Shown: one piece after another, positions 1 to 64,000 of the stretch
Position numbering within the stretch: the first letter of the stretch is position 1
Layout: every line of letters starts with the position of its first letter
Assembly (NCBI GenBank): GCA_028829895.1
Contig: CM054179.1
Coordinates: 70,889,391-70,953,390 of the forward strand
Source of the DNA: Sinotaia quadrata
Taxonomy: Eukaryota; Mollusca; Gastropoda; Architaenioglossa; Viviparidae
Direction of reading: 5' to 3'
DNA length: 64,000 bases
Notes under the pieces: model-generated
The model's input: the letters and a program-made list of their open reading frames with translations, nothing else
What the model was told of the DNA's origin: nothing
The model's database searches: none
Program-made: the position numbers and the translations under genes

Positions 1-2822
1 GAGCATGTACTCTCTTTTAAAAGTCCTGGCAAGTCTTGTAAAGGTTTCCATATATCTGTGTAGTTACTGCATCAAATTGCTTCATAGTGATTAACTGTTC
101 TGCTTCTAAATGCATCGGACCGTGATCTTTGACATGCCATCGGTCAGTGTTCTCAGGATTATCATGCTTGAGTAAATATATGTTATTGTTGTGAGGTTTT
201 TACAAAAAATCAAGTGTGAGTGTTATGAATGTACTGATTAAATGTTTAAGTATATTGTAGTTAATGGGTATAGCAGCAACCTACCCAAAATATTACTGTC
301 TGGTGTTAACAGGGCTTTTTAAAAAATCCTATCTTGATCTTTTTTGAGGTGGTTTGAGTGATCTGTTTGAATGAATGTTTTTTCAACTTTTCAACTTGAG
401 TATGCCAAGTGGTGCTCTTTTTAAAAAAAAATTGTGTCAGACTTGATTTGGCTTATGTTTGACATAGTTGGATAAACATTTACTAATGTGTTTGACATAG
501 TTGAATAAGCAGTTAATGTGTTTAAGATAGTAGGATAAACTTTTGCAAGGAAATCCAGGGTGTTGATTAGGGCCAACAATTGTATCGTGCCTTGAAATGG
601 CACAAATACGGTTGTGGAAGATTTTTTTTCATTTTATTTTTTTTTTTCTCTTTGCCCTGTTCTTAAAGTAAAGAAAAAATTATGTGGAAGAAATGATTGG
701 ATTGATTATAATCTAAGATAAGAAATGTGACTTAATACTTTTATTGAAGTCCATATAATCGATTGTAAAAATCTAGACATGACTGAATGACTTATATTTT
801 TTGTAAATTTAATATCATACACTGTCAGTTTGTTTGTTGTAACTGGGTTATGTTCATAGGATTTTAATGTGGCCATATGTCAAACAACATTCACGTTCTT
901 ATATTTGACAGGATATCTTTCATTTTTGTTGTAATACATAGTTCTATGTATACAATGTTCAGTTTGCACAAAGCTGAAGCCTTTCACAAACAATGGGATA
1001 CAGTCTCCACAGTCACAATTGCTTTTTTACGAAGATTTGTCACATTTGAGGACAGTTTTGTCACTCCCATTTCTTCCGCTGTGTGTTCAGTACTCTTGTC
1101 CACACACCTTCAACACCTTTCACCAACTATTCACATGTGAAATATGAGGTATGACAAGTATTATGCCTCCAGTCAGCACCCTAGTCACAGATGACATGGG
1201 CCCTAAACATGTCTGTTTGCATTGCTTTCTTTACCAGAGTAAATATATTATATAAGCATTGTCTGAAACTATGTACATATAGACCTTTATTTCTGACGTG
1301 ATTTGCAATACGTGTATACAAATTACTTATGCAATGGGAAAGAAAGGAGGGTGCTTGTTTTCTTTAGCAAATAAATATTCTTCCGTTACCCCTTACTTTT
1401 TATTATTACTCTTGTTTATTTAATAGGGTGTCAATGGAAAAACTCATTTATATCTGAACATCTGTTTTAGGTTTTATTATATTGCACATTAGCATTTTTT
1501 ACATGTGTAAATTCTTGGAAATGTCTCATTAACAAAAATGTTAATGAGAAAACCCTGCTAAACAGTACGTTGACCAAGGAAAATTTTATTGTGATATATA
1601 TACATATATATACATATAAATATATTCGTGAAATATTTTTGGAACATCAACTTTTTTGAAAGCAATGTTAAATGCAAATTGTCTAATTTTATTTCCCTTT
1701 CCTTTTGTGCTATTTTGTGTTATTAAATATAAGCCATCATGTGTCCATTGTCCTGGCTCCCCAACCCTAGCTGTTGGCTCCAGGCCCTCAAGTTGTGTGT
1801 GCATGTGGTGACCAAGCCTTAAGTGTGATAAGATAGATTATTGCTTTAGTTTTTTTTGATAATGTTGTTTAGGAACTTTCTGTTCAGTTCATCTGACTTC
1901 AGCTCCTCAGTTGAGGTCCATTTGAGGTGATGGTACTTGTTGCGCTTGGCACCAAGCAGCTTGTATAATATATTTGTGCATAACACATTAACATTTGACT
2001 TAAGGCATCACTTTATTACCATTATGACCGAAAAATGAAACTGTATATATCTATAGTAATGGTTGATGTTGGCTGTTGATACAGTATGGCCGAGTTGATG
2101 TTGGCTATTAATACAGTATGGCCGGGTTGATGTTGGCAGAGTTCCTTGTATCGAAATTGCATGGAAATGAAGAATAAATTTCTTTCTTCAAAGAGATAAT
2201 GATTGTTAGTTTTGATATTGGAATGTGTCCAGTATTTATGTTGTGCTAATATTTGCTTCTATTCAACCATACTGAATGGAGAATAGTATTAAACTCCTTT
2301 TTTTTTTTTTTTGTCCATTTTTAGAGCAAATTTTGTGTTGCCTTTTTAATAGCTTTTACATGGCAAGGATTATGAGCTAATGTCACTTTCCTTGTTGTAA
2401 TGCTCGTGTTCAACACTGCACAGCTATTACCATCCTTTGAAGTACTTATGGTAATGGTGGTTAACACACAAAGAATACATTGGATTATTAATTGTCAAAT
2501 TGTCATAAGCAGTTGTCACTGACAATTAACAATATAAATTCAATACTAAATAAGATGAGATTACATAAAATGAAATGATAATGAACTAAGCAATGCATAA
2601 ATAAATTAGATTAATGAAAGAAGATAAGAAAAGATTACTAAAGTAAATGATATATGGGTCACTTATATAATATATACAGGAACTACCCCTACCCTACCTC
2701 TAATGTTCATTCAGTGCAACGTCCACCATTGTTTGTTACTGCTTACAACATAAACATATGTAACTTCTATAAGCCCAGTCAGTAATGACAGAACGATGCT
2801 TTGAGCTATGTCCACTCCAAAC
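1..2822. other. AT-rich sequence without recognised gene
   Basis: No frame resembles a known protein. Short AT-rich runs, T-tracts and AATAAA-like hexamers (about 1370, 2172) make a plus-strand 3' UTR possible, but nothing proves it. A short direct repeat (GTTGATGTTGGCT, ACAGTATGGCCG) occurs at 2060-2140. Confidence 0.4.
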
Positions 2823-3911
2823 CAGTGGTTCCCAACCTGATGCCTTTGACAAGGAGTGAAAATTAGTGTAGATATAAGCTGTTCCATTCAATTCTGTAAA
2901 ATCAAAGTAAAACTTTTCTTGTAGGTGTCACAAATGAAAACGAAGTATTAAATAAATGGTATTTTAACCCTTCACTACATTAAAAAAATTCTAAAGCAGT
3001 TGAAAGATTTCAACAGTTCATCGAGTCTGTGACCTAGAGTTAACAAAATGGCTACATCAACACGAGCTTCATTCAAGTAAGAAGTGGAACTGGAGATTTT
3101 GGACCTTCAAAATGGTAGTTTTAAAATAGTGCGCAACAGATAAAATTTATTTTAATTTGGTTGACTGAAAAGGGTTTCCTGCTTTGAAAAATGTAGCTTT
3201 TTTTTTTTTTTTTTACACAAAAACCTAAGGGTCGTGACTTACTAATGCCCATTTACTGACAATTGCTTACACATGCCAGATATGATATATTGACAATTAC
3301 TTACATGTGGGAATATCCTTTTATTCCCAACTGCGAAAAACGGATTGGAAATGCAATGCCAAAAATCATACTGACATTACTAAAAGCATGCTTGAATTAA
3401 TATTGCCATTCAGAGCTGATGAGTGCTTATGATTAAAAATTGTGCTTTACTTTTTCTTATTTTTTGTTGAAATATGGATACAAGTAGAAATAAAACTTAT
3501 GGTTTCTTCACATTTATATTCTTGCCTATTGAAAAACAGATACGAATGACAATATAAGGAATATTTAGAATTAACTGTATCTGGCTATCTATTTTAGTAA
3601 GAATAGTAAATATATTTAGACCACAACTCCTATAGTATTATACTTTTAAAAAATTAATAAGCTGAAGACTATATTTATTTCACAAAACTACTTTTCGTAT
3701 CTGTCAGGTAAATTCCAAAAGAATAAATTCACACATTAATAGTGAAAGGGTATTTGCTGAATAATTTTATTATACACATTACTAAATATGATGTTTTGCA
3801 TATTATTTAATGTCTAGTGTAAAAAATAAGCTTAGAAAATTTGTTCGCACCCACCACACTCTTCTGAAAATTTGAATGTGCTCTTGGCCACAAGAAGATT
3901 GGGTACCACTG
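2823..3911. mobile_element. hAT-like non-autonomous element, old
   Basis: Begins CAGTGGTTCCCAACCTG and ends AGATTGGGTACCACTG: imperfect terminal inverted repeats with 14 of 16 matching. Flanks CTCCAAAC (2815-2822) and CTCTAAAT (3912-3919) look like an 8 bp target duplication with two C-to-T changes. The 1.1 kb interior is AT-rich without coding remnants. Confidence 0.7.
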
Positions 3912-5885
3912 CTCTAAATAGTGGTTACTAAACAAATCTAGTCAATAATGAACGAAATATTTTTAAGAGCTGTGTAAATGATGGCACTAAACAAAATTCC
4001 AATAATGGCTGTTAATTTTAAAGGTGCATACACTAAATTGAGATGTTTTATATAATAATACAAACCTAGTAATGACAGAATTTTATGATTAATTATATTG
4101 ATTAAACATTAATGAATATAATGCAGAGAGCTGAACATCTGCTAAAACCTATTCATTTTACGCCCAACATATATCAATGGATTTGTCTTGAGGACTTAGA
4201 AGCCAGAACTGGAGTTTTAGGCTCTCAAACCCCACAAATTAACAAATTTTTCACTCAAGAAAGGCAAGAAGAATTACTTCATTTTGTTTTAATATAGCCC
4301 TGTAATATAAAAGTAGGCCTGGTCAACCAGTTGGAGAAGGCATTGTGTGGTAGAGCCCGGATGACTGTTCAAGAGCTCTAGCCACAGAACAATATTTATG
4401 GAGGTGAAGGGAAAAGATGGTGGGGATGACCTTTTAATATTTTTTAAATAGTTTAATATAGAGCACTTAGCCCTTAGATCAGTTTACATTTGATTGCCAG
4501 ACATTTCACACATGGACACAAAATCGGTCATTTGGTAAATTTTTGAAGGATGGACGCTTTGAAAATTGGGTCTGAAGCACATTTGGTGATTTGAATAAAT
4601 ATATCATTTAGAATGATATTTTGGACTACAAATGATGTTTCCATATAGGTAATCCAGACTGATCATTTGCACATATAGCAGATTTTATTGGGTCAAGTAA
4701 ATATATGCCAGAATCTGTCATCCGCCCTCGCCCACAGACCTCTCATCCTATGTCTTCCATAAGCACCACACAATTGTTCATCGGGTGAGTATTAAATGAT
4801 TACCTATGTGGTCATCTGCACTGACACAACAGTGACACAGTTTTACCGATGTGTTCAGTAACATTAATTAAATAATATATTTTTGAATAAAAATATTTAT
4901 ACAGAAGTAATTAAACAATCGTCATATATATTTATTCATAAACATTGATTCTCAGGGAGATCTGAGTAGGGGTGGAGCCAACTTGGCGACATACCATTAT
5001 ATCTGTGTAACAGATATACACATATCTAACCAGTGACCCATACTCTGCATCGGCACTTGTAGATGTCTTGTATCATAACTTATTACACATATTTGATATA
5101 ATTCATTATTGCAAAGTCACAGCAGTAATACAGTTTAATAAAAAAAACAAACTCACAGACTATAGTAAAGAGTTATCACATTTCAGTTTAATAAAGAAAA
5201 ACTATAGTAAAAGTGTTATTACATTTCAGTTTAATAAAGAAAAACTAAAAAAAAAAACATAGTAAAAGTGTTAGTACATTTCAGTTTAATAAAGAAAACT
5301 TCACATAACTATACATAATACACACTATTTTACTCAATGCATGTATAGAATCAAATTGTTTTGCAAAAGAGTAAAGACTCTTAGTTTAAGCTATTTTAGC
5401 AAGATCATAAACTATTGAAAATAAGGACATGAACAAAAGATAGGAATGATCTTTCCTGGCAAAATAAAAGAAAGATGTAAGTATACATTACAAAGTAAAT
5501 TTTAAAAAAAATATCATGAACAGTTCTGCAATCTTCAAGCTTCAGAATTAAAGTTTTGTGCCAATCAATGGATTGATCCAAGCCAAGTATTTCTGCCTAG
5601 CTATTTTTAATATAACTCTGTAGCAGGTACATGGTATGGGATATTTTTGTAGGAGCCCTGACCCAGCCAAAGCTTCACCCAGCTCTGGTCAGGAGTTAAA
5701 AAAGTGGTTGTTTAATAATTACACATATTTATTTGTCTTTGTTTTATTTTTCTTTTACTTTTCTCACTATTTCACTTGTACTATTTACTTATTACACTTT
5801 TAAAACCAACAAAAATCTAATCATAACTGGTATTGCTTTGTGCTTAGAGTTATATTATTTTAACAAAATTTTTGTTAAAAGAATA
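3912..5885. other. AT-rich intergenic sequence
   Basis: No gene recognised. Three copies of a 43-47 bp unit (CATTTCAGTTTAATAAAGAA) lie at 5175-5300. Confidence 0.45.
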
Positions 5886-6497
5886 TTTATTACAGAGTGA
5901 TTTGTGTTGTGTTTACTCCTTTCCTAACAAATCTTTGTAAAAGGAACAATATTTGTTTTGTGTTGTTTAGTGTTTTTCTAACAAATCTTTGTAGAAAGAA
6001 CATTTGTTACAGAATGATTTGTGTTATGTTTACTGTTTTCCTAACAAGTCTTTGTAAAAAGAACACTATTTGCCATGTGCAGTGTTTACTGTTTTCCCTA
6101 ACAAGTCTTTGTAAAAAGAACAATATTTGCTTCGTGCTGTGTTTACTGTTTTCCTAACAAGTCTTTGTAAAAAGAAAAATATTTGCTTTGTACAGATTTG
6201 CTTTGAGGTATAAAGAAAAGGCTGATTATTGAATGCCAACAGTGGGCTTTGGTTAAATGGTTGAATATTATATATATCTACATTACAGTCTACCTTTTAA
6301 ATGAGAAAACATAATGTATATTAGTCAGTGTTGTAGTCAGTAAGCATTGCGAAAAAGAAACACGTGCATGGCAAACGACAATGAAAATGTACACACATTT
6401 CTTCTTTTTCAACAACACGAATCATGAATAGGTTTTTTCAGGTTTATCCATATTACATTCAGCACAAATGAGTGCTTCAAACAGACTCGTAACTCCT
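5886..6497 (-). other. probable 3' UTR of the M13 gene, with minisatellite
   Basis: Downstream of the stop codon. Holds six degenerate copies of a 55-58 bp unit (5890-6190; core AACAAGTCTTTGTAAAAAGA on the plus strand). A minus-strand AATAAA at 5886-5891 is a candidate polyadenylation signal. Extent is inferred only. Confidence 0.35.
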
Positions 6498-6597
6498 TTA
6501 CCACAGCTTGCATTTCTTGTCAGGGTTCATCGGTGAACGAGGTGGGCATTTGTAAGCTTGAGCAAAGAAATCAGAGTTGGAAACAGGGGCAATCACT
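6498..6597 (-). CDS. M13 protease exon 22 (C-terminus)
   Basis: Residues 722-754 and stop [15 protein letters not shown] and the C-terminal CPP..SPMNP..KCKLW are typical; CxxW ends nearly all M13 proteins. Acceptor CTCTTGCAG. The 3' UTR would run leftwards; the first clear AATAAA on the minus strand is near 5886-5891, beyond a tandem repeat. Confidence 0.96.
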
Positions 6598-9500
6598 CTG
6601 CAAGAGAAAAAGGACAAATGCAGCACTACTGGATTACATTAATATACTAATGTATATTACAAGATGTATTAATGTGTATTACCGGACTAAATTAATGTAG
6701 TAGTGTATACATTTGGTCTGTATTAATGAACTAATTCATATTACCAAATTGTATTAAATTTTAATTAAACCATAATACTTGACTTATTAATGTACTCACA
6801 TAAGTCGTATAAATCTGGACTTTAAAAGTTGTATTAAATTATGAATCGTACAAATATGGATGTATTAACTTTTCTTTTCCATTGACTAGTTTAAATTTTC
6901 TTTAATCAGAGCATCTAACAAAGCGAAAAGTAATTTTATTAAATTAATTTCATGCATTGTTTTAAATTTATTCGTAATTATTTTAATTTAGTTTTAAATT
7001 TCTCCTTGACTTTACCAAACGTGTCATGTTCCAACGGATTCATCACCAAACTGTTTTGAATTCAAAACTGATTTTAATCTTGATTTTATAGTCATACACG
7101 TTTTTTCTTTTCCAATCTGTCGTCAATTCTACTTAACTCTTACCTGATTTTCTCCAGTCCAGTTCTGAGGATCTGTCGCTGACTCTTACCTGATATTGTC
7201 CAGTCCAGTCTATGAGGATCTGTCGCTGACTCCTACTTAACTCTTACTGATTTTGTCCAGTCCAGTCTATGAGGATCTGTTGCTGACTCTTACTTAACTC
7301 TTACTGATTTTGTCCAGTCCAGTCTATGAGGATCTGTCGCTGACTCTTACTTAACTCTTACCTGATATTGTGCGGACTGTGAGGATCTATTGCTGACTCT
7401 TACTTAACTCTTACTGATTTTCTCCAGTCCATTCTATGAGGATCTGTCGCTGACTCTTACTTAACTCTTACCTGATATTGTCCGAACTGTGAGGATCTGT
7501 CGCTGACTCTTACTGAACTCTTACCTGATACTGTCTGGACTGTGAGGATCTGTCAACAGTGAGTTTTTAGCATCAGCATCAGTTGTGAGATAACACCAGC
7601 CCTGCAAAAGAAGAAAGTCAAACTTATTTGAAGATGGAGACTAAAAAGAATTAATAAACAGTAAGTTAATAATTTTATGAATTTTTAAAAGTTGTTCGAA
7701 TAATGTCAGCATGTGTGAAAAAATTGTTTTTGCCGCAAAACATAAGGGAATTAAATCTTTTGAAATTTATCAAATGCCTTTGCAATTTGAAAGTGGTAAA
7801 ATACATCCCCGATGTATTTGCACTTTACAAAACGGGTACGTACAGGTTAGTGACATACACGTACCCCATCAAAAATAGTGATGACATCAAAATGTCACTA
7901 GAAGAAAAGGACAAGTATATTCTACTATCGATTATAGAAAGGCCAGTGATGTTGGCCCTTGGCAGGGGTTGAATTACAGATTTCATGTGATCGATGCGTG
8001 AATCGGCACCCTGGCAAGTTGTGTGGAAGACACTGTAAAATATATATTGCTCATGTCATAATAAGTTTAATGCCTGATTGAGAATAACAAGGGGAAAATG
8101 TAAGTAAAATTGGCAAATACCATGGCAAAGTTGGTAAACATTTTGGCAAAGTAGACATTCAAATCGTGATCAACATAGACATGCAAATTTGAGCAATGTA
8201 GACATAAAAAAACAACAAAGTTGAAACATATAAGAGTAAATGTTTGGGTGAGGTAAAAATACAAGAGCGAAATAGCCATACAAATACTGGAATAAATTAG
8301 ACACAAATACGTGAGTAAAGAAAACCCCAATACCTGAGTAAAACAGACTTAAAGTACCTGGGCAAAGTTGGCAAAGAACAGCTGTGGGTGTGTGAGATTC
8401 AGTCCAGGTAACAAAGGCTGTTGTGGGTTTTGACTTTGCCATTGTTCAAAGGCCTGTGAAGGTCAAAATACAAGTTTTGTATTCATCGTCGTTTCATTAA
8501 AAAAAAATGCAAAAATGAAATAAAAAAATGTTTTTATGGGTTCCGACTCTATCATTTGTTTATGTTTTTCAATTATTTTATAATTTTTGCTTTACATATC
8601 TACAGCTATTTTAAGACATTATTGCTATATATTAAAGTAAGCATGTTAAAATGATTGTCATAAAGTATTCTTAAATATAAAATATAAGCTTATCAAAAGA
8701 ATTCAGTATTTATAGAAACTATCTGATCAGATATTAATCCCTCGGAACTGAATAGATAGAAAATGAAAATTCTTTTCCTCCTAATTGAAAATCAGATTCA
8801 CTCCTTAATCTTTCAAACTTATACTATGCAATAAGTATTGAGACATATATGCACAAGGAACTCAGCACGTAGAGATTTACACAGCGCACAAAGAATTCAG
8901 ATGTATACAGACTGACACAGTGCACAAAGAACACAGATTCATAGAGACTTACAGGTGTGCACAAAGAACTAAGACACATACAGACTTAGTGCACAAAGAA
9001 CTCAGACACATACAGACTTAGTGCACAAAGAACTTGGACACATACAGATTTATACAGTGCACAAAGAACTCAGATACATACTGATTTGCACAGCTCACAA
9101 AGACCTCAGACACATACACACTTACACATGCACAATTAACTTAAACACATACACACTTACACTTGCACAATTAATTTAACATATAAAGATTCAACATACA
9201 CAATAAACTTAAACACACAGGCCTACATACTTACGCAATGTATAATGAAGTCCAACACAAAACAATTACTCACAAACACACTCAAAACAATAACATAAGC
9301 TGGGGGGGGTTTCGCCCATGATCAATTTCATTAAATTTTGCTTTTGGCATTTCCGGACAGTTGACAAATCTACATTTGTTTCATATTAATAACTGTTAAA
9401 ATATCAACATCATTAATTGTTATTACACTTTCTCGGGCGATATGATTTTTTTTCATGAAATTTCCTCTTATTCTTATAATTTGTTTGCAGCTATGCAGGT

Positions 9501-12500
9501 TAATCACTTCAAAGCAGACAAAGTGAAACTTGACGATAGAATGAAATCATTAACAAAATATATTTCACATAAAACTTTCATTATTTTAAAGTGCATTTTC
9601 CGTCTTCATGAAGACTGATTCTCATTATGCATATATATTAATTATAAGAATATATGTGTGGATGCAATTTTTACTCACATCATTGTTTGTATGCGTATAC
9701 ATGCGTGTAAATATTATATAATATAAACATGTGTAAATATATATGATATAAACATGTGTAAATATATATGTAAACATATAGAGGTTTGCTCTTTGTGATA
9801 ATTATACTCAACATATTTAAATGTAATTTTTAAAAAATCATATTAAATTTATATAGAAATGAAATTTATTAATGAATCAATAAATATAAACTTGTAACTT
9901 AAGTACCATATAGGATGCCTTGATACCGCCATTATCAGCAATGTTTTCACCAAGTGTAAGGTTTCCATTCACCTGCAACAGGAATTATATCTATCGAAAT
10001 GTTTTGAAAAGGCTTAAAGAGTCAATTCATCTGAAAATGAAGTTATACATTATACTGTTTTCAACAAGGCTTCAAGAAACACTCTTGACAAATATTTTAT
10101 GCATAAAATAAATTTTTTTAAAAAGTTATAATAATGTGTCTTATGTATTAATTGTTGAAATAATGTGTCTTAGATTGTAATTAACCTCAGTATACAAGTG
10201 GCTGAGTTAGGAACATTATGTGAAATCAATTTTGTATTTCTGCTAATTTATTCCTCCGGATGTATGCAGTTATCTTTAACAGTCGACGACTCCTGGAATA
10301 GTGTATATCAAAAGAAAGTGAAATAATTAATTATCAATTATCATAATGCTTGCAAATGTCTCATTACCATTTTAAAAATAAAAAATAAAAATTAAAAGGT
10401 TATAAATTCTGTGCAAGAGAAAACTTTGATTTGTGGTTTCATACTTTTGCTGAATAAAATGGTTGTATGTGTTTGGAAATGTTATTAAAACATTATCAGG
10501 CTTGGCATTATTTTCCAAACCCGTACACAAATTGCCCTTTATTGCCAATACTTCAGAGGACCAAAATTAGTAAATCAATAAATAATGATGATTCTTTAAG
10601 ACTGGACACGATCATTTACATTTCTTTATTACGAGTCATATTAGACTACATCTTCACATCGCCACGTATAAATACAGGGCACACCTCACTTTCGTACAAT
10701 TTTCGTACGAAACTAATGTATAAGAAAAGAGTTTAAAATAATTTAGTACGGCCTTCTCGTGAAACTAATTTACGAGTATGCCTACGGAGTTTATAATGGG
10801 ACATTAGTACGGCTTTCGTAGAAAACTAATGTATGAGTACTTTGTTTACAATGGGACATTAGTACGGCTTTCGTAGAAAACTAATGTATGAGTACTTTGT
10901 TTACAATGGGACATTAGTACGGCTTTCGTAGAAAACTAATGTATAAGTACTTTGTTTACAATGGGACATTAGTACGGCTTTCATAGAAAACTAATGTATG
11001 AGTACAGAATTTAGAATGGGACGTTCGTGCACCGTTCATATAAAAGTAATATACGAGTAGGCTTACAGAGTTTATAATGGGACTTTAGAAAGGCTTTCAT
11101 ATAAAACTAATGAACGAGTATTGATTTTAGAATCAGAATTCAGTAATTTTAGAATGGGAATTAAGTACGGCGTATATATAAATATAAAACAAATTGACGA
11201 ATACAGAGTTTAGAATGGGACTTTAGTAGGGCTTTCATATAAAACTTATGTACATGTAGAGAGTTTAGAATGGAAATTTAATATGGCCTTCATATAAAAC
11301 TAATGTACGTGTAGAGGGTTTAGAATGGAACTGTAACATGACCTTCATATAAAATGTGTCCAAAATCCAGACTGATATTTAATTTGAATTTAGAGGAAGT
11401 GACAACCATACATACTTTCCCGCCGGCAACCTCGTACTGGCTGTATTGAGTGACGTAACACTCGCTCAGCGATTGGTACTGCTCCACGGACGAATTGGAC
11501 CACCACGGCCTCAAGTTGCCTTGAGCATCTGTCTTACGTCCTTGACCGACAGCATGTCAAAATAATATATTAAGTGTCTTGCAACATGATAAATAATAAT
11601 AATTAAATGTCTTGTAACGTGAATTGGAATTATTTGCTAATTATATGTATATATTCTGACATGACATCATTATTTGCAAATACAGCGTATGTTCTGCAGT
11701 CTAAGTTACAAATTTGTGACGTTTTGGTGGGAAATGGGCAAGATGTTAATTCTCCACCACCCCAAGCAGCCCATAACCTCAGGGCTAGGCTAATCCCGCC
11801 AAACACATCTTCTAGCTCTCCACACATATTAGAAAGATGAACGATAGATAATGTAGAATAGAAGAGTGATAGTTCTAGAAGATAGCTCGAGCCCCCTGAT
11901 ACATACAGCCAGGATAGTAAGTAAATACAGGCGACATATAAGTGAGTCACACTAACACGAGGGGTCTATGTATCAACAATAATTGTATTCATCAAGAAAT
12001 AACATAAGACAGCTGGGTTACATATAGCAAATAGTTCAACAGTTACATATATATATACTCTAATTGTAACTGTTGAACTATATATATATATTATTTAAGT
12101 TCATAATCACAAACCATGTGGTTTCATAAGAGAATGTCCATTTGAGTCCAATGGCATATAAAGGTCATTACTGACTTCAAAGTTCATTACACTGTGGTAG
12201 TTATTTGGTTAATTCATATAAGCGAACTATAAATGAGTTTATAAGAGAACAATGAATGTCTTAGAGTGAACTCTAGAATACTTTGGAAGAGTTTGTCTAC
12301 AACTTGACTGAAGCTGTGTGGTTATGATTTTATAAGACATTTTATACATAGTGTTTGGTATGCCTCCAGGTGCAGTTTAAGTCTCAATGAATGTCTTTAG
12401 CAAATGCTCACATGGTCCTTAAACTGGTCTTTGGCTCATGAGTCATTCTGCTCTGGAGTGGCTTGCGGCTCAGTGCTCGTCAAACCAACATCCAAGATAA

Positions 12501-15500
12501 AGTGACATTCAAGTTAAAGTTTCAGATAAAGTCTCAGACAAAGTGCTCATCTGCCAATAAAATACATTTATGCTAAGAAATTGTCCTCATGTGTTCTCTG
12601 ACACAACTCTTACTTACATGGTCATCATACATTTAAATATCATAAGCAAAATATAACAATATAAAATAAAGTTAATGATAAGAAATAAACATGAATGTAA
12701 TATTAGTTACAAAACCACATGCCTTTGGCAGCAATATATAGAGAGGTAGATTTCCTGATGTGTTGATAACTGGAGATAAGGTTAATAGCCTGAGTATACT
12801 TTGTTAATAGTGGGACACAAATATATGTTGCTTCAAAGGTCAGCTGCATTCAACTACCTATTTACAGGTGAATATCTGGTACATTCGTTCATTTGGCTGA
12901 ATTGCAGTTTGATTGGTAGGTTTAGTGAGTTGTCTGGAACATTCAAGTATGTTTCCAGCCTGGGGATAAGGGTCAGTTGTTTTAGAAAGTATGAATATTT
13001 GGTTGACATGAGAGAGAGATGGAGGGAGAGGGTGAGAGGGAGGGAGAGCTTTTAAGTCGTATGATATGTCTTGTACAATAATAATAGACTACTAAACTCT
13101 GTTGACACGAGAGAGAGAGGGAGGGAGGGAGGGAGAGGATGAGAGGGACAGAGAGATTTTAAGTCGTTTGATATGTCTTGTACAATAATAATAGACTACT
13201 AAACTCTGTAAGCTGGAGTTTTCCTTTACAAAGTTATTGCGTGAATTCAATTAGAATATGCACATTGCTCACATATACTCGCATACTTATGCACAACACA
13301 CGCATGTGTACATACACCACACAAACACAATTACGCACAGCAAAAGAAACTTAGAGATGACAGACTGACGGATAAACAAATGGATGTCATTACCTTGATC
13401 ATCAAAGGCATGTGTAATCTCATGGCCAATCACCATACCGATTCCCCCAAACATCATGGACCTGCAAATGAAACCGAAATTTTGTTCGTGCTTGACATTG
13501 TTTGCGATCGCTGGATAAAACAATAGGACTTAGTGTTTTACGTCACGAGGCATTCCAAAACACAAGAGATGGAACATTCTGAGATAAAATGAGAACATGA
13601 GGCATTTCAAAACACAAGAGATGGAATAAACTGACGCAAAATAAGAACACAAAACACCCCAATACATGAGATAGAGAATGAACTGAGGCAAAATGAGAAC
13701 ACAAGACATCCCATTACATGAGATAGAGAATGAACTGAGGCAAAATGAGAACACAAAACACCCCAATACATGAGACAGAGAATGAACTGAGGCAAAATAA
13801 GAACACAAAACACCCCAATACATGAGATAGAGAATGAACTGAGGCAAAATGAGAACACGAGACATCCCAATACATGAGATAGAGAATGAACTGAGGCAAA
13901 ATGAGAACACGAGACATCCCAATACATGAGATAGAGAATGAACTGAGGCAAAATGAGAACACGAGACATCCCAATACATGAGATAGAGAATGTTCCGAGA
14001 CAAAGTGTTATAGTAAGCTAAAGATACACTCCAGCAAACATGTCTTCAGAAAGTGTATTCTAGATTCACTCTACTGGCTTGTTTTGACGAATAAAATTTA
14101 ATTGATTTATTTTGACTTAAAATAGTTTGTGTTGACATACATTGATGTGTGTTGACTTAAAGTGTATTGACTTACATTGGAAAATCCTCACTGTAGAATG
14201 GAGGTTGCAAAATGCCGGCAGGAAAAGCTTGACAAAAAATTAAAGAAAACAAAAACAAGCTTGAGCTAAGAAATGCGACAATGCAGGAATTAAAAAAATG
14301 ACTAAGTTCTGTATTTAGTTCTTTGTAATATATACACATATAAGATAACTAATGTCTGGTCTTTGTCCTGAATTATTTTTTAAGGTTTATATTGCTGATA
14401 GTGAGTCGGTTGCTATTAAATAGTTGGTGTTTGGAGGTTTGTTTTTGCTAGCATGTACTAGTCCTGTCAGTATGGCCATCGTTTCTGCTGCAAATATTGA
14501 CGTGTTGGCTGTGATGTTTTAGGTTAAGTTCCGTTTCGTTTTGAATGTATATCCCTATTCCTGTCTGTCTTGATCGGTCTTAATTTATATGTGGCCTTTT
14601 GCAATGCTGTCTTGATTTATTTTAATGTATTTTAAGCGTGACGTAAAGTGTGGCCTTTACAGTTAGTTCTGTGTTCATCTAAAGTGTGGCTTTTTGTAGG
14701 GATTGTCATGATTTGTTTTAATATATCAGTGGCATTTTGCACTGTTTTCTTTATTTGCCTTAACAAACCTGTAGCAATGCTGTTGGTTTTAGCATAGTTG
14801 ATAAATTAAAGTATGTATTCAAATTTGAAAAACCTGTAGCAATACTTTGGGTTTTAGCGTAGTTGATAAATTAAAGTTTATATTTAAATTTGAAAAACCT
14901 CGAGCAATGCTATGGGTTTTAGCGTAGTTGATAAATTAAAGTATGTATTTAAATTTGTTTAAATTTGAAAAACAAAACAAAAATTCTTTTACTTATCGAG
15001 TTTTCTGAAGGGGAATAAAATGCATTCACTGTTGCAGCTGAATCACTCCACCTAATTATTTTGAAAACAGAAATAATAGTTAAAATGTTAGATATATAAT
15101 ATTTAAAAAATTGGGGTTGTACCACAGAGACCTTTACAAGTATGAGAGCTCTTGAATGGTCTGAATTCTCATTTTTTTCTATTCATATTCTTGTTCAAAC
15201 ATGTACTGATAAAACAAATGTTTATAATTACTGTGTGTATATATATATATTGTATAAATTATAATGTCAGACAGGCAGACAGATAAACTATCAGATAACG
15301 ATAAACTAATAAATGAAGTATATACTGACTAATCAAATGTCACATTCAGTATTTGTGTTTTCATGCAATCGACTACAAAAATATTTAATAGTTGTGATTA
15401 ATTCAAGTATTTTGTGTTTTCATGCACTTGACACACAAATATTTAACGGTTGTGGCTAATTCAGAAGTTTAGAAACAACTTTAATTTGATTGTCTGCAGG

Positions 15501-18500
15501 TATTTAGTTGCAAAATTGCCGTTATAACAATAAAAGCAAAACAACAGAATCAATGAGCAAAGTTGATTGTAAAATACATAATGATATTTATTTTACTAAT
15601 TAAATTATTGGTATATAATTTCCTAAAACAATCTACTAGTATCCGATTTTTTTATATAAGTGTTCACTATTGATATCTTTGTGTAGTGAGACAAGATTAT
15701 ATATTTATGTTGTGGATGTACCGAGTGTGGTTGTTGTAGTTGTTCGTCATATGGGTCACTCTAGGATGCGAGGAGATGACTGGATGAACGATGACGATGA
15801 TGATAAGACAGACAAGCAGACAATACCGCTACGGCAGCCACAGCAGGAGAGAGGCAGAACACGCCACACGTGTTTTACATTTTCATCTATCTTTATTTCG
15901 GCGACACACCGCCAACAGACGACCAAGGACGACTCAGAGACAGACACTCAATCTAGTTGTTCTGCTACCAATGCCGAGACTCTAGGTGACTCTCACTCAA
16001 ACCACACACGCTCATTATATCCTATAGGAGCGGTCCTCCCCGAAGCCCACGGGTTATGAAAATGAAAATCTAGTGTGGAAAGGCTTCTAAAAATAACTTT
16101 TGTGTTTCTTTACTTGCTTTCAACTAACAATTATAGCTATACGCCTAACAATTACAAAATAATTCAAATATACAGTGAAACTACTTTAATTATACTTTAA
16201 TATACCAATCTTTTTATATATATATAATCTGAAGAATTAAACCTTTAATAAAATAAAATCTGTGTTGGCGGGCTTCAGGAAAAGCATTCACACACACATA
16301 AATTGCAAAATACACAAATACAATAACATTATTCATCATACAAAAATACATCAATTAAAAATATAAACTATTTCCTTTCTAAATATATAAATATCAACTT
16401 CACTCACTAACTACCTAAAACAATATATAACAGTAAAGGCACGCACTCTAACACAGCTAACGCCAATATAGGGCGTGCTTTAAAACAAAGGGAGTGATCA
16501 TAAACAATAAAAATACGCACTCAATGGCACAGTCATACACATTACTATATGGCTGTTAGCAAACCGCGCCGGGTGATTCAAACTAGCGGCCGATGACCTA
16601 CTTTGCTGCAGAGCGTGGGGATGCGACTATACACATACATACACGATGACACACACAAATACCTAAACAGGGGCTACATTATTCCCCCCTACTAAAAATA
16701 ATCATGGTCCTCCATGATTCGAAGGTCTAGCACACCAAAAAGTCAACAAACAAATCACTAAACATACTAAAATAATACCACTTTAACAATCTCAAATGGA
16801 AACCTTTAAATACAAAAAAATATTCTATGGTTACCTTTGAATTCTGTCCATCCAATGCTTTATACCACTACCGAGACTCACATCTGCTAAACCAGAGTTG
16901 CTTTTCGCACAATGTAGAACAATGGGGTTGCTTTTAAGCTCCTCCCCTCACTGCTACATAACCTCTAGGAGCAATGTATAATACTCACAAAATCAATACA
17001 GCATCACAGCTGTCAACTCACCAAAACTTTCCTGGAGCTTCCTCCTGCTCCTTTAAAACCTATATTGCAAACCTCAAAGGGCTTGACGCCAGTGCAGACA
17101 AGCAGGGTGCTTTTAAGCTCCTCCCCTCTTGTGCACCTACCTTGAGAGCAATATTTAAACAAAACTGCAGCATATCAGCTGTCAAAAAAAAAGAACCAAA
17201 GAAGTAACCAAAATAAATACCTTCCGAGCGCTCTGGCTCCAGTACACGTAGGTTTCCTATAACACTACTCTAATTGCATCATCGTACTACATTCAACAAA
17301 CAAAGAGACTTAACATCACATGTGCACCCATCTCAGCCCATTCGCTCTTACTTACAAATACACAGTATGGGTAAACAAATATTTGCTACACATCTAATCA
17401 GACGCGACAACACGTAACAAGAGAAACGCCTTCCAGCCGGCGTCCACAGTGACCTGACTAAAACTAGCACCATATAGACCACTCACTAGGATGCAAACTA
17501 TCTTTTGCCAAACCTCAGTGATGAACTAGGGCTAGCCAAGGAATTCTAAATTCCTAACCCAGCAAAACTCTAAAATAAAGATACAGAAATAAAACTACAA
17601 ACTGTATTACCACACGGGTCATAAGTTCTTACTTAACAAAATAGATATTGCCACAAAAACTTACATCCCACTACCTATGCAATAACATCACACAGCAAAA
17701 TAAATGCACGCCCAAATTTAGCACAATTTCAATAAACATCTGAATATCTATATATTCTTTCTTTTTTTAAAAAAAAATAACTTGAACATCATATCCAACA
17801 ATCCAAATTCGTAGTGCTGCACATTATTATCATAACATTCTGACTAAATAAATCATATATATCAACATACAAATTAAACAATCTATATAACGCATCTAAT
17901 ACTAAAAAGTCATGAGTTTAAAGTCTTTCAGATAAAAGTCATATACGTTTAAAGCCTTTCAGGTAAAACAAGTTTTTGTGACACTTCTTTTTTTTTTAAA
18001 AACTTGATCATATTCAATACAACTTTCTAATGCTGCACATTTTAGCCTAACTAAAATAATCACATAAACACACAAATTAAAATTAAAATCTACACTAAGT
18101 ACTAGCACTAAAAAGGTCACTTTGTGTCTTTCAAATAAAGCAAATGCTTGTGACACATTTTTTGTTGTTCCATTCTTCTTCTTTCTAAAAAAATGTCTAA
18201 TACCGTCCATACCTTTTTAACAAAGGGCACAAAGTTTGTGATTTATGTAGTTGAGTGAAAAATACGTCTTTAGCTTGTCCTGACCGGTTTTTTTTTTGCT
18301 GCTGTTGGTGATATCTGGCGTCCGTCATGCCACGAAGGATGGTCGTCGGCGCGTTGTTAGCGCCATGCGGTGTGCTGTCAGGGTCCGGTCGACTGCCACT
18401 GTCGTCCCCGTCTGCCATGGTGTTAATGGCTGCCATCCGTCTTCTGTGGTCCCTTAGTCGAGCCAGAAAATGTTTGGCCACGACGCCAGCGGTGTGCTTT

Positions 18501-21500
18501 CAGGGCCCTGTCGGCTGTCACTGCCGTCCCTCTCTGCCATGATGTTAATGGCTGCCGTCCGCCTGTCCAGCCAGAAAATGTTGTTTGGCCATTCCTCGCA
18601 CCTTTTGGGCCCATCCTGCTCGCAGCGCCAATTTTGTTGTGGATGTACCGAGTGTGGTTGTTGTAGTTGTTCGTCATATGGGTCACTCTAGGATGCGAGG
18701 AGATGACTGGATGAACGATGACGATGATGATAAGACAGACAAGCAGACAATACCGCTACGGCAGCCACAGCAGGAGAGAGGCAGAACACGCCACACGTGT
18801 TTTACATTTTCATCTATCTTTATTTCGGCGACACACCGCCAACAGACGACCAAGGACGACTCAGAGACAGACACTCAATCTAGTTGTTCTGCTACCAATG
18901 CCGAGACTCTAGGTGACTCTCACTCAAACCACACACGCTCATTATATCCTATAGGAGCGGTCCTCCCCGAAGCCCACGGGTTATGAAAATGAAAATCTAG
19001 TGTGGAAAGGCTTCTAAAAATAACTTTTGTGTTTCTTTACTTGCTTTCAACTAACAATTATAGCTATATGCCTAACAATTACAAAATAATTCAAATATAC
19101 AGTGAAACTACTTTAATTATACTTTAATATACCAATCTTTTTATATATATAATCTGAAGAATTAAACCTTTAATAAAATAAAATCTGTGTTGTCGGGCTT
19201 CAGGAAAAGCATTCACACACACATAAATTGCAAAATACACAAATACAATAACATTATTCATCATACAAAAATACATCAATTAAAAATATAAACTATTTCC
19301 TTTCTAAATATATAAATATCAACTTCACTCACTAACTACCTAAAACAATATATAACAGTAAAGGCACGCACTCTAACACAGCTAACGCCAATATAGGGCG
19401 TGCTTTAAAACAAAGGGAGTGATCATAAACAATAAAAATACGCACTCAATGGCACAGTCATACACATTACTATATGGCTGTTAGCAAACCGCGCCGGGTG
19501 ATTCAAACTAGCGGCCGATGACCTACTTTGCTGCAGAGCGTGGGGATGCGACTATACACATACATACACGATGACACACACAAATACCTAAACAGGGGCT
19601 ACATTATAATATCCAAATTCTAGCTGTGTAGTGAGACAAGATTAATATGTTTAAATATGCAAATTCTAGCTGTGTAGTGAGACAAGATTAATATGTTTAA
19701 ATATGCAAATTCTAGCTGTGTAGTGAGGCAAGATTATATATTCAAATAGTCCACATAATGACTGGTCTTCTGACCTTGAGATTAGCAACTTAAACCTTTA
19801 TAGCTTTTACCTGACAACTCACATCGACGGTTAAGAAGCAGAATTTCCTGATGCAATAATTTTGATGTATTGATAGTGATTGTCTAAGGAAAGGATTGGA
19901 ATCTAATCACTGTTATCGGGCGACTAATTGAAAAGATTAAAGATACCAAAGCCCGTATCGCTTTATTGTTTTAGACTGGGGCTAGTAAAGGTTACAAGCA
20001 AGAAAGCCCCTATCGCTTTATTGTTTTAGACTGGGGCTAGTAAAGGTTACAAGCAGGAAAGCCCCTATAGCTTTATTGTTTTAGACTGGGGCTAGTAAAG
20101 GTTACAAGCAGGAAAGCCCCTATAGCTTTATTGTTTTAGACTGGGGCTAGTAAAGGTTACAAGCAAGAAAGCCCCTATAGCTTTATTGTTTTAGACTGGG
20201 ACTAGTAAAGGTTATCGCTTTACTTGGTCTAGGATTGATAAAGATTACAGGCAGTAAAAGCCTTATCACTTCATTGGGTCTGGGACTGATAAAGATTACA
20301 GGCAGTAAAAGCCTTATCACTTCATTGTAATGGGATTGGTAAAGATTACAAGATGTAAAGGCCTTATCACTTCATTGTAATGGTACTGGTAAAGATTACA
20401 AGATGTAAATGCCTTATCACTTCATCGTAATGGGACTGGTAAAGAAAACAAATGATCCTTACTCCTTCCGGTCAGGTGTCGTGTTCAGTCGCTGAATGTT
20501 TCTTCTGATCTGATTACGCAAAGTGGACACTCGGTTATCAAAGTACTTGTCTGCTTGGTACGTTAACTTAAAAAAAATATTTACACGTGCAATAAACATA
20601 ATCTGAATTAAAGTTATTGAGTAAAAACAACAGGTACATTTACTTACATTTTAAATACACTATGCATGTACAAGCAATCACACACTGATCAAATATATTG
20701 CTTAAAGATATACAATAAATATATAGTTATACTTTTAATATTCCATATACAAGAATCTGATATTACATTATCTATGAACATTTGCAACCAGACTCTGAAA
20801 TGAACTCTTACTTATCAATTCAAATAGATTTTGTATTGCATTAACTTTTGAACTTTCTTTTAAAATGGCATTTGGCAAATAAACTAAGTGTGCATATTAT
20901 CTCATTATTTTAAAGAGCAGAATTTGTAGTATCTTGCTGTTTGAATTTACTTTATATTGCTTTTATGAGATTTGGTTCTTTTCTCATTAAATAATGTTTC
21001 GAAATGTAACCAGAGCTTCCTTTGTCATTGAATGCAATCATCGGGGTAGTAGGGGACTGAGCCACAGATAATTGAGATAGGTTGATAAGCTGGACAGAAG
21101 ATGCTAGCCTCGCCAGGCACCGGCGTTAGACCCAGTTTAATAATATCAAGAATCCCTGAATTAATAGAATAGTCACTCGGTTTTCTCTTTTGGTTTTTAT
21201 TGGGAGAAAGAGATTTTCATGTAGAAATACAAGAAGCTCTTATAAACGATTGTTAGTTTTACTAAACAGTATTCTTATTTAAAGAACGGTACAACCACAA
21301 GAAGTTAATCTAAAATAGTGTTAGTGTTACTGAATAGTGTTTCGTTTGTTCACAACTGTATATTCACTAAATTATCCAAGAAGTGTTAGTGTTGAGTATA
21401 ATGAGTGTGAAATAATATATATGAGATTGTAACAAAAGTGAAGAAATAATCTAAAGCAATCATGATTTTAGTTCATTTCTTTCTTTCTATCTATTAATAT

Positions 21501-23379
21501 TTTCTTACATTTTGGTATTGGAGGTCCACAGCAGTATGATTCAACTGATCGTCAGGATATCCAATCTTTTCAATGATGGCGTCTGCCTGCAGAAATATTT
21601 ATCAATGTTGAATCTTGAACCAGCATTTACCAATATTACATTAGCAATAATAACTCTGGCACCAATACTTATTACTATTACATTAACGTCATTATGTCTT
21701 GCACCAATACAGTAAAGCCTAGCGAATGCAGCAATATATACATTATGTCTTGCACCAATACTTATTACTATTACATTAACGTCATTATGTCTTGCACCGA
21801 TACAGTAAAGCCTAGCGAATGCAGCAATATATACATCTGTTTCTACTGTCCATTCGTTGTTTAACTCCATAGTGAATTACCAACAATAAATAAGACTGCT
21901 AAGCTGAATAATGGTAGGGAACAAGCTTAATCTCAAGGGGAAAAAATCTAGTTAGACCAGTGTTTCTATCTTTTCTTTATTTTCTGTTACAAGAGCTAGA
22001 CTTTACTCCTGACCTTGAAAATCTGGGCTAGGCCAGTGTTTCTATCTCATCTTCATTTTCTGTTTCTCAAGAACTCGACTTTGCTCTTTATTTTATCTTA
22101 AGCTGCTTTTCTTTAGAGTTCTATTTCTTTTTTTTGTGTTCTTTATCAACTTGTTCTACAACTATTCATTGCTATTCAAGTTCTTTGTGTTTTAAAGCTT
22201 AATCATGTCTTTTCCCTTTAAGCTCTGTCAGTCGAGAGCATAAAACTTAGCCTGGCCTTGCATCAATAAATATTGAAAAAGAATAAGTAAAGAAATAAAA
22301 TCTAGAGACACTGGGTGTATGAGAAAGTCTCGTACAAGCACGCATATTTTGACATAGTTATTGACGTCACCACTAGATCACAATAGATATTTTCCTGGAA
22401 TACAGGTCATACCGAGGTTGATCAGTTAATTTAAATGTATTTTTCATTCTGGTAATCTAACCTTGGCCATGAACAGGGGTCAAACAGAAGTATGTGCGGA
22501 AATCCCGCTGGTCCAGTTATAGTAAGCATGCTTCGGTGTATAAAGGTAGCCTTGACCATAAGTAGGCATCAATAAAGGTGTAGGGATGGGGGGGGGGGAT
22601 CGACTCCGGTGGTAAATCAGTGCTTAGTATGAATGAGTGAGCTTAATAAGTAGCATTGACCCACAGATCAGGCAGGCCAGTCTTTAAATAGGAGAGACAA
22701 ACAGGTCAGGGTGAAAGGTGCTTTTCTCAACTTGACGGCATATCTCGGGTGTGTAACGGGAGGTCCAGTATGAGTGTAAAGATAGATAGAAATCTTTATG
22801 AAATACTAGCCCAAGAAAGACTTTATTCCAAAAAAAGAGGGAATGAGATTGTGGTGGAAAATTCATGAGCTTTTAATAACGATAATAAAGATGACGTTTC
22901 TGATCCTTTTGGTTTTGCTGAATGGACAGAGGTACATGTTGCTTATTTTATAAATTTTATGGTTTAAGATTGTGTAAAATATAAACAGAATATTTTGTTA
23001 TGAGTAATTTATCCTTGTCTCTTTCAGAATAGAGAAACTGTGCTAAGAGAAAATAGATTTAGCTATTGACACAGAGCATGACCTGTTTGTATGCAGCAGA
23101 CATTGATCACTGACTTTATTAATTGCAGCTATCTGTGGCCGACACATCATAAACACAAGTGTATGTTGAGAGCGCTGAGAGACTCCACCAAGTTAAATAA
23201 AATAAGGGTACATTGGCCAGGAGTGTGAATACGGGGGGGAGGGGGATTTATAGAAAGCAAATAGGAAAGAGAACGGAAAAGAAGGAACTATGATTTGAAT
23301 AGACTTTCTGTAGAGAGAAACTAGGACCTTAGGGGATGCTAAAGTTTTCTCTGAATAGTAGACTGATGAACACTGAGAA

Positions 23380-23453
<74 letters not shown>

Positions 23454-24145
23454 GCTATTTGATTACCGTTTCCTTTCTTTCTTTTAATGTAAATATTTTG
23501 TTAATTTTTCACCCATCTTGCATCATTTATCATCTTCACTTCGTGTAAAATTCATCACTGTAGTCATTGTATCTCTCTTTTGTCTTTGTCCTATTAAATG
23601 TGAGGAATTTCTTCTTCGGGTGGGGATGGGGGCTTGTGCGAGCTACCAGAAGTGGTTGACTGAAATTAACAACAATTATCTATTAATTTACAGATGACCA
23701 ACAAGCTCTACATGGGGTAATATTCAACTGAGGTCACAGTGAAAATATTGTCTAAAGGTTGTTGACCCATGCTCTTTCAGGGAGGGGTAGACATGGTGGT
23801 GGGGTACTGTTATTGCTAGACTTACTTTTTAAAAAATGCCTGATGTCACAATCAGGTTTATCTTTTCCTCACTTGTTTGCGTGACGTCACTTGCAGGTTT
23901 ACCTGCATACATGCAACCGTAAAGATGCATGTACAGGTACACCTATTTGTAGCAAACATCACGTGATAGTCTAATATTTGTCCTTTCTCATCTACCTGTT
24001 TTTAAAATAACAGACAAAATAAAATTCGATCACCTTGTATAAGGCTGCATCCTTAGTTGCATTGTCCATCCAGGTGACGTCACTAATCATCTGTTTTATA
24101 GTGCCCCGAATGTAGTGGATCATATCAAGTGCCTAAATATAAATA

Positions 24146-24221
<76 letters not shown>

Positions 24222-27200
24222 AGAAAATAAATATAAAGATGAGTAAGTATCAGACTCTTGATTATAAAAGTAGTTTTCAACGTTCAGTTGCTTTTGTACT
24301 GTGATTAAAGAAGCTCTTTCAGCTCTTAGCTGTCTTTGTGTTGGGGTTAAAGCAACTCTTAACGTCAAGATGTTTTTATATTGGGATTTAAGTAGCTCTT
24401 AATTGTTCAATTGTCTTTGTGTTGGGGTTAAGGTAGCTCTTAACGTCAATTTGTTTTTATATTGGGATTTAAGTAAGTGTTCAATTGTCTTTGTGTTGGG
24501 GTTAAGGTAGCTCTTAACGTCAATTTGTTTTTATATTGGGATTTAAGTAAGTGTTCAATTGTCTTTGTGTTGGGGTTACAGTATGTCTTGAGATTAGTTG
24601 TCTCATCGTTCCTGTTAAACGTTCCAAATGACCTCGGACTGACCTTTTCTTTGGCAATGGGGCTGAAGTAACTCTCAACATATAATTGTCCTATTGCCTT
24701 CTCCATCAGATTCTGAACCACTGACACGCAGGTCATCCAGCGGGCACGAGGCTGTTTGGTGCCATAGAGCACCTGAAACAAGGTATATTATTTCACCTGC
24801 AACAAGCTATGTTATACCTGAAACAAGGTATGTTATTTTAATTGAAACAAGATATGTTATTTCACTTGCAACAAGATATGTTATTGAAACAAGGTATCAT
24901 ATTTTACTCGAAACAAGATATGTTATTTTACTTTGAAACAATATATGCCTATTCACTTGAAATAAGATTTGTTATTTTACCTGAAACAATGTATATTATT
25001 TCACCTGAAACAAGGTATGTTATTTTACTTAAAACAAGATGTCATTTCACTTGAAACATGATGTTATTTCACTTGAAACAAGATATGTTATTTCACCTGA
25101 AACAATGAATGCTATTTCACCTGAAACAAGATTTGTTGTTGTTGTTTTTTACCCTGAAACAAGATAATTCTTTTCTTTTTTTCGTCGTTGTTTATTTGTC
25201 ATCTGTCTTTCCTTATTTTTCCATGTATGAGTGACGTGTGTTTGGTGCGCTTAACACCACCCTACTGTCCACACGATACATAATGGATGTCAGTATAATC
25301 AATGTGTTGTAGAATTGGCAATTTATCTACCAAATCCACGCCATCTGCATTTTATCTACCAAATCCACGCCATCGGCTTTTTATCTACCAATCCATGCCA
25401 TCGACATCCTATTTTGCCTACTCTACTCTGTCCTGCGCCTCACGAGTGGGCCGATCGGCCATCTCGCTCTGCGACACACACCGACGGACGCAAAGCTCAC
25501 AGTCTTCACCTCACACTACAGTCTTCACCTCACACCACAGTCTTCACCTCACACTATAGACTGATCCTGGGTCGTGAGAACCACCACCCCGCTAGAACAG
25601 CCTAGCAATGGCAGCAGCCTGGCAAATCCAGAGAGACAAAATATACACAAAATCCTTCTCATACACATTGTGAACACAAAGCCACACTCGCGTCTTTGTG
25701 AATAATTTCATTATAAATTCTTTCAGCCACCATTACTTTTTCCTTATAACGTTTTTGTTTTATCCCCAAGTTCACGAGTATTTGTTATCCTTGTGTTCGT
25801 ATCTCTGTCAGGTTGGGATGGGGGGTTCTCGTCGCAAGCTGTTTTTAATTGTGATGTTGTTTAAACGTAAATACTCGGGGCGCCTGACACCGCTGATTCG
25901 TGGGTGGACGTGTGGTTGGCCACGTTAAGGTTTTAATTATTTTTACAACACCTTTTAAAAACCCCACGCTACAGACACAAAATCAATTGTTTTACTTGAA
26001 ATTAGATCAGTTATTTTAGTTTGAACAAGAACAGTTATTTTATTTGAAACAATATCAGTTATTTTACTTTGAACAAGGTCAATTATTTTACCTGGAACAC
26101 AGTCAGTTATTTTACTTGAAACAAGATCAGTTATTTTAATTGTCAAAATTATTTTCATGTTTTCCTTGTCTATTGCATAACCTGAAACAATCACTCTTCA
26201 CACTTATAATGTGTCACTTTGTTCGCTTTAAAAACACTTTATTAATTCACCTTGCCGACTTGTTCACATGAAATACAGCTTACTCAGTACCAAACATTTA
26301 AAGCCCGTTTGTCATCTGGAATACAATGTCAGTCAATTTTTATTTTTGCAACCTTCGTTGTCTGGAATGAAATATAATGTCAATATTATGTTTATTTGCA
26401 GCTGCAGTATACATTTTCATACTGCAGCTGTCTGGTTGTAGATTGTTATGATGCTTATTATTCAAAGCAAAATGCATCTCCTAAGAAACACCCAAGATGA
26501 GTTTTGTCAGATCTGATTCATCCAGCAATAAATGTAACGTCACTAAGCAAATTAACTTGATGTAACGTCACTAAGCAAATTAACTTGATGTAACATTTTA
26601 GAGTTAGTAGAGATCTCTGCAAGAGAAATCCCAAGCCAGAAGGGCAATGGTTATGTTCACTGCAAGAACAGCCGCAAGTCATGGGGCGTTGGTAGTGTTC
26701 ACTGTAAGAACAGCCGCAAGTCATGAGGCGATGGTAATGTTCACTGTAAGAACAGCCGCAAGTCATTGGGCGATGGTAGTGTTCACTGTAAGAACAGCCG
26801 CAAGTCAATGGGCGATGGTAGTGTTCACTGTAAGAACAGCCGCAAGTCATTGGGCGATGGTAGTGTTCACTGTAAGAACAGCCGCAAGTCAATGGGCGAT
26901 GGTAGTGTTCACTGCAAGTACCGCCTCAAGCCTCAGTGAAATAGTAGTGTTCACTGCAAGAACAGCCCCAAACCATGGGGTGATAATAGTGTTCAGTGCA
27001 GGAACGGCCCCAAGCCATAAGGCAATGGTTTCAATCACATCATCTGAATACTTGCACTTAATACGCTATAGGGTGAGAAAAATCTACTACATATCACTGT
27101 AACTTATTGTAATCCAAAAGGATTTCAGACCTGTTGCTCACAAAGTTTCAGTGAGAAAAATCTACTGCATATCACTGTAACTTATTGTAGAAAGCTTACC

Positions 27201-30200
27201 TGTAGCACTGCAAAACTCAGTTTGTAGAAAGCTTACCTGTAGCACTGCAAAACTCAGTTTGTAGAAAGCTTACCTGTAGCACTGCAAAACTCAGTTTGTA
27301 GAAAGCTTACCTGTAGCACTGCAAAACTCAGTTTGTAGAAAGCTTACTGTAGCACTGCAAAACTCAGTTTGTAGAAAGCTTACCTGTAGCACTGCAAAAC
27401 TCAGTTTGTAGAAAGCTTACCTGTAGCACTGCAAAACTAATTTGGTAGAAAGCTTACTTGTGTCACTGTAAAACCCACTTGGTAGAAAGCTTACCTGATT
27501 TAACGGCTGTTCTATATCACGAAATTCTTTTGCCAGAAAGGTGGTACTAACGTCTTCTAGCAGCGTCATGATGACGTAATTACTTAACACTCTGTCAGAA
27601 CAGATATGATGAATAATTGTTTTACACTCTGTCAGAACAGATAGGATGAATAATTGTTTTACACTCTGTCAGAACAGATATGATGAATAATTGTTTTACA
27701 CTCTGTCAGAACAGATATGATGAATAATTGTTTTACACTCTGTCAGAACAGATATGATGAATAATTGTTTTACACTCTGTCAGAACAGATATGATGAATA
27801 ATTGTTTTACACTCTGTCAGAACAGATATGATGAATAATTGTTTTACACTCTGTCAGAACAGATATGATGAATAATTGTTTTACACTCTTCATCACAGAA
27901 ACGACAGGTAATTATTTAACACTGCAAACACAGAAATAATGAGTAATTGCTGAATACTGTTATCATAGAAATGAAGGGTTACTGTTTAACAGTGATTGCA
28001 CATAAATTGTAACACAGTAATAAAAATAATGACACGAATAATAAAATAAGTCCCCACGATCATAGCAAGCATAATGACACAAATAATAAAATGACGCCCC
28101 ACGATCATAGCAAGCATAATGACACAAATAATAAAATGACGCCCACGTTCAGAATAAACTTAACAACACGAATAATAAAATAACTCCCCACGATCATAAC
28201 AAGCATAATGACACAAATAATAAAATGACGCCCCATATTCATAATAAACATAATGACACGAATAATAAAATGACGACACACGTTCATAAAAAGCAAAATG
28301 ACGCCCCACGCTCATAATAAACATAATGACACAAATCATAAAATGACTGCCCCATGATCATTACAAGCATAATGACACAAATAATAAAATGATGAACCAC
28401 GTTCATATTAAACACAATGACACAAATAATAAAATGACGCCCACGTTCATAATAGGCATTAATGACACGAATAATAAAATAACAAGTCCCATGTTCATAA
28501 AAAGAAAATAAAGACACGGATAAGAAGATAAGGCGCATGATCATTAACAACATTAGGACACTGATAAAAACATTCCATGTTCATAAACAACATAAGGATA
28601 CGGATAATGAAAATCACCAAGTTCTATGTTCATAAACAACAAAAGGACACGAATAATGAAAATCACCAAGTCCCGAGGGGATCAGAGTAAAGTAATGAGA
28701 AAAAAGTAATCATTTACACCGATCAGGAATTGAAATTTGCTGAAGAATACAAGTTTGTGAAAATGATTATATAATTTTCAACAATGTGTAGGTCGCCAGT
28801 TGAAATAATCTGTTTCTAAACTACTAAGTTGTAACCAAGATATAAATACTGATGCTGGTAGAAATGCACCCATACAAATACAGTGCATGTAAATGTGCTT
28901 TCGAGAAACCGAAGTTGATAATGACACCAATCTAATTAGAAAGTGACGTGTTTAACAAGTACTGATGTTTATAATAACAAATTACTCTAAACAAAATAGT
29001 GACATACCAATCTAATTAGAAAGTGACGTGTTTAACAAGTACTGATGTTGATAATAACAAATTACTCTAAACAAAATAGTGACATACCAATCTAATTAGA
29101 AAGTGACGTGTTTAACAAGTACTGATGTTGATAATAACAAATTACTCTAAACAAAATAGTGACATACCAATCTAATTGGAAAGTGACGTGTTTAACAAGT
29201 ACTGATGTTGATAATAACAAATTACTCTAAACAAAATAGTGACATACCAATCTAATTGGAAAGTGACGTGTTTACCAAGTATTGATGTTGATTATAACAG
29301 ACTACCCTAAACACAAATAGTGACGTGCTTTCAGCATGCTGGCTGATATAAATATACAATTTTAAAACAATACTATCAGGGCACAGAATCTGACAGTAAA
29401 ATACCAATTTTAAAGCATTCTATCAACGTAATGAAGATGATATAGTGACGTAACAGTCTTTAAAAATCCTATCAAAGGCATTGCCGATAAGAGTGACGTA
29501 CCAATTGAAAAATAATCATATCAAGGTACTTAAGACGATAGTGATGTAGCCATCATTACAATTTCTATCAAGTCACTCTAGATAATGACATAATTAGAAA
29601 TTATTCCTATCCAATTGATGGTGATGTACAGTTTTAAAAACAGTCTTACAAAAGACGTCTCAACCATATATTCAAAATTAGTTATGTGGATTTATAAAGA
29701 CATAATATTTAAATAGTCATAGTGTTCTAGAGAATATCCTTATAACTGTTTATTTATTGAGGAAGAGGTATCGCATTATTTGAACATACTGAAGAGAATT
29801 TAGTTACAGACTTTTCTTCTAATTGTCTGAATAATATCTACATTTGTGAGGTATTCTGAATAATATCTACATTTGTGAGGTATTTTGAATAATATCTACA
29901 TTTGTGAGGTATTCTGAATAATATCTACATTTGTGAGGTATTCTGAATAATATCTACATTTCTGAGGTATTCTGAATAATATCTACATTTCTGAGGTATT
30001 CTGAACTAGTTTTGCCATTCCCTTGAGATAGTCTTCTGCAAAAACAGCCACCACAGTTTGGTTACTAACAGCGACACCAGCAGTTCCAAAGTATCTGATC
30101 AGGTATGTGCTCCATTCGAACTACAACAGACAAAAGGTCAGGTCAAATCAATTAGCAAACTACAACAAACAAAAGGTAAGGTCAAATCAATTCGTGAGCT

Positions 30201-31388
30201 ACAACAGACAAAAGGTCAGGTCAAATCAATTAGTGAACTACAACAGACAAAAGGTCAGGTCAAATCATGCGCAAACTTCATTACTTTTTCGTCAAAACGC
30301 ACTCTGTGCCTCACGTCCAGTCACATGTACACGTGCCTACTCAACTGCCTTTATCGCTAATCCAGTCATATATACCTGCCCTCACTGTCTCAGTCTATCA
30401 TCCAGTCACATGTGTACCTACTCCCTCCCTCAGTCTTTAGTCCTGTCGCATTCACCTTCTCACTGCCTCAGTCTTTAGTCCTGTCGCATTCACCTACTCA
30501 CTGCCTCTGTCTTTAGTCCTGTCGCATGACGCACCTACTCCCTCCCTCAGTCTTTAGTCCTGTCGCATGACGCACCTACTCACTGCCTCAGTCTTTAGTC
30601 CTGTCGCATTCACCTACTCACTGCCTCTGTCTTTAGTCCTGTCGCATGACGCACCTACTCACTGCCTCAGTCTTTAGTCCTCTTGCATGCATGCACATAC
30701 TCACTGCCTAGTCTTTAGTCCTGTCGCATTCAACTACTCACTGCCTCAGTCTTTAGTCTTGTCACATGCACGCACCTACTCACTGCCTCAGTCTTTAGTC
30801 CTGTCGCATGCACCTGCTTATTGCGGAAGCCGGAAGCGCCCCCCTACATTTTGTTACGTTACCACGCTTAATCAGTCCTTTCTGAAATCATAGCTTTATA
30901 TTTGTTTAGTTCCATAAAGATACACAACTCGTATTTAGTTCATTATTTTTACAAGTTTCTCCTAGCAGTAATTATACATACATAAGACTCACAGACACAA
31001 ATATAATTGACATTCATATATGCATAACAAATGCATGTTGTAATTAATTATTATTTTACTTATATGATATTTTAATTCTTTATGATCTAACAAGCAAGGA
31101 AAAATTTACTTAGCACAATTACACTTTAAAACTTTAAAGTGATCTCTTACAAAAGTCCTTATAAATGCATGAAATATTTATTTTGTCAAATATTATACAA
31201 TCATTACCTGAGGAATTCGATTTTGCAATTCTTCTATTGTCATTCTTTTGTAGAAATGGTCAATATTTCTGCGGTCAGTATTAGAGGCTGACATCTATAT
31301 TTAACGATACATATATTTAGATCAATATATTTCCCAAACTAGACACACAGGAAGCTGTATAGACAGACAGACAGACAGATATATATAT

Positions 31389-31469
<81 letters not shown>

Positions 31470-34400
31470 CAGATAGATAGATAGACAGATAAAAATTTTA
31501 ATTAACGTGTATCTAAGCTGATGTAACTGACTTAACAAAACTTATAACTATATTAACCAAAGGGGTCTGATTTAAAACTTTTAACTATCTTAACCAACTG
31601 GACCTGAGTCACTGAATTAATAAACACTTGTAATTATATTACCCAATGGGGTCCTATTTCACTGACTTAATAAACACTTGTAATTACATTACCCAACGAG
31701 GTCTGATTTCACTGACTGAACAACACTTATAACTATATTAACTAATGGGGTCTGGTTTCCCTGACTTAAATCTTTTAACTATATTAACCAACTGGACCTG
31801 ATTTACTGACTTATCAGACACTTGAAATTATATTAACCAACTGGACCTGATTTACTGACTTATCAGACACTTGAAATTATATTAACCAACTGGACATGAG
31901 TTCACTGACTTATCAGACACTTGAAATTATATTAACCAACTGGACCTGAGGTCACTAACTTAACAAAACACTTGTACCTAGTTTAACCAACTGGGCCTGA
32001 TTTCACTGACTAAACTTATAACTATATTAACCAAATGGGTCTGAGGACACTGACTTAAATCATAACTATATTAACCAAATGGGCCCGAAGTCACTGAATT
32101 AAGTTATATCTATAATAACCAAATGGGCTTAAGGCCACTGTTGTAACAACTGTTGTAACTGTATTATCCAAAGAGGTCTGAGGTTACTGGTTTAACAAAA
32201 CGTGACCTAGACTATCAAAGTGACTCTCTTCTTCAATTTATATGGAGGAAACTTTTTGTTTACGCTGATTTAACACTACTTGACTAAACAAACTCTTGTA
32301 TTTGTTTTAGCTTACTGGGCACACGATCATTTACTGACTTAGCAAGCAATTGTACTAAAATCATGAGCAAACTTAACAAGCAATTTAGTGTATTAGCTAA
32401 CTGGGCATATGATCACGAGTTAACTTAGCAAGCAATTGTACCTGTATTAGCTAAATGGGCATAATTTCCAGAGTTAATAAACTCGTGTGTCTGTATTAGC
32501 TAACTGGGCACAGACCATGAGTTGACTGGTCATAATTTCATGAGTTAATAAACTCTTGTGTCTATATTAGCTAACAGGGCACAAGATATTGAGTTGACTT
32601 AATAAACTCTTGTGTCTATATTAGCTAACTGGGCATAAGATATTGAGTTAACTTAATAAACTCTTGTGTCTATATTAGCTAACAGGGCATAAGATATTGA
32701 GTTGACTTAGCACACTCTTATGTATTTATTAGGGAAGTATGCAAACGGTCATGAGTTGACCTAGCAAGCAATTGTACCTACGTTAGCTAACTGAACTTGT
32801 AGTTCATTGATTTGATTTATACTGCTGTTAAGGTCAGGTGACTGCTGGGCACCCATAACTCGTAGTGCAATGTCTCTTTGGTACTGGAAATACGCCATAC
32901 GTACGGTGGAATTTTTCCCTTCCAGAAAATATTCTCTTGAAGGTAGACCAAATGCAGGCTGGTCAATCTATCATTCGCAAACATAAATTAAAAAAGAAAC
33001 TGCTAAAGAAATGCATTATTTTGCCATAAAGGACTTGTATTTGAAGCTGGCGTTCCCTTATTAGACTAATATGACAGGGATTCTAATGGATTCTATTTTT
33101 CAAAAAGATTAATGATAGGGTTCTCCTCTCCCTTAATTAATAAAGGATGACATGTTTGTATGTGAAGAATTTTAACAGGATAATTCATTTATAATAAACT
33201 TGAAATAATAAAGGTGTATTTAATTATATTTTAAAATTATAAACATGATTGGCAAACGTTTAAATTCAACATATTGAACTTTAAGCATATATAATTCCAC
33301 ATACAGAAATCAAATTAAATGATCAATTCCATGATTTCTAACGCTTAAGTTCCACATTGTGGGCTAGAAGTAAAGAACCCGTGCTTGTAGAAATCAAATT
33401 AAATGATCAATTTCATGATTTCTAAACGCTTAAGTTCCACATTGTGGGCTAAGAACCAGTGCTTGTGTACCCAGGCAATGTACTGTGAAGAATTGAGGTA
33501 ATCTTTATCTACTGTGACGTCAAACAAAGGCATGACATTTATTTCTGCTAGGTTCAACAACAGGGTTATAAAGTCCATGTTTGTGGATGTGTTCATTAAC
33601 GGCCAACCGCCCATTTTAGTCACCAGGATGCGTGCTGGCTCTGCCCCTAAGACCTCCATGGCACCTGAAACAATGAAGCAGACACCAGGATAATGGAAGG
33701 ATATAAAATGTACATGTATACACACATATTTTAACTCTTGTTCACATCTCTGGCCATATAAAAATACAAGTATTTTCTAATTAAAATTACTAGTGTAATT
33801 TTTGTATACATTGTAAATAAAACAGTTCTTTCCAGATTTTGAAAACGACTGTTTGTGGGAGCCGTGGTAACTCAGTTTAGTATATATGCATTACATGTTC
33901 TTAGAAAACCGTAATATCCATGAAATGAATATTTGTCACTTTCAATGTTGCCAGAGATATACATTTGGAACAGATTGAAGACTTAAGAGCATTTAGAATT
34001 CTAATTTTGTGACAGGTAAGATGAAGTAATGATTTCAATGAGGTAGGAGATCTACATTTGTGACAAGCAAGGTAAATACTACAATGGAGGTTAGAGATCT
34101 ACATTTGTGACAAGCAAGGTAAATACTACAATGGAGGTTAGAGATCTACATTTGTGACAAGCAAGGTAAATACTACAATGGAGGTTAGAGATCTACGTTT
34201 GTGACAAGCAAGGTAAATATTACATGTGAGTAAGAGATCTACATTTGTAACAGGCAAGGTAATGATTACAGCGGATATTTTTTAAGATGGCGTCAGCAGG
34301 CTAATAATTATTTGTTTATTTTTATTGATAAAGACTTAACTTTATGGTTAAATCGTTAATCTGAAATTGGTTTAAAAATAAATACACTTTAATTTAATGT

Positions 34401-37400
34401 GATTTTAGGACTCATTTTAAGACAAGACCAATAAGAAATTAGTTGTTTAACTTATTTTATATCCGAATAGCTTACTTTCCTTAAGATACAACTGTTAAAG
34501 ATTGAGCTTTGAATAATGGGTAGATTTGTATGGCGTCTCTCGTTAAGACATGACAAATAGATTTGAATCCTGCCTTCTTTAAGACATGACTGATATATCT
34601 CAGAGACCTCTTTTCGTTAAAACATGACTATAATAGATCTCAGAGACATCTTTTCGTTAAAACGTGACTAATAGATCTCAGAGACCTCTTTTCGTTAAAA
34701 CATGACTAATAGATCTCAGAGACATCTTTTCGTTAAAACGTGACAGGTAGATTTCATTGTATTGCTTTAGTTAAAACGTGACAGATAGATTTCATTGTAT
34801 TGCTTAGTTAAAACGTGACAGGTAGATTTCAATGTATTGCTTAGTTAAAACGTGACAGGTAGATTTCAATGTATTGCTTTAGTTAAAACGTGACAGGTAG
34901 ATTTCAATGTATTGCTTAGTTAAAACGTGACAGGTAGATTTCAATGTATTGCTTTAGTTAAAACGTGACAAATAGATTTCATTGACTAAATTGACTAAAA
35001 CATGAGAGGTTGATTTCATTGACTTACTTCAGTGAAGATATATAAGTAGATTTCATTGACTGACTTTAGTGAAGACATGACAGATAGATTTCATTGACTG
35101 ACTTCAGTGAAGAAATGATAGGTAGATTTCATTGACTGACTTTGGGTAAGACGTTGAATAAAGATCTGAATGGCCTGCCTTCATTATGACAAATAAATAT
35201 GGATGACCTGCTTTTTATAACATAAACATTTAATGGCCTAACTTCATGAAGATAGGCAATATAACTGTGACCTACTTTCATTAAGACACGACTGATAAAG
35301 TGTTTTGGCCTTCTGCTTTGCCTGGTTGTCCGTCGTCTTGTTTATTTCTTTTTCCAGTAAACCTTGAACATGAAAATCATTATTTGCAGTTTCTTAATTT
35401 CATTTACTTATTCATTTTTATTGCCTGTTAATCTTATTAATTTACTAATTCATTTCTGAACAATAACAAATATATTAATTAAAATAAAACGCAACAAAAT
35501 CTCTATTAATTACAAGAACTAAACAAAAGGAATCATAAAATTAATTCCATAACTTTTTAACCCTTTCTTTTATTAGAGCCAACAGAAAGTACAAAGCTTC
35601 GGCCTAAGTATAAGCATTAGATCAACTGAGTAATTTTTGTTTTACCTTTTAATTCCAAGGTCACATCATCACGGATTTGTTGAAATCGTGAGAGACTGGG
35701 CAAATCTTCAGGTATGGTGTGCTTCTGCAGCCAACCGCCACACGCATACTGGTAAAAGTTTGTGCATGGATCCGCTTGCAAATCCATTGCATCTAGAAGG
35801 TGGCCAGCTGCACAACACACATTTTACTGTTTGTCTATTTGTAAAACAGTTATATAGTTACAACATGGGTTTCCCTCTATTCGCTTAGCACCCATTAGTC
35901 AATTACAGTCGACCTGCAGATGTCCATTGATCAGCCACAGCTGTCCAGCATGTGGTCATTGGTCAACCCTAGCTGGCTAGCTTCTCAGGAATGCTTGCAT
36001 CATGCAAAAAAGTCATTTATCCACAACAAGATTTGAGGTGGGCTCACTCATTCAGTGGAACTTATATTATTGAATTCCTCCAGGAATGACACTAGTGTCT
36101 TTTAATTATGATAATACACTAATACACCAAGCAACGTCTAGTAATCCATTTAATTATGATACTACACCAGGCAACGTCTAGTAATCCATTTGTCATTTAA
36201 TTATGATAATACACTAATACACAATGTCTAGTAATCCATTTAATTATGATACTACACCAGGCAATGTCTACTAATCCATTTAATTATGATACTACATCAG
36301 GCAATGTCTACTAATCCATTTAATTATGATACTACACCAGGCAATGTCTACTAATCCATTTAATTATGATACTACACCAGGCAATGTCTACTAATCCATT
36401 TAATTATGATACTACACCAGGCAATGTCTACTAATCCATTTAATTATGATACTACACCAGGCAATGTCTACTAATCCATTTAATTATGATACTACACCAG
36501 GCAATGTCTACTAATCCATTTAATTATGATACTACACCAGGCAATGTCTAGTAATCCATGTGGAGGACTGTTGTTATTTTCACATTGCTTGTTTACTTGA
36601 TGAGCAGTACATGACGTCTTCCTTAAAATCAAACTGCATAAGTATCAGTTATATAAATAAGCACTCCACAATTTATCACAAAATTTTTATATCATAAATA
36701 AAAGTATAGATATGGATAGTGAAGATAGAAAAAACTAGTGACAAATAAAGGAAGGGGTGGAAATATTTGAAATAACAGTTTTTGACACATAATAGACTAA
36801 ACTCGACATTTAGGACAACGAAACACTGCTATAAATAAACATTTGAAAACTTTTATGATAAGGAAGCTTTATTGTAAATAAACATTTATGACAAGGAAAC
36901 ACTGTTGTAAATAAACATTTATGACAAGGAAACACTATTGTAAGTAAAATGTTATTACACGGAAACATTGTTTCTGTTTTCCTCTTCAAAATAATGATGT
37001 TTCTGTGAATGTGATATTTGCAATATGAATGGTTATTTATTCACGAAGATTATCTGACTGTTGATAACAGTGAGAGTATGTATTTGAGTAAGAAATGTTG
37101 AGTTTGTAAAATATTAAAATATATATCTTAAGTGTATAAACTAATAAAATTATGTGGAAAAAAATGATAATTATAGAAAATATAATTTGATATAGTAACT
37201 GAAGGCCATTTCAAAACCGCTTTTTATACTGCAGGCAAAAAGAAGAGAAACACAATTAGCTATCTCCGTTTGTCGTACTGCTTTGAGTGCTTGTTGATTA
37301 CACTCTCCTTATAACAGACACACAACAATAACAAATGTAGCATCTTGTAACATAGACTTTATAACACACCTTGTAACAAAATATTTTAACAGACTAATGC

Positions 37401-40400
37401 ATATAAATCTTGTAATACATATCTTCAAATATTTCTTGTGCAACACAACCGTGCAACACATACTTTGTAACACATACTTTGTAACACATACTTTGTAATA
37501 CATACTTTGTAACACATACTTTGTAATACATACTTTGTAACACATACTTTGTAACACATACTTTGTAACACATACTTTGTAACACATACTTTGTAACACA
37601 TACTTTGTAACACATACTTTGTAACACATACCTTGTAATGCACATGCCGCTGATCCACAAATTTGCGGATCTGAAAACAAAATTAGACAAGGTGTATTTT
37701 CTTTTCATTTTATTTTTCCATTGGTCACAAACGTTATACATTAAATAAAATGTTTAGTTTTACAAAAAATACAAGGGTTGAAATAAATGTACAGTTTCAA
37801 AGTGAAACTAATATCGCAACAATGGAGTCTTGCCATGAAAATCTGAGCTCTGTGTTTTGAGATGATGTGAACACTCATGAAACTGATCACGGTCACTTTG
37901 TTTCCGAGTTTGTTATTAACATGGAGGTTTTTTAAAAAGTATTTTGACACTGATGATAAATTGTCCACGTCACTTGCTTTTGATCTTGTAAGAGTTGAAG
38001 AGGTACTTTTCTCCTTAAATATTTTGGCCTCATATACTAATTTTCCTCAGGACTTGGCTTTTGACCTTGGTAATGTTAAAAATCCAGATATTTACGACTA
38101 ACAAGTACAGTGAGTTTCCCTCTCCCCCCCCCCCAATATAGAGACAATGGTATATTAATTTGTGCACAGGACTTAGCTTTGACGTTGATATACTATTTTT
38201 TTAATAAATATATATAATACACTAATTTAACTTGACTTTGACGTTCATATATTAATTTGTTCACTAGACTTAGTTTGACCTTGTTATACTAATTTGTTCA
38301 CAGGATTTAATTTGACCTTGTTATACTAATATGTTCACAGGACTTAATTTGACCTTGTTATACTAATTTGTTCACTGGACTTAATTTGACCTTGTTATAC
38401 TAATTTGTTCACTGGACTTAATTTGACGTTGTTATACTAATTTGTTCACAGGACTTAATTTGACCTTGTTATACTAATTTGTCCACAGGACTTTACTTTG
38501 GTAATTTAAGAATGTGAGTGCCAGAAGATAAGCTGAAGCTGTTGTCAGGAATGTATTTAGGTGAAATCGGATATTTCGAACCAGATGGAGTCAAAGTACT
38601 ATAACTGATAGGATTCATTGTGTTTTCAATGATCATCAGTATTTTGGAGAGCTCGAAGTAAGATCCTTGTCGCAGTGCCTGGCTTTGGATTCGAAACGAA
38701 CCTCTGCAAGTAATAGACTGTTAACTAGTTTTAATCTGACAAGTCGCGCCGTAATCATCAATTCATACAAGTTACGTTACAGTTATTAGCTCACATTATT
38801 TTGAGAAGACCTTTTATTACTCATTCATTATTTGTTAATTGATTATTACTTAATTATTATTGTTATGTTATTCTAACGGAAATGGTCATTATTATTAACT
38901 ATTAACTGATGTCATTTCTTAAGCCTGAATATTTGTGTACCTTACAACTCTGAAATAATGTTTCAGAGAATTACCTAAGGTTTACATTTTTCAATGTATA
39001 CAAATTCATTGAAAGAATGAACGAACATATAAAAAATAACCCAGTTATTTTATAACAAGGGTATGCATTGAAAGAGTGAACGAACATATAAAAAATAACC
39101 CAGTTATTTTATAATAAGGGTATGTCGTCAACCTGTGAGAGAGAGAGAGTCACGTACCTGGCAGAACCCGGTAACACATACAAAGACCAGATGAGACTTG
39201 ACAAGTTCTGTTAATACCCGAGCACGTGACCAGGCCTGATAACTCCAAACAAAACCTTGTATCACATGACAGTTACGTTAGTAGTACTTAACATAGGCCT
39301 TGTATCACATGACAGTTACGTTAGTAGTACTTAACATAGGCCTTGTATCACATGACAGTTACGTTAGTAGTACTTAACAAGAGGCAATAAGACTTAACAG
39401 TGAGAAGATCTGGAAATATATGCTCCAAGAACAATGTTAAGTAGGCGTCAGGTTGTGACCGCCCAGTTCCAGGTGCATGCATAGTGAATAAAGTGAAAAA
39501 TAATGTCACGTTTTCCCTTGAAACTCATGAAATTACTAATTCACACATTGTGAATAAATTAAAGAACACTACAGTGTTTTCCCTAAAACTGACAGAAAAC
39601 ACGTTTCATGAAATTACTAATTCACACATTGTGAATAAAATAAAGAACAATACATTTTTTCCCTAAAACTGATAGAAAACATATTTCGTGAAATTACTAA
39701 TTCACACATTGTGAATAAATTAAAGAACTATACCACATTTTCATTTGAAGTGTATAGAAAACGTTTTCTGAAATCGCTAACACCATTAAGTTAATTTAGA
39801 GGAAATTAATGAATTTAATTCAAAAGATTAGTTAGGCTTGGATGAGTTGATTGAGTTAATATTAAAAGAAAATAGGGAATTTAATTAAAGATTAATTAGG
39901 TTATCCAGAGTATCACACGGACAAATAATATTTTACAGAACTGCAATTGGCTGCCGCAGTCTGGAAAGAAAAAAGAAAAACATAATTTAATTAGGTTCAA
40001 TCCTTATTCAAATATCACCTCAGTTTTAGTCTGGATTCAAGGCTATGTGACAGAAAGGCTTCAAGGAGATAAAAAGTAACTCACCTGAGTGGGTTCTTTC
40101 CTCAGTCGGATTTGGTTCAGTACTTTCAGTAAGTTTGATGGCCAAGGTCACGGCCAAGGCCACAGTAGCAGCGATGAAAATAATAGACACGATGAGTAGA
40201 CATCTCTCTTTGTTTATGCGTGTTGCCTTCCACTCAGAGTAGTTTTCTTTTCCTGGAGACTCATTAAAGGATTCACGGGTCTTCTTGTCTGATACACTAC
40301 TTTAAAAAAAATGTATTCATCTGCATTTTCTGGTGCTCTGGGGCATATGCAAGCTTAATGCATATTTGTACACAATTCATACATACTTACAGATACACAT

Positions 40401-42295
40401 ACACACCCATACATACACACATATATGTACATATATAAAAACATACTCATATAAACATCCATTCATACATAAATATACAGTTATCAGTACAAATATGTGT
40501 CATGTCCAATAGTATATAGTGTTAAGCAATCCCAATCCTGCGGTACTTATAAATTTAAATTCTTAAATATGTCTTGTCTGTTTTGCGTGTATTGGAATGC
40601 AATTAAAATAGTTAAAGCTTATCTTTAAATTTTGCGTTTGCTCAATATGTCATTGCAGCTTCTGTGAAAGAGAGAAGAATGAACGAAACTGGTCGCTTGA
40701 AGCCATTAAATTAGAACGACTGAAACTGGTCGTTTGAAGCCATTAAATTAGAACGACTGAAACTGGTCGCTTGAAGCCATTAAATTAGAACGACTGAAAC
40801 TGGTCGCTTGAAGCCATTAAATTAGAACGACTGAATTCCCCATCATATAACCGTAGGTATGCCATTAAATTGACTAATACCTACGGTTATATGATGGGGA
40901 ATTCTCCCACATATTTTTAATATAAATTTTCACATTTTGATCTATGATTTTTGAATGAGATATTATTTATGATTTGTATGATTTGGGAATGTTGCATAAA
41001 GTTTATTTTTGAAGTGAAAATCCAGAATGGACAAGGGGGAAAGGGGGAGATTAAGCTGAGTGAGTGTGCAGAGTAGTAGCCGCAGGGTAGGACTGTTGTT
41101 ATTGTCCCTGAAAATGTTAAATCCCTGACATCCTAGCAGTAGTGCTTCGACTTAGATCTGTAGTCTTGGTTTTGACCTGTTATGTGTTGTGCAATTTGTA
41201 TGCTGACGTAATTATGAACTTGTTTGTGGATAGGTCATATGTATGTGACATAATGTGGGTTGGAAGGTGCGAGAAAATCATAACTATTAATTAGCTCTGG
41301 GCGGATTTTAAATTTGATTGGGCCAAGAGTGAGTCTATGTAGAAAAGGGCGTGGTTTCAAGAGTAAGAGAACCACAGTGGAAATTCTAATCTTTACTCTT
41401 TGCAAACACCTCTTTAGATGAGCGTTAAGACTAGGTCCCTCCCTATCATGGGTTGTAGGCTACATGGAACTAATGAGACCCTTGGCTAGGTAAGGTAAAG
41501 ACGTCTCTATATTGTTGAATGGTTAGGTTTTATTAGGAATGTTTTCACGCAATTCCCGTCACCCTCAAAGTTTTCACGCAATTCCCGTCACCCTCAAAGT
41601 TTGCATGCAATTCCTGTGGGGTCAAGAAATTCATGTAAAGAAGAAGAACCAAACAAATACTATACACATTCTATAACAATTCGGGCAAAGGAACTTTTTT
41701 AAAAATTAATTTTTAACAAAATAATTAAAATAAAAAGAGAGGAGATTTGCCACGGACTAAGATCAAAGATCCATTCCATATACTAAAGTAACCACCTCCA
41801 GCTGCAACACCATGACAGATAACCTCCTCACAACACCACGACAGATAACCTCCTCACAACACCATGACAGCTAACCTTCTCACAACACCATGACAGATAA
41901 CCTCCTCACAACACCATGACAAATAACCTCCTCACAACACCACGACAGATAACCTCCTCACAACACCACGACAGATAACCTCCTCACAACACCACGACAG
42001 ATAACCTCCTCACAAGACCATGACAGCTAACTTCCTCACAACACCACGACAGATAACCTCCTCACAAGACCATGACAGCTAACCTCCTCACAACACCACG
42101 ACAGATAACCTCCTCACAACACCATGACAGCTAACCTCCTCACAACACCATGACAAATAACCTCCTCACAACACCATGACAAATAACCTCCTCGGAAACA
42201 AGTGAGAGGAGGACCCCACTGGAACGAACAAACCGAGAACGGCAATCGGTCAGCAGGTTCCTTCAGTGCCTGTAGAAAAAGAAATCAACGAGGAA

Positions 42296-42343
<48 letters not shown>

Positions 42344-42418
42344 TGAAAGAAAGAAAAATAGACAATATGAAAAAAGAAAAATCTACAAAATGTTAATTAC
42401 GTACTCAGTCTTTCCCAT
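6498..42418 (-). CDS. M13 zinc metalloprotease, neprilysin/ECE-like (22 coding exons, join listed separately)
   Basis: Membrane-anchored zinc endopeptidase of family M13, expected to cleave small signalling peptides at the cell surface. I joined 22 coding exons on the minus strand; all introns are GT-AG and phases agree, giving 754 residues, the usual length for neprilysin (about 750) or ECE1 (about 770). Seen: hydrophobic anchor at about 37-58 with basic residues before it (type II topology); Cys-rich start of the ectodomain with DPC and YACGGW; RW near 415; substrate-binding NAFY 550-553; zinc site HEITH 591-595; third zinc ligand in ENIAD 651-655; DPHSP near 716 and Arg722; C-terminal CKLW 751-754. 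GNLRPWW and NSSVE after the zinc site resemble ECE1 more than neprilysin. No stop or frameshift is seen, so it looks functional. Introns are filled with minisatellites and one LTR element. The substrate cannot be told from sequence, and M13 paralogues are numerous in invertebrates. Confidence 0.93.
7140..7524 (-). repeat. minisatellite made of exon 21 end plus donor
   Basis: About six units of 45-60 bp. On the minus strand units carry GATCCTCA, a CAGTCCAGA-like stretch and mostly AGGTAAGAG, i.e. the last 25-30 coding bases of exon 21 plus its donor. Runs directly on from the true junction at 7525. Confidence 0.9.
7525..7601 (-). CDS. M13 protease exon 21 (DPHSP)
   Basis: Residues 697-722. 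GWCYLTT then [11 protein letters not shown] supplies the conserved active-site His of the DxHSP motif. Acceptor TTTTGCAG, donor GTAAGAG. The exon's last 25-30 bases plus donor are repeated several times in the intron. Confidence 0.95.
8080..8357 (-). repeat. degenerate repeat derived from exon 20 junction
   Basis: Plus-strand motifs ATACCTGAGTAAA, AGTACCTGGGCAAAG and GGCAAAGTTGG recur; they copy the exon 20 end GCCAACTTTGCCCAG and donor with growing divergence away from the exon. Confidence 0.65.
8358..8453 (-). CDS. M13 protease exon 20
   Basis: Residues 665-696, 32 codons. [19 protein letters not shown] matches the family LPGL..T..QLFF...AQ block. Acceptor TTCACAG, donor GTACTT, phase 0. 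Confidence 0.96.
8870..9240. repeat. ~37 bp degenerate minisatellite
   Basis: Core ACACATACAGACTTAGTGCA with CAAAGAACTCAG, about nine copies diverging to the right. In intron 19. Confidence 0.85.
9907..9972 (-). CDS. M13 protease exon 19 (ENIAD)
   Basis: Residues 643-664. [20 protein letters not shown] contains ENIAD (651-655), with the third zinc ligand (Glu651) and the catalytic-site Asp655. Acceptor TTGCAG, donor GTACTT, phase 0 on both sides. Confidence 0.97.
10690..11345. repeat. ~55 bp minisatellite in intron 18
   Basis: Core ATGGGACATTAGTACGGCTT then TCGTAGAAAACTAATGTA; about eleven copies, best conserved at 10790-11010. Confidence 0.9.
11416..11540 (-). CDS. M13 protease exon 18 (GNLRPWW)
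   Basis: Residues 601-642. [15 protein letters not shown] and [11 protein letters not shown] match the segment between the zinc site and ENIAD, close to ECE1 in wording. NSS is a potential glycosylation site. Acceptor GGTCAAG, donor GTATGT. Confidence 0.96.
11541..13020. other. intron 17 body, mostly unique
   Basis: AT-rich intron sequence; no coding similarity seen apart from the hairpin noted separately. Short related phrases recur (AGATAAAGT near 12500). Confidence 0.5.
12031..12081. repeat. perfect inverted repeat, 17 bp arms
   Basis: Arms 12031-12047 (ATAGTTCAACAGTTACA) and 12065-12081 are exact reverse complements around a 17-base TA-rich loop. Confidence 0.95.
13010..13205. repeat. 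two-copy ~110 bp duplication
   Basis: GAGAGAGA/GGGAGG-rich segment followed by TTTTAAGTCGT.TGATATGTC and ACAATAATAATAGACTACTA, twice in tandem. Confidence 0.85.
13394..13461 (-). CDS. M13 protease exon 17 (HEITH zinc site)
   Basis: Residues 578-601. [19 protein letters not shown] carries HExxH (His591, Glu592, His595): two zinc ligands and the catalytic glutamate, with the downstream D that orients the histidine. HAF rather than HGF is the ECE-like form. Acceptor ATTTGCAG, donor GTAATG. Confidence 0.98.
13540..13995. repeat. 52 bp minisatellite, about nine copies
   Basis: Core GAGAATGAACTGAGGCAAAA then TGAGAACACGAGACATCCCA. Frames stay open on the minus strand for 157 codons, but the period is not a multiple of three and the peptide simply cycles, so I do not call a gene. 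Confidence 0.95.
14100..14175 (-). repeat. short degenerate copies of exon 16 donor
   Basis: On the minus strand CAATGTAAGTCAATA is followed by TTTAAGTCAACACA and CAATGTATGTCAACA: two or three decayed copies of the junction. Confidence 0.45.
14176..14227 (-). CDS. M13 protease exon 16 ([11 protein letters not shown])
   Basis: Residues 561-578. [11 protein letters not shown] is nearly invariant in family M13. Acceptor TTGTCAAG, consensus donor GTAAGT, phase 2 out. Confidence 0.95.
14770..14965. repeat. ~64 bp tandem repeat, three copies
   Basis: Core GGGTTTTAGCGTAGTTGATA then AATTAAAGT and AAATTTGAAAAACCT, next to the exon 15 donor. Confidence 0.85.
14993..15051 (-). CDS. M13 protease exon 15 (substrate-binding NAFY)
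   Basis: A 59-base exon encoding residues 541-561: [25 protein letters not shown] corresponds to the M13 N-A-Y/F-Y substrate-binding motif. Acceptor AATTAG, donor GTAAAA. It completes Glu541 and leads into TFPAG, restoring full family continuity. Confidence 0.93.
15345..15470. repeat. ~62 bp tandem duplication
   Basis: TTTGTGTTTTCATGCA then AAATATTTAA and GTTGTG.TTAATTCA occur twice. Confidence 0.75.
15708..16678 (-). repeat. LTR, 3' copy in element orientation
   Basis: A 971 bp terminal repeat. It differs from its partner by a few bases and one TA-dinucleotide indel near 16215. Holds no supported gene; an open frame on the plus strand is present identically in both LTRs and resembles nothing known to me. 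Confidence 0.9.
16679..18634 (-). other. LTR-element interior without recognisable retroviral-type genes
   Basis: AT-rich at 16690-18180 with no long frame. The 18300-18600 part is GC-richer and holds two imperfect copies of a ~130 bp block (GTGTTAATGGCTGCC and GATGTTAATGGCTGCC). Minus-strand frames there (18197-18481, 18423-18686) may be remnants of a leader or gag start, but I see no known domain. Confidence 0.6.
18635..19603 (-). repeat. LTR, 5' copy in element orientation
   Basis: A 969 bp terminal repeat, partner of the left copy. It would contain the element's promoter; no unambiguous TATA box was chosen. Confidence 0.9.
19606..19745. repeat. ~46 bp repeat that received the LTR insertion
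   Basis: Core AAATTCTAGCTGTGTAGTGA then GACAAGATTAATATGTTTAA. Three copies lie right of the LTR element and part of one (15680-15707) lies left of it, so the element landed inside this array. Confidence 0.9.
19950..20455. repeat. ~55-60 bp minisatellite up to exon 14 donor
   Basis: Two related sub-families: GACTGGGGCTAGTAAAGGTT (19970-20220) and GGGACTGGTAAAGATTACAA (20220-20455), about nine units. The array stops a few bases before the donor at 20462. Confidence 0.9.
20463..20566 (-). CDS. M13 protease exon 14
   Basis: Residues 507-541. [17 protein letters not shown] aligns with the Y..N......R segment before the substrate-binding site. Acceptor TTTTTTTAAG, donor GTAAGG, phase 2 out. The next intron (5.4 kb) contains the LTR element. 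Confidence 0.9.
21509..21586 (-). CDS. M13 protease exon 13 (IGYP block)
   Basis: Residues 481-506, 26 codons. [13 protein letters not shown] matches the family KL...IGYPD block. Acceptor TTTCTGCAG, donor GTAAGA. Confidence 0.95.
21645..21835. repeat. ~87 bp tandem duplication
   Basis: GCACCAATACTTATTACTAT through TAAAGCCTAGCGAATGCAGC, two copies, close to the exon 13 acceptor. Confidence 0.9.
21836..23381. other. intron 12 unique sequence
   Basis: No gene recognised. A two-copy phrase (GGCCAGTGTTTCTATCT near 22031; related near 21957) and a G-tract at 22586-22598 are the only structure noted. Confidence 0.45.
23382..23452. repeat. (TG)n microsatellite
   Basis: About 35 uninterrupted TG dinucleotides. 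Confidence 0.98.
24034..24132 (-). CDS. M13 protease exon 12 (LTWMD-like block)
   Basis: Residues 448-480, 33 codons. [14 protein letters not shown] matches the M13 L.WMD..T...A motif. Acceptor ATATTTAG, donor GTGATC. A (CA)n tract begins 14 bases upstream of the acceptor. Confidence 0.93.
24147..24218. repeat. (CA)n microsatellite at the exon 12 acceptor
   Basis: About 36 CA units; (TG)n on the transcribed sense, 14 bases upstream of exon 12, where length could affect acceptor use. Confidence 0.98.
24230..24643 (-). repeat. minisatellite derived from the 3' part of exon 11
   Basis: Units contain TTGGGGTTAAGGTAGCTCTT then AACGTCAATTTG, resembling exon 11's own ATGGGGCTGAAGTAACTCTC then AACATATAATTG. 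Five or six diverged copies continue into the intron. Confidence 0.65.
24644..24772 (-). CDS. M13 protease exon 11 (LYG...RW...LYVE block)
   Basis: Residues 405-447, 43 codons, phase 0. [16 protein letters not shown] and [11 protein letters not shown] match the conserved LYGT..RW..C and GRLYVE segments. Acceptor TGTTTCAG, donor GTCAGT. Confidence 0.95.
24773..25150 (-). repeat. ~25-33 bp minisatellite of exon 11 acceptor
   Basis: Plus-strand core CACCTGAAACAAGGTATGTT. On the minus strand each unit has TTGTTTCAGGTG, identical to the exon 11 acceptor and first bases. About thirteen copies. Resumes at 25975-26180 after the island. Confidence 0.85.
25150..25972. other. unique island splitting a minisatellite, possible insertion
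   Basis: GAAACAAGATA-type repeats occur on both sides (24780-25150 and 25975-26180) but not inside. The interior is GC-richer, contains three copies of AATCCACGCCATC (25335-25400) and three of AGTCTTCACCTCACAC (25500-25555), and ends AACCCCACGCTACA. It could be a solo LTR or other insertion; termini could not be fixed. Short direct repeats ACAAGAT and ACAAAAT flank it. Confidence 0.35.
25975..26180 (-). repeat. continuation of the exon 11 acceptor minisatellite
   Basis: Core AGTTATTTTACTTGAAACAA; about seven diverged units. Confidence 0.75.
26399..26430. repeat. perfect inverted repeat, 12 bp arms
   Basis: CAGCTGCAGTAT and ATACTGCAGCTG around an 8-base loop. Confidence 0.9.
26640..27020. 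repeat. 42 bp minisatellite, nine copies
   Basis: Core GTTCACTGTAAGAACAGCCG then CAAGTCATTGGGCGATGGTA. Because 42 is a multiple of three, frames are open on both strands (151 and 124 codons); no start context or homology supports a protein. Confidence 0.95.
27195..27494 (-). repeat. 37 bp minisatellite with repeated exon 10 donor
   Basis: Eight copies of GTAGAAAGCTTACCTGTAGC plus ACTGCAAAACTCAGTTT. Reverse strand reads CAGGTAAGCTTTCTAC, exactly the exon 10 donor CAGGTAAGC. The array touches the true donor. Confidence 0.95.
27495..27591 (-). CDS. M13 protease exon 10
   Basis: Residues 372-404, encoding [20 protein letters not shown]. Acceptor TTCTGACAG, donor GTAAGC. Both splice sites sit at the edges of 37 bp tandem arrays that repeat them. 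Confidence 0.87.
27592..27890 (-). repeat. 37 bp minisatellite with repeated exon 10 acceptor
   Basis: Eight near-identical copies. The reverse strand of each contains CTGTTCTGACAGAGTGT, the exon 10 acceptor and first exon bases. Confidence 0.95.
28010..28680. repeat. ~60 bp degenerate minisatellite in intron 9
   Basis: Core CATAATGACACAAATAATAA then AATGACGCCCCACGTTCATA; about eleven copies. Confidence 0.9.
28925..29330. repeat. 80 bp minisatellite, five copies
   Basis: Core CATACCAATCTAATTAGAAA then GTGACGTGTTTAACAAGTAC; high identity. Confidence 0.95.
29825..30003 (-). repeat. 29 bp minisatellite with repeated exon 9 donor
   Basis: Six copies. Reverse strand reads TCAGAATACCTCAGAAAT then GTAGAT, i.e. 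the last codons of exon 9 plus donor; the real donor appears to be the first unit. Confidence 0.88.
29987..30120 (-). CDS. M13 protease exon 9
   Basis: Residues 328-372. [12 protein letters not shown] and [16 protein letters not shown] match M13. The donor GTAGAT at phase 2 lies in the first unit of a 29 bp tandem repeat. This choice gives the same spacing between YL and the next block as neprilysin (14 residues) and the correct phase for exon 10. An earlier GTTCAG would break the frame. Confidence 0.85.
30121..30272 (-). repeat. 39 bp minisatellite with repeated exon 9 acceptor
   Basis: Four copies of CTACAACAGACAAAAGGTCA then GGTCAAATCAATTAG. Reverse strand reads TTTTGTCTGTTGTAG, the exon 9 acceptor. 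Confidence 0.92.
30370..30830. repeat. ~39 bp minisatellite, about eleven copies
   Basis: Core CACCTACTCACTGCCTCAGT then CTTTAGTCCTGTCGCAT; related, shorter tracts lead in from 30300. Confidence 0.92.
31208..31294 (-). CDS. M13 protease exon 8
   Basis: Residues 299-327, 29 codons, phase 0. [13 protein letters not shown] aligns with the family YNKMTLAQIQ segment. Joining to exon 7 creates the N-glycosylation sequon NMS. The acceptor ATATAG was chosen over the downstream CAG because only it keeps the frame. Confidence 0.9.
31380..31490. repeat. (GATA)n microsatellite
   Basis: About 25 tetranucleotides with a few GACA variants. Confidence 0.97.
31520..32781 (-). repeat. intron-filling repeat derived from exon 7 junction
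   Basis: Units of ~50-58 bp recur from the exon 7 donor leftwards. Near the exon the core is TATTAGCTAACTGGGCA, whose reverse strand CAGTTAGCTAA copies the exon end; further away it drifts to TATTAACCAACTGGACCTGA. About 22 units fill most of intron 7. Confidence 0.75.
32782..32967 (-). CDS. M13 protease exon 7 (IDQPxxGLPSR block)
   Basis: Residues 237-298, 62 codons, phase 0 at both ends. [14 protein letters not shown] is a conserved M13 signature. Acceptor AATGATAG, donor GTAGGT. Its last bases (CAGTTAGCTAAC) are the seed of the repeat that fills the following intron. Confidence 0.95.
33325..33464 (-). repeat. ~80 bp duplication at exon 6 donor
   Basis: CGCTTAAGTTCCACATTGTG through AACC.GTGCTTGT occurs twice, the second copy ending at the donor (33465-33470). 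Confidence 0.85.
33471..33664 (-). CDS. M13 protease exon 6 (GGWP block)
   Basis: Residues 172-236. Contains [10 protein letters not shown] and later [16 protein letters not shown], equivalent to the GGWP and DDKNS blocks of M13. I chose donor GTACAC after IAW because it puts exon 7 ([11 protein letters not shown]) in phase 0 and matches family spacing; reading on would add non-homologous residues. Confidence 0.9.
34020..34275. repeat. ~49 bp minisatellite, five copies
   Basis: Core AGAGATCTACATTTGTGACA then AGCAAGGTAAATACTACAAT. Confidence 0.93.
34500..35275 (-). repeat. degenerate array leading from exon 5 donor
   Basis: Units such as AAAACGTGACAGGTAGATTT (34730-34980) and GACCTGCCTTCATTATGACA near the exon resemble the exon 5 end and donor (CCTACTTTCATTAAGACACG on the plus strand). 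Divergence rises with distance; about eighteen units. Confidence 0.7.
35276..35362 (-). CDS. M13 protease exon 5
   Basis: Residues 143-172, with [14 protein letters not shown] matching the family AK..Y.SC.N block. Acceptor TTCAAG, donor GTAGGT. Phases fit exons 4 and 6. Degenerate copies of its 3' junction extend through the intron (about 34500-35275). Confidence 0.9.
35646..35807 (-). CDS. M13 protease exon 4 (DPC...YACGGW block)
   Basis: Residues 89-143. Contains [20 protein letters not shown] and [17 protein letters not shown], among the most conserved N-terminal segments of family M13. Acceptor TGTGCAG, donor GTAAAA, phase 1 on both sides. Confidence 0.95.
36100..36560. repeat. 40 bp minisatellite, about eleven copies
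   Basis: Core AATCCATTTAATTATGATAC then TACACCAGGCAATGTCTACT; very homogeneous at 36230-36550. Confidence 0.95.
36830..36965. repeat. ~37 bp repeat, three to four copies
   Basis: Core AAATAAACATTTATGACAAG then GAAACACT.TTGT. Confidence 0.8.
37440..37631 (-). repeat. 14 bp array of exon 3 donor copies
   Basis: About fourteen copies; reverse-strand unit TACAAAGTATGTGT. The exon 3 junction itself is TTACAAGGTATGTG, so the donor is the array's first unit. Confidence 0.93.
37632..37670 (-). CDS. M13 protease exon 3 (first ectodomain cysteines)
   Basis: A 39-base exon encoding residues 76-89 with [10 protein letters not shown], the Cys-x4-Cys region that opens M13 ectodomains. Acceptor TTTTCAG, donor GTATGTG. 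The donor is the first unit of a 14 bp tandem array in the intron. Confidence 0.85.
38215..38500. repeat. 37 bp minisatellite, seven to eight copies
   Basis: Core TTATACTAATTTGTTCACAG then GACTTAATTTGACC; in intron 2. Confidence 0.93.
38990..39125. repeat. ~65 bp tandem duplication
   Basis: CATTGAAAGA.TGAACGAACA then CAGTTATTTTATAA.AAGGG occurs twice. Confidence 0.85.
39250..39385. repeat. ~52 bp repeat, three copies
   Basis: Core CCTTGTATCACATGACAGTT then ACGTTAGTAGTACTTAACA. Confidence 0.93.
39480..39745. repeat. ~80 bp degenerate repeat, three to four copies
   Basis: Core GAAATTACTAATTCACACAT then TGTGAATAAATTAAAGAAC. Confidence 0.88.
40085..40296 (-). CDS. M13 protease exon 2 (cytoplasmic tail and signal anchor)
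   Basis: Encodes residues 5-76. About 30 polar residues ending in basic RINKER, then an uncharged hydrophobic helix (about 37-58, rich in I, V, A, L), then a Thr/Glu-rich stalk. This is the type II anchor layout of M13 enzymes. Acceptor TTTAAAGTAG, donor GTGAG, phase 1 out. Confidence 0.87.
40685..40832. repeat. 37 bp repeat, four copies, ending in a hairpin
   Basis: Core GACTGAAACTGGTCGCTTGA then AGCCATTAAATTAGAAC. Directly followed by the inverted repeat at 40833. Confidence 0.95.
40833..40904. repeat. perfect inverted repeat, 28 bp arms, 16 bp loop
   Basis: Left arm 40833-40860 begins GAATTCCCCATCATATAACC; right arm 40877-40904 is its exact reverse complement. The loop starts GCCATTAAATT, a fragment of the adjacent 37 bp unit. 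Confidence 0.97.
40905..41790. other. intron 1 unique sequence
   Basis: No gene recognised. Contains three copies of TTCACGCAATTCCCGTCACC-like phrase at 41540-41620. Confidence 0.45.
41795..42195. repeat. 27 bp minisatellite, about fifteen copies
   Basis: Core AACCTCCTCACAACACCATG then ACAGAT; in intron 1. Confidence 0.95.
42299..42341. repeat. (GA)n microsatellite
   Basis: About 20 GA units, 60 bases downstream of the exon 1 donor on the transcribed strand. Confidence 0.97.
42405..42418 (-). CDS. M13 protease exon 1 (start codon, residues 1-5)
   Basis: Fourteen coding bases, ATG to the first two bases of Asp5, followed by donor GTACGT. Chosen because its phase joins exactly to exon 2 and gives a short hydrophilic cytoplasmic N-terminus beginning MGKTDVSDKK. 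A 14-base coding exon is weak evidence alone, and another first exon could exist. Confidence 0.55.
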
Positions 42419-42584
42419 CTTACAGCAAAGTTGATTGAACTGGATTTATAAACTAAAATTATCCTTCAGTTTCTGTAACAAAAGAAATATATAACACAAC
42501 TTTAATCGAAACGAACTGAAGAAAGAAAACGAGAAATGTTGCTACTTACATTAATATCAATAGAGTGCACACACGCGCAAACGT

Positions 42585-42975
42585 ACACATTTACCCATAT
42601 ATACGAAAATATGCCTGTGTGAGGTCAATCTTACACATTTACCCATATATACGAAAATATGCCTGTGTGAGGTCAATCTTACACATTTACCCATATATAC
42701 GAAAATATGCCTGTGTGAGGTCAATCTTACACATTTACCCATATATACGAAAATATGCCTGTGTGAGGTCAATCTTACACATTTACCCACATATACGAAA
42801 ATGTGCCAGTGTGAGGTCAATCATACACATTTACCCACATATACGAAAATGTGCCAGTGTGAGGTCAATCATACACATTTACCCACATATACGAAAATGT
42901 GCCTGTGTGAGGTCAATCTTACACATTTACCCATATATACGAAAAAATATGCCTGTGTGAGGTCAATCATACACA
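42585..42975. repeat. 48 bp minisatellite, eight copies, upstream of exon 1
   Basis: Core TACACATTTACCCATATATA then CGAAAATATGCCTGTGTGAG. Open on both strands because 48 divides by three. It lies 170 bases upstream of the protease ATG, so it may be in the 5' UTR, a first intron or the promoter. Confidence 0.95.
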
Positions 42976-43189
42976 TTCGAAAAATATATCTACCTAATTA
43001 TGAAGCAAATTTAAACCACAAATCGTTGTATTTTGATATTATTGTAATAAACTATATGATATTATTGTAATTTACTTTGTAAATTTAATTACACAAACAT
43101 AATCCTAATAATTTTGCACTTCAAGCATAAATACTAACATAAAATCACTTGCAATTAATAACAGATATAAAAACAAAACTAAGTACACT

Positions 43190-44735
43190 CCTATAAAAAT
43201 TATCAACAACACGAATTACATACACTCCACTGGTAAATAAATATAATCAAACAAAAAGTAATTACACTTCATGGTAAATAATATAATCAAACAAAAGTAA
43301 TTTCACTCCCTGGTAAATAATCAAACAAAAGTAATTACACTTCACTGGTAAATAATCAAACAAAAGTAACTACACTCCACTGGTAAATAATCAAACAAAA
43401 GTAATTACACTCCATGGTAAATAGTCAAACAAAAGTAACTACACTCCACTGGTAAATAATCAAACAAAAGTAACTACACTCCACTGGTAAATAATCAAAC
43501 AAAAGTAATTACACTCCACTGGTAAATAATCAAACAAAAGTAACTACACTCCACTGGTAAATAATCAAACAAAAGTAACTACACTCCACTGGTAAATAAT
43601 CAAACAAAAGTAACTACACTCCACTGGTAAATAATCAAACAAAAGTAATTACACTCCACTGGTAAACAATCAAACAAAAGTAACTACACTCCACTGGTAA
43701 ATAATCAAACAAAAGTAACTACACTCCACTGGTAAATAATCAAACAAAAGTAACTACACTCCACTGGTAAATAATCAAACAAAAGTAACTACACTCCACT
43801 GGTAAATAATCAAACAAAAGTAACTACACTCCACTGGTAAATAATCAAACAAAAGTAATTACACTTCACTGGTAAATAATCAAACAAAAGTAACTACACT
43901 CCACTGGTAAATAATCAAACAAAAGTAACTACACTCCACTGATAAATAATCAAACAAAAGTAATTACACTCCACTGGTAAATAATCAAACAAAAGTAACT
44001 ACACTCCACTGGTAAATAATCAAACAAAAGTAACTACACTGCATGGTAAATAATAATCAAACAAAACTAATTACACTCCCATAGAAAATTATCAACAAAT
44101 ACACTCCCATGGTAAATTATCAAACAAAACTAAATACACTCCCATGGTAAATTATCAAACAAAACTAAATACACTCCCATGGTAAATTATCAAACAAAAT
44201 TAACTAAATTCCAAAGGTAAATTATCACGCAAAACTAATTGCACTATCACGGTAAATTATCAAACATAAAAAATAACTAAATTCCAAAGGTAAATTATCA
44301 AACAAAAATAAGCTCACTACCAGTGTAAATTATCAACAAATCTAAATACACTCGACTGGTACATTATCAAACAAAACTACGTACACACCGTTGGTAAATT
44401 ATCAAACACAACTAATTAGTCACCTATTCTAAATTATCAAGCAAAACTAATTACACCCTTTTCTAAATAAGCAAGGAAAACTAATTATACTCTCAAAGTA
44501 AATTATCATGGAAATCTAATTACACTCTCAAGGTAAATTATCAAGTAGAACTAATAACACACAAATGGTAAACCATCAAACAACAGTAATTGCACATCCT
44601 TTATTAATTATCAAACAAAACTAAATGCACTCCCATGGTAAATTATGAAACAAATCTAATTACACTCAAATAAAAATTATCAACAAATATAAGTATTGGT
44701 AAATAATCAAACATAGCTAAATACACTTCCATGGT
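43190..44735. repeat. 35 bp minisatellite with degenerate tail
   Basis: Core CACTCCACTGGTAAATAATC then AAACAAAAGTAACTA; about 21 homogeneous copies at 43300-44050, then about fifteen diverged ones to 44735. Confidence 0.95.
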
Positions 44736-44739
44736 GATG

Positions 44740-45000
44740 ACTGACACAATCACCACATCATTACGCACTATTTATACCACCCATGACTGACACAATCACC
44801 CAGTGTTTATACCACCCATGACTGACACAATCACCACATCATTACGCACTATTTATACCATCCATGACTGACACAATCACCACATCATCACGCACTATTT
44901 ATACCACCCATGACTGACACAATCACCACATCATTACGCACTATTTATACCACCCATGACTGACACAATCACGCACTATTTATACCACACATGATTGCCA
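44740..45000. repeat. ~55 bp minisatellite, six copies
   Basis: Core CATGACTGACACAATCACCA then CATCATTACGCACTATTTAT; some units are internally deleted. Confidence 0.92.
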
Positions 45001-45059
45001 CAATCGCCATAATATTACAAACTCCAGAAATCCAATCATAAGTGATGCGCTCACCACAA

Positions 45060-45760
45060 CATTACAGACTATTTTCTTACCACAACATTACATTACAGAC
45101 TATTTAAATCCACAACATTACATTACAGACTATTTAAATCCACAACATTACATTACAGACTATTTAAATCCACAACATTACATTACAGACTATTTAAATC
45201 CACAACATTACATTACAGACTATTTAAATCCACAACATTACATTACAGACTATTTAAATCCACAACATTACATTACAGACTATTTAAATCCACAACATTA
45301 CATTACAGACTATTTAAATCCATGCCTGAATGGCACAATCATCTTAACACAACATCCTACTTAATGTCATGAATAAATGAGACAATCGTCATTACAGACT
45401 ATTACATGACACACTCATTATAATGTCACAGACTATTTAAATCGTGCATGATTGATGACTGATAACATTACAGACTACTCAAAGTCATGGATGACTGACA
45501 CAATCATCATACCATTGCAGATTACTTAAAGCCATATCTGATACATAACATTACATATTATTTATTCTCATGAATTACAGACACAATCATCATAACCTTA
45601 CAGAATACTTAAAGCCATGCCTGACTGACACAAATATAATAAATTTACAGACTATTTATTGTCATGAATTACAGAGACAATCATCATAACATTACAGACT
45701 ATTTAAAGCTATGCCTGACTGACACAATTACCTTAAAACTACATAATATTTAAAATCGAT
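45060..45760. repeat. 30 bp minisatellite, eight copies, with diverged tail
   Basis: Core TTAAATCCACAACATTACAT then TACAGACTA (45075-45320), followed by longer diverged units to 45760 that share CATTACAGACTATTTA with the preceding family. Confidence 0.92.
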
Positions 45761-46270
45761 TATGACTGAAGCTATATAATATATATAGAATACCTAAAGT
45801 CTGCCTGACTGATGCACGCTCCCTCATACTATTTGTCGTCTTCTTGTTGACTTGATTACCACACTATGACATTGTCAGGTAGTGAACTTTTAGATGCACC
45901 AACACTATAAATTAGATTATCTTTCGTGTATTAGGAGGCTCTGTCGAGTGATAAATTTTATTTCGGCTGCAGCTGACGTGACTACTAGCAGCGACCTATC
46001 ACCCTGCTGTAACACCACCTGCTGTGCTTGTGGGCTTTTGAACAGAATGAAACACAAAAGGCTGGACTTTAATTTGTATCATTGAAATATGTCATGAAAG
46101 TTTAAAATGTACATATGCCCGGGAGAAAGACCAAAGCTTTGGCAGAGCCCAAGGCCACACGAGCCAATAATATGGCTCAATCAACGCAGCTGTGCAATAC
46201 GGCAAAGTCTAAACATGGCATTAGAAAATAACAATAGCTCTATTCTGCTTGTTCTTGTTAAGGCGTGTTG
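45761..46270. other. unique, relatively GC-rich segment
   Basis: Non-repetitive sequence in a repeat-rich upstream region. It could hold a 5' non-coding exon or promoter of the protease, but I see no decisive signal; the 63-codon plus-strand frame at 45894 has no recognised similarity. Confidence 0.3.
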
Positions 46271-46454
46271 AGGTTTTTTTTATAGTTTATTGTGTAGCAC
46301 ACAAAGTCTAGTGTAAGCAAAGTGTACCTACTCAGTTTGAAGATTAAAATATTGAAATTTAGTATAGTAAGTGTGCCTATACAGTTTGAAAATTATAGTC
46401 TAGTACGTGTGCCTATACAGTCTGAAGATTAAAGTATTTAAGTCTAGTGTAGTT

Positions 46455-47115
46455 AGTACACTTCAAGGTTTGAAAATTAGTGTAATAAAGCCTGGTGTTA
46501 TTAGTATATTTACACACTTTGAAGATTAAAGTATTGAAGTCTAGTGTAGTTAGTACACCATGGTTTGAAAATTAGGTGTAATAAATAAAGTCTGGTGTTA
46601 TTAGTATATTTACACACTTTGAAGATTAAAGTATTGAAGTCTAGTGTAGTTAGTACACTTCAAGGTTTGAAAATTAGTGTAATAAAGCCTGGTGTTATTA
46701 GTATATTTACACACTTTGAAGATTAAAGTATTGAAGTCTAGTGTAGTTAGTACACCATGGTTTGAAAATTAGGTGTAATAAATAAAGTCTGGTGTTATTA
46801 GTATATTTACACACTTTGAAGATTAAAGTATTGAAGTCTAGTGTAGTTAGTACACTTCAAGGTTTGAAAATTAGTGTAATAAAGCCTGGTGTTATTAGTA
46901 TATTTACACACTTTGAAGATTAAAGTATTGAAGTCTAGTGTAGTTAGTACACCATGGTTTGAAAATTAGGTGTAATAAATAAAGTCTGGTGTTATTAGTA
47001 TATTTACACACTTTGAAGATTAAAGTATTGAAGTCTAGTGTAGTTAGTACACTTCAAGGTTTGAAAATTAGTGTAATAAAGTCTGGTGTTATTAGTATAT
47101 TTACACACTTTGAAG
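46455..47115. repeat. higher-order minisatellite, ~197 bp dimer of two ~98 bp variants
   Basis: Units alternate between type A (TACACTTCAAGGTTTG, GTGTAATAAAGCC) and type B (TACACCATGGTTTG, GGTGTAATAAATAAAGTC), each followed by the same GTGTTATTAGTATATTTACA. Type A starts recur near 46457, 46654, 46851 and 47050. More diverged monomers flank it (46310-46455, 47115-47290). Confidence 0.92.
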
Positions 47116-47359
47116 ATTAAAGCAGTAAAGTGAAGAATAGTCAATATGCCTACACCGTGTGAAGATTAAGTATTAAAGTCTAGCGTTGTCAGTATATTTA
47201 CACCGTGTGAAGATTAAGTATTAAAGTCTACTGCTGTCATTACAGTATGAAAATTAAGCACTAATCTCAAGTGTTGTCTGTATATCTAAGACTAAAGTGC
47301 ACTGCCCTTATGACAGGAGTGGGTTAAAGGCAGAAACAAAGTTAGTTTGACTTTGAAGC

Positions 47360-47580
47360 TATTAAAGTAAGAACACTTTTCCTAACCAATAAATATTAAT
47401 ATTTTGTTCTGTATATTAAAGTAAGAACACTTTTCCTAACCAATAAATATTAATATTTTGTTCTGTATATTAAAGTAAGAACACTTTTCTTAACCAATAA
47501 ATATTAATATTTTGTTCTGTAGATTAAAGTAAGAACACTTTTCCTAACCAATAAATATTAATATTTTGTTCTGTATATTG
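47360..47580. repeat. 55 bp minisatellite, four copies
   Basis: Core AAGTAAGAACACTTTTCCTA then ACCAATAAATATTAATATTT. Confidence 0.95.
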
Positions 47581-47834
47581 TGAACATTTACGGAATCGTG
47601 AAATTGAACATGCTTTCCAATTTACTCCTATAAGTACAGTAGGGGGCGGGGGGGGGGGGGGGGCTGGCTTTTGCTATAGAGAAGATAAACCTTGCATGTG
47701 CATTTTAAGAATAACAAACCCCAGCCCTATATGTGCTTTGTGTTGTTGACATGTATTCTGTGTGTCGTTGACGTGTCTTGTGTGTCTTTGACATGCGCCC
47801 TGGATCGACCAGCAAGGAAGATCACAGAGAGTGA

Positions 47835-47970
47835 CATGTCAGTTTGATACTTTAGACTGCTACTTGTAAAACAAACTAAAATAATTGTTAAACATGTATG
47901 TAATATGCCAGTTCGATACTTTAGACTGCTACTTGTAAAACAAACTAAAATATATGCTAAACATGTATGT
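47835..47970. repeat. ~65 bp tandem duplication
   Basis: GATACTTTAGACTGCTACTT then GTAAAACAAACTAAAATA and AAACATGTATGT occurs twice. A G-rich tract (47641-47663) lies upstream. Confidence 0.88.
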
Positions 47971-48002
47971 GGGCTTTGAATAAAGTTTGAAATGTGTTTG
48001 AT

Positions 48003-48305
48003 TTAAATGTATTCTAATTGATCAGTAGTATTTTCACATAATGTCAGGTACTTGATTGAAATGTATTCTAACTGATCAGTAGTATTTTCACATAATGTCA
48101 GGTACTTGATTGAAATGTATTCTAACTGATCAGTAGTATTTTCACATAATGTCAGGTACTTGATTGAAATGTATTCTAACTGATCAGTAGTATTTTCACA
48201 TAATGTCAGGTACTTGATTGAAATGTATTCTAACTGATCAGTAGTATTTTCAAATAATATCATATATTTGGGTTATATGTATTATAATTATCAGTAGTAT
48301 TTTCA
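48003..48305. repeat. 54 bp minisatellite, five copies
   Basis: Core AATGTATTCTAACTGATCAG then TAGTATTTTCACATAATGTC. Open for 86 codons on the minus strand because 54 divides by three; no other coding support. Confidence 0.95.
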
Positions 48306-49765
48306 CATGATCGTATACAAATGGGTCAAGGTTATTTCCTTTACAGTGCATCTCAAACGCATCCCCACTATTGACCTGATTTGCTTCTCGGACCTTGCAC
48401 ATTTTCAAATTGTCCGTCAATGCAAATTATAACTGAGTAAAGCATAATATACCTGTAACGATATAAACGGTCTTCTCTGGCACTGCGTCTTAACGGATAT
48501 ATTGTCTCTTAAGTCTAAGCCTTATAGACACAACACTGCGTCTTGACTCCAGCACTGTATATTACGGACGTAGTGTCTCAAGCACTGCATATTACGGACG
48601 TATTGACTGAAGCACTGCATCTTAGAGACCATGTCTTAATGAAAACAAACAATTATAAAATCATTTTTAAACGTACACAAGTTTGCAATATATTATACGT
48701 GAATGGGTGTAATTTTTAACAAATAAACAGCGCAAATCTGGACGCGTTATAAGACGAAACAAAGAAAGCAATAGAGACCTAAAATGTGCAATAGAACCAT
48801 TGTACAGATGAAAATTAAATAATTATAAGGATTAATAATAAAACTTAGCATAGATTGTTTCCTTAGGAGTACTAGGTCACTCTGGCAATGACAGAGCAGA
48901 AAATTGTTAATTCCCAATGGAAGATGCTGCTATTCAAGATTACAAAACTGTAAACTGTAAAACTGTGCTTGCAGTACAAGAACACAACCAAAATGTTGCC
49001 TTAACACTCTTGACTGAAAAGCATTTTAACGAAAACTGCAACTGATATTGTGAAAAAAGGGTGTTGTGTCTGCTAAATATTAATTTATGATATTTTATTT
49101 CATATTTAATACATAAACAATAATCCTCTCATGCAAATAGCACGCACAGTCACCTGACAGGGGTCTTTTGTCTTTGCGTTCACGAGAGCGACTAGGTCAA
49201 TTCCTGGAACAGTCTGCTAACTAATTAACTCTCTGTCAAAGTGTTACCTGTCTAGATTAACAGACCTTAATTGAATTATCTTGTCAATTTTCGTCTTTAA
49301 TCCAGCCCCTCACATGTAAGCTCTCTACGATGATGGGAACTATCCCAAACTTGCACTTAACCGTATTTCTATTGTCATTGCGTCATATGGCAGTCCCCAC
49401 CCATCATCATGCACAAGCTACTCTCTATCAATATAATGAGAGTGGATGGTTATAATTAAACAATTTAATAAAGAAAATAATAAGTAACAGTTAAAAATAG
49501 TTTTACAATCAATGTCGTCAAAATTACACACAAGGCAATTTATCAGAATCACAATCTCATCAAGCACATAGAATTCAATCAATCAAAAAATATACCATGT
49601 CAATTCCATAGAACAATTACTAGGAATTTTACATCAAAGAAATATCTTCACAATTTAGTTTAGCTTATACAATTTCTCAATACCAATAAGCCAACTAAAT
49701 AAATAATACAGTCAATTCAATGTAAGATATTAAAGAGAAGAATCAGAAATAGATAAGGAATTTAA
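48306..49765. other. AT-rich sequence without recognised gene
   Basis: Degenerate short repeats at 48470-48620 (CACTGCGTCTTA, GCACTGCATATTACGGACGT). I looked here for the missing 3' part of the transposon-like gene and found none. Confidence 0.45.
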
Positions 49766-50986
49766 GAAATCATGAAAAACCTCCTTGAAGACCCATGAGG
49801 AATGATACCATTTTGAAGTCACCGATGACCTCCCATCCGTAGTCGTCATACTTTAATGCACTCAGCAACATTTTGACACTGGTGTAGTCCTCTTTGAGAT
49901 GCACAGAGTGGGCCATGGGGAGAGACGGGTAGTTGTTTCCATTGTGAAGCAACACGGTTTTGAGGCTCCGGGATGAACTGTCTATGAATAGGCGCCATTT
50001 AATAGGATTACATGCGATACCTATAGCCTGGAATAGACCGGCAACATCGTTGCAGAAGCACAGCCCATCACGCTGACTGAAGAAGTTGGAGAATCTTTGA
50101 TGCCGCTTCCTCTGATCGTGACTTGTACGCTATCATCAACCAAGTTCCACTGTTTGAGCCTGGATATCAGAAGCTCAGCATTCGATTTCGTAAGCCCGAG
50201 GTCCCTAATTAAATCGTTCACGTCTTTCTGGTTAGGGAAGTATGGCTTTCTATCCCCAACTTCATCGGCGGAATCGTAGTCCATATCTCCAGTATCTGCC
50301 TCGCTATCTGACTTGCTGCTGTCTCCTGAAGATGGCCGATGCCGTCTAGGAGGAGTCGGAACAGGCAGATCGGGGCTGTATGGTACTGGGGCGATGGAAG
50401 AAGGTATGTCCGGATAAACGATCTGAGGGGCATTTTTGCCGGTGCGATGATTTTTTGGGTTTACCATGCAGAAGTAGCAGTTGCTTGAGTGGTCCGTCGG
50501 CTCTCGCCAAATTCGCGGGATAGCAAACTTCATGGCTCGCTTCTCTCCTCTGTACCAACCTGTAACATAGCACATAATAATACATAAGAATTATAATAAT
50601 TTGAGGGCAGGAAATTTCAAAATATGGAACGATTTCAAGATGGAACGTATTTGCCTACAGTACATGACTTATGACAAAACAAAATTACAACTCTTTGAAA
50701 TGAATTCGATCTAAAGCATTGAAATTTTATTAAAATAAATTAAAACACATCTAAGCGAGAAGCAACTGTTCAGTTTACCTTCAAGTGTTTTCTTGCAATA
50801 TTCGCATGTGAAATGTGGTACCCAAGATTTGTCTTGGTCCCCGACCGGCACGCCGAAGTATGCCTTGTAGGCCTCGCACATTATATGACTTGCTTCCACG
50901 GAATACTTTTTCGCTCTTGTCTTTATGAATTGTCCACACACGTAGCAGAATGAATCAGCTGGATGCAAACAATCTCTTGATGCCAT
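49766..50986 (-). pseudogene. truncated, frameshifted gene of an uncharacterised transposon-like family (2 exons)
   Basis: Exon A (50779-50986) starts with ATG and encodes MASRDCLHPADSFCYVCG..., a paired-Cys segment (CYVCG...CEYC) that looks metal-binding; donor GTAAAC. Exon B starts at 50559 (acceptor GTTACAG) and continues with WYRGEKRAMKFAIPRIW, CYFC, a Pro-rich stretch, a Ser/Asp-rich acidic stretch, then PYFPNQKDVNDLIRDLGL. Near 50108-50114 one base appears lost: the expected continuation (RKRHQRFSNFFSQRDGLCF) is in another frame and runs through KWRLFIDSS and LLHNGNNYPSLP to LQGGFS, then stop. From memory, relatives occur in many copies in arthropod, cnidarian and mollusc genomes and continue after QGGF with a Cys-rich region, absent here. 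Function unknown. The frameshift could also be an assembly error. Confidence 0.75.
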
Positions 50987-51075
50987 ATCAAATAAATAAC
51001 TTCTCTTCAACTACGAATCGTTATCCTTTCAGTCTGCAATAACACGAATTGGAATCTTGGTTCGAGACACCTATG

Positions 51076-51083
51076 CTTTTATA
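51076..51083 (-). promoter_or_regulatory. TATA box upstream of the transposon-like gene
   Basis: TATAAAAG on the minus strand, about 90 bases before the ATG at 50986, placing a start site near 51050. It lies 17 bases downstream (minus sense) of the GAA/TTC array. Confidence 0.6.
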
Positions 51084-51100
51084 CTTGTACAGCTACTTTT

Positions 51101-51180
51101 GGAACGTTCAAGAACGTTCTAGAAAGTTCTGAGAGTTTCTCGAAAGTTCTGGAAGTTTCTTGAACGTTCTAGAGTGTTCA
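51101..51180. promoter_or_regulatory. heat-shock-element array (alternating nGAAn/nTTCn pentamers)
   Basis: Read in 5-base steps from 51101, 14 of 16 consecutive pentamers match the alternating GAA/TTC pattern bound by heat-shock factor (exceptions at 51131 and 51171). The first six are perfect (GGAACGTTCAAGAACGTTCT and on). Three units in alternation already form a functional element in known heat-shock genes. The array could also be a 10 bp minisatellite that happens to look like this. Confidence 0.65.
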
Positions 51181-51659
51181 GGAGAATTGTAGAAACATGT
51201 GGACAACTCTAGCAGTTCAGGGAGGAAGCTCGGCATTGAAAGCAAATCGAGAATTTTCTCGAACACACGCGATTTTCCAAATTTCATTGTCCCGGTCACA
51301 GAAGCAAAATTTTTCTGGAATAACAGCGATTTCCTTTCTGTTCTAGACCTAACGGATTAGGAAAACACACTTTCAACCCAGGAACAGAACAAAAGTGAAA
51401 ATTTGTTACATAGTGTAATTTATCGGAAATAAGTGATTAATTGAAATGTACCAAATGGTAATATATCCAAAACAGATAGTGAATCGGCAAACTTAGCAAT
51501 GATTTCTGTATCAGAAATAGTTGATGCATTATAATATATCAATGATTGCTGTATCAGAAATAGATATTACAGTATAATTTATCAATAATTTATCTAATGA
51601 AATAAATGATGCTTTATACAGTACCTTTCATTTCTGTTTCGAATATAGTAATGCATTAT

Positions 51660-51920
51660 AACTTACTAATAATGTATCAATCGAAAATAGAAGATACATT
51701 ATAACTTACCAATGATTTATGTCGGAGATAGATGATGCATTATAACTTACCAATGATTTATGTCGGAGATAAATGATGCATTATAACTTACCAATGATTT
51801 ATGTCGGAGATAAATGATGCATTATAACTTACCAATGATTTATGTCGGAGATAAATGATGCATTATAACTTACCAATGATTTATGTCGGAGATAGATGAT
51901 GCATTATAACTTACCAATGA
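51660..51920. repeat. 41 bp minisatellite, six copies
   Basis: Core CATTATAACTTACCAATGAT then TTATGTCGGAGATAAATGATG. The reverse strand carries TTGGTAAGTT in each unit, a donor-like motif, but no exon was found beside it. Confidence 0.93.
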
Positions 51921-51959
51921 CTTATGTGTTGGAAATAGTTGAAACAACGAGTCTTGTCC

Positions 51960-52450
51960 TGCCAGCGTAATGTGCCAGCAACAGATAGCAGACATTCACA
52001 AACATTGGACATAGTTGTCAGTAGCTCATCCACCCAGCAATAGATAGCAGACATTCACAAACATTGGACATAGTTGTCAGTAGCTCATCCACCCAGCAAC
52101 AGATAGCAGACATTCACAAACATTGGACATAGTTGTCAGTAGCTCATCCACTCAGCAACAGATAGCAGACATTCACAAACATTGGACATAGTTGTCAGTA
52201 GCTCATCCACCCAGCAACAGATAGCAGACATTCACAAACATTGGACATAGTTGTCAGTAGCTCATCCACTCAGCAATAGATAGTAGACATTCACAAACAT
52301 TGGACATAGTTGTCAGTAGCTCATCCACTCAGCAATAGATAGCAGACATTCACAAACATTGGACATAGTTGTCAGTAGCTCATCCACTCTGCAATAGATA
52401 GTAGACATTCACAAACATTGGACATAGTTGTCAGTAGCTCATCCACCCAG
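51960..52450. repeat. 59 bp minisatellite, eight copies
   Basis: Core CAACAGATAGCAGACATTCA then CAAACATTGGACATAGTTGT; highly homogeneous. Confidence 0.96.
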
Positions 52451-52504
52451 CAATGGTTTGTACGAATGCGCTGGATATCGAATTTGCATTTCTTGTGACT
52501 CTGC

Positions 52505-52615
52505 ACGTATATGGCAGGAGAAAGTATATGGCAGAAGAAAGTATATGGCAGGAGAAAGTATATGGCAGAAGAAAGTATATGGCAGAAGAAAGTATATGGC
52601 AGGAGAAAGTATCGC
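52505..52615. repeat. ~18 bp repeat, six copies
   Basis: Core GTATATGGCAGAAGAAA with AGGAGAAA variants. Confidence 0.95.
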
Positions 52616-52759
52616 AATGCACGATTTCTACTACCACTACTTTCCAAGTCAGTATTGCTTTGACCCTCTACTTCACAGTCGTATAGAACTTCTGATATCT
52701 ACTTCACATGAGTACTACTTTGGCCATTTACTAATGCACCGCTTCTCTCTATATTAACG

Positions 52760-53520
52760 TCAGTGATGCTTTGACAATCTGCTTCAAGATATATATAGCA
52801 TCTCTCCTCTGCATTACCATTTACTGCTTCAAGATATATATAACACCTATCCTCTCTGCATTAGCTTTAACCCTCTGTTTCAGGACCTCTATGACACCTA
52901 TCCTCTCTGCATTAGCTTTAACCCTCTGTTTCAAGACTTCTATGACACCTACCTCTCTGCATTATCATGTATTGCTTTAACTCTCTGTTTCAAGACTTCT
53001 ATGACACCTATCCTCTCTGCATTAACATGGTCCTCTGCTTCGGAATTTCTATGGCACCCACCCTTCCTACATTAACATCAGTGTCGTTGTAACTCTCTAT
53101 TTCAGGATTTAATTAAGTACCTCTTCTTCATCAAAGTTACTTGGATCCTCTGCTTCATTCATCTCTCTACGTTAAGGTAATTGATTATCGACTTAGGTTG
53201 TAGAGAACCCGTCCTATATACTTTAATGTGATTCTTTTTTAAAGTATACCTCATTCTATTTATTGCCATTCGTGTTAATGTAAAGAAAATGTTAGCCTTT
53301 ATATATATGTGCGGAAGCATATTTGCCTTTTCCATGTACTCAAAGGCATACCTAAAAATACATTTTCGACGTACTCATTAGGCGTACCTAGTACCTTTCC
53401 ATGTACTCTTTAGGCGTACCTAGTACCTTTCCATGTACTCATTAGGTACCTAAGTACAATTTCCCATGTAATCATCAGGCGTATCTAAGTACCCTTTTCC
53501 ACATGTACTCCTAAATCTCT
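52760..53520. repeat. degenerate repeats, two families
   Basis: First family around CTCTCTGCATTAGCTTTAAC then CCTCTGTTTCAAGAC (52780-53170); second around TTTCCATGTACTCATTAGGC then GTACCTA (53330-53510). Confidence 0.8.
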
Positions 53521-53869
53521 TTTCTTGATGTATTTAATGTGCAAATAAAAAAAAAATTATCTCCCCAGTTCACATTATCGATCCAAACATAATTATATTC
53601 TATAAACATATCTATCTGTCTATCTCTGTCTTCCTCTCTCTCTCTCTGTGTATTATTCACACATTCGGTAACAATAATCCCACTAAGTGTTTGCCTAACA
53701 GTTAATTAGACCAGAATGATTTTGTTGTACTGATAACGTGCAATTGGTATCACTGCTTGGCCCATAGTCCACACTATTTTTAGCCTGATTTTCAAGTGAA
53801 AAGCGATCATAATCAATTAATCATTGTGACAGTACCCATGTGTCCGAGATTGAGAATACAGTGACAATA

Positions 53870-54440
53870 ATAAAAAGAGAGACAATAAAGACCAGAGTGA
53901 TTGTCAATAAAGACGAGCGTGATTATTGTCAGTAAAGACGAGCGTGATTATTGTCAATAAAGACGAGCGTGATTATTGTCAGTAAAGACGAGCGTGATTA
54001 TTGTCAGTAAAGACGAGCGTGATTATTGTCAGTGAAGACGACTGTGATTATTGTCAATAAAGACGACCGTGATTATTGTCAGTAAAGACGAGTGTGATTA
54101 TTGTCAGTGAAGACGACTGTGATTATTGTCAATAAAGACGAGCGTGATTATTGTCAATAAAGACGAGCGTGATTATTGTCAGTAAAGACGATTGTGATTA
54201 TTGTCAGTAAAGACGAGCGTGATTATTGTCAATAAAGACGAGCGTGATTATTGTCAGTGAAGACGACTGTGATTATTGTCAATAAAGACGAGCGTGATTA
54301 TTGTCAATAAAGACGAGCGTGATTATTGTCAGTAAAGACGATTGTGATTATTGTCAGTAAAGACGAGCGTGATTATTGTCAGTGAAGACGACTGTGATTA
54401 TTGTCAATAAAGACGACCGTGATTATTGTCAATGAAAATG
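53870..54440. repeat. 25 bp minisatellite, about 22 copies
   Basis: Core GTGATTATTGTCAATAAAGA then CGAGC; variant units (CAGTGAAGACGACT) recur in a pattern suggesting multi-unit duplications. Confidence 0.95.
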
Positions 54441-54548
54441 AGTGTGATGATTATTGTCATTTACAAGATGGAGAAAAGTGGAGCTCAAAGTTTGAGATTA
54501 ACTATTTAGAAGACGCAATTTTTGGGGTGGGTGTGTTTGTTTGTTTTT

Positions 54549-54566
54549 GTGTGTGTGTGTGTGTGT

Positions 54567-54614
<48 letters not shown>
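54549..54614. repeat. (GT)n microsatellite
   Basis: About 33 GT units with one AT interruption. Confidence 0.97.
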
Positions 54615-54616
<2 letters not shown>

Positions 54617-54829
54617 AAATTTGTACCTCTTCCCATTTTAGTCACACCTGTCCTAGGGTCTGTTCCTCTTCGAAAGTTTGTCACATGCTTGCGAAATGAA
54701 TCCTCCCCTCCAGATTATGAAAGCATTGACGCATGATTTGTAAATGCTTTTTCTTTTGTGAATTTAATAAATCTATACAAGACAATATAAGATTATGTTA
54801 CAATCATTTCTACTTTACTACTATTTTTA

Positions 54830-57050
54830 TATAAGCCTACACACTTTGGTACTCAGAATGCAGGCCAACAATTATTTTCTATTTTTATTTCTAGGAGTAA
54901 GTAGGCCTAGTCATATCTAGTGAATATGTAAGTCTACAAACATTTTCTACTGTATACTGTGCATATAGGCCTTCAGTAATTTTCTACTTTACTTCCAAAA
55001 TGTATTTAGGCTTACAATCATTTCCCATGTTACTATTAAAGTGTATATGCCTATAATCACTTTCTACTTTGCTATTAAGTGTATGTATGCCTACAATCAT
55101 TTTCTACTTTACTACCGTGTATGTAGGTCTATAGTCATTTTCAACTTTACCAAGTACAATAGGTCTACTTATTAATTATAGGTAAATCTACTTTCATATC
55201 CAACTTTACCAAGTACAGTAGGTCTACTTATTAAATGTAGGTAAATCTACTCTCATATCCAACTTTACCAAGTACAATAGGTCTACTTATTAAATGTAAG
55301 TAAATCTACTCTCATATCCAACTTTACCAAGAGTAACTAAATATTTTCTCATATTGGACAATTGTCGGCCTACTATTATATCCAACTTTATCAATTACAA
55401 GTAGGTATACGATCATATCCAACTTTACCCAAGCGAAAGTAGGCCTACTATCATATCCAACTTTACCAAGCGAAAGTAGGCCTACTATCATATCCAACTT
55501 TACCAAGCGAAAGTAGGCCTACTATCATATCCAACTTAGAAAGCGCAAGTAGGGTATGATAGTATGATATGATATCAAACATAATGTTTAACTTACCAAG
55601 CGTAAATAGGCCTACTATCATATTCAACTTTACCAAGCATAAGTAGGCCAATAATCATATCCAAATTTACCAAGCATATCCAACTTTCCAAGTGTAGTTA
55701 AATCTACTCCCATATTCGACTTTAATATGTGTAAATAGGCCTACTGTCATATCCAACTATACTAGCTGGAATAAATCTATTCTTATATCCATCTTAACCA
55801 TGTATAAGTAGGCCTACTGTCATATCCAACTATACTAGCTGGAATAAATCTATTCTCATATCCATCTTTACCATGTATAAGTAGGCCTACTGTCATATCC
55901 AACTATACTAGCTGGAATAAATCTATTCTCATATCCATCTTTACCATGTATAAGTAGGCCTACTCTCGTATCCAAGTTTTCCAAGTGTAAGTAGGAAACC
56001 TATCACATCCCATTTTACCACTTACATGTAAATCTTCTCTGATATACGACAAATTCAAGAGTAATAGGCATACTATCATATCCGCCTTAACCACGTATAA
56101 GTAAATCTAATCTGATATTTGACATAGCCAAGTGTAAGTAAGCATAATATCATTTACCACGTATATTAAACCTACTCTAATATTGGCCATTATCAAGTGT
56201 AAGTAGGCCTTCTTTCATATCTAACTTTACCAAGTGTAAGTAAATCGTTTGTAATATTCGACATTACCAAGTGTAAAGTAGGTCTACTTTTATATAGACT
56301 ATTTCAAGTGTAAAGTAGGTCTACTAGCGTGTTTTTTTTGTGTCACCCTGTATCATATCCAACTGTACCAACTGGAATTAAATCTATTCTCGTATCCAGG
56401 TTTACCATGTATAAGTAGTCCTACTATAATATTCAACTTTTTTCCAGTGCAAGTATGACTACTATCATATCCCAATTTACCAAATGCATGTAAATCTACA
56501 CTCTAATCCAACTTTACTAAGTGTAAGTGGGCCTACTATCATATTCAAACTGTACCAAGCTTAAGTAGGCCTACTACCACATCCAATTTTACTAAGTGTA
56601 AGTAAGCCTACTACCACATCCAATTTTACTAAGTGTAAGTAGACATACTATCATATTCAACTGTACCAAGCTTAAGTAAGCCTACTACCACATCCAATTT
56701 TACTAAGTGTAAGTAGACATACTATCATATTCAACTCTACCAATCGTAAATATATCTGCCCCCCCCCCCACCAATTCGACTTTACCAAATGTAACTAGAC
56801 TTACTGTCTTGTCCAAATTTACCTAGTTTAAGTAGGCCTACCTTCATTTCCACATTTACCAAGTGTAAGTAAATATACTCTGATATTCGACATTACCAAA
56901 TAATAGTCCTACTATCGCATCCAACTTTAACAAGTGTAAGTAAATATACCCTCATTTTCGACTTTTGTTTATAGTAATATATCCAACTTCATCATGCGTA
57001 ATCAAATATACCCTCATATTCTTTTTACCAAGTGAGCCTACTATGCATGA
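54830..57050. repeat. long degenerate ~38-42 bp minisatellite
   Basis: Core CATATCCAACTTTACCAAGT then GTAAGTAGGCCTACTAT, about fifty diverged units. Local dimers occur (55740-55960, where an ACTATACTAGCTGGAATAAA unit alternates with CATCTTTACCATGTATAAGT). Confidence 0.93.
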
Positions 57051-58367
57051 ATCTTATTATTTAAAATTCTGATGTCATTTAATCTCGAATAAAGTCCACG
57101 TATTGTAAAAGAACACTACATTATGGTTGCTGAAGACTATTTAAAACAACTCTGGGCCCTCAAGAAGAAACAGTATCAAAGTAACAGGAAAATGTCTGAT
57201 AGTATCTAGGTAACAGGGGATTTATGGGAGACATAGTATCATCAAAAATAAGATTTAGAAATCAGGTTCATTTTATGACCTCAGTCCTCGTCCCGGGAAA
57301 GCAAACACAGGACACAATTTGACGCAGGGTTAGAAAATACAAGAAAAGGTCACAGGAAAAATGTCATATTGTGAAGAATGTAAAGTCATATTGTTTGATT
57401 AAGTGTGTGAGTGTTTACTTGATTTCATTTACGTTGCATTGGTATTTGTCATGAAAATATTTATAGATTAAAAGAAGCAGCATCGTATCAGATCAGACGA
57501 CAGGTGAAAAAAAATAGTGTTCTGTTTCTTAATAGTGATTTCTTTAACTTCATTGCTCTGCTAATAATCAGTTTGAACTGCACTGTTCTGTGAATAGTCT
57601 GTTTTAACTAGACTGTTCCGTTAATAGTCTGCTTTAACTTCACTGATTATTAATAATCTACTTTAACCGCAGAAAATAATCTTAACAGAAGTATTCTCTA
57701 TTAGTAGTCAGCTTTAACGGCACTAATCAGTAAATAGTCTGCTTTAAATGAACTGTTCCCTGTTAACAGGAAGCTTTAATTTAACTGTTCTCTTTTACTA
57801 CTCTGCTTTAATTGCACCGATCTGTCAATAGTATGCTTTAACTGAACTGTTCACTTTTAATGGCCAGCTTTAATTGAACTGTTCTCTTTTTTTAATGGTC
57901 TCCTTAACTGAACTGTTCTCTTAATAGTCTGTTGTAACTGAACTGTTCTCTTTTAATGGCCTGTCTTAAGTGCACTGATCTATTAATAATTTATTTTAAC
58001 TGAACTGTTCTGCTAATAGTCTGTTTTAACTGAACTGATCAAATAACAAGTCTGTTTTACTGACCTGTTCTATTAATAGTCTGTTTTAATTGCACTGATC
58101 TTCAATAGTTTGCTTTAACTGAACTGTTCTCTTTTAATAGCCTCCTTTAACTGAAATGTTCTATTTTAATACCCTGTCTGAACTGCACTGTTCTGTTAAT
58201 CGCCAGTTTTAACGGCACTCATCAGTTAATAGCCTGTTTTAACTGCACTGTTCTGTTACTGCATTGATCTTTTAATTGTGTGCTTTAACTACACTGATCT
58301 TTTAATAGACTTTTTTAACAGCATTGATCTGTTAATAGTCTGTTTTAACTGCACAGATCATTTAATT

Positions 58368-59161
58368 CAGGGGTCTCCAAACTTTTCAGCCTGAGGGCCG
58401 TATTAACTATCAAACAGCAGTTCGGGGGTCGAGTACACGCTCAAGGTCCAAATAAAAAAGAATCAAAACATGGATGTTGTTTTTAATTATTTATTTAATA
58501 TTATTTTATTCAGTTATTATTTAATAACACATTGATACACTACACATGAACACCTGTGGGAATGGTGAAATTGTTTCCTGGATGCCAAAATAGCAGGCAT
58601 TTCTGGCTTTAGATTTGATGTCCCTAACATCAACAGTGACCTGAGATTATCATTGGACAAGTTTGTTCTCAAATTGTTCTTCATGTATTTTCATTCTTAA
58701 AAATGTTTGTTCACACAGGTATGATGTTCCAAAGACTGAAAGGTACCTTGATGCAAAGGTTTTGACCATTAGGAAAGTCTTCCTTGGGCAAAATCTGGTA
58801 AAAACCCACCAGTCCTTCTTTGAACTTGTCCCTAAGGAGGTCATTTGCTTGCAACTCGATGTCTTTGTCTATTAATCACGGTTGACTGCTTGTATACTAT
58901 AGACTGGGTGGACTGGATACTAAGAATATGTCCGACTTATGTAACAATCAGTGACCCATATCAATAACGCTCCTTTATTCTGAATCTGGGTCAGAGTTGT
59001 TTGTTCCCTCTCAACTCTCAGAGATTAGAGATAGAAAAATTTAGCTGCGGCGGATCTTGGCAGGATACACGTACATTTCCGTAAGTTTTTTTCCATAGGG
59101 TCTCCATGAGAGGGCCTCGTGGGCTGCATGTGGCCTGCGAGCTATAGTTTGGAGACCCCTG
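58368..59161 (-). mobile_element. non-autonomous hAT DNA transposon with perfect TSD
   Basis: A 794 bp element. Terminal inverted repeats CAGGGGTCTCCAAACT and AGTTTGGAGACCCCTG are perfect over 16 bp and flanked by identical 8 bp duplications ATTTAATT (58360-58367 and 59162-59169), the hAT signature. It interrupts a 30 bp minisatellite. The interior keeps the broken 3' end of a transposase gene on the minus strand. Confidence 0.95.
58550..58866 (-). pseudogene. hAT transposase C-terminal dimerisation region, broken
   Basis: Minus-strand pieces read FYQILPKEDFPN, then in another frame YLSVFGTSYLCEQTFLRMK, then in a third LSNDNLRSLLMLGTSNLKPE. These match the hATC region (FG..Y.CEQ.FS.MK ... 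L.D..LRS.L...TSNL.P) of the group related to ZBED/GTF2IRD2-type proteins. At least two frameshifts; the catalytic core is absent. Confidence 0.85.
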
Positions 59162-60340
59162 ATTTAATTGTCTGCTTTAACTGTAATTAATCGTTAATAG
59201 TCTGCTTTTGTTCTCCTCATAGTCTGTTTTAACTGAACTGTTCTCTTAATACTATAATAGACTGTTTTAACTGAACTGTTCCCTTAATAGTCTGTTTTAA
59301 CTACACTGTTCTATTAATAGTCTGTTTTAACTGCACAGATCTCTTAATTGTCTGCTTTAACTACACCTATCTGTTATCAGTGTGCTTTAACTACACTGAT
59401 CTGTTAATAGTCTGTTTTCATTGCACTCATCTGTTAATAGTCTGTTTTAACTGCACTCATCTGTTAAGAGTCTACTTTACCAGAATTGCTCTCTTAATAA
59501 TCTGTTTTAACTGACCTGGTATGTTAATAGTCTGCTTTAACTGCACTGATCTGTTAATAGTATGCTTTAATTGCACTAATCTATAAATAATCTATTTTAA
59601 CTGAACTATTCTGTTAATAGTCTGTTTTTTTAACTGACCTGATCTATTAACAGTGTGTTTTAACTGTACTGATCCGTTAATAGTATGTTTTAACTGCACT
59701 AATCTGTTAATAGTATGTTTTAACTGCACTGATCTGTTAATAGTCTATTTTAACTGAACTGTTCTCTTAATAGTCTGTTTTAACTGAACTGTTCTCTTAA
59801 TAGTCTGTTTTAACTGCACTGTTCTGTTAATAGTCTGTTTTAACTGCACTGATCTATTAATAGTCTGTTTTAACTACACTGTTCTCTTAATAGTCTGTTT
59901 TAACTGCATTTATCTGTTAATAGTCTGTTTTAACTGCACTGATCTGTTAATAGTCTTCTTAAAATATAATGATCTGTTAGCAGTGTGCTTTAACTACACT
60001 AATATGTTAATAGTTTGTTTTAACTACACTGTTCTGTAAAAAGTCTGTTATAACTACCCGATCTGTTATGACTCTGTTTTAACTGCATTAATTTGTTAGT
60101 AGTCTGTTTTAACTGCATTGATTTGTTAGTAGTCTTTTTAACTGCATTGATCTGTTAATAGTCTGTTTTAACTGCATTGACCTGTTAATAGACTGGTTTA
60201 ACTACACGGATCTGTTAATAGTCTGTTTTAAGTATAGTGTTCTTTTAATAGTCTGTTTATGCGAACTGCTCTGTTAATAGTCTATTTTAACTTCACTTAT
60301 CTCTTAATAGTCTGCTTTAAGTGAACTGTTCTGTCACATG

Positions 60341-61940
60341 CACATTCCGCATTTGTATCCACAATCACATATGCCTATTCAAACTGCTTTCTGTAGGTTT
60401 AGGGCTATTACAAACACAATATAATCTTGACTGGGTTTTTTTAAAGATTATTTTCTATTGACTTTTTCTCCTAGCTAAATTTGACATTTTCCCGACGTCA
60501 TCTGGGAGTCTGGAAGAAAACGTGGCCACAACTAAAGCTGTGATAAATACTTTCTAAAGCAAACCCGTGTTACAAACCGATTTACATATCAAATATGAAT
60601 ACTTATCAAATGCAAACACAATTTAGAAACCATATCAACTATAAATATTTACTCAATGTAAACATACTCTTCAAAACGATGTTCATATGAACTATAAATA
60701 CCTTCCCATTGCAAACGCAATTTACACACAGTATCAACTATAAATATTTGTCCACTGCAAACACAATCTACAGACTATATCAATTATAAATACAAGGCAA
60801 AAACACATTCTGGAAACCGATTTTCATATCAATTATAAATACTTGCCCAATGCAATCTACAAACCATATCAGTTTTGAAAACAATACAAATACAATCTAC
60901 AAACTTATTTCCATACCAACTACTGACTTGTTTGTAATAAAGAATTTGCATTGCAAAGCGGTGGCCACATGAACAATTTCCATTTGTATACACTTTTATG
61001 TAGGCCTATTTCAGTTACAGATAATAAAATAATAATCTAATAAGTATGCATATTTATCCACTGTTTATAGGAAAATGAATTAAACATATAGCAGACGAGG
61101 GTGTGGGCTAGTGGCTAGAATGCTCAAGAATGCACATGACTTCTGGTTTGAATCCTCATGGCTCTCTCTCAGTCTGCTTCTTTCAAGAGATTAATTTTAA
61201 AAATTAATACTCTATTAAGAAGCAATATTTTATTTTGTCATCATCTAATTGTGGGACATAAAGTTATCCTACAAAAATGTTCTTTAAAAGTCAACTCAAG
61301 TAAATGTCTTTAGAAGAGTAAAGCTATATAAAATATGTCATTATGTGTCCAGAAGAGTAAAATATGTCATGATGTAGAGTAAAGCTCTATGGAATATGTC
61401 ATGTGTGCAGAACAATAAAGCTGTATAAAATATACCATAATGTGTTCGGAAGAGTAAAGCTGTGTGTGTGGCGGAGTAAATTTGCCGATCCCTAATTCTA
61501 ACTTTAATTATTATATAAATTGTTAAATGTCAAAGTGACCCGACTTTTGGCATTGCTCGTGCTGGTATTTTTAAGTGTCAAAGTTGGAAGTAAACAATTC
61601 AGGTGGACAATGTACTAGAAACTTGCTGATGTAAACTAAACCGGCTGAGTAGTTTATATTATTCAATGGTTAAGATTTACAAGAACGAGACCAGCCAGGT
61701 TTACCTGTTGAAAATGGTGTATTTTCTATCACTTTGAATTTAGCGTGGCAGAATCTGGTCACGAAAGATGGCCATTAGCTAAAGGGGAAGAAGCAGCCTT
61801 TTATAAACCAGTATGACCGTGGTATGACACACGAAGTATATTAGTGTGTAAGTATAAGTATACACTGCATTCTGTTGATGTATTGAGGCACAGTATGTTC
61901 AACTACAATGTAGGATTTCTGGAAATTGCTACATTGTTGT
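60341..61940. other. mixed AT-rich sequence with weak repeats
   Basis: Degenerate ~55 bp units around ACTATAAATA and CAAACACAAT at 60550-60900; four copies of AGAGTAAAGCT.TAT.AAATA at 61310-61470. The SINE-like piece lies between. No gene recognised. Confidence 0.5.
61088..61185 (+). mobile_element. tRNA-derived SINE-like head
   Basis: GGGCTAGTGGCTAGAATGCT resembles a tRNA A box and GGTTTGAATCC is a near-consensus B box about 40 bases on, followed by CTCATGGCTC. That spacing is typical of SINE heads. No clear tail or target duplication seen. Confidence 0.5.
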
Positions 61941-61946
61941 TCTGCT

Positions 61947-62655
61947 TGAGGAAAATAATACGGCGAAGGATTGCCAGATTAGCCTTGAGGGAAATAATAC
62001 GGCGAAGGATTGCCAGATTAGCCTTCAGAGAAATAATACGGCGAAGGATTGCCAGATTAGCCTTGAGGAAAATAATACGGCGAAGGATTGCCAGATTAGC
62101 CTTGAGGGAAATAATACGGCGAAGGATTGCCAGATTAGCCTTCAGAGAAATAATACGGCGAAGGATTGCCATATTAGCCTTGAGGGAAATAATACGGCGA
62201 AGGATTGCCAGATTAGCCTTGAAGGAAATAATACGGCGAAGGATTGCCAGATTAGCCTTGAGGGAAATAATACGGCGAAGGATTGCCAGATTAGACTTCA
62301 GAGAAATAATACGGCGAAGGATTGCCAGATTAGCCTTGAGGGAAATAATACGGCGAAGGATTGCCAGATTAGCCTTTAGGGAAATAATACGGCGAAGGAT
62401 TGCCAGATTAGCCTTGAAGGAAATAATACGGCGAAGGATTGCCAGATTAGCCTTGAGGGAAATAATACGGCGAAGGATTGCCAGATTAGCCTTGAAGGAA
62501 ATAATACGGCGAAGGATTGCCAGATTAGCCTTGAAGGAAATAATACGGCGAAGGATTGCCAGATTAGCCTTCAGAGAAATAATACGGCGAAGGATTGCCA
62601 GATTAGCCTTGAAGGAAATAATACGGCGAAGGATTGCCAGATTAGCCTTGAGGGA
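61947..62655. repeat. 39 bp minisatellite, eighteen copies, open on both strands
   Basis: Unit core AATAATACGGCGAAGGATTG then CCAGATTAGCCTTGAGGGA. Period divides by three, so a 271-codon plus frame (13-residue unit REIIRRRIARLAL) and a 254-codon minus frame (KANLAILRRIISL) are open. Differences between units fall mostly at one short stretch (GAGGG, CAGAG, GAAGG). Confidence 0.96.
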
Positions 62656-62699
62656 ATAGCGGCTCATTGGTGTTCTACAATGTGCAGGTGAAGAACTGA

Positions 62700-63280
62700 C
62701 ATTTGTTTTGTGACAATGAACTTGTGACTTTGTTTGCTACTATAGTTCAGAGACATTTGACTAACTCTTGATCAGCTATCCAGCTAGAATGTAAGCAAAA
62801 TAAAGTGACACCTCTCCCATCTTGACTGATGAATTTTGACTCTGTGTGTGTGTGTGTGTGTGGTTTCATGGACGATACTGCACTGGGTGATCATAGTAAG
62901 TAAATAATGGAACACACCTCTGTAATTTCTAAATAGCCGATAAATGTTGTAAGCTCCACTTGAATTCCATCTGAAGTAACTATATGAGTTTAATTATCAA
63001 ATGGCAACAGTTGCAGGCTCCGCTTGAATTAATCTGATCTGATGATTGTTAGTGTAGGTTTCAATTTGAAGGTAATTATTGTGAGTTCCATATGATTTGG
63101 TAATTACTAAGCGATTAACTTAAGATCAATACTGTGAGCTCCTGATCGGAAAGTACCTTCACTGATCTGATATTGACTACTTTGAGGCCACTGACCTTAA
63201 TACTGTGATTTCCACGGTAGCTAATGTAAGCTAGACTAATCTGTCGAAAAATTCATTAATCTAATAGTATGAGCTCTTAG
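62700..63280. other. unique to weakly repeated sequence
   Basis: Includes a short (TG)n tract at 62841-62862 and loose recurrence of GTGAGCTCC-like phrases at 62950-63280. No gene recognised. Confidence 0.45.
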
Positions 63281-63289
63281 TTCCACTGA

Positions 63290-63455
63290 TCTCTACTATT
63301 GTACTCCACTGGTCTTTCGGTAACTATTCTGAGCTCCACTGGTCTTAAGATAACTATTCTGAGCTCCACTGTTCTTAAGATAACTATTCTGAGCTCCACT
63401 GTTCTTAAGATAACTATTCTGAGCTCCACTGGTCTTAAGATAACTATTGGGAGCA
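63290..63455. repeat. 30 bp minisatellite, five copies
   Basis: Core TAACTATTCTGAGCTCCACT then GGTCTTAAGA; open on both strands because 30 divides by three. Confidence 0.93.
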
Positions 63456-63779
63456 CACCTGACCTGAAGATAGTCACTGTGAGATTAACTGACATTGATG
63501 ATGACATAATAATAAAAAGATTTAAGATCGTACTTAATCTTATGAAAGTTCAAAGTTCTTTACAATAACTGCACATAAACACGTAAAATACACGTAGGAA
63601 AAGTAAAATGAAACAAAATTAATCAACTTAAAATGATAATATATAATAAATAATAGCATTTATTAAAAAATAAATATAAATACAAAGATTGTACAAAAGA
63701 ACAGTATTGTCACACTCCCCCTCCTCTCTCTGGCTAAAGGGAAGGTGGAAGATGACTTTGTCAGCAGCAACGTAGGATC

Positions 63780-63985
63780 TGTGTTGATGTTTACTACAGG
63801 AATCCACACAACAGATACACCATGGATGTTTACTACAGGAATCCACACAACAGATACACCATTGATGTTTACTACAGGAATCCACACAACAGATACACCA
63901 TTGATGTTTACTACAGGAATCCACACAACAGATACACCATGGATGTTTACTACAGGAATCCACACAACAGATACACCATTGATGT
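63780..63985. repeat. 39 bp minisatellite at the window edge
   Basis: Core GATGTTTACTACAGGAATCC then ACACAACAGATACACCATT, five copies; the last is partial and the array may continue past the window. Confidence 0.93.
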
Positions 63986-64000
63986 CTGTCTGGCTCTTTA

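Follow-up and report, generated by a model that had tools for sequence, protein, structure and literature searches.

Splice-junction-copying minisatellites in an M13 metallopeptidase gene of the gastropod Sinotaia quadrata, most likely by-products of dense minisatellite birth

The tandem arrays found in the introns of an M13 metallopeptidase gene of Sinotaia quadrata, many of which copy the edge of an exon together with its splice site, are mirages in a gastropod that most likely arose as by-products of dense minisatellite birth. The initial annotation of the window (the whole stretch of 64,000 nucleotides analyzed) had considered that such arrays had no standard name; however, they had been named "mirages" in amphioxus (PMC3087553). 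Most likely, these mirages are ordinary short tandem duplications that chanced to straddle splice junctions, with the exon-nearest copy predicted to be used and the others to be ignored. This view is based on the positions and coverage of the arrays, on two units that are local, on the fixed protein frame and on junction rates that lie near the background.

The neprilysin/ECE-like gene is made of 22 coding exons and 21 introns and encodes 755 residues. All of its introns are GT-AG, the frame is open throughout, and the encoded protein contains the Pfam domains M13_N and M13. The product is 50% identical to a Littorina saxatilis protein (95% coverage), and its alignments to two Littorina proteins showed no gap within 6 residues of an intron at the nine introns checked. 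Arrays called by TRF cover 36% of the window, 33% of the introns and 3.9% of the exons. The gene and the arrays considered here are the following, with their evidence in brackets:

6498..42418, minus strand: M13 metallopeptidase gene, neprilysin/ECE-like, coding part (open frame, GT-AG introns, Pfam)
7130..7529, minus strand: exon 21 donor array, unit about 57 bp, exon 7525-7601 (TRF; z 22.8)
8103..8342, minus strand: a pair of short, diverged arrays within intron 20, 8106-8152 and 8280-8342 (TRF; z 4.8)
14100..14161, minus strand: short array separated by 14 bp from the donor of exon 16, exon 14176-14227 (TRF, alignment)
24770..25137, minus strand: 24-bp array adjoining the exon 11 acceptor, exon 24644-24772 (TRF, alignment)
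27185..27497, minus strand: 37-bp array adjoining the exon 10 donor, exon 27495-27591 (TRF, alignment)
27568..27889, minus strand: 37-bp array at the exon 10 acceptor (TRF, alignment)
29826..30005, minus strand: 29-bp array at the exon 9 donor, exon 29987-30120 (TRF, alignment)
30118..30267, minus strand: 39-bp array adjoining the exon 9 acceptor (TRF, alignment)
32356..32791, minus strand: diverged array of about 54 bp at the exon 7 donor, exon 32782-32967 (TRF, alignment)
34473..35134, minus strand: array of about 38 bp in intron 5 (34579-35134), plus a match beyond it (34473-34500) (TRF, alignment)
37455..37638, minus strand: 14-bp array at the exon 3 donor, exon 37632-37670 (TRF, alignment)

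Each junction, represented by 30 exon and 25 intron bases, was aligned to at most 900 bases of its own intron, with block-shuffled introns as the null, and was taken as positive when z > 4 and at least 2 bases matched on each side. Eleven of the 42 splice junctions of the M13 gene were positive, with z ranging from 4.8 to 22.8, and the best match lay inside a TRF array for 10 of these 11. Seven junctions copied 12-28 exon bases, namely the donors of exons 3 (14), 5 (25), 7 (12), 9 (19), 20 (18) and 21 (28) and the acceptor of exon 10 (24). The earlier proposal that the arrays copy exon edges thus holds at or near many junctions, but at four of them the copy amounts to only 2-4 exon bases (donors of exons 10 and 16, with 3 and 4, and acceptors of exons 9 and 11, with 3 and 2). 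At 6 of the 42 junctions, at least 12 exon and at least 21 intron bases were copied within a TRF array; these are donors 3, 7, 9, 20 and 21 and acceptor 10, and both 5' and 3' boundaries are therefore duplicated. Copied donors and copied acceptors likewise both occur in the other genes studied.

The units, about 14-57 bp long according to TRF, agree with the 14-58 bp given initially. At the exon 21 donor, the best copy includes the 28 exon bases plus the donor, and four further donors are intact. The unit at the exon 10 acceptor comprises its 24 exon bases plus the acceptor (AG intact in 7/7 copies), and that at the exon 9 donor, its 19 exon bases plus the donor (GT intact in 5/5). The exon 3 donor array has 13.1 copies, with GT intact in 13 of the 14 copies found; most of these decoys read AAA/GTATGT, and the true donor reads AAG/GTATGT. 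The exon 7 donor array enters the exon by 10 bases in the plus-strand TRF run only (TRF output depends on the strand run), and GT is intact in 0/8 of its copies. Where few exon bases are common to exon and array, GT is intact in 7/7 copies at the exon 10 donor, and AG in 3/3 at the exon 9 acceptor and in 6/10 at the exon 11 acceptor, where the array has 2-3 exon bases in common with the exon. The copying at the exon 9 acceptor was absent from the earlier list of junctions. Of the two cases regarded there as weaker, exon 16 was confirmed at its donor, while the exon 6 junctions showed no exon copying and no array nearby.

The notion that the arrays start at the splice site proved correct for those that adjoin their junction, but not for exons 5 and 20. 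The intron 5 array and the match beyond it reproduce the last part of exon 5 (35276-35362), with 25 exon and 3 intron bases; the array does not adjoin this exon, its called start lying about 140 bp into the intron. The best match of this donor lies about 775 bp into the intron, outside every TRF row, and GT is intact in 0/5 copies. In intron 20, the array at 8280-8342 begins 15 bp from the exon 20 donor, whose best match, a weak one, is found about 205 bp off, in the array at 8106-8152; no decoy copies of this donor were found in the intron 20 arrays. A genome-wide search with the exon 21 donor and exon 10 acceptor arrays matched only themselves, and the claim of unrelated local units accordingly covers these two. 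A single spreading repeat family was rejected on the same result.

The initial annotation had interpreted these arrays as repeated amplification of the junctions themselves and had suggested random intron positions as a control. When this was run, the junction matches were strong relative to shuffled sequence and not clearly special relative to ordinary intron positions. The profile of array-edge rates is the cleanest null and was given the most weight. In the M13 gene (42 junctions), the edge rate at junctions was 2.75-fold that of the inner intron (P 0.024), a two- to three-fold value inflated by the choice of this gene on account of its arrays. At 216 junctions of M13 paralogs, myosins and chaperonins, the ratio was 1.47 (P 0.17), or 1.19 (P 0.22) with looser array calling, and for all 258 junctions pooled, it was 1.83 (P 0.020). 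Array coverage in the M13 gene drops towards the junctions, with 0.18 within 20 bp compared to 0.37-0.47 beyond 150 bp. This, together with the non-significant 1.2- to 1.5-fold edge rate of the other genes, argues against junction amplification.

Relative to random intron points, 7/42 junctions of the M13 gene lie in arrays (4.40 expected, all TRF rows), as do 4/54 in three M13 paralogs (2.92 expected) and 3/125 at myosin/chaperonin exons (4.44 expected), and self-duplicated junctions are fewer than expected (10/96 vs 15.3). A crude null, array density multiplied by unit length (11 seen vs 5.07 expected in four M13 genes; 7 vs 2.73 in the window gene alone), was replaced by empirical intron pseudo-junctions, the outcome of which depends on the definition: the z > 4 test gave 11/42 vs 6.1-8.7 in the M13 gene and 17/96 vs 11.4-14.8 overall, and with at least 6 or at least 12 exon bases required, the count was 7/42 vs 5.0-8.2. 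Because long-period TRF rows widen the span counted and raise the expectation, arrays were merged for a recount, in which edges lying 3-30 bases into the exon were found at 7/42 junctions of the M13 gene (1.5-2.2 expected) and at 10/216 elsewhere (4.9-5.1 expected, P 0.03-0.04; across nulls, 4.1-5.8, P 0.01-0.07). Matches with only 2-5 exon bases (4/42 vs about 0.4) were in excess in the window gene alone. Overall, the nulls other than the edge rate ranged from 0.3- to about 5-fold in the M13 gene and from 0.6- to 2.4-fold elsewhere. Since the excess outside this gene reached significance under some of them, junctions may be weakly preferred, at most about two-fold outside the M13 gene.

Extension to other genes, also suggested initially, showed that mirages recur in paralogs, myosins and chaperonins, but with the non-significant edge excess given above. 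In the models of three paralogs, 36 pairs of neighbouring exons yielded 27 introns, 8 pairs being skipped at protein gaps and 1 having no valid site pair; a fourth M13 paralog, D79 (5 non-overlapping matches), and the kinesin exons stand outside the counts. The myosin and chaperonin set comprised 55/80 and 33/51 of the listed matches, respectively, and 162 junctions from 176 exon ends, the 14 ends without a candidate site having been dropped. Because sites were chosen by a simple consensus score, and only the positives were inspected, some may be misplaced. Seven mirages were found at these 162 junctions, in genes unselected for arrays, and inspection confirmed them as true junction copies. 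Two of them, in the neighbouring myosin paralogs L095 and L098, represent a common mirage, likely of one origin, in which TRF called 2.1 and 6.1 copies of a 55-bp unit.

The rows of decoy sites foreseen initially do exist, since GT or AG copies stand beside the true site at seven junctions and are intact in most copies (donors 3, 9, 10 and 21; acceptors 9, 10 and 11). For donors 9, 10 (6/7) and 21 and acceptors 9 and 10, the copies score level with the genuine site. The proposal that they buffer the loss of the true site is unsupported because the GT/AG letters survive no more often than the rest of the unit (146/182 vs 1282/1479). Among 63 copies at nine junctions of the M13 gene, 37 lie at frame-shifting offsets and 22 of the remaining 26 would bring an in-frame stop; the other four, all at donor 3 (offsets 42, 84, 126 and 168), cause neither. 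From the protein frame, and in line with the Littorina alignments, it is predicted that the exon-nearest copy is used and the inner copies are ignored.

A simple sequence of events could lead to this arrangement. Short tandem duplications, which cover a third of the introns, would sometimes straddle a splice junction by chance. Duplications within exons would be purged because they would break the protein, while one that spans a junction could persist, since the right frame would still be given by the outermost copy and the added copies would lengthen only the intron. Copy number would then likely rise via slippage or unequal exchange.

Alternatively, junctions could be preferred birthplaces of minisatellites, for instance through transcription- or splicing-linked breaks, so that the junction itself seeds the array. 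The edge ratios of the M13 gene and of the pooled junctions favor this idea, as do the merged edges outside the M13 gene (10/216 vs 4.9-5.1 expected) and the seven genuine mirages in genes not chosen for arrays. Nevertheless, it appears quite improbable, given that coverage falls towards junctions, that neither edge ratio outside the M13 gene is significant, that three nulls (random points in the paralogs and at myosin/chaperonin exons, and self-duplication) gave no significant excess, and that the window gene was selected for its arrays. It is likewise doubtful that junctions are about two-fold preferred birthplaces at which splicing or transcription seeds the duplication, leaving competing sites at several percent of junctions to be resolved purely by exon proximity. 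Even less likely is that arrays born in the intron expand to the exon, where selection halts them, and that their copies overwrite and supply the intron side of the splice site, so that copying would run from array to junction. Acceptors 9 and 11 and donors 10 and 16, which share 24-25 intron and only 2-4 exon bases with their arrays (about 0.4/42 expected), would fit such a capture, and TRF edges also gave 4/42 vs 0.2-0.8, with donor 21 replacing donor 16. However, the copy at donor 21 in fact takes in 28 exon bases, the same TRF class amounts to 0/216 vs 0.83-0.89 outside the M13 gene (2/216 vs 2.8-3.4 with looser calling), and the seven junctions with 12-28 copied exon bases would be left unexplained.

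That the arrays are retained by selection as redundant or regulatory splice sites, providing isoforms or buffering, is very improbable. The many intact copies scoring equal to the true site, and the human precedent of IFI6 minisatellite units serving as splice donors (PMC4526556), are in its favor, but GT/AG fares no better than the other letters and is missing from every copy at exons 5 and 7, and just 4/63 copies, all of donor 3, avoid both frameshift and in-frame stop. Least credible of all is an assembly artefact in which the assembler collapsed or expanded repeats: tandem arrays are hard to assemble, and the amphioxus BflGb6 mirage was apparently misassembled in the draft genome (PMC3087553), but the contig, at 146 Mb, is as large as a chromosome, the units differ among themselves and unrelated genes also carry arrays that copy exons.

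Mirages, previously described for a few lancelet genes in the reports cited here, thus recur in M13, myosin and chaperonin genes of a distantly related gastropod; among the matches listed in the open-licence literature, no report of mirages in a mollusc was found. They can be counted against ordinary intron, as edges 3-30 exon bases deep (7/42 here and 10/216 elsewhere under strict calling), so that what was a curiosity becomes a background of dense minisatellite birth that can be measured. They also constitute a natural splicing experiment, in which donors or acceptors that are almost the same lie next to one another, and the protein frame tells which of them is required. Work on exon definition predicts that, with long introns, the nearest site across the exon is chosen (PMC9225289), and RNA-seq of Sinotaia quadrata would be a direct test of this exon-proximity prediction.

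Several known systems resemble these arrays in part. As in the IFI6 minisatellite, the repeat unit carries a donor at the exon end; there, two downstream units were reported to be used, giving isoforms (PMC4526556), whereas in the M13 gene, use of 59/63 copies would alter the reading frame or introduce a stop. Intron gain by duplication, described for potato RdRp, ATP2A1 and fission yeasts (PMC4974935), also involves tandem duplication of DNA bearing splice signals, but creates a new intron, while the arrays reported here sit within existing ones. Human variable tandem repeats (PMC2812944) include minisatellites with units of about 30 bp, some of them at exon-intron boundaries; unlike the present arrays, they are described as paralogue-specific and as lengthening exons or introns or forming new introns. 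The amphioxus mirages of Adh3, the globins BflGb6 and BflGb9, TnC and PGBD5 are minisatellite-like duplications across exon-intron boundaries, with units of 10-72 bp in Adh3 and 150-160 bp in the globins, and splicing was reported to be normal and undisturbed (PMC3087553, PMC3902484). The arrays of Sinotaia quadrata share with them the tandem units across boundaries, on both donor and acceptor sides, and the splice signals kept in many, though not all, units (here lost at donors 5 and 7); they differ in belonging to a gastropod, in their units of 14-57 bp, in affecting 11/42 junctions of one gene and in having a rate measured against ordinary intron.

The gene at 6498-42418 on the minus strand of the window (C3:70889391-70953390) was modelled with 22 coding exons, GT-AG borders at all introns and an open frame of 755 residues, and the Pfam domains Peptidase_M13_N and Peptidase_M13 in its protein identify it, at the sequence level, as a neprilysin/ECE-type M13 metallopeptidase. 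Among the relatives listed, the top three were two proteins from Littorina saxatilis (50% identity at 95% coverage, and 49% at 96%) and one from Batillaria attramentaria, both species being caenogastropods. In alignments with the two L. saxatilis proteins, no gap fell within 6 residues of the nine introns checked. The B. attramentaria protein gave one such gap because it lacks 43 residues matching exon 11 (129 bp), a difference attributable to exon skipping, exon loss or an annotation gap.

Tandem arrays called by TRF with a period of at least 8 occupy 36% of the window; their share is 33% in introns and 3.9% in exons. Coverage ranges from 11% to 57% per 8-kb part of the window, and from 5% to 36% (mean 16%) in 20 stretches of 10 kb around the M13 paralogs. 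The window also contains the following elements:

15705-19607, intron 14: element of ~3.9 kb, apparently a recent insertion bearing long terminal repeats, flanked by direct repeats (15705-16682 and 18632-19607) 99.5% identical over 978 columns
43243-44667: very long non-coding array, 35 bp x 40.7 copies (TRF)
~49780-50985, minus strand: coding-looking stretch apart from the M13 exons, with a cysteine-rich MASRDCLHPADSFCYVCG-like region at its start; possibly a domesticated or mobile-element gene
58368-59161: stretch within a long ~30-bp array, bounded by inverted CAGGGGTCTCCAAAC-like ends; resembles a hAT-type element in its end motif
~61987-62660: very long non-coding array, ~39-bp unit (read off the sequence)

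In the minus-strand TRF run, arrays spanned 7 of the 42 splice junctions of the gene (donors 3, 9, 10 and 21; acceptors 9, 10 and 11), and the plus-strand run additionally spanned donor 7. When each junction was aligned to its own intron and compared with block-shuffled introns, 11 of the 42 passed the call of z >4 with both sides matched, the best match lying inside a TRF array in ten of them.

Exon bases matched in the junction's own intron, by junction
Donor 3: 14
Donor 5: 25; array starts ~140 bp from the exon, best match ~775 bp off
Donor 7: 12
Donor 9: 19
Donor 20: 18; best match ~205 bp off, weak
Donor 21: 28; ~57-bp unit including the donor, among the clearest cases
Acceptor 10: 24; 37-bp unit including the acceptor, among the clearest cases
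Acceptors 9 and 11, donors 10 and 16: 2-4 only

Repeats of this kind, minisatellite-like and with the exon-intron border in the unit, were named mirages in amphioxus (PMC3087553). The initial annotation had placed them at exons 3, 5, 7, 9, 10, 11, 20 and 21, and more weakly at 6 and 16; this list was reproduced overall, with a weaker case for exons 5, 11 and 20, the addition of acceptor 9, and the removal of exon 6, where exon copying was nil and no array lay nearby. Its view that the arrays are not one spreading repeat family held for those at exon 21 and at the exon 10 acceptor: in searches of the genome (984 Mb, 26 contigs) each matched its own position only, which puts both outside any dispersed family within reach of the search. 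Copies of the end of exon 5 are present at 34473-35134 in intron 5, and in an M13 paralog at C3:62.16-62.21 Mb an array spans an apparently equivalent donor (...LYxSCLN), possibly by chance.

The proposal that junctions are themselves targets of amplification fared less well. Array coverage in the window gene is 0.18 in the 20 bp next to a junction and climbs to 0.37-0.47 at distances over 150 bp; in three M13 paralogs it climbs from 0.08 near junctions to 0.16-0.23 beyond 60 bp. Neither profile peaks at junctions. Against pseudo-junctions, all TRF rows gave 7/42 for the window gene (4.40 expected), or 3/42 (4.42) when 6 exon bases were required, 4/54 (2.92) for the paralogs and 3/125 (4.44) for 67 myosin/chaperonin exons; looser array calling gave 12/42 (7.5), 7/54 (5.7) and 11/125 (11.5), respectively. 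A self-duplication test found 10 of 96 junctions against 15.3 expected, and the z-score test 11/42 in the window gene against 6.1-8.7 (P 0.05-0.25) and 17/96 over all junctions tested against 11.4-14.8. On the other side, a crude density expectation was 5.07 for the 11 seen across four M13 genes. Merged array edges lay 3-30 bases into the exon at 7/42 junctions of the window gene (1.47 expected, or 2.22 given an array-free exon side) and at 10/216 in other genes (4.93 or 5.12; P 0.03-0.04), the latter having been 6/179 (3.53) before 21 exons were added. With strict calling, mirages are numerous in the window gene and occur at 3/54 junctions of the M13 paralogs and 7/162 of the myosins/chaperonins, where inspection bore out all seven as genuine copies of the junction. 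Two of these, in neighbouring myosin paralogs (C5:83.31 and 83.36 Mb), are likely one inherited case: they have in common an acceptor mirage whose 55-bp TRF rows run to 2.1 and 6.1 copies, respectively, so that a mirage can likely pass through gene duplication and then change in copy number.

The most direct measure compared array edges in the last 30 exon bases with those 15-400 bases inside the intron. The ratio was 2.75 (P 0.024) for the window gene, 1.47 (P 0.17) for the 216 other junctions and 1.83 (P 0.020) for all under strict calling, and 2.13 (P 0.031), 1.19 (P 0.22) and 1.35 (P 0.055) under looser calling. Because its arrays were the reason for choosing the window gene, the other genes are the fair test. 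Arrays at junctions are thus about as frequent as arrays elsewhere in the introns studied, or perhaps as much as two-fold more frequent, which would be a weak preference for junctions. On one further reading, an array expands until it reaches the exon, where selection halts it, and the array itself supplies the intronic half of the splice site. In the window gene, the array match extends over only 2-4 exon bases at 4/42 junctions (acceptors 9 and 11, donors 10 and 16), against ~0.4 expected, an excess noticed post hoc in this gene alone, and TRF edges 2-5 bases into the exon again number 4/42, with donor 21 replacing donor 16. However, this class is not in excess at the 216 junctions of other genes (0/216 strict, 2/216 loose).

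The initial annotation had also suggested that the copies form rows of decoy sites, which would be ignored, yield isoforms or buffer loss of the true site. GT is kept in 13/14 copies at donor 3, 5/5 at donor 9, 7/7 at donor 10 and 4/4 at donor 21, and AG in 3/3, 7/7 and 6/10 at acceptors 9, 10 and 11; GT is lost at donors 5 (0/5) and 7 (0/8), whose copies, chosen like the others by flank identity, have diverged, and the search yielded no copies for donor 20. At 16 junctions from six genes, the core letters persisted in 146/182 cases versus 1282/1479 for other letters, which gives no sign that decoy sites are preserved. Offsets are not a multiple of three in 37 of 63 copies (nine junctions, window gene), and in-frame stops lie 1-75 bases after the true donors 5, 7, 9, 10, 20 and 21, 320 after donor 3, and 3, 80 and 18 bases upstream of acceptors 9, 10 and 11, respectively, so that only four copies, at offsets 42, 84, 126 and 168 from donor 3, would be usable without frame shift or stop. 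The alignments with the L. saxatilis proteins, free of gaps near the nine introns checked, indicate that the conserved protein comes from the exon-nearest copy, which is predicted to be the one that splicing uses. A myosin donor mirage at C6:65.65 Mb is a candidate site for in-frame alternative donors: its unit of 27 bp is divisible by three, and most of its 12.9 copies have an intact AGAG|GTATGT.

Most likely, the mirages seen here are by-products: minisatellites would be born densely, and selection on exons would filter the newly born arrays. The window-gene arrays have the structural features of amphioxus mirages, described as covering both 5' and 3' boundaries with units of 10-160 bp (PMC3087553), and TnC and PGBD5 have been added to the mirage genes (PMC3902484). 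The window-gene arrays represent an already known phenomenon, here in a gastropod genome. RT-PCR in amphioxus suggests undisturbed regular splicing, and mirages were proposed there as a route to intron gain (PMC3087553), for which tandem duplication is a reviewed mechanism (PMC4974935). Elsewhere, choice of the exon-proximal splice site is supported for long introns (PMC9225289), and in human IFI6 two downstream repeat units act as splice donors (PMC4526556).
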